This document shows positions 1 to 64,000 of a DNA stretch of 64,000 nucleotides, piece after piece. The first letter of the stretch is position 1. Every line of letters begins with the position of its first letter. The DNA lies in contig NC_063018.1 of the NCBI RefSeq assembly GCF_020509005.1, positions 2,170,001 through 2,234,000 on the forward strand, in the 5' to 3' direction. Source of the DNA: Fulvia fulva (taxonomy: Eukaryota > Ascomycota > Dothideomycetes > Mycosphaerellales > Mycosphaerellaceae). Under the pieces are notes generated by a model. It was not told the DNA's origin, searched no databases, and worked only from the letters and a program-made list of their open reading frames with translations. Made by a program: the position numbers and the translations under genes.

Positions 1-2480
1 TGGGCTGACCAGATCTGGGCTCCATATAGCATGGCTGGCTTCACAATGGCCTTGTACATAACCTTTGCTTTCGCAAATGTGGCTCCCCATGTGGAGGCTG
101 TAAGCCTGTCAATTGATTGCCTGTTGTTGTCTGCTCTTGCCTGTGCTTTCTTGACCTGTGGTCCCCAGCTGAGCTTTGGATCCATCCATATTCCTAGCAC
201 CCTTAATTCACTTGAGGGTTCTGTTGTGTGTCCCTGAATAGTGATTGGGGCTTGCATATTGTGTCTGTTTCTGGCTCTACTGAAGTGGATGAGTTGATAC
301 TTCTCTGGGGCAAATCTGGCTCCATGTTTCCTGGCCCATTCCTCACATTCCTTGTGTTTCTTCTGCAAGATTCTGCAGTTCTCTTCTGTGCTGTCTGACC
401 AGGCTAGGATGTTTGTGTCATCTACAAACCCTGAGGCTGATGTGTTTCTGGAGTTTAGCTTTGCTGGCAGGTCTGCCATAAAGAGGAGAAACAGGATTGG
501 AGACATTGTTGATCCCTGTGGGATTCCTGTCTCTGTAGGCATGCTGTCAGATTTGTATCTGCCCAGTCTTAGTCTTGTGGTTCTGCCTCTGAGGAAGGAC
601 TGGATAAACTGGACTGTCCAGTTGGGGATAGCCTTCTGTTTCAGGATGTGGATCAGCCTCTGGTGTGAGACATTGTCAAAGGCTCCTGATATGTCTAGTG
701 AGAGGAGTGTGGCTGCTTTGTTGTTCCCAAAGTGCCATAGGGTCTTGATCTGCTCTGTGATAAGTTCCACAGCTGTTAGTATTGATCTTTGTTTCCTGCC
801 TCCCATCTGTTCTTCAGGAAGGATTCCATGTTCTTCAGCTAGGTTTGTCAGCCTTTCTGCTATGATCTTTTCCAGGAGTTTGCCTAGTGTGTTGAGCAAG
901 GCAATAGGTCTGTATGCCTTTAGCTTTGTGTAGTCCTCTTTCTGTGGTTTTCTCAAGACCACAGTCAGTGACTCCTTGAAGTGTTTAGGGCAGTGTCCTT
1001 GGGCCATGCACTGTGAAAAGATGTTTGACAGTGCAGGGGAGATCTGGTCCTTGCATGTCTTGATGAACAAGTTTGGAATCCCATCTGGTCCCGGGGCCTT
1101 GTTTCCTGAGAGTGTCTTAATGATGCTCTTGATCTCTCCCTCTCCCACTGTGCAGGATTGCTCTAGTGGTGTTGGATGCACACTGCCCTCCAGATCCTGC
1201 AGGTCAGCTTCTACCTGTGTGCCAAAGAAATGTTTCCCCAATGCCTGTGCCTTTCCTGGGAGAGTGTGTTGGATTACTCCTTCCTGGTCTTCAATGTTTG
1301 GAAACTGGGGCAGCATGTTTCTGTCCTGTGTGGGTTGTCTTGCCCACTTTGCTAGTTTCCACATCTTCTCAGGATTCTGGGTAATGGATCCAACTGTTGA
1401 CCTCCACTCCAGCATCTTGTCCCTCTTGATCTGGGCCTTCTTGTCTCTGGTTGCCTGGTTGTATCTGTCCCATGCTTCCTGGGAGTGGCTCTGGGTAAGG
1501 GCTCTCCTGGCCTGCCTGGCTGCCTTGACCTTCTCTGAGCATTCCTTTGTCCAGAATGGCTTCTGGTACAGTGACTGTTTCTTTTCTCTGGTGTGGGCTG
1601 CCGCAGTTTCCTGCATTGTTCTAACCAGTTCTGCCACTGCTTGGTCTATGTCTAAGGCTGTTTCCAGTCTCCTGGTCTCTAGTCCAGCTAGCTTCTGTTC
1701 CAGGTCTTGTCTGATCTGTTCCCAGTTGGCTGCCTTCCAGGCCAGCTGAGGTTCTAGGTCTCCTTCCTGCTGTGTCTGTGTTTCAAACTCCACCTGAATT
1801 GGGAGGTGATCTGATGAGGACTCCAAGTCCTGGTTAACCCAGCATCTGGTGACCTTCTGCTGCAGGTCATGTGATGCAAAGCACAGGTCAATGGTGCTTG
1901 AGCTTGCTCTCTGTGACCAGGTAGTTAGGCCCTTTGGGGTAACTAGGTGCATGTTGTTGCTTTGGGTAGTGGAGAGGAGTCTGTTAGCTAGGAAGTGATG
2001 GGCAGGTGCAAAGTCTGATCCCCATGTAGGATGGTGCAAGTTGAAGTCTCCCAGCACGATGTGTTGGGAGTCACTCTGCAGGATGTCTGGCAGCTGTTGT
2101 AGTGTGCCCAGCTGGGTACTGCTTCTGGAGCTGGGGGGTGGGTTGTATACACTGTGGATGTGGATGCTGCCTTGGTTGGTGTTGAGTCTGACTGAGGTGA
2201 TGTCTCCCCCTTCCTGTTGGATTTGTTCCCAGCTGTCTGTTGCCATCTCTTTGCTGATGTACATGCATGTTCTAGGGGTGCCTTGTTTGGCTAGGAGTGT
2301 GTGATACCTTGGGTCGTTAGCAGTAGATGGTCTGTTAGATTTGCTGTTGATCCAAGGTTCCTGGACTGCAATAACTAGGTGTTTCTTTGGGTCCAGTGCT
2401 TGGAGAAAGCTTCTCTGGACCTTGTGCTGGCTTTTGTTGACGTTGTACTGGATAGTGGTAAGATTAGGTGTCTCAATCAT
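1..2480 (-). CDS. LINE-A1 ORF2: endonuclease/reverse transcriptase, 3' end beyond window
   Basis: The ATG at 2480 overlaps the ORF1 stop by four bases (ATGA, 2477-2480). I read the frame codon by codon from 2480 to position 3 and found no stop (about 826 codons). The N-terminal part is an APE-type endonuclease with QEPWI, VLGDFNLHH and STIDLCF-type motifs. Next come the LINE reverse transcriptase blocks: NKAPGPDGI near 1100, YRPIALLNT near 910, LSLDISGAFDNV near 690, IPQGSTMSPILF near 510 and the catalytic GFVDDTNILAW at about 400-430. The C-terminus is off-window; in copy A2 it carries a CPCG-type cysteine motif. The product would nick target DNA and copy the LINE RNA by target-primed reverse transcription. 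All catalytic blocks look intact. Confidence 0.92.
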   Translation of the reverse strand, partial: MIETPNLTTIQYNVNKSQHKVQRSFLQALDPKKHLVIAVQEPWINSKSNRPSTANDPRYHTLLAKQGTPRTCMYISKEMATDSWEQIQQEGGDITSVRLNTNQGSIHIHSVYNPPPSSRSSTQLGTLQQLPDILQSDSQHIVLGDFNLHHPTWGSDFAPAHHFLANRLLSTTQSNNMHLVTPKGLTTWSQRASSSTIDLCFASHDLQQKVTRCWVNQDLESSSDHLPIQVEFETQTQQEGDLEPQLAWKAANWEQIRQDLEQKLAGLETRRLETALDIDQAVAELVRTMQETAAAHTREKKQSLYQKPFWTKECSEKVKAARQARRALTQSHSQEAWDRYNQATRDKKAQIKRDKMLEWRSTVGSITQNPEKMWKLAKWARQPTQDRNMLPQFPNIEDQEGVIQHTLPGKAQALGKHFFGTQVEADLQDLEGSVHPTPLEQSCTVGEGEIKSIIKTLSGNKAPGPDGIPNLFIKTCKDQISPALSNIFSQCMAQGHCPKHFKESLTVVLRKPQKEDYTKLKAYRPIALLNTLGKLLEKIIAERLTNLAEEHGILPEEQMGGRKQRSILTAVELITEQIKTLWHFGNNKAATLLSLDISGAFDNVSHQRLIHILKQKAIPNWTVQFIQSFLRGRTTRLRLGRYKSDSMPTETGIPQGSTMSPILFLLFMADLPAKLNSRNTSASGFVDDTNILAWSDSTEENCRILQKKHKECEEWARKHGARFAPEKYQLIHFSRARNRHNMQAPITIQGHTTEPSSELRVLGIWMDPKLSWGPQVKKAQARADNNRQSIDRLTASTWGATFAKAKVMYKAIVKPAMLYGAQIWSA

Positions 2481-3736
2481 GACTCATCCATGCTGGTCTC
2501 CTGCTGGTCTTCTCGTGCTTCCTGCTGCTGGCTGCTATTTGGGATTGTGGTAAGGTTGAGCCTGCTTTGTGACGGGTCTCTTCCTGCAACCACAATTGAT
2601 TTTGGTCTACCCATAGCAGGGTGGCCTTGGGCCTGTGTGGTCTCTTCTGTTCTGCCTCTTTTCAGAGGGTTGTAGACAGTCCTTAGGGGTTCTTGGGTGA
2701 TTGTCCCTGTCTGGAATCTGATAGGGGTGTTGATCCTGGCTTCTCTTGCCCTCCTCTTTGCCTCAATCCTAGCTGTGCAGTCTTGGGACCAGGAAGGGTG
2801 TTTCTTTCCACAGCATGCACATCTGGCTTCACTCTTTGGGGCTGTGCAATTCTGTACTTTATGGCTACCAGCACAGTGGGAACAAGTGTCCTTTTGGCTT
2901 GGGCATCTAGTAGAGATATGACCATACTGTTGGCACTTGAAGCATTGCAGTAGTCTGTGGGTGCTTCTATGGATTTCTGTGTCCATTCTTTCGCATTCCC
3001 AGAAGATGCCCTTGTCAAGCACGGTGTTTGCCTGTTCTACAGTGCCTATCCAGAGCACTAGAGAAGACTCTCTCTTTGTGTCCTTTGTCTTTCTGTTGAC
3101 CCATGCTGCTTTTGTGATCTGTAGCCCTGGGCATACAGCCTGGTTCTGGTCCTGCAGCCTCTTAAGGTCTCCTTCAATGTCAAACTTTGTGGTCATCCCA
3201 TGGGCAATAACCATATTTTGTTGGTGTGAGACCTTAGCCGTCTTGCCTAGTTTGACTGTCCACTCCTTCTGTGTCTCTAGCCTCTTCCTGTCTTGCTCCT
3301 GTGCTGTGAACAGCTTAAGGACACCTCCCTTCTCTTTCCTGGCTCCAATGATGCCTTGTATCCCAATCTTCTGTATGATCTCCTTGCCTGACAGGCCCTC
3401 AATCTCTTTCTGCTCTTGCTGGTCGGAAATGTAGACCTTGATAGCTGTTTTCTGGGGGGGAGGGTTTTGGGCTGCAACTGCTGCCCAGGTTGGTTGGCTT
3501 AGTTTCTGGCCTTCCTGTGTCCTCTTCTTTGCTGCTGCTGCTACTGTCCTGTTAATGATCTGTCCTGTTTGGCTCCTTAGTGCCTTTAGCCCTCCAAGGA
3601 GCTCCAAAATCATCCCCTTAAGTGCTCTTTCTGGGTGCTCGCCATCTCCTGCCATTGCCATTGTTTCTGCCTTCCTGCAGACCTCCTTCCACTCGTTACT
3701 CTCCTGCTCCTGGTCGTTTCCTGCGATCGCTATCAT
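2477..3736 (-). CDS. LINE-A1 ORF1: Gag-like zinc-knuckle RNA-binding protein
   Basis: This is a complete frame of 419 residues. The first ~120 residues are Ala/Gln/Lys-rich and hydrophilic, followed by a conserved block containing KEWTVKLG and the phrase VIAHGM. Three cysteine-histidine knuckles follow: CFKCQQYGHISTRC (CX2CX4HX4C), a CX2CX3HX4C knuckle and a CX2CX3HX6C knuckle, then a basic tail. This is the usual ORF1 layout of fungal Tad/MGL-type LINEs, where the protein coats the element RNA. The stop TGA (2479-2477) overlaps the ORF2 start, so ORF2 is probably translated by termination and reinitiation. The ATG at 3736 was chosen because no upstream start is available before sequence of a different composition. 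Confidence 0.9.
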   Translation of the reverse strand: MIAIAGNDQEQESNEWKEVCRKAETMAMAGDGEHPERALKGMILELLGGLKALRSQTGQIINRTVAAAAKKRTQEGQKLSQPTWAAVAAQNPPPQKTAIKVYISDQQEQKEIEGLSGKEIIQKIGIQGIIGARKEKGGVLKLFTAQEQDRKRLETQKEWTVKLGKTAKVSHQQNMVIAHGMTTKFDIEGDLKRLQDQNQAVCPGLQITKAAWVNRKTKDTKRESSLVLWIGTVEQANTVLDKGIFWECERMDTEIHRSTHRLLQCFKCQQYGHISTRCPSQKDTCSHCAGSHKVQNCTAPKSEARCACCGKKHPSWSQDCTARIEAKRRAREARINTPIRFQTGTITQEPLRTVYNPLKRGRTEETTQAQGHPAMGRPKSIVVAGRDPSQSRLNLTTIPNSSQQQEAREDQQETSMDES

Positions 3737-3815
3737 CGTGTCACGCCGTTTTTTAGGTAGATTATATTATGTCATCTATATAGGTAAGGACTATAAGGTC
3801 TCTATCCGTATAGAT

Positions 3816-6289
3816 ACTACTGCTCTATATAGCATTGCGGGCTTGACAATGGCCTTGTACATAGTCTGGGCCTTTGTGAAGGTCGCCCCCTAGGTTGACG
3901 TAGTGAGTCTCTCGATTGATTGTCTATTAGTGTCCGCTCTCGCTTGCGCCTTCTTCACTTGTGGTCCCTAGCTAAGTTTCGGGTCTAGCCATATCCTAAG
4001 GACTCTAAGTTCCCTTGTAGGAAGGGTCTCGAACCCCTGGATTTTTACTAGTACTACCAAGTTGTGTTTTGTCTTTGCCTTGCTAAAATAGATAAGTTGG
4101 TACTTGTCCGGTACGAATTTTGCCCTATGCTCTCTTGCCTACTTTTCGCATTGTCTATGTCTCTCCTCTAGGAGTGCGTAGTTTTCCTCTGTAGACCCCG
4201 ACCACGCTAGGATATTTGTGTTATCTACGAACCCCGATGCTAAGGTGTTTACTGTTTCTAGGAGTGGGGTCAGGTCGGCCATAAAGAGGAGGAACAGAAT
4301 TGGGGAGAGTGTAGAGCCCTATAGGATGCCCGTGTTCGCAATTAGGGTCTGCGGGGCTTTGAAGGACCCTAGGAGGATCTGGGTTGTTCTGTCCTTAAGG
4401 AATAACTATACAAAGTGTACTATCTAGGCTAGGATGCTTTTCATTCTAAGGATGTGTAGGAGCCTTACGTAGGACACATTGTCGAAAGCCCCTGATATGT
4501 CTAGTGAAAGCAGTGAGGCTACCTTGTTGTTGCTATAGTGCTAGATGTGTCTGATTTGCTCTATGATCAGTTCGACTACTATGAGGGTAGATCTCTTTTG
4601 TCTCCCCCCTATTTACGTTACCGGGAGGAGGTTGTGTTCTTCTACTATTCCGGTGAGCCTTATAGCTACGACCTTCTCTAGGAGCTTCCCTAGTGTGTTC
4701 AGCAACGCAATTGGTCTATATGACTTCAACTTGGTATAGTCTTCCTTTTAGGGTTTCCTTAGGACGCAAGTCAGTAATTGCCTAAAGGCCTTTAGGCAAT
4801 ACCCCTGCTTCATACACTAGGTAAAGATTGGCGTAAGCACTAGAGTGATAAGGCTGCTACTAGCTTTTAGGTAACAGTTAGGGATCTTGTCTAGGCCTAG
4901 GGCTTTGTTGCCCTTCAGTTTCTTGATAATATTTCCGATCTCTATAGCAGACACTTACTAGTTAGCCTCCCTTAGCGGAGGAATGTGTGTTCCTAGGATG
5001 TTGCTTAGGTCTGCCTCTACCTAAGTCCCGAAGAAGTGGTCTACGAATGCTTTCGCTTTCCCTATCGGAGTGGTTTGCGTTTCCCCGTCTTGGTCCTATA
5101 TTAAGGGAAACTGGGGCGGGGAGTTTCGTTCCTCGTCTAGTTTCCTAGCCCATTCTACTAGTCTCTAGATTTGTTCCGGGTGTTCTGTGATCATCCCTAC
5201 AGTTGACCTCCACTCCTACGTCTTGTCTCTTCTGATCTGCGCCTTCTTTGCTTTACACGCGTTGTTATAGGCTTCCTAGTTTACTTAGGTGCGTCGTTGC
5301 TCCTATCTCCTTCTTGCTCTCCTTGCCTCCTTGACTTTGGCTATGCACTCTGGTGTCTAGTATAGCTTCTAGTATAGCGACCATCTCTTCTTAGGTATAT
5401 AGGCCTAGGCTGCCCTTTGTATAGCTTCTATCAGCTGCTCCACTGCTTGGTCAATCCCCTCCGTTATGTGTATGTTGTCAATGTTCACCTGTTCTAGTTC
5501 GCCTTCTAGCCGCTACTATACTAGTGTCCACTCGGCCTGCTTCTAGCAGAGCCTCCTCTTAGGTTCCCTCTCCTCCTCAACTGTGAGTTGGATGTCGGTT
5601 TGGATTGGATAGTGGTCTAATGAGGACTCTAGTTAGTCATTGACTATGCAGCTTTCTACCCGTCGTGTTAAGGCGTAGGACATAAAGCATAGGTCTAGCG
5701 TGCTAGAACTGTTGTTTCTAGCCCAAGTTTCTGTTCCCTTTAGCGTGATCAAGTCCATTTGGGCTGTTTCTATCTGACCAATGAGCCTCCCTACTAAGAA
5801 GTAGTGTACTAGGGTGAAGTCCGATCCCTACTTTAGGTGATAGAGGTTGAAATCTCCTATCACGATGTTGTGGTTTTGTTGGTCCATTGCTTCCGGGAGC
5901 CTTCCTAGCGTGTGTAGTTGTGTGCTGCTTCTGGACTCTAGAGGTGGGTTGTATACGCTATAGATCAGGACTTGGCCTTGAGTTGTTTTGAGCTACACTG
6001 TAGTGATATCCCTGTCGGTTCTCGGCTAGGCCTGCTAGTCCTCTGCTAGTACCTTCTTACTAACATAGATACAAGTTCGTGGGACTCCCTCGGTTCTGTT
6101 TATTACTACGTAGTATCTCGGGTCTCGTATAGTTAATAGAATCCTAGAGTGTAGGTTGATCTATAGTTCCTGTATTGCTATAATGTGGTGTTCCTCCGGG
6201 TCTAAGGCTTGTAGAAAGCTCCTTTAGACCTTGTCTTTGCTTCTGTTCACATTATACTGAATGATTAATAGTCTGTTAGTATAAGGCAT
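3816..6289 (-). pseudogene. LINE-B ORF2 relic (endonuclease/reverse transcriptase)
   Basis: The ORF2 start ATG (6289-6287) shares its A with the TAA stop of ORF1, giving a TAATG pentamer. Conceptual translation matches LINE-A1 ORF2 from the first residues (IIQYNVNRSKDKV) through the endonuclease (VIGDFNLYH, SSTLDLCF) and the reverse transcriptase. The RT blocks are visible near 4500 (SLDISGAFDNV-like) and 4200-4240 (FVDNTNILAW-like). The frame is broken by many TAG and TAA codons made from CAG, CAA or TGG, and one catalytic Asp of the FVDD block is changed. Homology ends in the YKAIVKPAMLY region, so the C-terminal zinc motif is absent. It is not functional. Confidence 0.85.
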
Positions 6290-7109
6290 TAGGACATGTT
6301 TGTGTCTAGGTCCGTTTGGTCTTACTGTTGGTCTTGCTATTGGTTTTCCCGTCCCTCCTCCTGTTCTTCCCTTTGGGGTTGGCTCCCTATCATTTGGTTG
6401 ATTCTCATTTGTCTATTGCTCTGCGCTGCCTTGTACAAGAACGTTAGTCTCCCTATTGCTAGCACTATTTGTGGCTCCTCTTGTGGCCGGGGTCTCTTAT
6501 TCGGGTGGGTGGTTCTCTCTAGTTGTTTCTGTTCACCTACTAGGAACCTGGTTGGTGTTGTTACCCTTGCTTCCCGCGCTCTCCACTAGGCTGATAGTCT
6601 AACTGGGCATTGGTTTGACTATGCCGGGTGTTTTCTCCCACATACTACGCATCTTGTGTCCTCCTTCCGTTTTTGGCACTCTTGGGTCGCGTGATCACTA
6701 GCATAGTGTGAGCAGACTGGTGTGGCTTTGCTACACTTTAGGGTAATATGTCCGTACTATTGACAGTTGAAACATTGAAGGATTCTGTGGTTGCTCTAAT
6801 AGATTTCTACCCCCAGCCTCTCAAAGTCCCAGTACAACCCTTGGTCTAAGACCTTGTTCGCTTGCTCTGGTGTTGCAACCCATAAGATCAGCGAGGAGGC
6901 CCTCTTGCCCTCCTCTATCTTCTTCTTGACCTACGCTGTCTTTGTGATCTGTAGTCCTGGTGCTGTTACCTAGTTTTGCCTCTAGAGGTTTGGTGTATCC
7001 CTTTGTGTATCAAAGGTTCGTGGGACCCTATGCGCAATTACTATGTACTGTTGATAGGAGACTTTCGCTGTGCTCCCGATCTTTAGTGTCCACTCCTTGT
7101 TTATTTCGA
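6289..7109 (-). pseudogene. LINE-B ORF1 relic, N-terminus replaced by the 5' module
   Basis: Translation on the minus strand begins with LEINKEWTLKIGSTAKVS, matching KEWTVKLGKTAKVS of LINE-A1 ORF1. It continues through three zinc knuckles (CFNCQQYGHITLKC-like at about 6710-6770, then two more) to a Gln-rich tail ending NMS and TAA at 6291-6289. The roughly 135 residues that precede this block in LINE-A1 are missing: LINE homology stops at 7109 and the 1,079-bp module begins. Several TAG codons interrupt the frame. The stop overlaps the ORF2 ATG (TAATG), as in termination-reinitiation LINEs. Confidence 0.83.
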
Positions 7110-8188
7110 GGCAAGGAAGGAATCGTATTTAGCAAGCTAGCTACGAGATAAGGTGACAAGTCTTAACCGCGCTTTCCCACTTATCTAGCACCACCGTGTA
7201 GCCTCGTTTCGAGAGGTTAGCCCGGAGCAAAAGCTTCCCTCTACGCCCTCCCTCCCTGTTTGCTCCTTAAGCTAATATCCACCTCTATAGGCCTAAGCCC
7301 TTTAGTGCTCTCTATTGACCGACATGCGCATCCGTCCTCTCGGGCTATATAGACAGTGTCAGCCGTCGCTACTAGTGTACACTACGCCCTAGGTTTTGAC
7401 GCCCTTCGCGTTACCGTAGCCTATCTCTAGAAAGCGGCCGTCCATGCCTCGCAGGTTTGCTCGGGGCACACACTACGCCGGGCAGCGTACTCCTTGCGTT
7501 TCTACCTACTAACTAATATGAAGTTCCTTATTACCCTGCCCTCGATCCTCCCCGATCACAGAACTAATCCACTTGCATTATACGTCTTTTCCCCGTCCTA
7601 ATAGCCGTCTTTTCCTTGCTTAGGCTATCGTCTTTTCCTCGTCGCAATCTACTATGTCAGACTAGGTGCGTTGTGTAGCGGGACAGGCAGTGCCTTAGGC
7701 AAAACCCTCGTTCCTATACCGGGTGTTTAACAGGCCCTTATAGGCTTCGTCGCGTGTCCACCTACCCACCGCATTGCCCGCTAGCAAACACTAGATTGTT
7801 TCGTAGTCCGCTCGACGCCGTTGCATAGTCCGCTCAGTTGTTGTTCTGTAGTCCGCTCGTCTAATGTTCGTCGCTTAGCCCGCTCGGTTTGCGGTCTCCG
7901 GAGGTGAAAATTCTGCACTTATACTAGAGGTGTCCTGTCGAGCGTATAGGCTACGGCTCCGCGCCCTTCTTACACGTAGAAAGAAGAGGGACTCGCTCCC
8001 GACACGAGTACACGCTCGTCGGATAGTTTTCATACCCGTTTTGCTAGTAGTCCTCTGTTCGCCGCGGCTTCGCCTACGTTGCGCGCCCGTCGCGCCTACG
8101 ACGCTCTAGCGTGAGAATACTTGGCTCTCTCGTAGCTAGACGAGAGGTTCGTAGCCGACACCACGTATAGGTGATTCTCGTCGTCGAC
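7110..8188 (-). repeat. 1,079-bp 5' module, copy 1 (WEIRD-like part of a composite LINE)
   Basis: This segment is the reverse complement of 32818-33896. The two copies have the same length, the same 5' terminus (GTCGACGACGAG, minus strand here from 8188) and the same 3' terminus (TTCCTTCCTTGCC). Differences are mostly CpA/TpA. No long ORF or protein homology is visible. It contains a 7-bp stem hairpin at 8127-8146, three GGAAAAGACG-like repeats (near 7585-7640) and four or five AGCGGRCTA-like repeats (near 7775-7895). Its position at the 5' end of two different LINE families resembles WEIRD in the MINE elements of Magnaporthe; sequence relationship to WEIRD is untested. Confidence 0.85.
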
Positions 8189-8428
8189 CTATAAAGTATA
8201 TATAGTGATCTTAAAAGAAAGATAATAAATCTGAAATTTTTAGATTCCTATATCTTCGCCTTATAGAGAGATTCCTCGTAAATCCTAGCCTCCTACTAAG
8301 GTCGCCTCCCAACTATATATATCTTAGTAGTACCCCTATATACCCCTACTACGTAATTAACCGTTAAAGGTTAACGAGATTCGACGCGCAAATTTCAGGG
8401 TCTAAAGGAGGCCCTTAGCTCGTTGATA
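8189..8428 (-). repeat. Gypsy-1 left LTR (3' LTR in coding sense), possibly truncated
   Basis: The segment matches 15391-15520 joined to 20663-20765, including the motifs GATAATAAATCTGAAATTT and ACGCGCAAATTTCAGGG. The match supplies the empty-site sequence showing that LINE-C sits inside the other LTR. The outer boundary is uncertain because the LINE-B composite adjoins it at 8188. Confidence 0.7.
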
Positions 8429-8429
8429 T

Positions 8430-11400
8430 ATCCTCCCCTATTACGAAACTGTCCCTAGTTTTACCTCCGCTACGCTAATATAAACCAAGAAACTATACCT
8501 ATAAGTTATACGTAAGGAAGGCGGATCCGGCGTCTAGTTAAGTAGTTAGTCTAGAGATACTAAGGAGATTGTAAGTTTATTCTATAAGGGGCTAAGGAGG
8601 CCAAGTCAAAGTCTAGTCTTTATAGTAAGCCTACTCTCAAATTAAGGATATAGCCTAGAAATTACTTAAGTACGCTAGAAACTAGGTAGCCTAAAAAAAG
8701 AAATAATGAAGTCCTATCCCTCCTTTAACCTAAATCCTAGTAAATTTGGCCATCTCCTCCGTAGTAAGGTTATAAGGCCGTACCTATAGTCTCGTCGGCT
8801 TAGACTCTAGTTCCGGAAGTATAGTAGCTCTATTAATACCTATTAGAAGTATATTGTTATCCTCTTCGTCGTTCGGACGTAGTAGGTCTATTCTTATTTA
8901 GAAGATCGCCTTTTTCGACATTCGCGACATCAACCCTATCCTCTAGCGCTATAATGTCTTTAGCTTTAGGAAGATTAAGCTCCGGGTCCGTTCTTAACTA
9001 TAGGATTAGCTTTAGGTTCTCTCGGGCTTATATACCCTTTAACCTCGTACTATTAAGCTCTTTAAGGACGTATATACTAAACCCTAAGTACACCTTAGCT
9101 ATATAACACGGCCTAAGCTAGCGGTAACTAATCTTTTTAGATAGGTCATCCTTATACGGCTTGTCGAACTTGACTACAAGATCTCCGACCTCGAACCCCT
9201 AGAAGTTAATACTACGTTTAGTATCAAAGTATTCCTTACTTAGGGTATAAAGCCTTACTCTTCGTAATTATAACTCCTAAAGACTTATATCCCGTACCTA
9301 TAACTAACGCGCCTAAATAGCTAATAGCTCCTCCGTTGATCTAATAGAACCCTATTTATAGTTCGCCTATATCGGGTATTCCACCTCGATCGGGAGAATA
9401 TATAGGACCTCCGCCGGAGTTATACCCGTAATTCTAGATACCGTAGTTCTATTAGCCTAAAGTACCGTAGTAATCTATTGTTACTAGGACTTATAGGTGT
9501 TCTTAGTAAGCTTAGCTAATATAGCTAGAACAGGTCGATATCCTACTTCTATAGTTATATTTAACTACGGATAGTAGGGTAAGATCCGGATGTACTTAAT
9601 GCCTATACTAATAAGCATCCTCTCTACCTCCCCTTCGTTAATACTAGCGTTATTAAGCATAATCTTATAGTAGTATCTATACCGGCTAAACACTATCTTG
9701 TATAGGAACTTAGTAATCGCCCGCGAATTTAGAGGCTTCCGTACGACCTTCGCCTTAATCTACCTACTTAGAGCTTCTCGGGCGATAAGTAAGTACCCGT
9801 TTCTATATACGTAGACGGGATCGTAGTACTACCTCTCTCCTACAACCTACTAAGTCGATAAGTACATTTCTCCTACTCTCTAGTTACCTTCGCGAAAGTT
9901 ATAAGGAGTATAAGTCCTTACCTAATTCGATACGTCGGAGAAGTAGCCCTCCTAGTAATACCGGCTAGTAATAAGATTATATACTAGCTCTATACTCCGG
10001 TAACTATACTTTTTATAATAGTATATTACGATCTCTTTCTAAGTATTATTATCGTCTACTACTAGCTATATCGGTATACCTCTTCGCCGCTAATAAAACA
10101 AGAGCTTGTCTCTTAAGTAGTACCGAGGACTATTCTTAACGAGGTTTCGATTCTTAGCCCGGGTGAACCCTTCTGGTCGTATTCGATATACTAGAATATA
10201 AGCTATAAGCTCGGAATTGTTACTATACTAGGGTTCGAGGAGTCGTTTACGCTCTAGAATAACGGGGAAAGTATTAACTAGCTCGGCGTAACGGAAGAAT
10301 TTGTCGTTAATTATCTTATTAATATTATCGTTAGGTTCCGTAAGCTCCTTAGCTATAAGTAGTTTATAAGATAGTACATCCGGTCCGGAGTACTTCTTCC
10401 TATCGACATACCTTACTTTAAAGGTAAATAGCCGGATCTAAGTAACCTACCTTACTATTATAGAGTTTAGAATATCGGATACTAGCCGATTTAACTACTA
10501 TACTAGTGTTTTAGTATTAACTTTAAAGATAAAGTCTACTCCTACGAGGTAGCGCTACACCTTCTTAAGGCCCTTTAGTACTCCGAGGCACTCCCGCTTC
10601 CCTATACCGTACTTAGCCTCGTTTACGTTCTAGGTGCCGCTCTTATACCTTACTAGGTGTCTTCGTCGAGTATTATCTAGTAATTCCTACGATATTATAT
10701 AACCCTACCTAATACTACTCGCGTTAATAGAAACGAAGATCCTACTAGCTCCTAGGGCGTAGGAGATAGTTACTAACGCTAGTACTATTACTAAGAATCT
10801 TACTAGGTTCTCTTTCGAGAACTACTTATTCTTAGTCTAGACAAACTCGACGTCCTTCCTTAAAAGCTTATATATTAGCCGAGCGACAATTACAAACTAG
10901 GGGACCTAAATCCGGAAGTAAATATAGATCCTAATATAAACCCGAACGTCCTTTACGTACTTTAGGGTTAGCTAGTTTAAGATCTTAGCTACTATCTTAG
11001 GATCTAGATAGCGGCCGCTCGGGCTAGTAATATAGCCTACGATCTTTAGGGTCTTATAAAGCCACTACGACTTCTCCCCTACGACTACCGCTCCGGCCCT
11101 CTCTAGGTCCGTAAGAATAAGATTAAGGGACATAATATATTCTACGACCTATTGTCGAAGGCTAGGCTCTACCTTAGCGTTACTATAGTCCTTAGTAGGA
11201 CCTTTTACGCCGATATCGTTAAGAATTAGTTTTGCTCGGTAAGAAATATAGTCTATTAACACCTTAGTTACTACCCGTACGAACTGAGTAACTGAGTTCG
11301 TCGTACCCTATAGTAACGTTATATACCGTATAAGCCTAAGAGGCATTATAAAGGCCGTTAAGTCTCGGCTACTTTCGTTAAGCGTGATCTAGTCGTACCC

Positions 11401-14400
11401 CGAAAATAAGTCTACTAAAGAGGCTACTCTATACCTAGTAAAGTCTTCTAAGAACCCGTCCGTATCTAGGGGAATATTCGTATCCCTTATCGTTACCTCG
11501 TTTAAGAGTATAGCGGAGTTAATCAACCTATATAGTATAGCTTTGCTATTTAGCTCGACCTTCTTCGCTACTTAGAACTAAGCATTTATATAAGTACCTT
11601 AACTATACTTAAGAATTCTGTTCTAAATTCGAGCGCGGATTATCTATTCTATAATCGCTCGTAAGCTTAGGTATAACCGAATGTTCCGCGCCTACTACGG
11701 TTTATACATAATCGTTATGATCTTCTAAGGAGGCATAACATTATATCTAATCTACCGTATATAGCTAAGATCCTACGCTAGGACACCTTCTCGGTTAAAA
11801 AGCATTTTATTAAACATTTGTCTTTCCTTAGCCGAGAGAGCGATACTAACCTTAATACTAGCGAGCCTTTTAGGTATAATCCTCGAGCCGCGCTCGATAC
11901 TAGAGAACTTTTTAATAAGATACCTCCTATCGAACGGGCCTTACCCTACTAGTATTAGAGATTCCTAGTAAAGGGCCTTCCGCTTCTAATCTATAGGCTT
12001 GGGTTTTAGCTTTGTTATGCCTTCTTATCGATGTCGATACGCCGTGTTATTAGAACACTCCGCCCCTAATATATTTACTAAGGTCTCCCCGACTAGACTC
12101 GAAAAGCGGACTTGTTTTAAAACCGGACTTCTAATGCTTATAGCGGGTTAACTACCGTAAATCAACCCGCGTTTGCATTTTTCGAGGACTATAGAAGTTC
12201 TTAAAGAGTTTTGCACTTGTTAGTACCTATAATAGCCGTGAATATTATACTTCTACCTTTCCTACTAGCGATTATTCTCTCCTACAATCTATCGTCGTAG
12301 TTACGGCCTATTAGTCGTACCTTCCTATACTAAGGGCGGCTAAGGATCGTAGGCGAATCTAGATTAGCGGAGACAAACATATCGATCTAGTAGTATATAC
12401 TAAATACCTAAGTATTAAGCTTTGAAATTACCCCCTTAAACTTCGCTCTTCTACCCGCTCCTCGAAAGGACAAGTAGGCGCTAGGTACGATAGGTAAGCT
12501 AAACTTATATACTATCCTCGGGCTAATAATATTAACTTTAGATCCCTCGTTAAGTAGGGCTCGAGTCTAACCTTTACTAGTCCTAAGCTCGGTAACTACC
12601 TAGAGGCTAGGTACTGTTACAAAATCGTCTAGTATACTAGAGAGACCGGTCTTTTTAATGTTCTCGTATAACTCGGCGGTAGGGACAGCATCCTTACTAT
12701 ATAATATTATTAAGAACATACCTATAAAGCGAGCTTAATAATTATCCCGAAAGACTTCTTTATTAGCCTCTTCTCCCTTATCTTTATAGGTAGCGACATA
12801 ACTCGTACGGACTTTAGTCCCTTCTTAGCTAGCTAACTTACGGACGGTAGTAAGCTTAGACTATAGATTAGGGGTATTTACTACTCTCCTAAACAAGGTA
12901 GTCTTAAACTAGCGACTATACCGAAACTAGTCCCGGGTATTAACGTTTAGAAACGTAGTCTAAAGAATTTGATTAATCTAATAGGTCACCCCCTCCTCCT
13001 TAGTAACGGGCCTATCTCCTATACCGTACTATCGGACGTAGTTATTAATCCTTATCGTCTTTATATTCTATAGCCGTTTACGCTATACAAATAGGGTATT
13101 AATAGGCCCTACCGGCTATTCCGAGGGCGTAGGCCTTGACTTAGCTCGAGGCTTAGGTGCCCTTCTTCTAAGAGTCTCCCCTAACGCTACCGTTAACTAG
13201 CTTCTACTAGCCCTAGAACCGGCGTCTCTAATTATCTCTACCTCCTACTAACCGAGTTCTTCCTACCGGATCTCCTCTTCGAGTTCTTATCGTATAGCTT
13301 TAGCGGCCTCGGCTCGTACCCTTAATGCCTATATACTAGACCTAGTTCGAGGATTCGGGTTCTTTATAATTCCTACTAGAGCTTTGCCTCGAGATTTATT
13401 ACTCTAGATTAGGTAGGCCTTAACCTTAACCTCGTCGTAGTTTATAATCCTACTCCCTTATAGAACCGGTTCTTCTTCCTTAAACTAGATCTAGTAACTA
13501 CTAGCGGCCGTCGGTTACTACCTAGATCTAACATCTTAAGGGCCGTATTCTATAAGGTATCGGTTATTAGGTAGAGGTTTAGAGTAGTTAGGAAGCTTTA
13601 CGCTTAAGACCCTAGTATAATCTCGACCTATCTATTGTTTCCAAAGTGTAGGAATTTTTATGTCCTTATTAAATAGAATCGGGCTATAGTGTTCCTTAAG
13701 CTACGGAAGTATATAAAGGAGCTTAGGTTTACTATAGTCCCGTCGGAAGTTAAACTTAGGGGGATTTAGATTGGTCTTCTTTCCTAGGTACTACTAGTTA
13801 TTCGTCGCTAAAAAGACATACCCTTATAAGATAAGGAATAGTATCGCGGGGCACCTATTAGCCTAATGTTCCGTACTACTATAGTTATAATAGTACCTAT
13901 TAAGCGCTTTAGACTACTCGCGGTTCTATAACTACGGGCGCTATATTAAGCAAACCTATAGTTTAGGCACGCGATTAGGGTTCTCTAGTTATATAGACTA
14001 TTGATTTTCACTAGGGTTAAAGGATCTAACCTCCGCCGCGCGACCTCGTTAGTAAGCCCGAATACTTATTTCTACTATTTTCTAAATAAGGTTATCGTCG
14101 ATAGTAGCGGAAACAGCTAGTTTGTTAAGTATATTAATCTTAGGGATTAAGCGCGGCATCTACTTTATAACTGACCGATAAAGCTACGGTAAAGTAAGTA
14201 GAAAGTCCGTATATACGGCCTTCTATCCTTCTTTACTATTAGCGATACTTGTCGCCTCGTCTAGTATCTTTTAAAAGCGCCGAAACTTCTTAGGCTACTT
14301 TGGATAGAGCCTACATTTCTTATAAACTGCCTTAGTAACTGACTCTAGGAGCCCCTAAAGTAGAAGACGGCTACGGGAGCTATTATCGAGGTCTTCGGGA

Positions 14401-15390
14401 TCAATTAGGTTACTAGAGGCTACGAAGAGACGGATAAACTCCTTTATATCCTATTCCTTAGGGCTTTTCCCTTTTTCGGCCCGGACTATCTCTTTAAGAT
14501 ATTCTCGACTTCCTAATATCGAATAGGTATTGAATCTCGAAAATTTAGCTAAGAAGGACCTCCTAAAGGTACTCCGCCTCACTTACTATCCCTCTAACCT
14601 TATTACTAAACGTCGGATAGTAGTCTCGTAGTTACGCTCGAAACGACCCTAGAAGTTGTCTTTCTTAATTAATAGCCTTAGTAGATACTAGTCTATAAGA
14701 TTATTATACCTCTCCTAGAATTTAGTAGCGTTCCTACTATTAAAGAAGGGGTTTTCCGGACTCCCTAGAGTAGGGAAGCGAGGTCCTACATTTTCTATAG
14801 TAATAGCAAGACGGCTAAATAAGGCTACTATCGTATCCGGACTATAGGGCATTCCTAATATTATAGTGCCCTTATTTAAGTCATCCTCTTCTTAGTCATT
14901 TCGTCGTACTCTTTCCTTACCCTTAATAGAGCCTAAAGCCTCCGGGGTGTTATCTTCGTCGCTATCCGAGTCTTCTATCCCTTCTAGGATTATGGCTCCC
15001 CTATAAGGCCTATATACCTTCGTTAGACTTTCTAGTAACTCTTAGCTAGCTCTAATACTAGTAAACGACTCGAACCTCGATAAAGATATAACTAAAACTT
15101 ATGACCTTGTTTATAACCGTAACCTTGCTTATAACGTTATACTTGCTTTACTTAATACTAAGAACATTGACCTTGGGTGCCTTATTACCTTAAGATTTCG
15201 ACTTCGAGTCGACCTTAACCTTAATTTTGCTAAAATGTACTAATAATAATACCGGGTATATACTTAAAACCCCCCCCTTATTAACTACTAAAATATAGAC
15301 GACTAACCACCCTAGTAAGTAAGGGCGCGCCTAGTGACCTTAGAATAGCTTACGCGTAGGTATATATATTTACTAGTCCGCGGGCCGTAA
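8430..15390 (-). pseudogene. Gypsy-1 gag-pol relic
   Basis: Minus-strand translation recovers Gypsy domains in the expected order. Gag-like acidic sequence lies around 13000-15200. Reverse transcriptase is near 10900-11500, with a VDLFSGYDQITLNE-type block at about 11380-11430 and TNSVTQFVRVV at about 11270-11310. The integrase core and C-terminal part are near 8950-10000, with an LPYYPQLN-type block, a long helix-rich stretch and VLYILPIEVEYP at about 9380-9420. These resemble fungal Gypsy elements that carry a FELLCGREPVLPIEL-type motif. Stops, nearly all from CAG, CAA or TGG, occur every few dozen codons. I could not fix the protease or a gag zinc knuckle. The sequence cannot encode a working polyprotein. 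Confidence 0.78.
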
Positions 15391-15520
15391 ATGTATACTA
15401 AGATCCTAAAAGATAATAAATCTGAAATTTTTAGATTCCCGTATTTTACCTTATAGAGAGATTTCTCGTAAAAAATCCTCCTCCTACTAAGGTCGCCTCC
15501 TAACTATATATATCTTAGTA
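15391..15520 (-). repeat. Gypsy-1 right LTR, first part
   Basis: This matches about 8200-8335. It is cut at 15520 by LINE-C. The last 13 bases (15508-15520, ATATATCTTAGTA) are repeated at 20650-20662 on the far side of LINE-C and form its target-site duplication. Confidence 0.78.
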
Positions 15521-15899
15521 AAGACCTAGAACTACATTTCCCTTCTATCGACGAGGACTATTTATTCGACAGCCCTTATTAAGACGAGCAATCTACTTAA
15601 CTAGTAGCGACCCGCCTACGCTAGCGGCGGCGTAATCGTAGTATAAAGAACCCTAAAACTAAGGTTCCGTTCCCGTAAAGGCAGACCCTAGAGTTACGGA
15701 GTTACGGAGGACAACTGCCTAATTAGGAAGCGCGACCCTAAATAGTAGCGAAGGATAGTAACTAACGAGAGCTATAGCCTAAAGATTATTCTATACTAAG
15801 AGTTAAACCCGGGAACAAACTAAGGAAAACCCTAGGATATAAGCTAAGGGCTACTATATAGAAAGTAGAGGCTAACGATAAATAATATAGCGTAGACGA

Positions 15900-17103
15900 C
15901 CCTATATACGGAGGCGGAAAACTTACTAGGGGATAACGAACACCTAGCCCGGACATATAAGAACACTATAGTATAGCTACTAGGAGCGCTAAAAGCGCTA
16001 TTATATAAAATCCCGAAGACAATCTAATAAGTAATACAGAAGGTAGCCTAGAGACTAACTATATAGGTAATAGTAGTAGTAGGTAAGAATTAACCCCTCT
16101 AAAGGCAAGTAAGGCGGTACGCCTATACATTACTAATCCGGCGGAGAAACAAGAAATCGTAGCCCTAATAAGCAAGGAGATTGTTAATAGAATCGGCTAA
16201 AAGGAGGTAGTTAGAGCGAGGGTAGAGGTAATAGGCGTAGTGAGACTCTTTACCGTATAAGAGTCTAATAGACGAAAGCTAGAGACCTATAAGGAGTAGA
16301 CTACTAAAGTCGCGAAGTCGGTACGAGTCTCCTACTAATAGTATACCGTTATCGCCTACGGGGTCCCTAGGACATTTAAGGTCGAAGACCTTCCCTACCT
16401 CTAAGTATAGAACTAGAACACCTCCCTAGGAGTACGACTAACGAAGGCGGCATAGCTATATAAGATATTAGACCGAGAAAAGACGTATTTATTGCTTATT
16501 ATCTAGGTAGAGACAGCGGAACAAGCTAACTAGATACTAGATAATAGGCTATTCTAGAACTACGAGAGAATAGACATAGAGATCTATTAGAGTAGCTATA
16601 GGGTACTACAATACTTCTAATACTAACAGTACGGTTATATAGCCCTAAAATATAGGAAGAAGACCCTAAGGTGTCCCTACTACGTAGGCCTATACTAGGG
16701 AAGGGAATGCCTAAAAAAGGAGAGTAGGTGTATATACTACGGTAGAAGGCACCTAGCGTATTTAAGCTAATACCTAGCTAGAATAGTAGTATAAGAACGA
16801 GCGAGATAAGCAAGGATCTCTATACTAGCTAGGTACCCCTAACGACAGTAGGAGGCACCTACCGTATATAAAGGCTTCGAGCCGAGTAAAAGGAAGAGGG
16901 TAGAAGAGACGAATAAGGGAACCTAACCGTAAACGTATCTACCTCCCGGTAGGCCTCGACACCTTAACCGGGCCGCTAATAAACTAGGCTAAATACGAAT
17001 CTTTAGGGCGCCCTAGCGGCCCTAGGGCTAGCCGGATAGCGAGATATAGGCTTAGGAGACATAGTAGGTTAGTACGGAAATAGACCTTACGGATAACAAA
17101 TAA
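15900..17103 (+). pseudogene. LINE-C1 ORF1 relic (zinc-knuckle protein)
   Basis: The frame around 16240 reads VRLFTV-ESNRRKLETYKE, matching FTAQEQDRKRLETQKEW of LINE-A1 ORF1, so here the N-terminal half is present. Knuckle remnants follow at about 16612-16780, where Cys codons TGC/TGT have become TAC/TAT (Tyr) through TpG to TpA change: LQYF-Y-QYGYIALKY corresponds to an ancestral CFKCxQYGHIALKC. Many TAG codons interrupt it. The frame ends at TAA 17101-17103. The N-terminal start is not resolved. Confidence 0.75.
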
Positions 17104-20100
17104 TACTATACGACGACATTACTATTGTATAGTATAACGTAAACAAAAGTAGGGAAAAGGTCTAGCGCTACTTTCTATAAGAGCTAGACCCGCTACGGCA
17201 CTACGTTATTACGGTATAGGAACTATAGATCAATCTCTACGTAGGACTCCTAGCTACTTATAATGACCGGAGATACTATACCGTAATCGCGGGCTAACGA
17301 GGCGTCATCCCGAGGATATATATATACGTAAGTAAGACTATAGACCTTAAGTCGTAGAAGGTTATACTACCGTAGTAGGGTAACCTAGGAGACATAATAT
17401 CAATCTAGATCGACACGATATAAGGCTCTATCTAGATCTATAACGTCTATAACCCGCTACCGCGGGGTCGGACGAGTAGGGAACTAGGAACCCTCGCCTA
17501 CCTAGAGCGGACCCTAAGCTAAGACATAAAGTAAGTACTCCTCGGCGACTTTAACCTCTACTACCTATAGTAGGGACTCGAATTCACTCCCCCGTACGCG
17601 TTTCTAGGGGGAAAGCTACTAGATATAACCGTACGCTACGGAATGGCCTTAGTAATACTAAAGGGAATAGAGACGTAGAAGGCCCGTATAAGTATAAGTA
17701 CGATCGACCTATACTTTCTATTACGAGAACTTAAAGAGAGACTAGTCTAATACCGATCGAACTACGCGCTAGAAGCCTCCTTAGACTATATCCCTATTTA
17801 AACGACGCTAGGGGTAAAGGCGATAGAGGAGCTAGTAAGTAAACCACGCCGTAACTAGAAGAAGGTACGCTAAGACAATATAAGAGGCTTCCTAATAGCA
17901 AATCTACTATAGTATAGAGAACTCGAGACGACAGCTTAGCTAGATCAAGTAGCGGAACAGATTACCTCGGTTATATAGTAAGTGGCGGAACAATATACGC
18001 TATTTCTCCGGCCCTTAACGTAGTAGAAGGCCTTCTAGACCCCTAAATACTCTACGAAGGTAAAGGAGGCTAGAAGGGCAAGGCGATAGTAGACAAAGGA
18101 GTATACCTAATAGACGTAGGAGCAATACTGTCGCGCGACATAAGAGAAGAAGGTATAGATAAGACGCGATAAGCTATAGGACTAGAGAGCGACGATCGGG
18201 CTCGTTATAGAAAACCCGGAACAGATGTAGAGACTTATTAAATAGGCACGACTACCTAAAGAGTAACAAACTCCTTACTTCCCCCTAATCGTAGACCGCG
18301 AAGGGATTGCCTAGACTACGCCCGGGGCAAGGCAAAAGTATTAGCCGACTATTTCTTTTCGACGTAAGTAGAGGTAGACTTTACGGATATCGCCTCGAGT
18401 ATATACCCGGAACCCCTAGATATAGATTAGGCGGTTAGCTCTAATATAGTAATATAAGTTATAAGTAAGCTAAAAGGACGAAAAGCACTAGGCCTAGATA
18501 GGATACTAAACATACTACTAAAAGAGTATAGAGAAGAGATCGCGCCGAGCCTTATAAACCTATTTACCGCGTACCTACGGCTAGGGTATTACCCGAAGCC
18601 GTATAGAGAGTCTATAACAGTAGTGCTACGTAAGCTATAGAAGGAGGACTATACTTAGCCCAAGTCGTATAGATCAATCGTACTTCTAAATACGATAGGG
18701 AAAGTCCTAGAAAAGATAGTAGCCTAGAGACTTACGTAGCTAGCCGAGGACAACTACGTACTCCTAGTAACATAGATAGGGGGAAGAAGCTAGTGATCGA
18801 CACTAATAGTAATAGAGCTAATTACGGAGCAAATTCAGACCCTCTAGTACTACGGTAGGAACCGAGCGGCGTCCTTACTATCCCTCGACATCGTAGGAGC
18901 CTTCGATAACGTCTTATACTAAAGGCTAATACATATCCTATAGTAGAAAGGCATCTCCTAGTAGGTAACGAAGTTCGTCTACTCCTTTCTCTAGGAACGG
19001 ACGACATACCTAGTCCTAGGAAGGTATACGTCCGACCCGGTAAAGTTAGAGGCTAGAATACCTTAGGGATCTAGTCTCTCCCCTATCCTATTTCTAATAT
19101 TTATATCTAATCTAATCCCCCTACTTACCTCTCCGTAAACCTTAGTATTAGGATTCGTAGACGACATAAATATTCTAGCCTAGTCAGACTCGATAGAAGA
19201 GAACTGTCGCCTCCTTAAAGATAGGTACAAGAAATATAAGGAGTAGGCAAAGAAGTATAGTGCCCGGTTCGCCTCTAAAAAGTACTAACTTATATACTTT
19301 AGTAAGGCGAGAACATACTATAATATAAAGGCGGTAGTAAGAATCTAAGGCTACGAGACTAAGCTATTAGCGGAGCTACGAATACTAGGGATCTAGCTCG
19401 ACCCGAAGCTAAGCTAGAATATATAGATTAAGAAAGCCTAGAGTCGAGCGCAAGTTAACGAAGCCTCGATAAAGAGGCTTACGGCATCTATATAGGGAGT
19501 AACATTTGATAAGGCAAGAGTAATATATAAGGCGATCGTTAGACTAGCTATATTATACGGGGCATAGATTTAGGGAATAGGAGGCGTAGGTAAGCCGATC
19601 CCGAAACGGATAGAGTAACCCCTAAATAGGATATAGATAGGCAACCTACGTAGGATACTAGGCGTATATAAGACAACGTTAATAAGTACGGTAGAAATAG
19701 AGATAGAAACACTACTAATCGGCTAGTACATCCAGGGAATAAGAATTTAATATGCGGTAAAGACGATAGATTACCTAGTACAAACTACGATCTAGAAGGC
19801 AAAGAATAAGATAGAAAGCCACTACCGGAGAGGGGCCGGACATAGGACAAGCTAAAAAGAGGATGACCTTACTACCTTTACGGCCGTATAGATAAGTACC
19901 GAATAGCTAGTACGAAAAGAGGAGGAGCGTAGGACTCGCTAGGCCGGCGGGAGTAAGGCTAAGACCTAAAGCCTAGCGGAATAGATAGCGAGCTTCCTAT
20001 AGGAGTAGGACTAGAAAAGGAAGCCCCCTAAGACAATAGGCCCGATAGTACTCCGAGCCTTCTAGAGACATAATTACTAGCTATATAGGGACCTAATAAG

Positions 20101-20520
20101 GGCCGAAGCAAGTATAGCGATCCAAATCAGGTCCGAATATATTAGATTAAGGGCCTACCTATTTAGGAGACGCGTACTAGACATCTATAGCCTAGCCTAC
20201 TAGTATAGCTACCTATCGTAAAACCTAGAACATATACTACTACGATACCCGTAGTAGGCGAGAGGTAGGGGAAATTGGAGGCACTAAGCGGGAAGGAGAG
20301 ACTATAAGTCAACTATTAGGGACAAAGGTAACATTTGCCGAATCTCTCGGTAGATACTATAGTAGGAATACCTCTAGTAGTTTAGCCTCGCTAGCGAGAC
20401 GGAGGAGTAGATAGATAAGAGGCGGAAGCTAGGGGGGTTATAGATAGGGTAGTTATTAGGGCAGGCCTATAACACTAGCGTACCCCTAATAAGGGAAATT
20501 TAAGACTATAACTAGGGGGA
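17103..20520 (+). pseudogene. LINE-C1 ORF2 relic (endonuclease/reverse transcriptase)
   Basis: The frame starts at a former ATG now reading ATA (17103-17105), inside the pentamer TAATA that corresponds to TAATG of LINE-B. Translation gives the endonuclease (ITIVQYNVNKSREKV, AVQEPQINL, LLGDFNLYY, STIDLYF). It then gives RT with KALGLDRILN at about 18480, SLDIVGAFDNV at about 18880-18920, IPQGSSLSPILF-like sequence near 19060 and GFVDDINILA at about 19150-19180. A C-terminal cysteine-motif remnant lies near 20215. Stops are mainly TAG. The catalytic DD of the RT is still readable, but the frame is closed many times. Confidence 0.83.
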
Positions 20521-20662
20521 AAAGATAGGCGGGAAGGAGGAGGGGTTTTTACTAATACGGTTTTCCCTCTATATATACGAAAACAAGATAGTATAGCTAT
20601 ATAGGCCAAAGGGCACTATAACAGCTTAATAGAATATCTATCTATATAAATATATCTTAGTA

Positions 20663-20765
20663 GTGCCCCTATATACCCCTACTACGTAATTGACCGTTAA
20701 AGGTTAACGAGATTCGACGCGCAAATTTCAGGGTCTAAAGGGGGCTCTTAGCTCGTTAATATTAG
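20663..20765 (-). repeat. Gypsy-1 right LTR, second part
   Basis: This continues the LTR interrupted at 15520 and matches about 8336-8428 with few changes (for example AATTAACC versus AATTGACC, a TpG/TpA difference). It stops where Gypsy-2 integrase-like sequence starts. Confidence 0.75.
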
Positions 20766-21737
20766 TAAACGCATTCGTAGATTCCGTATCGAGTCGTTAC
20801 TTATAGGGCATAAGCTTTATAGGGGTAGTTAGACTAGTATCCGTAAATTCTAGGTTACGACCGGTATTAGCGTAGAAGGGTAATACTCTAGTAGTAGCTA
20901 ATATATAATTATTAGTAGCAAACTCGGTAAGTAGTATTTAATCAACCTAATCATCTTAGGCGTAGTTAATATAGGCCCTAAGGTAACGTTCTATAACTTT
21001 ATTCGTGTTTTTAGACTATCTATCGGATTCTAGGTAAAAGGCCGTCGATAGTTATTATTAAATGCCGAGTAGGGAGCCAACTCGTCTCTAGAACGTAGAC
21101 GTCTACTAGGAGCCCCAATCCGAGACGATGCTCTTAGGAATACTATAACGTACGAAGATATAGCGGATAAAGATGTATACGATATATAGGGCGTCTATCT
21201 ATAGCACTAGAATCAGGTGTCTCTCCTTAGTAAGCCTGTCCGTGACTATAAGAACGTTCTTATACGTTTGTCTATCGGTTAAGCTCTTACTTACGGGCAA
21301 ATCTATAACGAAGTTAATGGCGATATCCTCCTATACTCCGAAGGGTACCGGTAATAGTATAAGGAGGCCCTAATACTACTAATTTAACGGAACCGTTATT
21401 CTATATATAACGTAATTACGGACGAATCTCTTAATCGTTTATACTATACGTAGCTAGCGGTAGTATCTACTAATCAACTCGAATGTATTTTTACGGCCGG
21501 GATGCCTAGCCGTAGGTATATTATAGAAACGTTTCGTAATTAGAGTACGAAGTTCTACTACGCTAGTAACTTCTAGGATAAATAAGCTATATCCTCCGTA
21601 GGCGTTCTTTATATAGATTATACTATCTTCTACTTTAGACGTACGATCGTCGATCTTATATTTACGTAATAGGGGTACTTACTAGTTCTAGGATAGCTGT
21701 TATATAGTAGCCTAAACGGTCTCTTCGTTATATAGAG

Positions 21738-21801
21738 CCTTGACTTATATAAGTAAATCCTACTATACGCCTTGACTTATATAAGTAAATCCTACTACAC
21801 C
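21738..21801. repeat. 32-bp tandem duplication within Gypsy-2
   Basis: Two adjacent units starting CCTTGACTTATATAAGTAAA lie at 21738-21769 and 21770-21801. They differ near the end (TATAC versus TACAC), a CpA/TpA difference. They lie just outside the integrase region. Confidence 0.7.
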
Positions 21802-22133
21802 CCCCTCCCGTAGCTCGCTTAAATTAAGCTTAATATCGAGGCGAGCGGGTAGTAGGATGACCTAGCTCTAATACTATAGACGTGGATCGCTTAGATCCGA
21901 CGGTAGATCTTACGATCGTCTAGTAAGACTATTAGGCTTTATGCCCTATACACCTAGACGATAGGTAATTTTGAATACGAACTATACTAGGAACTACGCC
22001 TAGCGTACCTACCGTCTATTAAGTTGTTTCGTACTTATAAAGTATTCTAGGTTCTTATAATCGGAGTAGACAATAACGGGATTGTTATCTTTATCCTTCG
22101 TATTCTCGAAATCGGTGTCTATATTATCGTCTA

Positions 22134-24139
22134 CATTGCCTTGCTCAACACACTAGGCAAACTCCTGGAAAAGATCATAGCAGAAAGGCTGACAAACCTA
22201 TCTGAAGAACATAGAATCCTTCCTGAAGAACAGATAGGAGGCAGGAAACAAAGATCAACACTAACAGCTGTGGAACTTATCACAGAGCAGATCAAGACCC
22301 TGTGGCACTTTAGGAACAACAAAGTAGCCACACTCCTCTCACTGGACATATTAGGAGCCTTTGATAATGTCTCACACCAGAGGCTGATCCACATCCTGAA
22401 ACAGAAGGCTATCCCTAACTGGACAGTTCAGTTCATCCAGTCCTTCCTCAGAGGTAGAACCACAAGACTAAGACTGGGCAGATACAAATCTGACAGCATG
22501 CCTACAGAGACAGGAATCCCACAGGAATCAACAATGTCTCTAATCCTGTTTCTCCTCTTTATGGCAGACCTACTAGCAAAGCTAAACTCCAGAAACACAT
22601 CAGCCTCAGGGTTTGTGGATGACACAAACATCCTAGCCTAGTCAGACAGCACAGAAGAGAACTGTAGAATCTTGCAGAAGAAACATAAGGAATGTGAGGA
22701 ATGGGCCAGGAAACATAGAGCCAGATTTGCCCCAGAGAAGTATCAACTCATCCACTTCAGTAGAGCCAGAAACAGACACAATATGCAAGCCCTAATCACC
22801 ATTCAGGGACACACAACAGAACCCTCAAGTGAATTAAGGGTGCTAGGAATATGGCTGGATCCAAAGCTCAGCTGGGGACCACAGGTCAAGAAAGCACAGG
22901 CAAGAGCAGACAACAACAGGCAATCAATTGACAGGCTTATAGCCTCCACATAGGGAGCCACATTTGCGAAAGCAAAGGTTATGTACAAGGCCATTGTGAA
23001 GCCAGCCATGCTATATAGAGCCCAGATCTGGTCAGCCTAAGACAAGATCCCAAAGAGAATTGCAGATCCCATCAGTAGAGCCCAAGCCTCCTGTCTGAAA
23101 AAGGTGCTTGGAGCATACAAGTCAACTCTAACAAGGGTGGTGGAAATGGAGTCTGGCTCCCCACCAGCCAAGCTCTACCTTCAAGGGTTGAGATACCAGT
23201 ATGCAGGAAAGACGTCTGCATACCCAGCCCAGCTAGTAATCCAGAAGGCAGTCAACAAAATCCGGAGCCAGTGCACAAGAAGGCACAGACAAGCAAGACC
23301 CAATCCAGCCCCACAGAAGCAGCAGGACCTGCAGAAGTTCAAAGAACTAACAGAACAGCTACACCTAGCCTAGCAGGAACAGGACAGAAGGGCTCAAGGG
23401 AGAGGATCAGCAGCCAGCCAAGGGAAGAAGCAACAGTCTCTAGCTGAAAGGATGGCAGGACTCCTCTAGAAGACTGAATGGACAAGAACCCCACAGAGGC
23501 CAGGAACCCTAAAGGCACTCCAACAGTTTGGTAGCCACAACTACCTACTGTACTCAGACCTGACCAGGTCAGAAGCAAGCATAGCAATACAAATCCGCTC
23601 TCAACACATCGGAGTCAGGGCATACCTGCATCAGAGAAAAGTCCTAGGTATCGAAGACAAGAGTTGCCCATGCGGCTACCTGTCCCAGAATGTCGAACAA
23701 AGACTTCTGGTTTGCAAAGAATAGAGTACAGGGAGAGGTGAATGGAGGGCAAGGGCAAGGAACAGAAACTTCCAAGCCATGATCAGCAATAAGGGAGACC
23801 TCCAGAGAATTACAAGGTGGATCATCCACTAAGGATTTTTGGAGCAGTTCTCTCTTACTAGGGAAACAGAGAGATGGATTGAGGAGAGAAAGAAGGAGGA
23901 GGAGAGCAGGAAGAGGGGGACAACTCCAGGGTTGCAGACAAGGTAGTTTCAGGCTAACCACTATGACACTAGTGCACCCTAATGGAAGGAAAACTGAGAA
24001 CTCATGGCAAGGAAGCTATTAGAGAAGGAGAGGAGGTTTTTACCTAGGAATAGGTTTCCTACCTTATGCAGTAACATATATAGACATAAACCCGCATAGG
24101 CCGGAGGGCACCACAATAGGTAAATGAATCATCTATCTA
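22134..24139 (+). mobile_element. LINE-A2: 5'-truncated, lightly RIPed copy of LINE-A
   Basis: The insert is flanked by a 16-bp TSD (TCTATATTATCGTCTA at 22118-22133 and 24140-24155) and ends in ATCT repeats. It starts inside ORF2 at the point matching about 900 of LINE-A1 (reverse complement) and continues to the 3' end, so it supplies the part of LINE-A that is off-window. Nearly all differences from LINE-A1 in the overlap are CpA to TpA or TpG to TpA, for example the FVDDTNILAW tryptophan TGG is now TAG. It sits in the RNase H region of Gypsy-2 and is much less mutated than its host. Confidence 0.93.
22136..23990 (+). pseudogene. LINE-A2 ORF2 3' fragment
   Basis: The fragment is in frame from LLNTLGKLLEKIIAERL through the RT palm (LSLDILGAFDNV; GFVDDTNILA at 22609-22638) to the C-terminal CPCG motif near 23666, which ends ...LLVCK at about 23716. 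A handful of TAG codons break the frame (for example 22639 and several after 23030). Gly to Leu and Gly to Glu type changes follow from G-to-A transitions. The endonuclease and ORF1 were never present because of 5' truncation. Confidence 0.88.
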
Positions 24140-25999
24140 TCTATATTATCGTCTAAGTTAACGGTAAGCTTAGGTCTCTATTCTTCGAAGGCGAGGACGA
24201 TCGCTAATAGTTCCTTATTGTAAATCTTGTAGTTATACTCCTATACTAACATCTTCTTAGATATATATACTACCGGTCTCTAGACGTCTCCGTGTTTCTA
24301 TAAAATTACTACCGTAGTAACGAAATCTAAGGCATCTATTTCGACTATAGTTTCTAACCCTAGTACAAAGTATACGAGTATCGTGTCCGTTAAGAATATA
24401 TCTTTTAATCCTTAGAAGGCTACTTTGTATTCTATTGTCTAAACGAATAGTATCGGCTTACTATTCTTACTAGTCTTTATTAAATTCGTAAGGGGTATAT
24501 AGATTTTGGAGAAGTTCTATATAAACCTTCGATAGAAGTTTCCGAACCTAAGGAATACTTATACATCCTTTAGGCATATTAGAGTAAGCTAGTTCTTGAC
24601 TATGTCGACCTTTTCTAGGTCTATACGGATACCGTCGACTCCTATAATAACACTAAGGTACTTCGTCTCTATTTAGTAGAACTTGTATTTGTCGATGTCT
24701 AACTATAGGCCGGCTTTACGTATACGTTATAGCACTTTACGTACGTATTATATATATTCCTCGAATATCTCGCTAAAGATCAGGGTATTATCTAGGTACA
24801 CTAAATAGAAGTCATCGAGATACTCCCTAAGCGTATCGTTACTATATAATTAGAATGTTCCTAGAGTATTATATAGGCCGAAAGGCATTACTATATACTC
24901 GAATTGACTATAGCAAGTACTAAACGTAGTTTTCTATTCGTAGCCCTCTATAATACGAATACGGTTAAAGGTAGAGATAATATCGAGTTTAGTAAAGTAC
25001 TTCTTCCTATTTAGGCGGTTTAGCGTTTCTTAGAATAGCGGTATTAGGTATCTACTTTTGACCGTAAGGGCGTTAAGAGCTCTATAGTCGATATAGACCC
25101 GTAGACCGCCGCCTAGTTTATGTATAATTAGTACTAGTATAGAAGCCGGGCTCGTACTTCGTTATATCGCTCTAGATTCTAGCTAATCGTCGACCTACTT
25201 CTTAATTACCTTATTCTTGCGAGACGACATTACGTATAGCCGCTTAAAAGGAGGTGACTTAGTTTCGTCTTTAAGGTGTATTTTATAGTCTTTACTAGGG
25301 CGGTAAGGTAGGATCTTCGATATATCCTAACGGTTAAAATAGTCCTCGAAATCGTATAGTTCCTAGAGTAAGTAGACATTAGTATCTTAGTCCTTATCTT
25401 TGCCTTTTATAAATCTATCGAAGTCGCTATTTACTATTATTATACATACTGTCAAGGGGTTTACTAACTATACCTTTTAAAGGTTTATAGCGTAGAGCCT
25501 AGTAGGATCGAAGTCTTGCCTAGTCGCTACTATTACGTAGGCTCGTAATAGATTAGCGTAGTGCTTCTAAGTAGGTCGTATAATCTATATTATATAGACT
25601 TTTGCTCCTTTCTTACGAGCTAGTTTTACTACGTAGGCCGCGGAGATGTTTACGATATTGATCTCTAGTTCTAGTTCGACAACTCGTTACTTTTATTTCG
25701 TATATTAGTACGGTCGCTTTAACGTCTTAACGCCGTCTACCGGTAACGGTTGTCGAGTATACGTACGGAAGTTATCCTCTTCGTCCTCGAACATCGTATA
25801 GAACTATAGTTAGGGTATATACTTAGGTAACGATAGCGTAGGAGCGGTGTCTTTGTCGGGGTTATCTTCTACTATCGGCGGTCGATAATTGCCTAATAGT
25901 ACTAGCGTAGCTAGATAGTTAATAGACTATACTATTAGGTGTTTATTAGACCTCTAGTTTGCCTTATAGGTACGGCATTTCAAATGATTTATTATTATA

Positions 26000-27380
26000 A
26001 TGCCCTTCTCCTATTATATCTCTAGTTCGTAGTCTACGAACTAACTAGAGCCGAGCACGATATTATACTCTAGTGATTCTACTAAATAGTAGCTAAGGAT
26101 TTCGACGTAGCCGCCGATATTAAAAGGAAAGTACGTAGACTCGGTAATAAGCTCGTTAGCAGAGCCGCTATTAGCTAGTCCTAATTAGAGAGGTTCTTCC
26201 TAGAGTCGAGGAAGATTATATATACGAGCGTATAGAGAATTTATATACTAAGAGGTAGCACTATAAGTAAGGAAGGTAAGAGCTTAATTACTATCTATAC
26301 TACTAGGTATTATAAGGTAAGGGGATAGTCTCGGCCTTAGTACCCCTTATGTAATAGGCGGTATTAGAGAGCTTACTAATATACGTAAAGCGTACTCTAG
26401 TCCTTATATTACCGTATCTCGCTATATTTCCTTCTTAGTATTATATTCGTAAGTAGGACTAACGGTTATCGTACTTAAGCGTTAGTCTAACTATTTTCCT
26501 ATTACTAAGGGTTAGCCGGTGTCTATAATATAGAGCTAGTATTCGCGCGCGGCGGAGGGCGCTTATACTACTTAATAGGGTAGTCTAGCGAGTATAAGTT
26601 ATAGTCTATACGGCGGTAGCGGATATAACCGCCTACTACGATAATACTAGCCTTCTCCTTAGGCTCGAGCTTCTTAAGTTCCTTAAATTTGCGCGGTATC
26701 TAAGCGTATAGCTTAAGGCCTAAACCTTAGGCTACGCCGGGTATAGTAGGTATAGTACCGTTACTACCGCTATTACTACCGCTAGTACTACGAGGTAGTC
26801 GTAGTATAGCTAGGGTCTTTGACTTTAGGCGCTCGAACTTAGCTTCGAGCTTATAGTATAGGTCGACTAAGTCTTCGCGATCTTCGGTCTCTATAGGTAG
26901 TACCTCTATATATTTATAGTTAAGCTTACCCTCGAGTAGGCGGTAATTAGTCTTAGCTAATAGGTCGTATAAGTTACGCTATTCGTTATACTTAGCGATA
27001 AAGAAAGAAAATGACTCGTTCTTACCCTACTATAAGACCTAGAGCTTCTAGAAGGCCTTGCCTACGACGTCCTTCTTACTATACCGATCGATAAGGAATT
27101 AGATTATCCTATCGATAGACTTAAAGGGGTTAACGTAATTACGCTTAGTACGCTTAGAGGGTACTCGCGGATTGTATAGCTAGTACGGGTACCCGTCGAG
27201 GTAGTTAAGGATATAGCGTAGTCCGTCCTCGATAGTCTAGAACTATATTACGGACAGCTTGATCTCTAGCTCTACTCCGCTACGCTTATCTTTAGAGCTT
27301 TATAACCGCTAATAGTATATTTTTACCTCGCTATTGGTATTACTCTACCTATTATAGTAGGTATATATAGATAAGCTATA
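26000..27380 (-). pseudogene. Gypsy-2 gag relic
   Basis: On the minus strand the stretch near 27000-27200 reads RYILNYLDGYPY, FKSIDRIIQFLIDRYSKKD and LQQGKNESFSFFIAKYNE. This is the pattern of a retrotransposon Gag core, where a short helix is followed by an 'F..F...Y' block. A Ser/Gly-rich linker (SGSNSGSNG-like, about 26765-26800) follows. TAG codons interrupt the frame. No intact zinc knuckle was found. Confidence 0.65.
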
Positions 27381-27434
27381 AGCTCGTAAAAGAGGATAGA
27401 AGTACTAGTATATATATATTATAATATAGCTATA

Positions 27435-28584
27435 ACGTACTTTACTACCGAGCGGGCTATACTACCGAGCGGGCTATACTACCGAGCGGGCTACTTTTAC
27501 TAACTACTATACTACTTCTACTTTAATTACGACGGTATCTTAACACGACGACATCCTATAGAATCGTTACTAGGAGGACAATTGCTCTTTAGATTCTTCG
27601 CTATCTAGTAAGTCTACTTAATAGGTACGTACGTTGTGCCACGACTCGCTATATTACTTATAGCGTCGTAGCCTTAGTACTAGCCGAACACTATCTAGCG
27701 ACTCTCTACTTACTTCCTACCTCCTAGTATCCTCTAGAGGTATTAATTACGACGCCTTATCGAAGGTTAGAGACCCTCTAGACTAAATGTACTTGCGCTT
27801 TCGTACTATCCGCTATATAAGGGCCTCGTTAGACTTGCGTAGCTTACTAATCTCGCTTCGTATAAGAGCTATCTAATACGCTATCTCTCTACTCCCTCTC
27901 TATTGCCCTATTAAACGACCTTCCTCTTTCTACTACGCCTTTCTAAACCCGTAACGACGCTCTAAGACGTAATAACACCTATTATAAACCCTATCTTGTC
28001 GAAGTTATAGGTGTCCTAGTTAAGGATACTATACTTCTCCTTTATATTACGTATAAGTAAGAACTACTTCTCGGTAACGTCTAGATCTTCTATTAGGGCT
28101 CGCTAACGATCGTATCTACGTGTTATACGAACCTTTAGCTCACGATACCGCCTAATAAACCTGTCTATCTAATTGAGACTAGCGGGCTTAAGACCCTTCT
28201 CTTATAGTAATAAATCGGCTATTACTTGTATACTAGCGTTTAATAGCGGGAAACCTCTAAGATCTAGCTCGAGTATATACTCAAGTATTACCCTCTCTTC
28301 TAGCTCTATAAGCTTCTTCGAATTGGGCTTATAGTCACCCCGAGGAGGTCGTCTATTCACTCGATACCCTAGTATAGTTTGAGACGCGTCGTATACCTTT
28401 ATAGTAAGTCGATTCGTAATTATCGCGTCGCGTTTCGTAGCCTAGACAGCTAAGGTCAGTTTGGCCTCGTTTAAAGACAATATACGCTATAATAGTAGTT
28501 ATATAGCTATATCTATAGAAGTGGTATAGTTCTTAGTAAAAGTAGCCCGCTCGGTAGTATAGCCTACTCGGTAGTAAAGTACGT
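27435..28584 (-). mobile_element. Fot1/pogo-like DNA transposon, internally deleted, copy A
   Basis: The 1,150-bp element is flanked by TA (27433-27434 and 28585-28586) with terminal inverted repeats beginning ACGTACTTTACTACCGAGCG. The subterminal unit ACTACCGAGCGGGCTAT is present three times at the left end and twice (degenerate) at the right. The interior is the reverse complement of copy B (45893-47008). It lies between Gypsy-2 and Gypsy-3 gag regions. The transposase relic reads on the minus strand and is RIPed. Confidence 0.87.
27560..28490 (-). pseudogene. Fot1-like transposase relic, copy A
   Basis: Minus-strand translation matches copy B: an N-terminal helix-turn-helix block (about 28430-28300: AIITNRLTIKVYDASQTIL), a CENP-B-like DNA-binding part (WTDRFIRRYRELK-like, about 28170-28110) and the first DDE block (NFDKIGFIIGVI-like, about 28010-27950). 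The rest of the DDE domain is missing as in copy B, so both derive from a deletion derivative. Stops are numerous. Confidence 0.72.
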
Positions 28585-28599
28585 TATCGTATATAGTAT

Positions 28600-29960
28600 A
28601 AGGTAGCGGAGAACAAGCTAGTAGAGACCGAGACTAAGCTCGTAGTAGCCGAGAAGCGTATTACTAAGCTTAACAAGTAAGAGATAGACCGTAGCCGGTC
28701 TAAGGAAAAGTAAGACCTACTACCTAAGCGAACCGAGTCTAAAGAGTCACTATAGCGTCGACAAAATAGAGGCAAACCTAATAAGAAGAAGTCGGACCCG
28801 GATTTATCGGACTTATTAGACGACGAGGACGACGGTAATAAGGGCCGTAAGAATAGTCGTAAGGGTAGGAAGAATCGCCTAAGTACCGACTTAGATAGTA
28901 ACCCTATCTCCGTATATACGACTTACGACGCTAATATAACTACTAGTATCAAGTCCTCTAACGAGCTAAAGGCCCCTACTAAGTTCGACCTAAAGAGCGA
29001 CGACATTAAGTTCTAAGAGTAGTAGAGTACTACCAAAGCTAAGCTCTAAGCCTCGAAGTACCGTACTATAAAGGACTCCCTTTAGAACGTCTAGAGCTAG
29101 TTAAAGAACGGTATATAGACCTATATCGACTTAAAGATCCCTAGTCTTACTAAGTCTACGGAAGGTACGACTACTTAGTACGCTTCTATAGATAAGATAA
29201 TAGAAGATCTAGCCCGGCGCTACGGTACCTATAATATCTATACTAATACTATAACTAAGCTTAATAGTCTATAGTAGGGTAATAAGGAGAAGTTTAGTAA
29301 CTTCTACCTATTCTTCCGTAAGAACGCCGATATCGTTAACCTTAATAACGGCGCGAAGGAAAAGAAACTCGAGAAGGACTTCCTACTCCGTAAGTTAAAC
29401 TCGCGCTACGATAACCGTATTATAAACGAGGATATAGTCAATATAACCCTTAAGCAAGTCGTGTCTATACTATAACTACGAGGATAAGTTTAAGGCGTTC
29501 GACCTTAAGTACGGTAAGACCGGTAATAGTAATAAGACCTAAGGTAATAAGAAGACTACTAAGGGTAACGACGATAAGAAGGATACGGCTTCGGGTAGTA
29601 GCGGTAACAATACTTACCTAAACGCTAAGACTAAGTAGGCTAATCGACCTTAGGCATTTTAGTATATCTTACCTTTAGATACTACTCGCGCCTAGGAATA
29701 TATCGATTAGAATCGGTACTTAAAATACGAATAAGAAGGTTACCGCCGTGTCGATACCAATTAGTACCCCCTTCGAGATGTCGCCCGCCGCCTATTTACG
29801 CTAGGCTATAACCTAAGTAATAACCGCCGTAACGGTAGTAATAGTAGTAACGCTAATAATACCGGCGGCGCGGGAAACGCCTAGTCTACTCCGTAAGCGT
29901 AATACGTAGTAGACCGTACGAGTTAGAGTTACGAGAAAACGAGAAAAAGTATGAATATAA
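28600..29960 (+). pseudogene. Gypsy-3 gag relic
   Basis: The frame reads AENKLVETETKLVVAEKRITKL (coiled-coil-like), a Lys/Arg/Asp-rich segment, then KAPTKFDLKSDDIKF near 28965-29015. Near 29280 it has a Gag-core pattern (LQQGNKEKFSNFYLFFRKNADIV-like), ending in a Gly/Asn/Ser-rich low-complexity tract (about 29480-29620 and 29810-29880). Stops come from TAG. It is followed without LTR sequence by the protease region. Confidence 0.7.
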
Positions 29961-29999
29961 ACATAGGCCTCCTAAGGGAGGTAAGGTTTTAAGTATATC

Positions 30000-32802
30000 G
30001 GCATACTCCCTACTAGCTATAAACTACTCTATAGATAAACACAATCCGGTAATAGCTTCTTATCTAGTTATACTATATATAGTGAATAGAAAGATCCCTA
30101 CTCAAACCCTTTATAATAATAGTACTAACTCTACGTACTTTGATATTAACTTTACGTATAAGAACAACCTTAATATAATATAGCTACCTAATCTATTAGG
30201 GCTAATATTAGTAGATAGCCGACCTACTAGTGACCTTATTACTTTTAGAATAACGGTATAGATTCAGATCGGTAACTACGTAGAGACTAGGTCTAGCTAC
30301 TACGTATTACTAGAATATAATATAGTCCTCGGCCGTCCCTAGTACGACGAGTATTAACCTACGTTCTACTATACGTTAGGAACTATAACCCTATTCTTAC
30401 TATATTGTCGATAGAACTATATACTCGGAACTGAACTAGTATACGTATAGTCTATTAACGACAAGGATATTATACTAATAGTCGTTCTTTAGACCGAGAT
30501 ACTAGTACTAGAGAGTTCGCGACCTTAAGCTCTATCTAATTACGCCAAATCCTACGTAGAGAATAAAGACGAACTTATAGTAGTATAGGAGACGTACACT
30601 ACGAAGGTAGTAATACGACATACCGTCGATACCTACGATAAACCGGAACCGTCTTACTACGTCCGCTAGCTACTACCCGCCGATAGGGTTAAAATACTTA
30701 AGCGCCTAGCGCGTCGAACGAAGAAAGAACTAAAGGTCGAGACTGAGCCGGAGATCGACATCAAGCCTATTAATATAGAAGTACTTCGGCGTATAAGCCG
30801 GAGGAAGGGCTATAAAGTATATATAATATAGATGTTTAACCCGAAAGAAAATTCTAATAAGTAAGTTGCGCGAGACCCGCTATCCGCGTATATACTAAAG
30901 GCTTTCGGTATAAGAGCGAAGCTAGTACTAGGAGGCAGCGCGGCGATGTTAGTAGATACTAATACTTAAGAAAACATAGACAGATAGGAGGAGCCCCGGG
31001 GTGACTATACCTAGCGGCAACTTAATACCTCTACTATATTAGCTAACGACTATTAACGTTTTATGAACGGTAGGGACAAAGACTAGGATCCTATCCCTTT
31101 GTTACTAGTAGAGTTTAGGGAAATGGCTAGGCTATTTAGCCGTAAGGAAGTAGATAAGGTCCTACCGCGACGGCCTAGCGTAGACTATAAGATTAAGCTA
31201 AAGAATAGTTAGACACCGCTATTTCGAAGACTATACTCCTTCTCTATACGAGAGAACGAGGTGATTAAGAAGTAGATCAACGACTAACTTAAGAAAGGTT
31301 TTATTTAGAGAAGCGTATTACTAGTAGTAGTACCTATTCTAATAGTCAAAAAGCCGGGTAGAGGGCTACGAGTATACGTAGACTATAGAGCTCTAAACGC
31401 GCTTACGACGAAGAGTTGCTACCCGATTCTACTATTTTAAGAGACCTTAGATCGTATTACTAGCGCGTAATAGTTTACTAAACTAGATGTTATTGCTACG
31501 TTTAATCGCATCCGTATTATAGTAGGAGACGAGTAGAAAACGGCCTTTACTACTAGATATAGGCAGTTTGAGTACGTAGTTATGCCTTTTAGACTATATA
31601 ATATACTAGGAACGTTTTAGTCATTTATAAACAATATACTAAGGGAGTTTGTAGATAACTTCGTGTTATATTACCTTAATAACGTACTTGTCTTTAGTAA
31701 GACAAGAGAAGAATATGTCTAATATATTCTAAAGGTTTTACGTAAGCTAGATACCGCCGGGCTCTACTTAGATATTAACAAATACGAGTTCTTTAGATAC
31801 GAGACCACTTATCTAGGTGTTATTATTACAAATAAGGGCATTAAGATAGACGTAGCTAAGATCAAATACGTTAAGAATTGGCCTATACCCGTAAATATTA
31901 CCGACATCTTGTCGTTTATAGGGTTTACTAACTTCTACCGTAGGTTTATTAAGAATTTTAGTAAGATCTACTTACCTATAACGAAGCTTACGAGGAAGAA
32001 TGTCCTATAGGACTAGTCTCTAGTATATTAATAGACGTTCGAGGCATTAAAGTAAGCATTTATTGATACGCCTACCTTGAAACACTTCTACCTAGGGCGA
32101 GAGACTATTCTAGAAACAGATACCTTAGATTACGTAATAGTAGTAGTACTCTTATTATATAACGAGCGAGGAGTATTACATCCTATTACTTATATATCTA
32201 AGAAGATAGATCCCTAGTAATACAACTACGACATCTACGATAAGGGGCTCCTAGCTATTATATAAGCTTTCGAGGAATAGCGACCGGAGCTAACTATTAA
32301 CAAATACGGTACCGACGATTATAAGAATCTACTAGACCCGGAATCTAAGGACAAGCCGACGCTTATATACTCCGATTATAAGAACCTCGAATAGTTTATA
32401 AGTACGAAGCAATTGAACCGTAGATAAGCTCGCTAGGCCGAGTTTCTCTCGTAGTTCTTCTTTAAGATCGTCTATAGGCTAGGAGTTTAAGGTACTAAGC
32501 TAGACAGCTTAACCCGACGTTTATAGGACTTGCCAAAGCCTAGAGACCTAGATGACCTACGAAACTAATAGTAGTATTAGGTATTACTAGGCCTAGATCG
32601 TATCCTAAACCTATTGTCTACTAGAGTATTATCGGTATATACTAATAACGTTATAACCCCGCTTACGACCGCTATTCGAGGACTCTATACGTAACTAGAG
32701 GCTAAGGAAACCGTTTGATAGCTAGAACGAGATGATCTATATACCTTACTAAGGAAGTACCGTATCGATAATCGTTATATAGTCCTAGTCGGAGGCACAA
32801 TA
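30000..32802 (+). pseudogene. Gypsy-3 pol relic, protease to RNase H
   Basis: RT blocks are readable: FTKLDVIATFNRIRI near 31475-31520, FEYVVMPFRLYNIPGTFQ near 31570-31620 and LYYLNNVLVFSKT at about 31660-31705. In the last block the catalytic DD reads NN. RNase H and tether sequence continue with FYRRFIKNFSKIYLP near 31930 and ARWAEFLSQF near 32430. The protease core lies near 30090-30240 with an LVDSRPTSD-like stretch. TAG codons interrupt the frame at intervals. The sequence stops at the composite LINE insertion. Confidence 0.8.
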
Positions 32803-32817
32803 TATATTAAGAATATA

Positions 32818-33896
32818 GTCGACGACGAGAATCACCTATACGTAGTGTCGGCTACAAACCTCTCGTCTAGCTACGAGAGAGCCAAGTATTCTCACGCTAG
32901 AGCGTCGTGGGCGCGACGGGCGCGTAACGTAGGCGAAGCCGCGGCGAATAGAGGACTACTAGCAAAACGGGTATAAAAACTATCCGACGAGCGTATACTC
33001 GTGTCGGGAGCGAGTCCCTCTTCTTTCTACGTGTAAGAAGGGCGCGGAACCGTGGCCTATACGCTCGATAGGACAGCTCTAGTATAAGTATAGAATTTTC
33101 ACCTCCGGAGACCGTAAACCGAGCGGGCTAAGCGACGAACATTAGACGAGCGGACTATAGAACAACAACTAAGCGGACTATACAACGGCGTCGAGCGGAC
33201 TACGAAACAATCTAGTGTTTGCTAGCGGGCAATGCGGTAGGTAGGTAGACACGCGACGAAGCCTATAAGGGCCTATTAAACACCCGGTATAGGAACGAGG
33301 GTTTTGCCTAAGGCACTACCTGTCCCGCTACATAACGCACCTAGTCTAATATAGTAGATTGCGACGAGGAAAAGACGATAGCCTGAGCAAGGAAAAGACG
33401 GCTGTTAGGACGGGGAAAAGACGTATAATATAAGTAGATTAGTTCTATAATCGTGGAGGATCGAGGGCAGGGTAATAAGGAACTTTATATTAGTTAGTAG
33501 GTAGAAACGCAAGGAGTACGCTGCCCGGCGTAGTGTGTGCCCCGAGCAAACCTACGAGGTATAGACGGCCGCTTTCTAGAGATAGGCTACGGTAACGCGA
33601 AGGGCGTCAAAACCTAGGGCGTAGTATATACTAGTAGCGACGGCTAACACTGTCTATATAGCCCGAGAGGACGGATGCGTATGTCGGTCAATAGAGAGCA
33701 CTAAAGGGCTTAGGCCTATAGAGGTAGATATTGGCTTAAGGAGCAAATAGGGAGGGAGGGCGTAGAGGGAAGCTTTTGCTCCGGGCTAACCTCTCGAAAC
33801 GAGGCTACACGGTAGTACTAGATAAGTAGGAAAGCGCGGTTAAGACTTGTTACCTTATCTCGTAGCTAGCTTGCTAAATACGATTCCTTCCTTACC
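32818..33896 (+). repeat. 1,079-bp 5' module, copy 2 (WEIRD-like)
   Basis: This copy runs from GTCGACGACGAG to TTCCTTCCTTACC. It carries a 7-bp stem, 6-nt loop hairpin at 32860-32879, a group of AGCGGRCTA-like repeats at 33119-33230 and three GGAAAAGACG-type repeats at 33367-33377, 33390-33400 and 33413-33423. No ORF of note is present. The CCGAGCGGGCTA unit (33118-33130) also occurs in the Fot1-like terminal repeats at 27450 and 45905. Differences from copy 1 are mostly CpA/TpA. Confidence 0.88.
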
Positions 33897-35000
33897 GGTA
33901 GATCAGCTTAGGGTCCTCGGACTATAGGTGGACCCGGCGCTACGGTAGAGGAAGTACGTATAGGCAATATCACGGAAAGCTAAACAGAACATAGTATCAT
34001 ACTAGAGGCTTACTACGTCTATATAGGGCGCGGACTTCCGGTAGTTACGACTCCTATATACGGCTATTATACGGCTAGTCCTTACCTATAGTAGCTAAGT
34101 ATAGTCCTTAGGCGAGAGGGCCTACCTATCGAAGGGACTCGTCGCGCCGCTAGCGAAGATCCAAAACTAATGCCTAAGGAAGGTCACCGGGGTATATAAG
34201 TCGACGCTAATAAGGATGCTTAAGCACGAGACTACTATACCGCCGATCGACCTATACATCTAGGGACTACGGACCTCCTACTTAGGCAAGTCGGCACAGT
34301 ACCTAGTATAGAAGGTTATCGCTAGTGTAGTCGTAAGGGCCCGCGAATTAGTACTAGCGTATAAGGGCATTCGACCCGGAAACGAGCCGAACTACCGGGT
34401 AAGGGACGAACAGCTAGTAATATAATAGGAAGGTAAGAAGTCGTTTGTAGAGCAACTATAGAAAGAGAGGTAGAACAACCAGGGTGTAGGGCATAGTGGA
34501 CGCCCTTAGCTAGCGGGACAACCTAAGGAATAGTTAGCTACGAAATCCGCGGTCAAGTACCCCCCGAAGCTCATCTACTACCGCCTTACGAGGGCATAGA
34601 GTAGCATAGTAACCTAACTACGAAGCGAACACATCGGCCTCTAGGGGTACCTATTATAGAGGAAGGTTCTAGGATACACGAATACTAGCTACCCCTACGG
34701 CTATCGCTCCTAGAACGTACGGTACGTACTCCTCGTCTGTCCGAGGTGGTCGCTAGGAAGGGGGGAGTAGATAGTAAAGGCGAGGAACCGGACGATTAGG
34801 GCACTTCTTAACAACGCTAAGGACCTACGGCGTATTACGAACTAGATACTAGAGAAGGGCTGGCTAGAATAGTACCGCCTAGTAGGAGCAGTATAGATAG
34901 GAAGAGAGGGCACGACGTAGCGCGAGAAGACCGGCTAGGAGCGGGGGCTAACGGGGTAGTGACATAGACTACGCACGTTCAGAGGGAAAGCTAATCTAGA
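33897..35000 (+). pseudogene. LINE-D composite: ORF2 C-terminal fragment
   Basis: Translation begins QLRVLGLxVDPALR and matches LINE-D from 63664. It includes the ADFR-LRLLYTAIIRLVLTY block and a C-terminal zinc-like motif near 34690-34730 now reading YPYGYRSQNVRYVLLVC, in which Cys and His became Tyr by TpG and CpA mutation. The catalytic RT palm is absent, so this copy could never have supplied its own enzyme. The 3' untranslated tail (about 35010-35129) is shared in outline with LINE-A and LINE-C. Confidence 0.85.
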
Positions 35001-35144
35001 TAAGGAGTAGTCGGGGGCGGGAAGGGTTTTCACCTATTCGGGTTTCCCTTTGTATATAACAATAGATATACACCTATATAGGCCGGATAGGGTCCTAGAA
35101 TAGGGGAATGACAAATCTATCTATCTATCTATATTAAGAATATA

Positions 35145-35516
35145 TATAGTAGTTATAGCCTATTCGTTCCTCCGGAGTTAGAAGACAATCTAGATAAAGG
35201 TGAAATCCCGGTACGTACTCGTATCGTATAGGCTTTCTACGACTATATAGTACCTAGTTACTTAGGGGACGAGAAGACGTATAAATTAGTAGCTCGTAAC
35301 TATACCTAGCTAGGTATCGTACGATTTATTAAGAGCTATATACGTACCTACCGCGCTTACCGTATAAATAAGAACACTAATATCTAGTACCTAGGGCTAT
35401 TAAGACCGCTACTAGTAGTATTTAGCGCTTAGGAGGATATCTCTATTAACTTCGTAGTCAAACTACCGAAGGGAATAAGCGTAGTCGACGGACAAACGTA
35501 CGAGAACATTATAACC
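35145..35516 (+). pseudogene. Gypsy-3 integrase relic, middle part
   Basis: This frame lies between the composite LINE and Copia-1 and includes LLRPLLVVFSA and SINFVVKLPKGIS, followed by DGQTYENIIT at the Copia-1 insertion point. The last five bases (TAACC, 35512-35516) are the Copia-1 TSD. The frame resumes at 41131 with VIYRLTKERHIIPI, an integrase core motif. Confidence 0.82.
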
Positions 35517-35751
35517 TATTAAACAGGTACGGGTAGATAGTAGCGGAGTGGAGTAAGAGATCAATCTTTAACTGACTAATAGCACGAGCATGTAGCAATA
35601 TATTAGGAACCAATATGTTGATTGTGTTGGATGTCTATCTAAGCTAAAGGGGAGAGAAGGTATCTCCCTACAAGCTAAGTCATCGTGTATGCCTCAGGCT
35701 GCCAGATCACTTCCTGATTGTTGACTCCCTTTGAGATGCTACATCTTAACA
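35517..35751 (-). repeat. Copia-1 left LTR (3' LTR)
   Basis: This LTR of 235 bp differs from the other Copia-1 LTR at a few CpA/TpA sites (for example TATTAAAC versus TGTTAAAC at the edge). The short inter-LTR distance is consistent with a fairly young insertion, although RIP makes divergence dating unreliable. Confidence 0.93.
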
Positions 35752-35847
35752 CTCCTACTCATCTCGTATAGGAGGTTACAGTCTGCTCACTTCCTGTCAA
35801 TAGTACTTGGACCTTTTTATGACAGGTTCAGCTAGCTTACAAACCTC

Positions 35848-38800
35848 TAGAAGTGTAGACCAGTCTTTGGTTTTATAAACCCGTCTGCAACTATCTCAGA
35901 GGTTAGGGTGTACTCAACAGTAATAAGCCTCCTCTACCAAAGGTTCCTAACAGCGTTATAGGCAATGTCAATGTGCTTCGACTTGTTATAAACATGCGCA
36001 TCTTTCACTAGGGTGAGGGCAGCTTGATTGTCACCTCTTAATTGGACTGGTCTCAAATTTGATATAGTCTCCTAGTTTCTAGTGATTCTTGGTTGATGGG
36101 AACAGTCTCCTACTAACTCTGGACAATCCGTTTCCCTTAGCAGTGAAGCTAGGAATTGGGACTGCTTCGCACATACATTTATGGCCATATATTCAGCCTC
36201 TATTGTGGATGTTGCTACAGACTTTTGCTTCTTGCTCATCCAAGAAACTGGTGCCCTATAGAGGAAGAAGACATACCCAAGGATTGAGACTCTGTCTGCT
36301 TTGTCCATTGCATAATCAGAATCACAGTAGCTAATAAGGTGTCCTTTTCTAGACTTTGAGAACTGAAGTCCTAGATCAGGGTATGATCTTAGGTACCTAG
36401 TGACCTTCTCCAAAGCCTTTATGTGGTAGGTGGATGGGTCACTCACAAATGAGCTCATCCTTCCTAGGGCAAAAGCAATGTCTAGCCTTATGATTGTTGC
36501 TAGCCACATCTAAGTACCATTAATACTCTGGTACTCTGCCTTGTCACACCTCTTATCTATATGGCTTGAAGGTTTGAGGGCCTCATAGCTGTCTATAGGT
36601 GAGTGTGTAGGTGCTGCCTTCTTATAGTTCATTCCTATCTTGGCTAGGCTGTCCCTAATAAAGTGTCCTTGGTCAAGTTTCAGGATTCCTCTCTTCCTGT
36701 CCCTTATGACTCTTATGCCAAGGATCTTTTCAGGTTCACCTAGATCTTTGATCTTGAAGATCTTGCCAAGTTCTCTTTTGAACTAGAGAACATCTGTTAA
36801 CTTTAGTGCAGCAATTGGAATGTCATCTACATGTATAAGGATTATGATCTCCCTCTTCTTATAGATAAGTAGGCATGGATCCACTTCTGACTGTGTGAAT
36901 CCAATCTCTCTGAGCTTTGACACACAGAGTTGATTCCAATCTCTAGCTGCTTGCTTAAGTCTATATAAGCTTTTGAGGATTTTGAACACTATGTTTAGTG
37001 GAAGCTCAACTCCTGGTAGTAGTAACATGAAGATGTCTTCATAGAGGGTGCTTTCTGTGAATGCATTGTTCACATCCACTTGGTGAAGATGAAGATCCTT
37101 CTTACACACAATAGCTAGAAACACCCTAAGGGTGTCCTGTCTTACTGTAGGTGAAAATGTCTCTATAAAGTCAACACCAAACTTCTGTGAGAAGCCCCTT
37201 GCAACTAGTCTAGCCTTGAACTTTTCAATAGCTCCACTAATGCTTCTCTTAATATCAAAGACCTATCTTGATGTAACCAGATTTGCTCCTTTTAGTGGAA
37301 CAGAATTTTCCTAGGTGTTGTTACTCTGTAGAGCATCTAGTTCCTTTTGGATTGCTTCCTTCCAAAGATGTCCCCATTTCTTGTCATTCACAGCATCCTT
37401 ATAGGATTTTGGAATTAGGACCTCTTGCTTGTATACAATGGCTTCTACAGTTGCTGTAAATGCTATTTCCTCAACTTCTTCCAGGAATTCGCTATCCCAT
37501 AGTATTGAACTGTCCACTGATTGCATGGCTGCAAAGAAAGCTTAGTGAAAAGCAGCAAGGTTCTCTAAGAGGTCCATTGCTTCTCCCACTTCAGTGGTTA
37601 GTTCGGGCTTAGGGACTATGGATTTTGGGGCTTTCTGTTTTATGTCATAGCCCTTAACATCATAGTCAGCCTTTCTCTTTCCAAGGGATGATTTAGGGAC
37701 CGTCACTTGTGACCTAGTAACGTCTATTTCCTAGGGATCTAGGGAGCTTCTCTCAATTGGCTGATCGAGTTTCTGAAATTCCCCTACGTTCTCCGGAGGC
37801 TAGGGAAGTTGCACAAACAGCTTTCTCGGCTGAGCGACTTTAGGGCTCTCAATTAGCTGATCTATTTCGGGGGGGCTCTAATGGACGCCTGGATAGTAGG
37901 TAGATTGTCCTAAGGATACGTTCTTCCTCGGCCTTCCTAAGGGCTTCCTAGCTAGTACACTGCTTAGTAGATTCAATGTTAGAACATTGAGACCTATATC
38001 ACCTCCAGGCTGGTCCTTAAAGAAGTCTGTATATGTGTGTTGTTTAACAGCTCTCATGTCTGGTTCCCAAAAGAGCTAGGCTTTAGCTGTGTTTTCAACA
38101 TACCTAATAAACACTGCTTCTTTACCCCTATTCATTAGCTTGTTACTTCTTGCCTATTGAGGTTGGGATCTTGTGTCCATATAGACAACAGCTTTGCATC
38201 CCTAAACTTTCAAATGGTTGATGGTCGGTTTGATACCATCAAAAGCCTCATCTGGTGAAACCTTGAACCTATCGTAATCTGGGCCATTTGGCAGTTTGTT
38301 CCTTATATAAGTTTGGGCCTCTAGTGCTTCAGGCCAAAATTCAACCGGCATTTTAGCCTCTTCAAGCATTGCCCTTATAGAGTCCTCTGAGGTTTGTATT
38401 GACCTCTCAACTAGTCCATTCTGTAGAGAGTTGTATGCCTCAGTCGGCTCGAGCCCAATCCCTAAATCCTTCTCCCACTACTTCACTAATGCAATAAGTT
38501 CTTTTGCATTGTCAAGTCTTACTGCTTTCAGCTGCGCTAATGATTTCCTCTCTGCTTTGATCTTCTAGTTCTGGAGAGCAACTGGAGCATCTTCTCTTTT
38601 CCTAAGAGGAAAGGTCCACTTCTTCCTAGAGAAGTTGTCAACAATCTCAAGCCAGTATTTGAATCCTAGTCTTGAGATTGGTAGTGGGCCACATATGTCA
38701 ATAGATACAAGGGCAAGTCTTTCAGGTCTTCTCTCTGTAACTTTGCCTTTGTACTTCTTCATCTTTGCTATTGAGCATACTCTGTACTGGTGAAAGCCAT

Positions 38801-40448
38801 CCTTAGGGATAGGAATGGGTTCTTTCAAGTCTGTTACCTTGTGAAGATTCTGGAGCAAATTCTTCCCAAAGTATGCAAATCTTCTATGCCAAAGCTCCTA
38901 CTGCTTCAGGTCGGTCTCTGATTGAGCAGTCACAAAGGCATCCTCTATTAGTGGTGCATATAATGAGTAATGTGCCCGTTCTTGTAGGAGAGGAGAAATC
39001 TTATTAATGAATAGAACCCCCCCAAGGAGCTTTGTCTAGACAACAGTCTCACTAGAGGGGGAAACAAGAGAAAATGATAGAGGTTGCATACCAAACTGCT
39101 TGCTAAACTAGTTCCATAAAACCAGGTTCACTCCTAGCTTAGGTACAAGCAGGACATCTTCTAAAACAACTTTTCTGCTAGCTCTCCTACTCATCTCTGC
39201 ATTCCTAATATAAGTGGCTAATAAAAACCCACCTCCCACTTTGATCCATTTCTTCCTTGTCAAGGGAGTTATAGATCTAAAGAGGCAGCTTTGGTCAGTC
39301 ATGTAGGATGAAGCATAGGAGTCAAGTAATCACTCTGACGAGGGGAACTTGCCTTGGACTTCTGCAGTTGAGTGAGCCACTTCATCATACTCATCATCAT
39401 CAGACATTGTCTCTGGGGATGAGCTGCATGGTGACTCTTAGGCGGAGAAACCTTTTCCAGTCTTCTTTGCTTTAGAGGTATAAGACTGGGCCTGGTTCTT
39501 CTGGAGTGATAGCATGTCAGAGCTGAGTTTCTTCACCATTTTCTTAAGTTCTTCCATAGAGGACTTCTCTCTTAGTGTCCTCCTTGAAGTAGGTGGTAGA
39601 GTTCTCTTCTTCTTGACATGTGTTGTATTCTAGGAAGATGGTGGTTAGGAATGAGATCTAAGGACCTTTCTTGCCTCAGGCAAACTAGGGCAGTCCTTGA
39701 TCAGATGATCCTTCTCATAGAGAAGGCAGGAGAGTGGTCTTGCTAGACCTGAGGGCTTGACCCAGGTGGCTGCTATGCCATACTCAGCCTTAGAGGGATC
39801 CAACCTAGCTTCTTGAGCTTCAAGGATCTTTAAGGTCCTTTCATAATCCATCTTTGGCTGAGCCATGATAGTATCCCTGGCTACATGGTAGTCAGGTAGC
39901 AGTGAGCTTAAGAGCTAGGTCATCCTCACATCAGCTTTCCTGTAATGCTGACCCTCTAGGTCAACATCAGCAATCCTTTTTCTAAGAGAAACCAGGTGTG
40001 TCTATGCAGATCTGATGGTGAACTCTTTACTCATCTCAAAGGTCACAAATTGCTTCGTGAGCTCATGTGTATAGGTTGGTAGCACCTGGCTATACTTGTT
40101 CCAGAGATACACCTACTTCTCAGCAGCTCTTCTAGATTCATATAAGCCCTTAAGCTCAAATTCATCTTCTTCTGTGATCCTACTAAGGATACTGAAGTTG
40201 TATACTGCATTGTGTCTTGTCCATGTTGGCGTATTGAGGATCTCTTTGGTTGTAGCCTCTTCTTAGAGTTTCAGAGTCTTGCCCTTGATGTTGTCAAAAG
40301 ACACTTCTATTAGGTCATCAATTGCAAAGAATGCTGATTGGCTCTCCATCTTGTATCTCTAAAGGTTGAACCATCTCTTCTAATTGTCCCTCCTAAGAAT
40401 TGGGATTTTGCCTCCCTTCTCCTCTGTCTTCTCTTGGTATGAATCCAT
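35848..40448 (-). pseudogene. Copia-1 gag-pol relic (single frame)
   Basis: The ATG is at 40448-40446, and by alignment with Copia-2 one frame runs to about 35847, interrupted only by in-frame stops. The gag part has a zinc-knuckle remnant near 39700 (CLLYEKDHLIKDC, first Cys pair damaged). The protease core is near 39315. Integrase starts with an HHCC region near 38890 and its catalytic core follows. RT near 36800-37250 has YRLKQAARDWN and the catalytic HVDDIPIAA at 36800-36830. RNase H near 36120-36360 has YCDSDYAMD, STIEAEYMA and a later DNQAALT block. The protease site reads DSYASSYMT where DSxASxHM is expected. It is not functional. Confidence 0.9.
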
Positions 40449-40880
40449 AATAAATTGGATGTAATGAAACAAGGTGTGTATGTTCCAAAGTGGTGGCTCA
40501 GATCCTGCTAAGGCTTCTAGTATAGAATAGGAAAGTTCGTAGGTATGGATACTAAGGCCTACTTAGTAAAGTAAAGAAGGAGCGGTGTGAGGTCTCGGGC
40601 TAGGACACAGGTCTGTCTCTCCTAGCAGAGCTTCAAATGACTTACTTGAAGTCCTTCTTGATAGTATCTCGATGCAGTTCTGCCTACAGAGTATCTTCAA
40701 GGTATTGGCTTTAAGTAAGCCGCACAGAGTCCTTGTCTAGGTTACCTATTACTTAGTATCGAACTAAGCTCCTTGATAGGATAGACGGGGTAGACTTCTG
40801 ATTCCCAGATGTTTTCTGCTACGATAGTAAGGGATACAAGTAACCTGTACTAATATAGGTTGCTCTTATTCCTACACAAA

Positions 40881-40895
40881 CCCGGGCTCATAACC
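40881..40895 (-). promoter_or_regulatory. Copia-1 primer binding site for half-tRNA(iMet)
   Basis: Immediately inside the 5' LTR, the minus strand reads GGTTATGAGCCCGGG. Its complement contains GGGCTCATAACC, the anticodon arm (CAU) of initiator tRNA-Met. Drosophila copia and yeast Ty5 prime from a cleaved half of this tRNA rather than from its 3' CCA end. Priming by the half-tRNA is inferred from this complementarity. Copia-2 has the same site with one TpG to TpA change. Confidence 0.78.
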
Positions 40896-41130
40896 TGTTA
40901 AACAGGTACGGGTGGATAGTAGCGGAGTGGAGTAAGAGATCAATCTTCAACTGACTAATAGCACGAGCATGTAGCAATATATTAGGAACCAATATGTTGA
41001 TTGTGTTGGATGTCTATCTAAGCTAAAGGGGAGAGAAGGTATCTCCCTACAAGCTGAGTCATCGTGCATGCCTCAGGCTGCCAGATCACTTCCTGATTGT
41101 TGACTCCCTTTGAGATGCTACATCTTAACA
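40896..41130 (-). repeat. Copia-1 right LTR (5' LTR)
   Basis: This 235-bp LTR is followed by TSD TAACC (41131-41135). Promoter and polyadenylation signals are expected here, but no clear TATA box was singled out. Confidence 0.93.
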
Positions 41131-41135
41131 TAACC

Positions 41136-42224
41136 GTTATATACCGCTTAACTAAGGAGCGACATATCATTCCTATTACCTCGATAATAGTAGAGCATTA
41201 CGTACTAGTATTCCTTAAGTACGTATTTAGTAGATATAGGCTCCCGAAGTCTATTATCTCGGATCGTAGTACGTAATAGGTTTCCGTATTCTAGCGTAGG
41301 ATATACGCGCTACTTAGTATTAGTCGAAAGCTATCTTCGTCGTTCTACCTAGAAATAGATAGACAGTCGGAGAACACGAACAAAGTAATAGAGTAATACC
41401 TACGTATCTTTATTAACTATACCTAGGACGACTAGCTAGATTAGACTCTATTAGCTAAGTTTATAGTAAACAATATAGTGTCCGTAATAATAGGCATCTT
41501 ACCGTTCTGTACTAATACTAGGCGTAATCTAAGGTTCTCTAAGTTCGACTTAGACTTGCCTATACTACTAATACTATATAAATAGCAACTAGACGCCGAG
41601 TCCGCGGACAAGTTTACGGCTAAGATATAAGAGATATACTAATACTTACAATAGTAGATAGCCTTAGTATAAGTAGTCTAAGCTAAGTACGTAAACTAGA
41701 CGCGTATACCTATACTATAGTACGCTAAAGGCGACGAAGTATAGGTAAGTACTAAGAACTAGACGATAGAGAGACCTTCTCGTAAGATAGACGTAAAGTA
41801 GTCTAGACCGTACGTAATTACGGAGGTACTACCGGGTAATACTTATAAAGTAGAGCTCCTACCTGCTTTAAATATCGATAATTGCTTCTACTAATACCTT
41901 CTTATACTAGTTTATCCGCCGGTTATAGGAAAGATATAACCCGTACTACTACTAATCCGAATTATCGACGACGAATAATACGAAGCCGATCCCGCCGAAC
42001 CCGACTAATAGGAAGTTAAGCAAATTCTAGACTATAAGAAGAGATGGCCGCGAGGACTAATACCGGTAGGAGGTAAATAGCTATATTAGGAATACTTAGT
42101 AAAATATATTAGATATAATAAGCTATCCTATAAAGCTACGGACTAGGTTATCGAGACTACCGCCGCCCCCGTAGCCGACTTTTACTATAACTACCCGAGA
42201 GCGACTAAGCCACCTAGTTTTTAA
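41136..42224 (+). pseudogene. Gypsy-3 integrase C-terminus and chromodomain relic
   Basis: Integrase continues with RLTKERHIIPITSIIVEHY, a KSIISDRSTQ block at about 41250-41280 (the SDRG-type DDE region) and a LSSSFYLEIDRQSE-like motif (ancestral S.YHPQTDGQTE) at about 41330-41370. The final stretch near 42090-42200 reads YLVKYIRYNKLSYK...VADFYYNYP, a chromodomain pattern, and ends at TAA 42222-42224. Chromodomains direct chromovirus integrase to heterochromatin. RIP stops interrupt the frame. Confidence 0.82.
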
Positions 42225-42451
42225 GTACCTATAGACTAGATACCGAATAAGAATACTATAGGTACACGTATAGCGCGCTAACTAGTATAAGTAGCAATGA
42301 CTCTAATACTAGTAGAACGAGACCTCCGGGCTTATAAGAAAGAGAGCGATATATATAGTCTAATAGATAATAAGGTGTTTACGAAGGTAATAGGAGATAT
42401 AATAGATACAAAAGATATAAGAGGAGAGAAGAGTGCTCCGGAGCGTACTCT

Positions 42452-42466
42452 AAGAGGGGGGGGTAG
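42452..42466 (+). promoter_or_regulatory. Gypsy-3 polypurine tract
   Basis: AAGAGGGGGGGGTAG lies directly before TGTTACCG, the start of the putative 3' LTR. It would prime plus-strand DNA synthesis. Confidence 0.72.
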
Positions 42467-43031
42467 TGTTACCGTACCGGCGTATATTTACTTAAACCCG
42501 CGGGCACGTACCTAGACCTCGCGCCCGCTGACTAATCCGACTAGCGGCTTGGCGCCTGTATATGACTCTCGCGCCCTCCGCGCCTCCCTTAGATAGAACA
42601 TCTATTCGACTTATACCTTACCCGACTACGTACTTATACCTACTTATAATAATTCGTTATAATACTACGGTCCTTTTAGCGCTTTAGGTAAGTTAATAAT
42701 ACCTTAGTCTATTTATTTAACTAACGACTAAAGCCTAGATAGTATTTACCGCCCTTCTTATCCTTCGACTACTATAGCGACTTTATCTTCTTATAATATA
42801 ATCTAGTAACCTTCTCGATAGATATATTCTTACGCTTATTATTTACTATAGGTACGACTTCGTCTTCACTCGGATCGGTACTAATAATAATAGATTAAGA
42901 CAACAGCTCTACGAGTATTTATAATAGATTAGAAAGAGGTATTTATAAATATATAAAAAAGACGCGTCGCGCGATATACGATACTAGTAGTAGCTAGTAA
43001 GCTAGGCCTTATCTAGTATAGTAATACGACA
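42467..43031 (+). repeat. Gypsy-3 putative 3' LTR
   Basis: The 565-bp segment starts TGTTACC after the polypurine tract and ends AATACGACA. RIPed composition stops exactly at its end. No second LTR is present in the window for confirmation, so the boundaries rest on the polypurine tract, TG...CA ends and the composition break. Confidence 0.62.
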
Positions 43032-43861
43032 TCTGGAATAAGCTAGTAAGCTACAATCCACAAGCTAGGTAAACACGGCCTTATGCCGTCGTTCACTCAC
43101 GCTTTCTCAAGGAACATGCATGTGTTCAATGTTGCTTTTCAGAACACTTCATCACACATAAGCCTGGCGATGTTGTTCTGGACGTCTTGGAAAAGACCAG
43201 GTACTCCGCAACCTCATGTATTGCATTTGTGGGCTGTGGAGTAACAGGGACGAGGATGCGGATCGCTGTGACAGCACGGATAGAACTATGTAGTGGCGTC
43301 TGGCTCCCACCGAACCAAGAGTCGCTGGAGTCGCCCACAGATAACAACACCAGTTGGCAGTGCGGAACTCCTCCCCCGATGCTCCTCACCCTTGATAGCG
43401 GAACGGCAATGGCATCGCGGCGACGAAGAGGAACACCACGTCAGTCTGCAGATACAGCATCATCTACCAAGTAGCTTACATGTAGGTAGCTGCTTCCTTT
43501 GGCACATGCCCGCTTGACAGCAAATGACCTGCCCTGCGTCCCGCATTTCAGGCGGGATGTACCGATTGATCCTTGTCTGATTCTTCGCCTGACCTGCATG
43601 CCTGAGTGCTTGCTTCTCGGACGCCATCATATCATCACCATTCGACATTCACATGTCGAGCTTCAAAGTGCGCTTCGGCCAAGACGGAGAATGTGCCTTG
43701 CCCCGACTATGCTGTGGAGCCTCGGGGTCTTGAGTCTTGACGCTATCGAAACACAAGCTCACCTGCTCCACGCTGACCCACAGCCGATGTGATGCAGGAC
43801 ATCGGGACTCTTGTTACTCTTTGCAGACATCCTGACCGAAGCAAAAAGAGGCACTCTCATC
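43032..43861. other. Non-RIPed island, upstream of the dehydrogenase gene
   Basis: CpA and TpG return to normal and no transposon homology is visible. Several short ORFs exist on both strands but overlap one another and show no recognisable domain. I read the stretch as the intergenic and promoter region of the downstream gene. No specific promoter motif could be defended. Confidence 0.55.
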
Positions 43862-44726
43862 ATGCCCAGCACAATGAGCCTACTAAAAGGCGCTGCATTC
43901 ATCACTGGCGCCGCGTCAGGTACGAGATCGCAAGACTAACTCGAGTCAAACAGATGGCTCTTGCTCATCTACATACAGGTATTGGTCAAAGTACAGCATA
44001 TGCTTTCGCTCGATATGGCATCTCTCGTCTTGCGCTTTGCGACATCCATCCCGGAAATCTCAAAGAATCGATCAACCAGCTGAAGGAACGTTATCCAGAT
44101 CTTGAAATCCTGCCAATCGAGATGGACACCAGTGAAGAGAATTCCGTCACCGCCGCCATTGCTTCCACGGTCTCTGCATTCGGACGTCTAGACGTGGCCG
44201 TGAACAATGCCGATATCGCTGGAACACCCCTTCCCACCCACGAGAATAGCCTCGAAGACTGGCAACGCGTCATGTCCGTCAATCTAAACGGAGTCTGGCT
44301 GTGCCAAAGAGCTCAGATTCAACAATTCCTGAAGCAGGAGCCTCTTTCACCCGCACCTCGCGGTAGCCGTGGTGTCATAGTGAACGTGGCAAGCATGCTG
44401 GGCCTGGTTGCGTCCCATCCCTCCACTCCAGCAGCATCCTACACAGCCTCGAAACACGGCGTCGTAGGCTTGACAAGAACCGATGCTATGGCCTACGCCT
44501 CGCAAGGCATTCGCATCAACGCCGTCTGCCCCGGCTACATCGCTACGCCTATACTCAAGTCTACATCCGAGGCAGGCTTCATGGCTGAACTGGTCCAGCA
44601 GGTCCCGCAGCAGAGACTTGGAGAGCCAGAAGAGGTCGCTGAGTCGATCGTCTACCTCGCGAGTCCGAGTCGAGCTTCATGACTGGTGCGACACTGGCTG
44701 TTGATGGAGGTTATACTGCGCAGTAA
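43862..44726 (+). pseudogene. Short-chain dehydrogenase/reductase (SDR) with one intron and an apparent frameshift
   Basis: Exon 1 is 43862-43919, the intron is 43920-43978 (GTACGA...ACATACAG, branch-like ACTAAC at 43935-43940) and exon 2 is 43979-44726. Splicing joins FITGAASG to IGQSTAYAF, restoring the glycine-rich nucleotide-binding motif TGxxxGIG. An Asp ends beta-strand 2 (ALCDI), favouring NAD(H). Further motifs are NNAD (normally NNAG), the catalytic Asn in VNLNG, Ser in NVAS and YTASK (Tyr, Lys). After IVYLASP near 44662 the frame shifts by one base; the +1 frame gives the canonical end FMTGATLAVDGGYTAQ and TAA at 44724. A second in-frame ATG lies at 43874. The substrate is unknown. 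Either a sequencing error or a young pseudogene would explain the shift. Confidence 0.83.
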
Positions 44727-45650
44727 CGACAAATTGCTGCGATGAGAGGAGGTCTTCGATATGCTTCGGATCGTGTTGGTCCCATTGCGAGCGTCTGATC
44801 ATCCACGTGACTGGTCGGTCCACTTTCCAAGTCCAGGTGACGGGTTTCTCCGGGTTCTTGCGTAAGCGGAGCTGAAGCCGGAGCAGGCGGAAGAAGGACG
44901 AAGCCATACTTGAATGATTGACTGGGTTGATATGAAATGAAAGACTGAATCACACACGACTATCGAAGTGTGACTGCAATCCAGCAGTGCAAAAGTTCTT
45001 TGTCGTACCAAGTGCGCCGCGATATCGTCGAGACATCCTCGGATCAATTCCGGTTCATTCACCTACGCTCCGCCACGCTAGCAAAAAGGAAGGGACTGCG
45101 AAAACATACAACAACACGAGGGATTCCTGCATAGTCATTCACCTTGTACTCGTCTTACGGTCCAACTTAAGTACGGTAGAGCGAACGGGCAATAGGATGG
45201 TTAAGCATATAGCGTCTGTCCGCATAGGAGTCACAAGCGTTGCCGAACATCCCAGCCGAATCCAGGATCGTAGCGAATCGGGCTGTGCTCCGAGCGCGGC
45301 GACTAAAGCCACTTGGGGCCCCTATTCCTTTGAGATTTCACTGGTGCTTAGCAGTTTATCGCTTAGATCCCTGTACCCTTGCTCACAGCAACGAGACTGA
45401 GTATTGTCATTGGCTGAACTTTCTATAGACTTGTCGTGACTTATACAGCAACACGATTCGTCCATCCCTTTGCACCTTTTGTCGGTCCAAGTCTGTGCGG
45501 AGGCCCTGTCTAACTTTTGAACGTTGCTTAACAACGACAGAGTCTGACTAGTCCGGTCTGTAGTGTTAGTAAGAGTATAGCGTCTGTCAGCATCGGAACG
45601 CTATCTCCTTACCGTAAGCAGGGGAGGTAGCAAGGGTTGAGACTCCTAGC
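44727..45650. other. Non-RIPed island, downstream of the dehydrogenase gene
   Basis: Composition is ordinary. Short ORFs on both strands have no recognisable domain. A 13-bp motif TATAGCGTCTGTC occurs at about 45208 and 45576, within loosely similar flanks, and may mark an old small repeat. I see no supported gene. Confidence 0.5.
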
Positions 45651-45892
45651 TATTTCTTATTCTGTCGTACTAAATAAGGACGTACGCGGGAAGCCTAACT
45701 AATTAATCTTAAGCTACTTGACCTTACTGTTACTACTATATTATTAATATATACGGATTTTACTTCAATTAAGGTATTTCTAATACCTTAATATATAGCT
45801 ATAGATAATATTAGTACCTATAGTATATTTACTACCTTATCTACTCTCTATTTACACTAGTTACGGCTTTAATATACTATAGTATTATAGTA
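45651..45892. other. RIP-like AT-rich spacer
   Basis: CpA and TpG become rare again, and the sequence is rich in TTA/ATA. No coding or repeat structure was recognised. It ends at the TA target of Fot1-like copy B (45891-45892). Confidence 0.5.
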
Positions 45893-47008
45893 ACGAACTT
45901 TACTACCGAGCGGGCTATACTACCGAGCGGGCTACTTTTACTAAGAACTGTACCACTTCTATAGATATAGCTATACAACTACTATTATAGCGTGTATTGT
46001 CTTCAAACGAGGCCAAACTGACCTTAGCTATCTAGGCTACGAAACGCGACGCGATAATCACAAATCGACTTGCTATAAAGGTATACGACGCGTCTCGAAC
46101 TATACTAGGGTATCGATTAAATAGACGACCTCCTCGGGGTGACTACGAGCCTAATTCGAAGAAGCTTATACAGCTAGAAGAGAGGGTGATACTTGAGTAT
46201 ATACTCGAGCTAGATCTTAGAGGTTTCCCGCTATTAAAGGCTAGTATACGAGTAATAGCCAATATATTACTATAAGAGAAGGGTCTTAAGCCCGCTAGTC
46301 TCAATTAGACAGACAGGTTCATTAGGCGGTATCGTGAGCTAAAGGTTTGTATAACACGTAGATACGATCGTTAGCGAGCCCTAATAAAAGATCTAGACGT
46401 TATCAAGAAGTAGTTCTTACTTATACGTAATATAAAGGAGAAGTATAGTATCCTAAACTAGGCTACCTATAACTTCGACGAGACAGGGTTTATAATAGGT
46501 GTCATTACGTCTTCGAGCGTCGTTACGGGTTTAGAAAGGCGTAGTAGAAAAAGGAAGGTCGTTTAATAGGGTAATAGAGAGGGAGTAGAGAGATAGCGTA
46601 TTAGATAGCTCTTATATAAAGCGAGATTAGTAAGCTACGTAAGTCTAACGAGGCCCTTATATAGCGGAAAGTACGAAAGCGCAAGTCCATTTAGTCTAGA
46701 GGGTCTCTAACCTTTAATAAGGCGTCGCAATTAATACCTCTAGAGGATACTAGGAGGCAGGAAGTGAGTAGAGAGTCGCTAGATAGTGTTCGGCTAGTAC
46801 TAAGGCTACGACGCTATAAGCGATGTAGTAAGTCGGGGCATAACGTACGTACCTATTAAGTAGACTCGCTAGATAGCGAAGAATCTAAAGAGGAATTGTC
46901 CTCCTAGTAACAATTCTATAGGATGTCGTCGTGTTAAGATACCGTCGTAATTAAAGTAGAAGTAGTATAGTTCTTAGTAAAAGTAGCCCGCTCGGTAGTA
47001 AAGTACGT
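45893..47008 (+). mobile_element. Fot1/pogo-like DNA transposon, internally deleted, copy B
   Basis: The 1,116-bp element is flanked by TA (45891-45892 and 47009-47010). Terminal repeats begin ACGWACTTTACTACCGAGCG. The subterminal ACTACCGAGCGGGCTAT unit occurs twice on the left and once on the right, versus three and two in copy A. The interior matches copy A in inverse orientation. RIPed. Confidence 0.88.
46030..46840 (+). pseudogene. Fot1-like transposase relic, copy B
   Basis: The frame from about 46037 reads TKRDAIITNRLAIKVYDASR (helix-turn-helix), RGDYEPNSKKLIQLEE, a CENP-B-like block (TDRFIRRYRELK, about 46298-46345) and the first DDE block NFDETGFIIGVITSS at about 46475-46520, followed by VVTGLERRSRKRK. 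The remaining DDE residues expected in the next 150-200 residues are absent, so the element is a deletion derivative that would need a helper. TAG codons (from CAG or TGG) break the frame at several places. Confidence 0.82.
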
Positions 47009-47010
47009 TA

Positions 47011-47097
47011 ATAATATCCTTAATCTACTTATATATAGATAGATATTTCATTAAGCTGTTATAATGCCCTCTAGCCTATATAGCTATACTATCTTAT
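47011..47097 (-). mobile_element. LINE-C2 stub, 3' part, with TSD
   Basis: The TSD ATCTACTTATATATA is at 47023-47037 and again at 59820-59834. Between the copies, 47038-47097 plus 59766-59819 reproduce the last ~115 bp of LINE-C1 (20535-20649) in reverse orientation, including the ATAGATAGATA tail. The stub is therefore a very short 5'-truncated LINE insertion, later split by Gypsy-4. Confidence 0.85.
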
Positions 47098-47281
47098 TAT
47101 AAGGGCGCGCGTATCGTAGGGTCCGAATAAGAGAGTTATAATTCTACGAAGCTACGAAAGAGGAGCGCGAGGCGCGGCGAAGTTATAAAGTAAAGCTAAG
47201 CCGTACTAACCCGATACGGAAGGTCCGCGGTTCACCCGGGCCGACGTAGCTATAGTAAGGGGTCGCGGGCTACCCGTGACA
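47098..47281 (-). repeat. Gypsy-4 left LTR (3' LTR)
   Basis: This is 184 bp long and nearly identical to 59577-59760. In coding sense it starts TGTCACGGG, directly after a purine-rich tract AAGAGGGAGGGTAC (47282-47295) that serves as polypurine tract. Confidence 0.92.
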
Positions 47282-47295
47282 GTACCCTCCCTCTT
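47282..47295 (-). promoter_or_regulatory. Gypsy-4 polypurine tract
   Basis: The minus strand reads AAGAGGGAGGGTAC immediately before the 3' LTR, the expected plus-strand priming site. Confidence 0.7.
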
Positions 47296-47725
47296 AAAAC
47301 ACGTCTTAGTCCTCTAAGCGTTATCTATCTTATACGGCTACTTACCCGTACTACTCTATAACCGTACGAAAGTCTAATTATCCTCTAATGCCTTATTATT
47401 GTCTAGTAATACATCTACATCTAGTCTATCTATAACTAGCCTATCCGCGACCGGCTCCCTTTGAGAAATGTTTAGGGGGACCTAATTAGATAGAGCTGCA
47501 AAGCCTATAGGCGTAGACAACTCCGGCCGGCTATAGTAAAAGTCTATAATAGCGGCGGCCGCGTGTTTAAATATGTTCTTAGCCGGTTGCTAGGTCTTAC
47601 TATCCTCCGTATTCTAATATCTAAGCTATTTTCCCTTATACTAAGTGTCTACTTTACGCTTCTACCCCTTCTTTACTTTACCTACTCGCTTACGGGTATA
47701 TATATCTAATATCTTCTCTACCTTT

Positions 47726-47727
<2 letters not shown>

Positions 47728-47757
<30 letters not shown>
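47728..47757. repeat. (TA)n microsatellite
   Basis: About 15 uninterrupted TA units lie in the non-coding or C-terminal part of Gypsy-4. Confidence 0.9.
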
Positions 47758-47763
<6 letters not shown>

Positions 47764-49251
47764 GGTGTTACGACTATATTAGCAACTATATCGGCTTCGG
47801 TAGTATTAGACTCGATAGTTATCGGCGGTAGTAGTACTAGATACTAGCCTTTAAGTAGTAGGAAGTCGGGATGATCGGCTCGCTAAAGTAACGAGGTATA
47901 AAAGTAGTTATCGAGTCCTACTATAGCGTCCGACAATCTCAGTTTATATAAGAGCTTAGCTAGTATAACTTCTATAATCTAGTACGGGCTAGCGTATCTT
48001 CTATCGAGCTTCTTAGATAGTCGAGTCGTGCGGATGTTCTTAGTACTTAGGTATACCTAGTCGCCTACTTTATAGTCTAGCGGGATACTTCGGTAGCGGT
48101 TTACTACTTTAGCTAAGAGAGCTTATAACATCCGTATATTTTCTTAAAGGTGCTTATAAAAGTCGTAAATCCGGCGTACGAAGGCTTTAGCCAATCGCGT
48201 ATCTAGTCGCTAGAGAGTAGTTAGTCCTCCCTCTTTTCTAGCGCTTAGGTCTACGCGCTCTATAAACTTAGGGTTATAGCCTAAAGTGGCGTAGAATAGC
48301 GACATACTAGTAGTTTCAGAAAGGTAGTTATTAATCGCGAACTAAGCTAGACAAAGCTATTCTGCCTAGTCATCTTATACCTCGTTAGTAAATATACGGA
48401 GATACTGTTCTATTACTTAGTTAGTACGTTCCGACTATCTATTAGTTTCTAGGTAGTATAAAGAACTTAGCTTACGACTTGTACGAAGCATCTTATAAAG
48501 TTTCTTCTAGAAGGTAGTAACCTATTGTTTGCCGCGGTCTAAAGTAATAGTGTTAGGAAATCCGCGTCGGGAGAACATATACTTAAGGAAAAGTCTTGCT
48601 ATATTCTATATAGTTATCGCTCCGATCGGAATTAGCTAGACTTCCTTTGTTAGCCTATCTATTACGGTTATAATGTTATTGTAGGTCATACTATCGAGGG
48701 TGCTATTAGAAAGTCCGACTACGAAGTCTACCGCGATATACCTCTAAGGTCGGTCCGGTACTAAAAGTAGGTATAATAATCTAGGTAGCTAGGAGTATAG
48801 AGATTTCGTCGTACGGTATACACGGTAATTCGCGGTATATCTACGTACTAATCTTACTAAGCCAGGCCAATAGAATTCTCGTGCTACGAGTTTATAGGTT
48901 CGAGCTCGTCCTAGATATCCTACTACTAGAGCGTTATAATTCATTCTAATAAGCCGAGTCCGTAGGGCCTAGTTATCGGGTACCTATAGGCTCTATCTAC
49001 CTTATAGTACGTAGGATATATCTTCGCCTTCTATAAGAGTAGAGGGATAGTACTATCTTTCCGTAGTATCTTAATTACCGCCTTAAGTTCTTAGTCTAGG
49101 GCGTAAGTAGTCGTTATACGGTACTCGAGTTTAGCTTCGACTTCGGCTTTATTCGTAGTCTATACTTCCTAAGCTAGTACTAGCTATATTTGTAGTACCT
49201 ATTCTAGTTCTAGAATGAACTCGGTTGCTTTAGGATTTAGGAGAGTCGTCT

Positions 49252-49455
49252 CTTCTTCTTCGGGCGTATCTTTGACAGTAGCTCGTATAGAGTCGATCTT
49301 AAGGAATCGCTCTAGCGGAAGTAATGTCTAATACTAGTACTGATTTCTCGGATCTTCTTCTTCGGGCGTATCTTCGATAGTAGCTCGTATAGAGTCGATC
49401 TTAAGGAATCGCTTTAGCGGAAGCAATGTCTAATACTAGTACTAATTTCTCGGAT
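49252..49455 (-). repeat. 102-bp in-frame tandem duplication in the Gypsy-4 RNase H-integrase linker
   Basis: Units 49252-49353 and 49354-49455 are each 102 bp (34 codons) and differ at a few sites, mainly CpA/TpA. In coding sense they read DPRNQY-Y-TLLPLERFLKI and a Glu-rich end. The length being a multiple of three fits duplication while the frame was under selection. Confidence 0.85.
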
Positions 49456-51215
49456 CGTCTACCCCCTACGGAAGGTCCTAGCTACGTCTCGTTAGGCTGT
49501 CTAGCTTCGTTCCTTATATACCTAGGCGGTATATAATCTAGAAGTTAAATTGTAATAGAAATTCCACCTATCGCGCTTGTCGGCGATTTAGCTACTTCGT
49601 AGTTATAAAATATTCGAGGTTCTTATAGTCTATAAATACTTTGACTAGATCGCCGTCCTCGTCTACTTCGTAAGTAAGCTCCGGGCGCTACTCTTCGAAT
49701 ACTTTAATAATCGCGAGGAGTTCCTTATCGTAGATCTCGTAATTACACTCCTAGGGGCTTAGCTTCTTCGAATAGAAAGCTATAGGATGTAACACTCCCT
49801 ACTCGTCGTATTATAAGAGCACACCTATATTAATAAAGTCTAAGGAGTTAGTCTTAACGACGGTCTACCTACCCGGTATATAGTGTACTAGTATACCCGC
49901 CTTACTAAACGCTACTTTTAACGCCTCGAATGCCCTCTAGTAATCATCTATCTAGTTAATTCTGCGGTTCTTATAATTGCTAGGCCTATCTGACTTTGTC
50001 AGGTTGGTTAATAGGGATGTAATACGAGAGAAGGCCTCGATAAACCTACGGTAGAAGTTCGCGAATCCTAGGAAGGCTTAGACATCCTTAAGATTAGTTA
50101 GTGCTTCCTAGGTCTATATATATTCCAATTTCTCCGGGTCTATCTTGATGCCCTAGGGTATAATAATGAGGCCTAGATATTTTATACGTTCCTAGTAGAA
50201 CTCGGACTTATCGATATTAATAGTAAGCCCGGTATCTCGTAGCATAATTAATACCTTTCGTACGTATTCGACGTGTTCCTCTAGAGTATCGCTAAAGATA
50301 AGGACGTTATCTAGATATACTTATATAAAGTTATCTAGATGTTCCTATAGAATCTTATTAATATATAACTAAAAGGTTACGGGTCCGTTATAGAGGCCGA
50401 ACGGTAATACGAGGCATTTGTATATACCGTAGCGTATTACGAAAGCTATTAGCTACTCGCGCCCTTCCGCGATACGTAACTTATTAAAGGCTACTATAAT
50501 ATCTAGTTTCGTAAAGTACTTCTTTCCGTATATACGGTTAAGCGTTTCCTATATTAATAGAATAGGATAGCGATTCTTAATAGTAATAGCGTTTAGCCTA
50601 CGGTAGTTAATATATACTCGTAGCTATCCTCTAGGATTTCTTACTACTAATACCGGTGCCGGTAACTAGCTTGTTTTCTAACCGGCCTTATATACCTTAC
50701 CTTCTAAAGTCTATTCGAGTAACTATTTCTTGACGGCTTTATTCTCCTTCTCGGCTAGTTCGTATAGCTTTCGATATAGCGGTTCTTAAGGTCTACCGGG
50801 TTTGATATAAATCTCGTAGTCGATACCTAGTCGGTAAGGTAGGAGTCCCTTATAGTCCTTTACTAAGAAAGGATCTATAATGTCGTAGTATATAGGCGGG
50901 AGCTTCTCTTTAGGATTGTAGTTAAACTGCTTATTTAAGAACTAATCTAGGTCATTAGCTACTATCGCGCTTAGTTTGAGGCTATTATCGTTATTACCGT
51001 CATCCTCGCGCCCCGTAGGTATAATATAGGAGTACTCGGCCCTAGGCCGGTACGCGTATATCTCCTATACGCGCTACGAGACTTCCTAGCAATCTACCTC
51101 TTTATCTACCTCTAGAGCGGATATATCTAGCTCCGCCCCTCCGGCTATAAATCCTACTAATTCGCTAGTAAAGGGCTTCAGTCTATATTTCGTTCTACCG
51201 ATATAGTTTAGAGAT

Positions 51216-51450
51216 TGTTAAGATGTAGCATCTCAAAGGGAGTCAACAATCAGGAAGTGATCTGGTAGCCTAAGGTATACACGATGACTTAGCTTGTAGG
51301 GAGATACCTTCTCTCCCCTTTAGCTTAGATAGACATCTAACACAATTAACATATTGGTTCCTAATATATTGCTATATGCTCGTGCTATTAGTCAGTTGAA
51401 GATTGATCTCTTACTCCACTCCGCTACTATCTACCCGTACCTGTTTAACA
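51216..51450 (+). repeat. Copia-2 left LTR (5' LTR)
   Basis: This 235-bp LTR begins TGTTAAGATG and ends TGTTTAACA. It differs from the right LTR (56595-56829) at scattered CpA/TpA sites. Confidence 0.94.
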
Positions 51451-51465
51451 GGTTATAAGCCCGGG
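51451..51465 (+). promoter_or_regulatory. Copia-2 primer binding site for half-tRNA(iMet)
   Basis: GGTTATAAGCCCGGG adjoins the LTR. It equals the Copia-1 site GGTTATGAGCCCGGG except for a TpG to TpA change in the complement of the CAU anticodon. Confidence 0.76.
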
Positions 51466-51897
51466 TTTGTGTAGGAATAAGAGCAACCTATATCAGTATA
51501 GGTTACTTGTATCCCTTACTATCGTAGTAGAAAACATCTAGGAATCAGAAGTCTACCCCGTCTATCCTGTTAAGGAGCTTAGTTCGATACTAAGTAATAG
51601 GTAACCTAGACAAGGACTCTGTACGGCTTACTTAAAGCCAATACCTTGAAGATACTCTATAGGCAGAACTGTATCGAGATACTATCAACAAGGACTTCAA
51701 GTAAGTCATTTGAAGCTCTACTAGGAGAGACAGACCTATGTCCTAGCCCGAGACCTCATACCGCTCCTTCTTTACTTTACTAAGCAGGCCTTAGTATCCA
51801 TACCTACGAACTTTCCTATTCTATACTAGAAGCCTTAGCAGGATCTGAGCCACCACTTTGGAACATACACACCTTGTTTCATTACATCCAATTTATT

Positions 51898-54800
51898 ATG
51901 GATTTATACTAAGAGAAGACAGAGGAGAAGGGAGGCAAAATCCTAATTCTTGGGAGGGACAATTAGAAGAGATGGTTCAACCTTTAGAGATATAAGATGG
52001 AGAGCCAATCAGCATTCTTTGCAATTAATGACCTAATAGAAGTGTCTTTTAATAACATCAAGGGCAAGACTCTGAAACTCTAAGAAGAGGCTACAACTAA
52101 AGAGATCCTCAATACGCCAACATAGACAAGACACAATACAGTATACAACTTCAGTATCCTTAGTAGGATCACAGAAGAAGATGAATTTGAGCTTAAGGGC
52201 TTATATGAATCTAGAAGAGCTGATGAGAAGTGGGTGTATCTCTAGAACAAGTATAGCTAGGTGCTACCAACCTATATACATGAGCTCACGAAGCAATTTG
52301 TGACCTTTGAGATGAGTAAAGAGTTCACCATCAGATCTGTATAGACACACCTGGTTTCTCTTAGAAAAAGGATTGCTGATGTTGACCTAGAGGGTCAGCA
52401 TTACAGGAAAGCTAATGTGAGGATGACCCAGCTCTTAAGCTCACTACTACCTGACTACTATGTAGCCAGGGATACTATTATGGCTCAGCCAAAGATGGAT
52501 TATGAAAGGACCTTAAAGATCCTTGAAGCTCAAGAAGCTAGGTTAGATCCCTCTAAGGCTGAGTATGGCATAGCAGCCACCTGGGTCAAGCCCTTAGGTC
52601 TAGCAAGACCACTCTCCTGCCTTCTCTGTGAGAAGGATCATCTGATCAAGGACTGCCCTAGTTTGCCTGAGGCAAGAAAGGTCCTTAGATCTCATTCCTA
52701 ACCACCATCTTCCTAGAATACAACACATGTCAAGAAGAAGAGAACTCTACCACCTACTTCAAGGAGGACACTAAGAGAGAAGTCCTCTATAGAAGAACTT
52801 AAGAAAATGGTGAAGAAACTCAGCTCTGACATACTGTCACTCCAGAAGAACCAGGCCCAGTCTTATACCTCTAAAGCAAAGAAGACTAGAAAAGGTTTCT
52901 CCGCCTAAGAGTCACTATACAGCTCATCCCTAGAGACAATGTCTGATAATGATGAGTATGATGAAGTGGCTCACTCAACTGCAGAAGTCCAAGGCAAGTT
53001 CCCCTCGTCAGAGTGATTACTTGACTCCTATGCTTCATCCTACATGACTGACCAAAGCTGCCTCTTTAGATCTATAACTCCCTTGACAAGGAAGAAATGG
53101 ATCAAAGTGGGAGGTGGGTTTTTATTAGCCACTTATATTAGGAATGCAGAGATGAGTAGGAGAGCTAGCAGAAAAGTTGTTTTAGAAGATGTCCTGCTTG
53201 TACCTAAGCTAGGAGTGAACCTGGTTTTATGGAACTAGTTTAGCAAGCAGTTTGGTATGCAACCTCTATCATTTTCTCTTGTTTCCCCCTCTAGTGAGAC
53301 TGTTGTCTAGACAAAGCTCCTTGGGGGGGTTCTATTCATTAATAAGATTTCTCCTCTCCTACAAGAACGGGCACATTACTCATTATATGCACCACTAATA
53401 GAGGATGCCTTTGTGACTGCTCAATCAGAGACCGACCTAAAGCAGTAGGAGCTTTGGCATAGAAGATTTGCACACTTTGGGAAGAATTTGCTCTAGAATC
53501 TTCATAAGGTAATAGACTTGAAAGAACCCATTCCTATCCCTAAGGATGGCTTTCACCAGTACAGAGTATGCTCAATAGCAAAGATAAAGAAGTACAAAGG
53601 CAAAGTTATAGAGAGAAGACCTAAAAGACTTGCCCTTATATCTATTGACATATGTGGCCCACTACCAATCTCAAGACTAGGATTCAAATACTAGCTTGAG
53701 ATTGTTAACAACTTCTCTAGGAAGAAGTGGACCTTTCCTCTTAGGAAAAGAGAAGATGCTCCAGTTGCTCTCTAGAACTGGAAGATCAAAGCAGAGAGGA
53801 AATCATCAGCGCAGCTGAAAGCAGTAAGACTTGACAATACAAAAGAACTTATTGTATTAGTGAAGCAGTGGGAGAAGGATTTAGGGATTGGGCTCGAGCC
53901 GACTGAGGCATACAACTCTCTATAGAATGGACTAGTTGAGAGGTCAATACAAACCTCAGAGGACTCTATAAGGGCAATGCTTGAAGAGGCTAAAATGCCG
54001 GTTGAATTTTGGCCTAAAGCACTAGAGGCCCAAACTTATATAAGGAACAAACTGCTAAATGGCCCAGATTACGATAGGTTCAAGGTTTCACTAGATGAGG
54101 CTTTTGATGGTATCAAACCGACCATCAACCATTTGAAAGTTTAGGGATGCAAAGCTGTTGTCTATATAGACACAAGATCCTAACCTTAATAGGCAAGAAG
54201 TGACAAGCTAATGAATAGGGGTAAAGAAGTAGTGTTTATTAGGTATATTGAAAACACAGCTAAAGCCTAGCTCTTTTAGGAACCAGACATAAGAGCTGTT
54301 AAACAACACACACATACAGACTTCTTTGAGGACCAGCCTAGAGGTGATATGGGTCTCAATGTTCTAACATTGAATCTACTAAGCAGTGCACTAGCTAGGA
54401 AGCCCTTGGGAAGGCCGAGGAAGAACGTATCCTTAGGACAATCTACCTACTATCCAGGCGTCCATCAGAGCCCCCCCGAAATAGATCAGCTAATTGAGAG
54501 CCCTAAAGTCGCTCAGCCGAGAAAGCTGTTTGTGCAACTTCCCTAGCCTCCGGAGAACGTAGGGGAATTTCAGAAACTCGATCAGCCAATTGAGAGAAGC
54601 TCCCTAGATCCCTAGGAAATAGACGTTACTAGGTCACAAGTGACGGTCCCTAAATCATCCCTTGGAAAGAGAAAGGCTGACTATGATGTTAAGGGCTATG
54701 ATATGAAACAGAAAGCCCTAAAATCCATAGTCCCTAAGCCCGAACTAACCACTAAAGTGGGAGAAGCAATAGACCTCTTAGAGAACCTTGCTGCTTTTCA

Positions 54801-56499
54801 CTAAGCTTTCTTTGTAGCCATGCAATCAGTGGACAGTTCAATACTATAGGATAGCGAATTCCTGGAAGAAGTTGAGGAAATGGCATTTACAGCAACTGTA
54901 GAAGCTATTGTATACAAGCAAGAGGTCCTAATTCCAAAATCCTATAAGGATGCTGTGAATGACAAGAAATGGGGACATCTTTGGAAGGAAGCAATCCAAA
55001 AGGAACTAGATGCTCTATAGAGTAACAACACCTAGGAAAATTCTGTTCCACCAAAAGGAGCAAATCTGGTTACATTAAGATGGGTCTTTGATATTAAGAG
55101 AAGCATTAGTGGAGCTATTGAAAAGTTCAAGGCTAGACTAGTTGCAAGGGGCTTCTCACAGAAGTTTGGTGTTGACTTTATAGAGACATTTTCACCTATA
55201 GTAAGACAGGACACCCTTAGGGTGTTTCTAGCTATTGTGTGTAAGAAGGATCTTCATCTTCACCAAGTGGATGTGAACAATGCATTCACAGAAAGCACCC
55301 TCTATGAAGACATCTTCATGTTACTACTACCAGGAGTTGAGCTTCCACTAAACATAGTGTTCAAAATCCTCAAAAGCTTATATAGACTTAAGCAAGCAGC
55401 TAGAGATTGGAATCAACTCTGTGTGTCAAAGCTCAGAGAGATTGGATTCACACAGTCAGAAGTGGATCCATGCCTACTTATCTATAAGAAGAGGGAGATC
55501 ATAATCCTTATACATGTAGATGACATTCCAATTGCTGCACTAAAGTTAACAGATGTTCTCTAGTTCAAAAGAGAACTTGGCAAGATCTTCAAGATCAAAG
55601 ATCTAGGTGAACCTGAAAAGATCCTTGGCATAAGAGTCACAAGGGACAGGAAGAGAGGAATCCTGAAACTTGACCAAGGACACTTTGTTAGGGACAGCCT
55701 AGCCAAGATGGGAATGAACTATAAGAAGGCAGCACCTATACACTCACCTATAGACAGCTATGAGGCCCTCAAACCTTCAAGCCACATAGATAAGAGGTGT
55801 GACAAGGCAGAGTACCAGAGTATTAATGGTACTTGGATGTGGCTAGCAACAATCACAAGGCCAGACATTGCTTTTGCCCTAGGAAGGATGAGCTCATTTG
55901 TGAGTGACCCATCCACCTACCACATAAAGGCTTTGAAGAAGGTCACTAGGTACCTAAGATCATACCCTGATCTAGGACTTCAGTTCTCAAAGTCTAGAAA
56001 AGGACACCTTATTAGATACTATGATTCTGATTATGCAATAGACAAAGCAGACAGAGTCTCAATCCTTAGGTATGTCTTCTTCCTCTATAGGGCACCAGTT
56101 TCTTGGATGAGCAAGAAGCAAAAGTCTGTAGCAACATCCACAATAGAGGCTAAATACATGGCTATAAATGTATGTGCGAAGCAGTCCCAATTCCTAGCTT
56201 CACTACTAAGGGAAACGGATTGTCTAGAGTTAGTAGGAGACTGTTCCTATCAACCAAGAATCACTAGAAACCAGGAGACTGTATCAAATTTGAGACCAGT
56301 CCAATTAAGAGGTGACAATCAAGCTGCCCTCACCCTAGTAAAAGATGCGCATGTTTATGACAAGTCGAAGCACATTGAAATTGCCTATAACGCTGTTAGG
56401 AACCTTTGGTGGAGGAGGCTTATTGCTGTTGAGTACACCCTAACCTCTGAGATAGTTGCAGACGGGTTTACAAAACCAAAGACTGGTCCACACTTCTAG
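51898..56499 (+). pseudogene. Copia-2 gag-pol relic (single frame)
   Basis: One frame of 1,534 codons runs from ATG 51898 to TAG 56497-56499 with no frameshift. Gag (to about 52700) carries a knuckle CLLCEKDHLIKDC at about 52616-52654. The protease is near 53020 (DSYASSYMT). The integrase HHCC region starts at about 53446 (ELWHRRFAHF). Its core has SIDICGPLPISRL near 53640, RLDNTKELI near 53830 and NGLVERSIQ near 53930. RT is at 55080-55560 with YRLKQAARDW and HVDDIPIAA (55516-55542). RNase H is at 56010-56460 (YDSDYAID, STIEAKYMA, RGDNQAALT, KHIEIAYN). Stops, mainly TAG and TAA, inactivate it. Confidence 0.93.
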
Positions 56500-56594
56500 A
56501 GGTTTGTAAGCTAGCTGAACCTGTCATAAAAAGGTCCAAGTACTATTGACAGGAAGTGAGCAGACTGTAACCTCCTATACGAGATGAGTAGGAG

Positions 56595-56829
56595 TGTTAA
56601 GATGTAGCATCTCAAAGGGAGTCAACAATCAGGAAGTGATCTAGCAGCCTAAGGCATGCACGATGACTCAGCTTGTAGGGAGATACCTTCTCTCCCCTTT
56701 AGCTTAGATAGACATCCAACACAATCAACATATTGGTTCCTAATATATTGCTACATGCTCGTGCTATTAGTCAGTTGAAGATTGATCTCTTACTCCACTC
56801 CGCTACTATCTACCCGTACCTGTTTAATA
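56595..56829 (+). repeat. Copia-2 right LTR (3' LTR)
   Basis: This 235-bp LTR is followed by TSD GAGAT. The last bases read TTTAATA rather than TTTAACA (CpA to TpA). A weak purine tract GAGATGAGTAGGAG precedes it. Confidence 0.94.
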
Positions 56830-56839
56830 GAGATTATAC

Positions 56840-59560
56840 TATTATTGATGTCTTATTATATAGACAGTGATCGAAGTAGTAGTTAGATCTAAACGCCACC
56901 TCGCTAGTTTTCTAGAAGATGTTCGGGTTATACGCGGAGAGCTACGGTAGTCTAAAGACGATGTCGTATTCGAGGTCGGTAATATAGTATAGTATTTACT
57001 CGTAATGACCGCCAATAACTACGTCTATAAGGGCTATATATATAATCTGACGCGCTATAGCCGATCTATCTCCTAGTATTAATCGTCTCTTCTTCGTTAA
57101 AGGGATTAAGGGGGTTATATATTTACGTATAAATTTCTAATTAAGAAAGAGAGAGGTAGAGGTAGAATCTATAAGGCCGCGAGCCTTTTTATGTTATATC
57201 GTTACGGGTAATACTATATAAGGGTGTATAGCTAGTTGTTATCTACCTAGTATATATACCGATATCTTAAGGTCCTTACTATAGTACGTCTCTTATATTC
57301 TATGTCTCTTAATCTTATACTCTTTCTGTCTTAGAAAGTTCGGTTACTAACCGCTATCTACTACGCTTAGGTAGCGGTCGTGCCATTTCCCTATTACTAT
57401 AGGTCGGTAGTAAGGGAGCTAAGGTTCGGGTTAGCGTTCGCGTTGTTTCGTAGACGTAGAGGGCGGTAGTCGCCGTCGTAACTATATATCGGGCATTCGG
57501 GGTTCGTTAATACGTACGAGCCTATACGGTAGCGGTAGTACTTACCCTACTTCTTAAGGTCCTTACGCTACTTACGGTTTAATAAAGGCAGGTTCTATAA
57601 GTAAACCGGTAGGTCCTCCTTCTTCTTCGTACCTACGTATTATAGTAGTCGCTAGACGATTATAGCGGTCGTACTAGTAGCTACGGCGCCTATAGTATTA
57701 CTACCGCCCTATACGCCGTTATTATTCGAATTAGGGTTGCTACGTAGGCGCTCCTTCTATAGATATAGTCGGTCGGTCTCGTAGAAGCTCTTATCTAATA
57801 CCGTACATTCCTTAATAACATCCTATATATTATATAAGCGTCTATCTACTTCCCTATCGCCGAAAGTCTTAATAAAGTACTTACGGTTTAGGCGGTTACG
57901 AAATAGCATTAGCTTAGTCTCGTCGGTCTACTCTAACTAAGTACGTAGCTTCGAGTAGCGAGCGTAGAAGGTAATAAAGGTCTCGCTCTACTCTCACTTA
58001 TAGATAGCGATATTAATTATAGCCTTAGTTCCTTCGTTACGGGTGCCGTACTAGCGCGTTATCTAATCTAGTAGTTCTTTACTAGTCTTGAACTCGTTAA
58101 ATAATTGTTGTCTAGGTACGCGAATCCTCGGCTTAATACTTCTCTAAGGGTCACTCTATGTCTATCTATATATAAAACGTAGGCCGTCTACCTCGGAGCG
58201 GAAAGTAGTTATAGTCAGCTTAAGAAGTACGCTACTATACTAACTATCGAAGTTAGGGTCGTTATCGTTCTTAAAGTACTTCGGGTTAGGTACGCCCTTA
58301 CTAACCTCGATACCGCGTATTAGAGTACGGTCAATAGTAAATAGGCGTTCTAAAAGTTCGGTTAGGGGAGTCTATATACGGGTATTATGCGCTCGAGAGT
58401 CACGACCGTTATTGTTATTAGGTCGTAGACGGTTTCTATTACCTCCTCGGTCGTTATTACTATTACCGTCATTATTATCGTTACTACTATTTCCGCCGCC
58501 GCCTCTACTAGTAGCTTTACGATACTTACGTATTAGCTACTCGAGTAAAGTCTCGCGCGGAGGTAAGTAGGAGGGTCGGCGACTAGAGCGGCCCCTACCT
58601 CTATTCTATATAGTGTCTTTAGTAGCTTAGAGTCGAGTCTTTAGATCGTTAACCTCCTTCTATAGAGCCTAGTTCTTAGCTTCGGCATCCTATACCTTCT
58701 TCTTCTCCTTTTCGTAAATCTCGCTAAATTACTTATATAGATTATTAGCCTCCCTATACTTCTTCTCTACCTCTTATAACTTTGCTAGGTTATAATCTTT
58801 CTTACTCTTTAGGTCTACGGCTATCTTCTATATTATAGCCTCCTCGCTTCGTAGCATCTTATAGGTACGGTAATACTCGGTATATAGCGTAGTATACTAA
58901 GTGTTCTAGAGGTTGTTAGCTCGCTCTATTATATCGAGTTGTCTACCTTTAGTGATCGCTATATTTACTACCTATAGTACGAAGTCGTAGGTAGTCTTCG
59001 GGTACTAGGATACGAGAGTCGTAAGTTTGTCTAGTTTAACATTCTAGTATTTAGATACGAGAATGTACTCTACCTCGTCGAGGTCCTCTTCGAGCTTAAA
59101 TTCGAATAGTTCTATAAAGTTAATCTTACTACCTTCTTCTCGCTCGAAGGCTTTCTAGGAGGCTTTATTAATTTCCTATTATAGCGCGACACCGGTGTCT
59201 ACTATAACCCGCCGGTTATCGTCCTATGTCTAACTCTAAGGAAAAGAGGAGAGGTCGGGGAAAAGAGATGTACGCTACTTACCTTTACTCTTAGGCTTTA
59301 GTAGCGGTAGTATACCGCCGTTCGTCTATAAAGCTATATTATATAGGTTCGGGGGAGGCGTAACGATGCCTATTTCCTAACTATCTACGAGCACGCGACT
59401 ACCTACTAATAATGTCGCCGCGTTACGTTCTCTAGGCATTTATTTGCTATACGCCTTACCGTGTTCTATGTTCTAATACGACTCTACGCGTTCTTCGAGT
59501 TCTATAGTTCTGCCTGTTCCTATTATTACGCGTCCCTTACCTAGATCCGCGGTCTAGGTA
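56840..59560 (-). pseudogene. Gypsy-4 gag and protease-region relic
   Basis: The minus strand from about 59450 downward has an N-terminal region, a coiled-coil-like Lys/Glu-rich stretch near 58600-58850 and low-complexity Gly/Asn tracts near 58440-58510. A Gag-core-like segment near 57860-58000 follows, with another Asn/Gly-rich tract near 57700. The protease is expected near 56850-57100, but I could not identify an active-site motif with confidence. RIP stops are frequent. Confidence 0.6.
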
Positions 59561-59576
59561 GGATAGTAGAACAAAC

Positions 59577-59760
59577 TATAAGGGCGCGCGTACCGTAGGG
59601 TCCAAATAAGAGAGTTATTATTCTACGAAGCTACGAAAGAGAAGCGCGAGGCACGGCGAAGTTATAAAGTAAAGCTAAGCCGTACTAACCCGATACGGAA
59701 GGTCCGCGGTTCACCCGGGCCGACGTAGCTATAGTAAGGGGTCGCGGACTGCCCGTAACA
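59577..59760 (-). repeat. Gypsy-4 right LTR (5' LTR)
   Basis: This 184-bp LTR matches 47098-47281. It is followed by TSD CTTGT. Confidence 0.92.
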
Positions 59761-59819
59761 CTTGTTTTTGTATATATAGAGGGGAAATAGTATTAGTAAA
59801 AACCCCTCCTCTTTCCCGT
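59761..59819 (-). mobile_element. LINE-C2 stub, 5' part
   Basis: TTTTTACTAA-type 3'-UTR sequence matching LINE-C1 (reverse complement of about 20535-20590) continues the stub interrupted at 47097. It is followed by the TSD copy at 59820-59834. Confidence 0.82.
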
Positions 59820-59834
59820 ATCTACTTATATATA

Positions 59835-59940
59835 ATACGTCGCTATTCTTTATATATTATAAGCTCTAAGTTACGCCCTATAGGCCTATTACTATATTAT
59901 TAATAGGATAACCCTATTCTTACTATATTGTCGATAGACC
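59835..59940. other. RIPed spacer with a 31-bp Gypsy-3 identity
   Basis: No gene is visible. Positions 59908-59938 are identical to 30385-30415 of Gypsy-3 (protease/RT side), beginning ATAACCCTATTCTTAC. Flanks on both sides differ. It adjoins the 5' region of LINE-D. Confidence 0.6.
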
Positions 59941-60129
59941 TACGACGACACATTCGAAAGCTCTTATTAAGGCCATTCTAACGATATATAAAGTAGGCCA
60001 CTGCCCCTAGGACTAAGGGAGTTCTACCTTATTTAATCTAGACAGCTTGAAGCTCTCTTCACCCTATTTCTTTAGCTCTAAAACGCCGCGGAGGTGCCTA
60101 GCTACATTAGGCAACTCCTAGGCAATAGT

Positions 60130-61400
60130 AGCCTAGGCTACGGTACTAACGGCGCCTACGGCTCTATAGGCGAAGCCCCCCTAAGACAACTAGTAGCAAC
60201 TTATAGAGGACGCAAAAAGTATAGAAACTAACGATTAGCTCCCTTACCGGTCTCTATAGGTAATGATCACTTAGCTACGTACGGCGCTTGTACTGTCGTA
60301 TTAACGAGGGCAATAAGAAATAAGGACGACGTCCTAGGCGATTAGTAAGGCCACCCGGAATCAACACCCCTATAGCTAGGCATCGGTCGCGGTATCGATA
60401 CTAGGCCCCCGCCTAACCTACGATATAGTTACGATCCGCATTATAGCAAAGGAAGACTAGGCCGAAGTTACGAAGCTATAGAACAAGGAGCTCGCCTAAC
60501 GAATTAACCAACTAGGGGTAGTCGTAGTGAACTAATAGTCTAACGGCACTCTATAGATCTATACTAGCTCTGCTACTACTAGGAGGCACCTAGAGGTATA
60601 GCCATAGTAGGCATCTAAGGTTGCGGCATTAGCGAAGGTCTTAACGAAACAATTTACGATCCTAGTCCACGATATACCTAAGGAGTTTGACCTAACTAAC
60701 TAAGGTCACCTACGCGCTCTCTAAGAGGACAACCCGGTCACTCTTAACTCTCTAATCTAGAAGGCGACTTGGCTCTATAGGAAATGGCTAGAAGGCAAGA
60801 AGGCCTCGGCGCTAATAGTATAGCTATAAGACGCGAAAGCGGCGGATCTAGCGATAGAACAAGGCCTAGTCTAGTAATATAGCCTTAAGATAGTAGAAAA
60901 GCACTCCTTATCCTTTCGTGTCCTCTAATGCTTCAAATGCTAACAGTATAGACACTAAACCTACACGTATATAAACAAGTAGGCCTACTCGAACTATATA
61001 GGAGACTATATATCTAGGGACTATATATCGACTACGAGACGGTACGCGAACTGTCCGGGGTACTACCTATCGTATAGTACGGAATGCCTATAGCGGAAAC
61101 TAGTAAAAAACAAGGCAATTATAAACAGAACCGTCGCCCTAAGATTCTACGGCGACCGTAAGGCTAGCCTATACCGGAACTAACTAGCGGCGGTCGGGTA
61201 TAAGCGCCCTAGGGCCGAGAACGATATAAAGGATACGTAACCTAGGGCGTACGGGAGGCTACGTACTCTACTAGCTACGGCGAGGGAATCTAACTAGGCC
61301 CGGCTCCCCTTTAGTATATAGCCGATAGGCGTAGACTAGGACGTATAGGGTAGTAGGATATAGGACGCTATAGAGGAAATGATTGTCGATACCGATAACT
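60130..61400 (+). pseudogene. LINE-D ORF1 relic
   Basis: Around 60520-60780 the frame reads LGVVVTNQQSNGTL, then FDLTN-GHLRALQEDNPVTL, then TWLYRKWLEGKKASAL, like the ORF1 core of fungal LINEs. A zinc-knuckle remnant CFKC-QYRH is at about 60930-60960, with further Cys/Tyr-substituted knuckles (ANCPGYYLSYSTEC) at about 61035-61090. TAG codons interrupt it. The N-terminal start is not resolved. Confidence 0.72.
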
Positions 61401-61404
61401 AGCC

Positions 61405-64000
61405 TCGATACGCTTAGTATTATCTGGTATAACGTTAACTATAGTAAGGATATAGTCTAGAACCATTTCCTACACGAGGCGGACCCGCGCGTTTACTACG
61501 TCCTTATAATCTAGGAGCTATAGATTAACCTATACTATAAGAGACTAACGACCTACAAGTTACTAGGCTATACGACATGCCTACGAGGCGATAGTAGACC
61601 CCGTACGTACTTCTATATCAGTAGAGACATACTAGAATCCGACTAGGAGGTAGTGTACTACGTAGACGAAGAAGGCGGGGGCGATATTACCTCTCTCTAC
61701 GTAGGTAGTACCTAGATATACAACCTATATATACAACCGCTAGCCTCGAGGTCTAGCCGCGACCTAGGGGTCTATAGATACCTAGACAGTACGCTTAAGA
61801 GACAAGGGTACTACATCGTAGTAGGAGACTTTAATATATACTACCCTTCCTAGGAAAGCCTTATATAGCCGTACCCTATAGCCGACGAAGTACTCGACTT
61901 GATAGCGAGCAACGTAATTGCCCTTAATACCCTAAAGGACCTAGGCACCTAGAAGAGAGGGGGACTCTAGGGCACGATCGACCTCTCCTAGATCTTAGAT
62001 AGCCACTACTACACGGTAACCTACTATAGGATCGAACATGAACTCGAGGCGTCGTTAGACTATATACTAGTCAGGACCTCTATTACGACATAGATATAAC
62101 GTATACTAGCGAGAACCCCTAAGCTAAACTAGGGAAAGGCCTACTAGGCTAATATCTAGACGTACCTCGATGACTCTAAGAGGCTAGTCTAGATTACGTA
62201 GTAGCAATACAATAGTAAAGACGAGATAGACGAAGCAGTTTAGGGGTTAATAGACGAAATAAGAAAAGCGACCTTACTTTACGTTCCGCTTACCTAACTA
62301 ACGACATAGTCTAAACTATACTAGACGCCGGAGTGCACTACGGTAGTAAGAGAAGTAAGGAGAGCCCGCCGGGTATAGACGAGCAGCTATAGCGAGGAGG
62401 CCTAGAACGTATATAGGGAGGTATACTAATAGAAGAAAGCTATAATACGGAGGGAGAAAGCAGTCGGCTAGAGAGCTATAGTCGAAGAAATCGCCTACAA
62501 GCTAGAGAGGATGTAGAAGCTAGCGAAATGGGCCCGACAGGACCCTATATAGGGCCCCTCCTTCTCTATCCTAGCGCTATAATCGCCTAGTAGCCCGGTT
62601 AGCGACCCCGAGGCCAAGGCGCGTCTACTAGCTAGTAAGTTCTTCCCGCCCCTAGTCGAGGCTAATCTAAGCGACATAAACAGCTCTACTCCCCTAGCCC
62701 CTAGTATTACGGTCTGATAGGAGGTGTCCGAGGGAGAAGTTACCGCTATACTAAGGAAGTTACCGGCGAAGAAAGCCCCGGGGCCGGATAGGATCCTAAA
62801 CGAGCTACTAAAGAAGTATAGAGATTAACTAGCCCTAGCAGTTGTAGCGATCTTTAACGCCTGCCTATAGACCGGATACCACCCGATAGCTTTTAAACAA
62901 TCGACGACAGTGGTCCTACGTAAGCCGTAGAAGGAAGACTATACGTAGGTGAAGTCGTACCGCCCAATTGCGCTCCTTAACACTCTTAGGAAGGCGCTTA
63001 AGAAGCTAGTTATAACGAGACTCTCCGAGGCGGTAGAGGAACACTCCCTACTCCCGGACACCTAGATAGGTACGCGCCTATAGCGATCGACGCTATCCGC
63101 GATAGAACTTATCACCTCTTAGGTAAAGGCTATCTAGTATAAGAATAGGGATAAGGTAGCTTCCTTACTTAGCCTAGACATATCGGGAGCCTTCGACTAC
63201 GTGTTATACCCGCGGCTTCTCTATATCCTAAGGTCGAAAGGACTCCCTAAGTGGCTTGTTAACTTCGTACGGTCCTACCTCCAAAACCGTAGTACGTCGA
63301 TCCTAGTCGGCTAGTATAGAAGCCTATTTCAAGCAGTCTACACTAGAATCCCGTAAGGCTTAACGCTAGTACCTATAATGTTCCTCTTCTTTATAGCGAC
63401 GCTACTCCTAGCCCTAGAATCCTAGAACACCGCTACGAGCGGCTTCGTAGACGATACAAACATCCTAGCGTGGTCTTCCTCGACTAAGGAGAACTATAGG
63501 CTACTAGAAGAGAAGCATAAGATCTACGAGGACTAGGCTAGGAGGCACGGGGCTCGGTTTGCCCTAGAAAAGTACAATCTGATACACTTTACGGGCCGGC
63601 CACGGTTCTATAATATATAAGCTTCTATCTAGATATAGGGGCACACGACTAACCCGGCAAATCAGCTTAGGATCCTCGGACTATAGGTGGACCCGGCGCT
63701 ACGGTAGAGGAAGCACGTATAGGCAATATTACGGAAAGCTAAACAGAATATAGCATTATACTAGAGGCTCACTACGTCTATATAGGGGGCGGACTTCCGG
63801 TAGTCACGACTTCTATATACGGCTATTATACGGCCAGTCCTTACCTATAGTAGCTAAGTGTGGTCCTTAGGCGAGAGGGCCTGCCTATCGAAGGGACTCG
63901 TCGCGCCGCTAGCGAAGATCTAAAACCAATGCCTAAGGAAGGTCACCGGGGCATATAAGTCGATACTAACGAGGATACTTAAGCACGAGACCGCTATACC
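61405..64000 (+). pseudogene. LINE-D ORF2 relic (endonuclease/RT), partial
   Basis: The endonuclease reads IIWYNVNYSKDIV, VVGDFNIYY (about 61815-61845) and GTIDLSQIL. RT reads LPAKKAPGPDRILNELL at about 62760-62810, YRPIALLNTLRKALKK near 62955, SLDISGAFDYV near 63170-63205, IPQGLTLVPIMFLFF near 63350 and GFVDDTNILAW at 63440-63472. The catalytic Asp pair and the following Trp are intact. The final part, QLRILGL-VDPALR onward, is the section reused in the composite at 33897. Scattered TAG codons close the frame. Confidence 0.85.

Follow-up and report, generated by a model that had tools for sequence, protein, structure and literature searches.

The window analysed here, a stretch of 64,000 nucleotides from Fulvia fulva (C. 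fulvum; NC_063018.1, positions 2,170,001 to 2,234,000), carries two copies of a module, each joined at its 3' end to a piece of a different LINE, together with LINEs that lack the module. The features are as follows (TSD, target-site duplication):

1..3765, minus strand: LINE II without the module, extending off the window edge
3-2483, within LINE II copy 1..3765 (minus strand): LINE II ORF2 (endonuclease, RT)
2477-3736, within the same LINE II copy (minus strand): LINE II ORF1 (CCHC zinc knuckle)
3820..7111, minus strand: LINE IV, 5'-truncated, joined to module copy 1 and interrupted near 3820 by LINE II
7112..8188, minus strand: module copy 1, 1,077 nt; sense start GTCGACGACG at 8188, sense end CCTTCCTTG at 7112
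15521..20649, plus strand: LINE I insertion without the module; 13-bp TSD ATATATCTTAGTA at 15508 and 20650
22135..24141, plus strand: LINE II, 5'-truncated, without the module; 14-bp TSD TATATTATCGTCTA
32803..32817, no strand: 5' TSD of the copy-2 chimera, TATATTAAGAATATA, 15 bp
32818..33894, plus strand: module copy 2, 1,077 nt; heavily RIP-mutated
33895..35129, plus strand: LINE III 3' piece with (TATC)n tail, behind module copy 2
35130..35144, no strand: 3' TSD of the copy-2 chimera, TATATTAAGAATATA, 15 bp
59908..64000, plus strand: LINE III insertion without the module, continuing past the window edge; 16-bp TSD CTATATTATTAATAGG at 59892 and, outside the window in L089, at 64880

Module copies and LINEs in the window

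As the first-pass annotation had stated, the two copies (7110-8188 on the minus strand and 32818-33896 on the plus strand) are inverted and have identical ends. They align over their whole length without gaps and agree at 1031 of 1079 positions (BLAST E = 0). The length of 1,079 bp assigned to them needs correction: the shared ends stand, but the terminal CC of the sense strand is LINE sequence and the module proper is therefore 1,077 nt long, with the 3' end ...CCTTCCTTG and the in-window LINE III match beginning at 33895. No ORF of at least 150 aa was listed within either window copy; the module is without a long ORF. Compared to a 30-copy majority, copy 1 has 21 differences, 16 of them C>T/G>A, and copy 2 has 51, of which 48 are C>T/G>A; nearly all of these C>T/G>A changes lie in CpA/TpG context, i.e. 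are RIP-type.

The LINE IV piece of copy 1 matches L011 at 92.8% over 3820-6205, and its joint agrees with the L009 relative agaaggC|CCTCG; a LINE II copy interrupts the piece, and the window therefore does not include its 3' end or TSD. The LINE III piece behind copy 2 (33895..35129) matches 63654-64000 at 92.5% and L010 and L017 at 94-95%, and the claim that copy 2 and its LINE piece lie inside one 15-bp TSD was confirmed (TATATTAAGAATATA at 32803-32817 and 35130-35144). The two partners belong to different families, but calling them unrelated lineages was too strong, as IV and III are related (~65% alike in DNA); a distant partner is present in L102 (see below).

The module was always 5' of the LINE and in the same orientation in the copies read, as would be expected if it were a natural 5' UTR and the joints were internal deletions. 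It is, however, absent from the 5' end of 20/20 5'-complete LINE II copies read (of 173 matches) and likewise from the in-window LINE I and LINE III insertions, which makes a 5' UTR origin highly improbable. Nor does every truncated LINE II bear the module. Among the matches listed, 69 zero-mismatch LINE II 3' ends on C1-C3 comprised 31 of full length, 13 preceded by the 3' end of a module and 25 with neither feature; the 5' end of a module lies close to one of these 25, giving a module-linked total of 14. Eleven of the 25 were read, revealing five module-less truncations and six copies that extend beyond the sequence read.

Genome-wide joints between module and LINEs

The 25-mer at the 3' end of the module has 606 matches in the genome and that at its 5' end 565, compared to 0 for the control. 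Matches spanning query base 1-4 to 1079 made up 40 of the 41 scored, hence the module is full length with fixed ends. Tabulating the sequence joined to its 3' end and looking for tandem copies, both suggested by the first-pass annotation, yielded a LINE, or a module followed by a LINE, at 110/110 ends read: 108 run directly into a LINE, and two lead to another module that is itself followed by a LINE. The two module-module-LINE insertions (L010 and L145) each lie within a single TSD, and solo copies numbered 0 among the 110 read of ~606.

At least five LINE families are joined to the module. Eighty copies taken in genome order were distributed over families I (34), III (22), II (14), IV (7) and others (3), and the fifth partner family, found in L102, is divergent, with an RT protein only 37-44% alike and a different tail. 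A set of 103 joints, which excludes L008, L010 (outer module) and L127, comprised 64 distinct LINE breakpoints in four families. With the divergent fifth family added, the module is not followed by one fixed LINE family and position, and its description as a general acceptor rather than part of one LINE is supported, given the several families, the 64 breakpoints and the 20/20 full-length LINE II copies without it. A TSD of 12-18 bp surrounds the whole chimera in 12/13 insertions with both ends in hand. The L011 copy, which sits in a tandem array, has a 3' tail and no TSD; a 22-bp repeat there was rejected as TSD, being the flank of the next tandem unit.

The joints follow a strict rule. Both bases flanking the break are pyrimidines (Y|Y) at 64/64 distinct breakpoints (background 20.2%) and RYYY is present at 53/64 (background 5.0%), giving the consensus R-Y|Y-Y. 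The LINE base at -1, opposite the last G of the module, is a purine in 0/64 and hence G in 0/64, which contradicts pure GCC microhomology. No bases are added at the joints, and non-transition mismatches at +1 to +6 numbered 0 in the 103 joints. When every reference with an identity of at least 88% is considered, 101/103 joints read only C/T, with discordant relatives for L043 and L112; four further loci (L018, L026, L068 and L128) had no intact reference for joint scoring. L026 is also the sole exact module 3' end with a purine after the G. Y|Y was found in only 1/6 module-less LINE II truncations, a small sample, which argues against the motif being a general RT stop site. We dropped Group I-like reverse splicing, a possibility raised by the terminal G and the pyrimidine ahead of the cut, as no upstream pairing consensus was seen beyond -2.

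Hot spots were also observed, with 16 breakpoints common to 2-7 copies, and could reflect a few module-LINE chimeras that formed once and then transposed as units. Such a composite element does not readily account for 64 distinct breakpoints or for one homologous site being broken in three LINE families. Furthermore, modules with the same breakpoint are no more alike (27.3 differences per kb, 8 pairs) than those within the same family (28.2) or in other families (28.1), a comparison whose power is lowered by RIP noise and which at that power gives no support to hot spots as re-transposed composites. We therefore find a composite origin improbable, while occasional re-transposition of chimeras is possible.

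RIP-type changes and the source of the module

In six LINE II chimeras, RIP-type changes amounted to 94/696 in the modules and 48/2327 in the joined LINE II, although for one of the six (L013) the module excess was not significant (P 0.09). The module was more divergent than its joined LINE in 11/11 pairs, and modules on nearly unmutated LINE II carry unlike, non-nested RIP-type changes. As the modules in young LINE II chimeras are already RIP-mutated and the joined LINE is not, the templates were probably several mutated genomic copies and not a single pristine gene, judging from these patterns; the unlike RIP patterns could, alternatively, stem from different alleles of one source locus.

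These data bear on a single-source host RNA gene, as suggested for WEIRD of Magnaporthe, in which a stable cellular RNA from one locus would give rise to copies that are dead-end retropseudogenes. Fixed ends and full length suit a discrete transcript, WEIRD is reported as expressed in Magnaporthe (PMC2104539), and ~496 of the 606 copies lie outside the read set. Set against this are the 0/110 solo copies read and the unlike, non-nested changes in modules on nearly unmutated LINE II, which are not expected from one pristine gene, and we consider this origin unlikely.

A structured or ribozyme RNA was rejected: the fold of one copy showed no extra structure relative to 60 shuffles (z +1.6), and Rfam gave no match up to E 5 in the heavily mutated copy 2 and none at gathering score in the window. 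One copy compared to consensus words gave no match to a pol III B-box, and three TTTT runs lie inside the module.

Joining mechanism and relation to known systems

Taken from the sequences, a reasonably probable reading is that copies of at least five LINE families acquire the 1,077-nt module at its precise 3' end, probably by a template jump, and carry it along as a unit on insertion, and that the module likely perpetuates itself as a LINE-dependent element. A LINE reverse transcriptase would leave its own RNA at an R-Y|Y-Y site and switch to a discrete module RNA at its 3' end (we infer both the free RNA and the jump), and the chimera would then be inserted as one unit with a single TSD. Module RNAs were probably transcribed from several mutated genomic copies, with the module likely perpetuating itself by riding on the 5' side of LINE insertions. 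This reading builds on the fixed ends, many breakpoints, several families, whole-chimera TSDs, two double joins, strict motif and lack of added bases, and spread of the module via pick-up during LINE copying is likely. The TSDs around whole chimeras and the two double joins in single TSDs are consistent with joining having occurred repeatedly at the 3' end of one RNA, be it through template switching or RNA ligation; the earlier proposal that reverse transcriptases repeatedly switch to the 3' end of one discrete RNA is supported to that extent.

The proposed jump resembles R2-type end-to-end template jumping, where the cDNA end pairs over 1-2 nt with a second RNA at its 3' end and jumping by the RT is most efficient if the cDNA has an overhang of 1-2 nt that can pair with the end of the acceptor (PMC8857657). 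The R2 jump was, however, shown in vitro whereas only natural joints are seen here, and 1-2 nt pairing does not explain why a purine is absent opposite the last G of the module (0/64). Alternatively, a nuclease may cut the LINE RNA at R-Y|Y-Y and a ligation step then attach the 3' fragment to the module RNA at its 3' end, with the chimera copied by ordinary target-primed reverse transcription. Ligation is at least as compatible as a jump with the strict motif of four bases that spans the break, the 0/64 purines at -1 and the absence of added bases, and it is one of two routes proposed for U6/LINE-1 chimeras (PMC13174262). On the other hand, free cut LINE RNAs should also yield module-less truncations at the same motif, and 1/6 fits (a small sample); the route moreover requires a hypothetical nuclease and leaves the strong preference for one RNA without explanation. 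Ligation first appears rather unlikely.

More tentatively, and with somewhat less than even confidence, the module may represent a novel kind of mobile element, namely a gene-less, non-autonomous RNA parasite multiplying only as a landing RNA for the reverse transcriptases of different LINEs. Chimeric copies would give rise to module RNA that becomes attached to the next LINE at R-Y|Y-Y, and the module would pass between LINE families, gathering RIP mutations. It would be the mirror image of a SINE. In SINEs, a pol III promoter and a 3' end resembling that of a LINE are common; the module is likewise non-autonomous, LINE-dependent and of high copy number, but stands on the 5' side of the LINE and has no B-box match.

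The closest known system is MINE, the WEIRD-MGL chimeras of Magnaporthe grisea (31 copies, breakpoint consensus GCC*A/U), here likened by organisation of the elements and not by WEIRD sequence. Both systems have a ~1.1-kb non-coding full-length 5' part followed by a 5'-truncated LINE of variable length, direct repeats (10-20 bp in MINE; 12-18 bp TSDs here, 12/13), recurrent junction sites and double joins inside one TSD (PMC2104539). For MINE no solo copy was seen (PMC2104539); here, solo copies numbered 0 in the 110 read of ~606. MINE partners are mainly MGL, but also Mg-SINE and, in the conclusion, the LINE Enigma, and WEIRD was judged in 2007 to be no transposable element but a possible housekeeping RNA, its gene missing from the incomplete genome (PMC2104539). 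By contrast, the present module joins at least five LINE families of this fungus, has ~606 copies (~20-fold more), follows R-Y|Y-Y with no G at -1 instead of GCC*A/U, and has a RIP pattern that points to several templates. From the sequences at hand, the module is thus best read as like MINE/WEIRD but more promiscuous, more abundant and governed by a different junction rule.

C. fulvum is a Dothideomycete and Magnaporthe a Sordariomycete. The 14-chromosome assembly of this tomato leaf-mould fungus offers ~600 natural joints that involve five LINE families and obey a sharp sequence rule, with young copies of low mutation load among them. This makes it testable whether LINE chimeras arise via template jump or RNA ligation, and whether a module of this type is merely a cellular RNA carried passively or a LINE parasite that perpetuates itself. 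U6/LINE-1 and other mammalian LINE-1 chimeras, for which template switching or RNA ligation was proposed, share the arrangement of a cellular RNA 5' of a truncated LINE within one TSD, whereas the joints described here involve one dominant module, several LINE families and a strict motif (PMC13174262).

The module and its abundance

The first-pass annotation described two stretches of the window as inverted copies of a 1,079-bp module with the same ends. The shared ends hold, with 1031 of 1079 positions identical and no gaps, but the module proper is 1,077 nt long, because the terminal two C's are LINE sequence:

7112..8188, minus strand: module copy 1, joined to LINE IV
32818..33894, plus strand: module copy 2, joined to LINE III

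Read in sense, which for copy 1 means the minus strand, the module begins with GTCGACGACG and ends with CCTTCCTTG. The genome searched, to which the window belongs, comprised 67,169,167 bases in 14 contigs. With the module as query, 41 matches were obtained, 40 of which spanned query base 1–4 to 1079 (best 40 of 657 candidates scored). At up to two mismatches, the 25-mers of the 3' and 5' ends gave 606 and 565 matches, respectively, compared to 0 for the control. If all copies are full length, the module accounts for about 1% of the genome. A host protein from the window is 99% identical to Fulvia fulva srdC across 79% of the protein length. The Cladosporium fulvum Race 5 assembly is described as 67.17 Mb in 14 chromosomes, 16.3% of it LINE Tad1 (PMC9453070).

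LINE partners and insertion as one unit

We examined what lies beyond the module's 3' end in 110 cases. Thirty belong to longer loci: both window copies and 28 taken from the loci that matched copy 1 best, among which are an inner module and two units of a single tandem array. The other 80 are zero-mismatch 25-mer matches among the matches listed (contigs C1–C4). The 3' end runs into a LINE in 108 and into a second, 5'-shortened module followed by a LINE in two, and no solo module was found at any of the 110. The 108 comprise 103 joints with an intact LINE relative and loci L008, L018, L026, L068 and L128. Among the matches listed, the partners of the 80 copies were LINE I (34), III (22), II (14), IV (7) and others (three). 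The fusion to different LINE families proposed at first pass is thereby borne out: rather than one fixed family and position, the partners are LINE I–IV and a fifth LINE, and the 103 joints represent 64 distinct breakpoints. At sequence level, exact-end joining to several partners is thus established.

Families I–IV are about 63–70% alike in DNA, and LINE II encodes an ORF1 with a zinc knuckle and an ORF2 with endonuclease-RT. The fifth LINE, joined at L068, has an ORF2 protein 37–44% identical to that of LINE II, an (ATTT)n tail and a 14-bp target-site duplication (TSD; read in locus L102). At L128 the module runs into an ORF1 start with 53% identity to LINE II ORF1 across 66 residues, and at L127 its 3' end is followed by another module.

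Among 11 outer insertions with a recognised 3' tail in the longer-loci set, ten had TSDs of 12–18 bp; none was found for L011, which lies in a tandem array, despite its recognised tail. Counting L102 (14 bp) and L145 (17 bp), TSDs flank 12 of 13 insertions, which establishes from their sequences that module and LINE inserted as a single unit. Locus L010 has a module, then a 710-nt stretch of another, then LINE III, with a 15-bp TSD; L145 has a module, module 296–1079 and LINE III. Each looks like the product of two successive joins. The base preceding the module was G in 26 and A in three of 29 loci, and 25 of these loci had a CTATATA-like word in the 24 nt upstream (raw count). At L011/L103, three module–LINE IV units stand in tandem at about 4.67-kb spacing (C1:8826062, 8830729, 8835400); since the repeated unit includes genomic flank and the first two modules are identical, this is probably a tandem DNA duplication.

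That the module is the natural 5' UTR of the LINEs was considered and rejected: it was absent upstream of all 20 5'-complete LINE II copies fetched (of 173; about 370 bp each), and likewise from the window's LINE I and LINE III insertions, both of which have a TSD of their own. LINE II gave 289 matches to 3' ends. The leaders of the 20 copies (L069–L088) are short and variable, with at least two kinds, …CGGCGTGACACGATG and …AAGGTTCAGAGAGACACGATG, ahead of GACACGATG. Window 8218–8429 resembles the joined flanks (15409–15520 and 20647–20762) of the LINE I insertion, and would be an empty-site relative.

The joint and its formation

Base counts at the 64 distinct LINE breakpoints (−1, base opposite the module's last G; +1 and +2, first and second joined LINE bases)
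Position A C G T
−2 39 1 20 4
−1 0 47 0 17
+1 0 59 0 5
+2 4 42 2 16

The joint motif is strict. Pyrimidines stand on both sides at 64/64 breakpoints (20.2% of LINE positions; binomial 3e-45) and RYYY, centred on the joint, at 53/64 (5.0%; 3e-58), both binomials taking breakpoints as independent though some are homologous. Part of the T's may be former C's altered by RIP (C>T/G>A change in CpA/TpG context). The last module base is G in 91 chimeras and A in 12, the latter being what RIP would give. No non-transition mismatch occurred at +1 to +6 in the 103 joints, thus giving no sign of added bases. Sixteen breakpoints recur, up to seven times, and 19 of the 103 joints sit 3–6 nt ahead of one GACAT word common to families I, II and III, which translates within an LDISGAFD-like motif that we take to be RT motif A.

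From these joints we infer free module RNA, onto which the reverse transcriptase rather probably made a template jump. For R2 RT, jumping works best when the cDNA overhangs by 1–2 nt that can pair with the 3' end of the acceptor (PMC8857657). If the module RNA ended in ...GCC, cDNA ...GG copied from CC would be able to pair with it, which would account for C at +1 and, less strictly, at +2, but leaves the absence of purines at −1 unaccounted for. The missing purines are better explained by RNA cleavage and ligation, a less probable alternative; for U6/LINE-1 chimeras, RNA ligation is listed among two possible routes (PMC13174262). Under cleavage, however, LINE copies lacking the module should break at those sites too. 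Only one of six module-less LINE II truncations (L100) has pyrimidines on both sides (Fisher 5e-7, small sample). Two of the six are close to the module breakpoint of L043, L096 at 3 nt and L100 at 4 nt.

The likeness to MINE of Magnaporthe suggested at first pass lies in the identical architecture of the chimeras, by analogy with which the module–LINE system may work similarly. The MINE paper gives 31 WEIRD–MGL chimeras, further WEIRD cases (with Mg-SINE, one tripartite and, in the conclusion, LINE Enigma), a joint consensus GCC*A/U and no solo WEIRD (PMC2104539). As module chimeras differ from MINE in partner and breakpoint features, the likeness claimed is one of architecture, and membership is not claimed. 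In the open-access papers searched, no description of module–LINE chimeras for C. fulvum came up, and the word 'chimeric' is absent from the main text of the C. fulvum genome papers examined.

Source of the module RNA and other repeats

In six LINE II chimeras, CpA-type sites were changed at 94/696 in the module versus 48/2327 in the LINE part (Fisher 2e-29, under slightly unlike ancestral-state rules for the two parts), a RIP-altered module thus being joined to a nearly RIP-free LINE. The excess was significant in five of the six (L013, P 0.09). Independently of ancestral-state rules, module divergence exceeded that of the overlapping LINE in 11/11 pairs (9.3–28.0 vs 3.4–13.3 per kb). As both C>T and G>A are present, the pattern speaks for RIP having struck module DNA before capture. 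Private changes per module numbered 11, 7, 6, 1, 1 and 0, and the patterns are therefore not nested. The simplest reading would be that several mutated, repeated loci, i.e. existing chimeras, served as templates; alleles of one locus are a possible alternative, and a single source gene appears doubtful. The single-source question asks where the RNA originates, not how it is joined, and is therefore a separate one. Within the power left by RIP noise, module lineages did not correspond to LINE families (permutation P 0.23), and modules sharing a breakpoint were no closer to each other than to other modules.

The window contains 14 copies of the word GAGCGGRCTA, against 0.46 expected: seven in the two modules (7804–7885, 33121–33202) and seven in the ends of an inverted-repeat element of about 1.1 kb (27450–28552 and 45908–46993), where it takes the form TACCGAGCGGGCTA (1,283 genome matches). 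Shared origin and a shared binding site are candidate explanations. Two 5.6-kb elements in opposite orientation also lie in the window; they are 97.5% identical and have terminal direct repeats of about 240 bp:

35516–41130: 5.6-kb element
51216–56830: 5.6-kb element, inverted relative to the other

Their dimensions equal those given for the Ty1/Copia element tied to Avr9 loss (PMC10823647).
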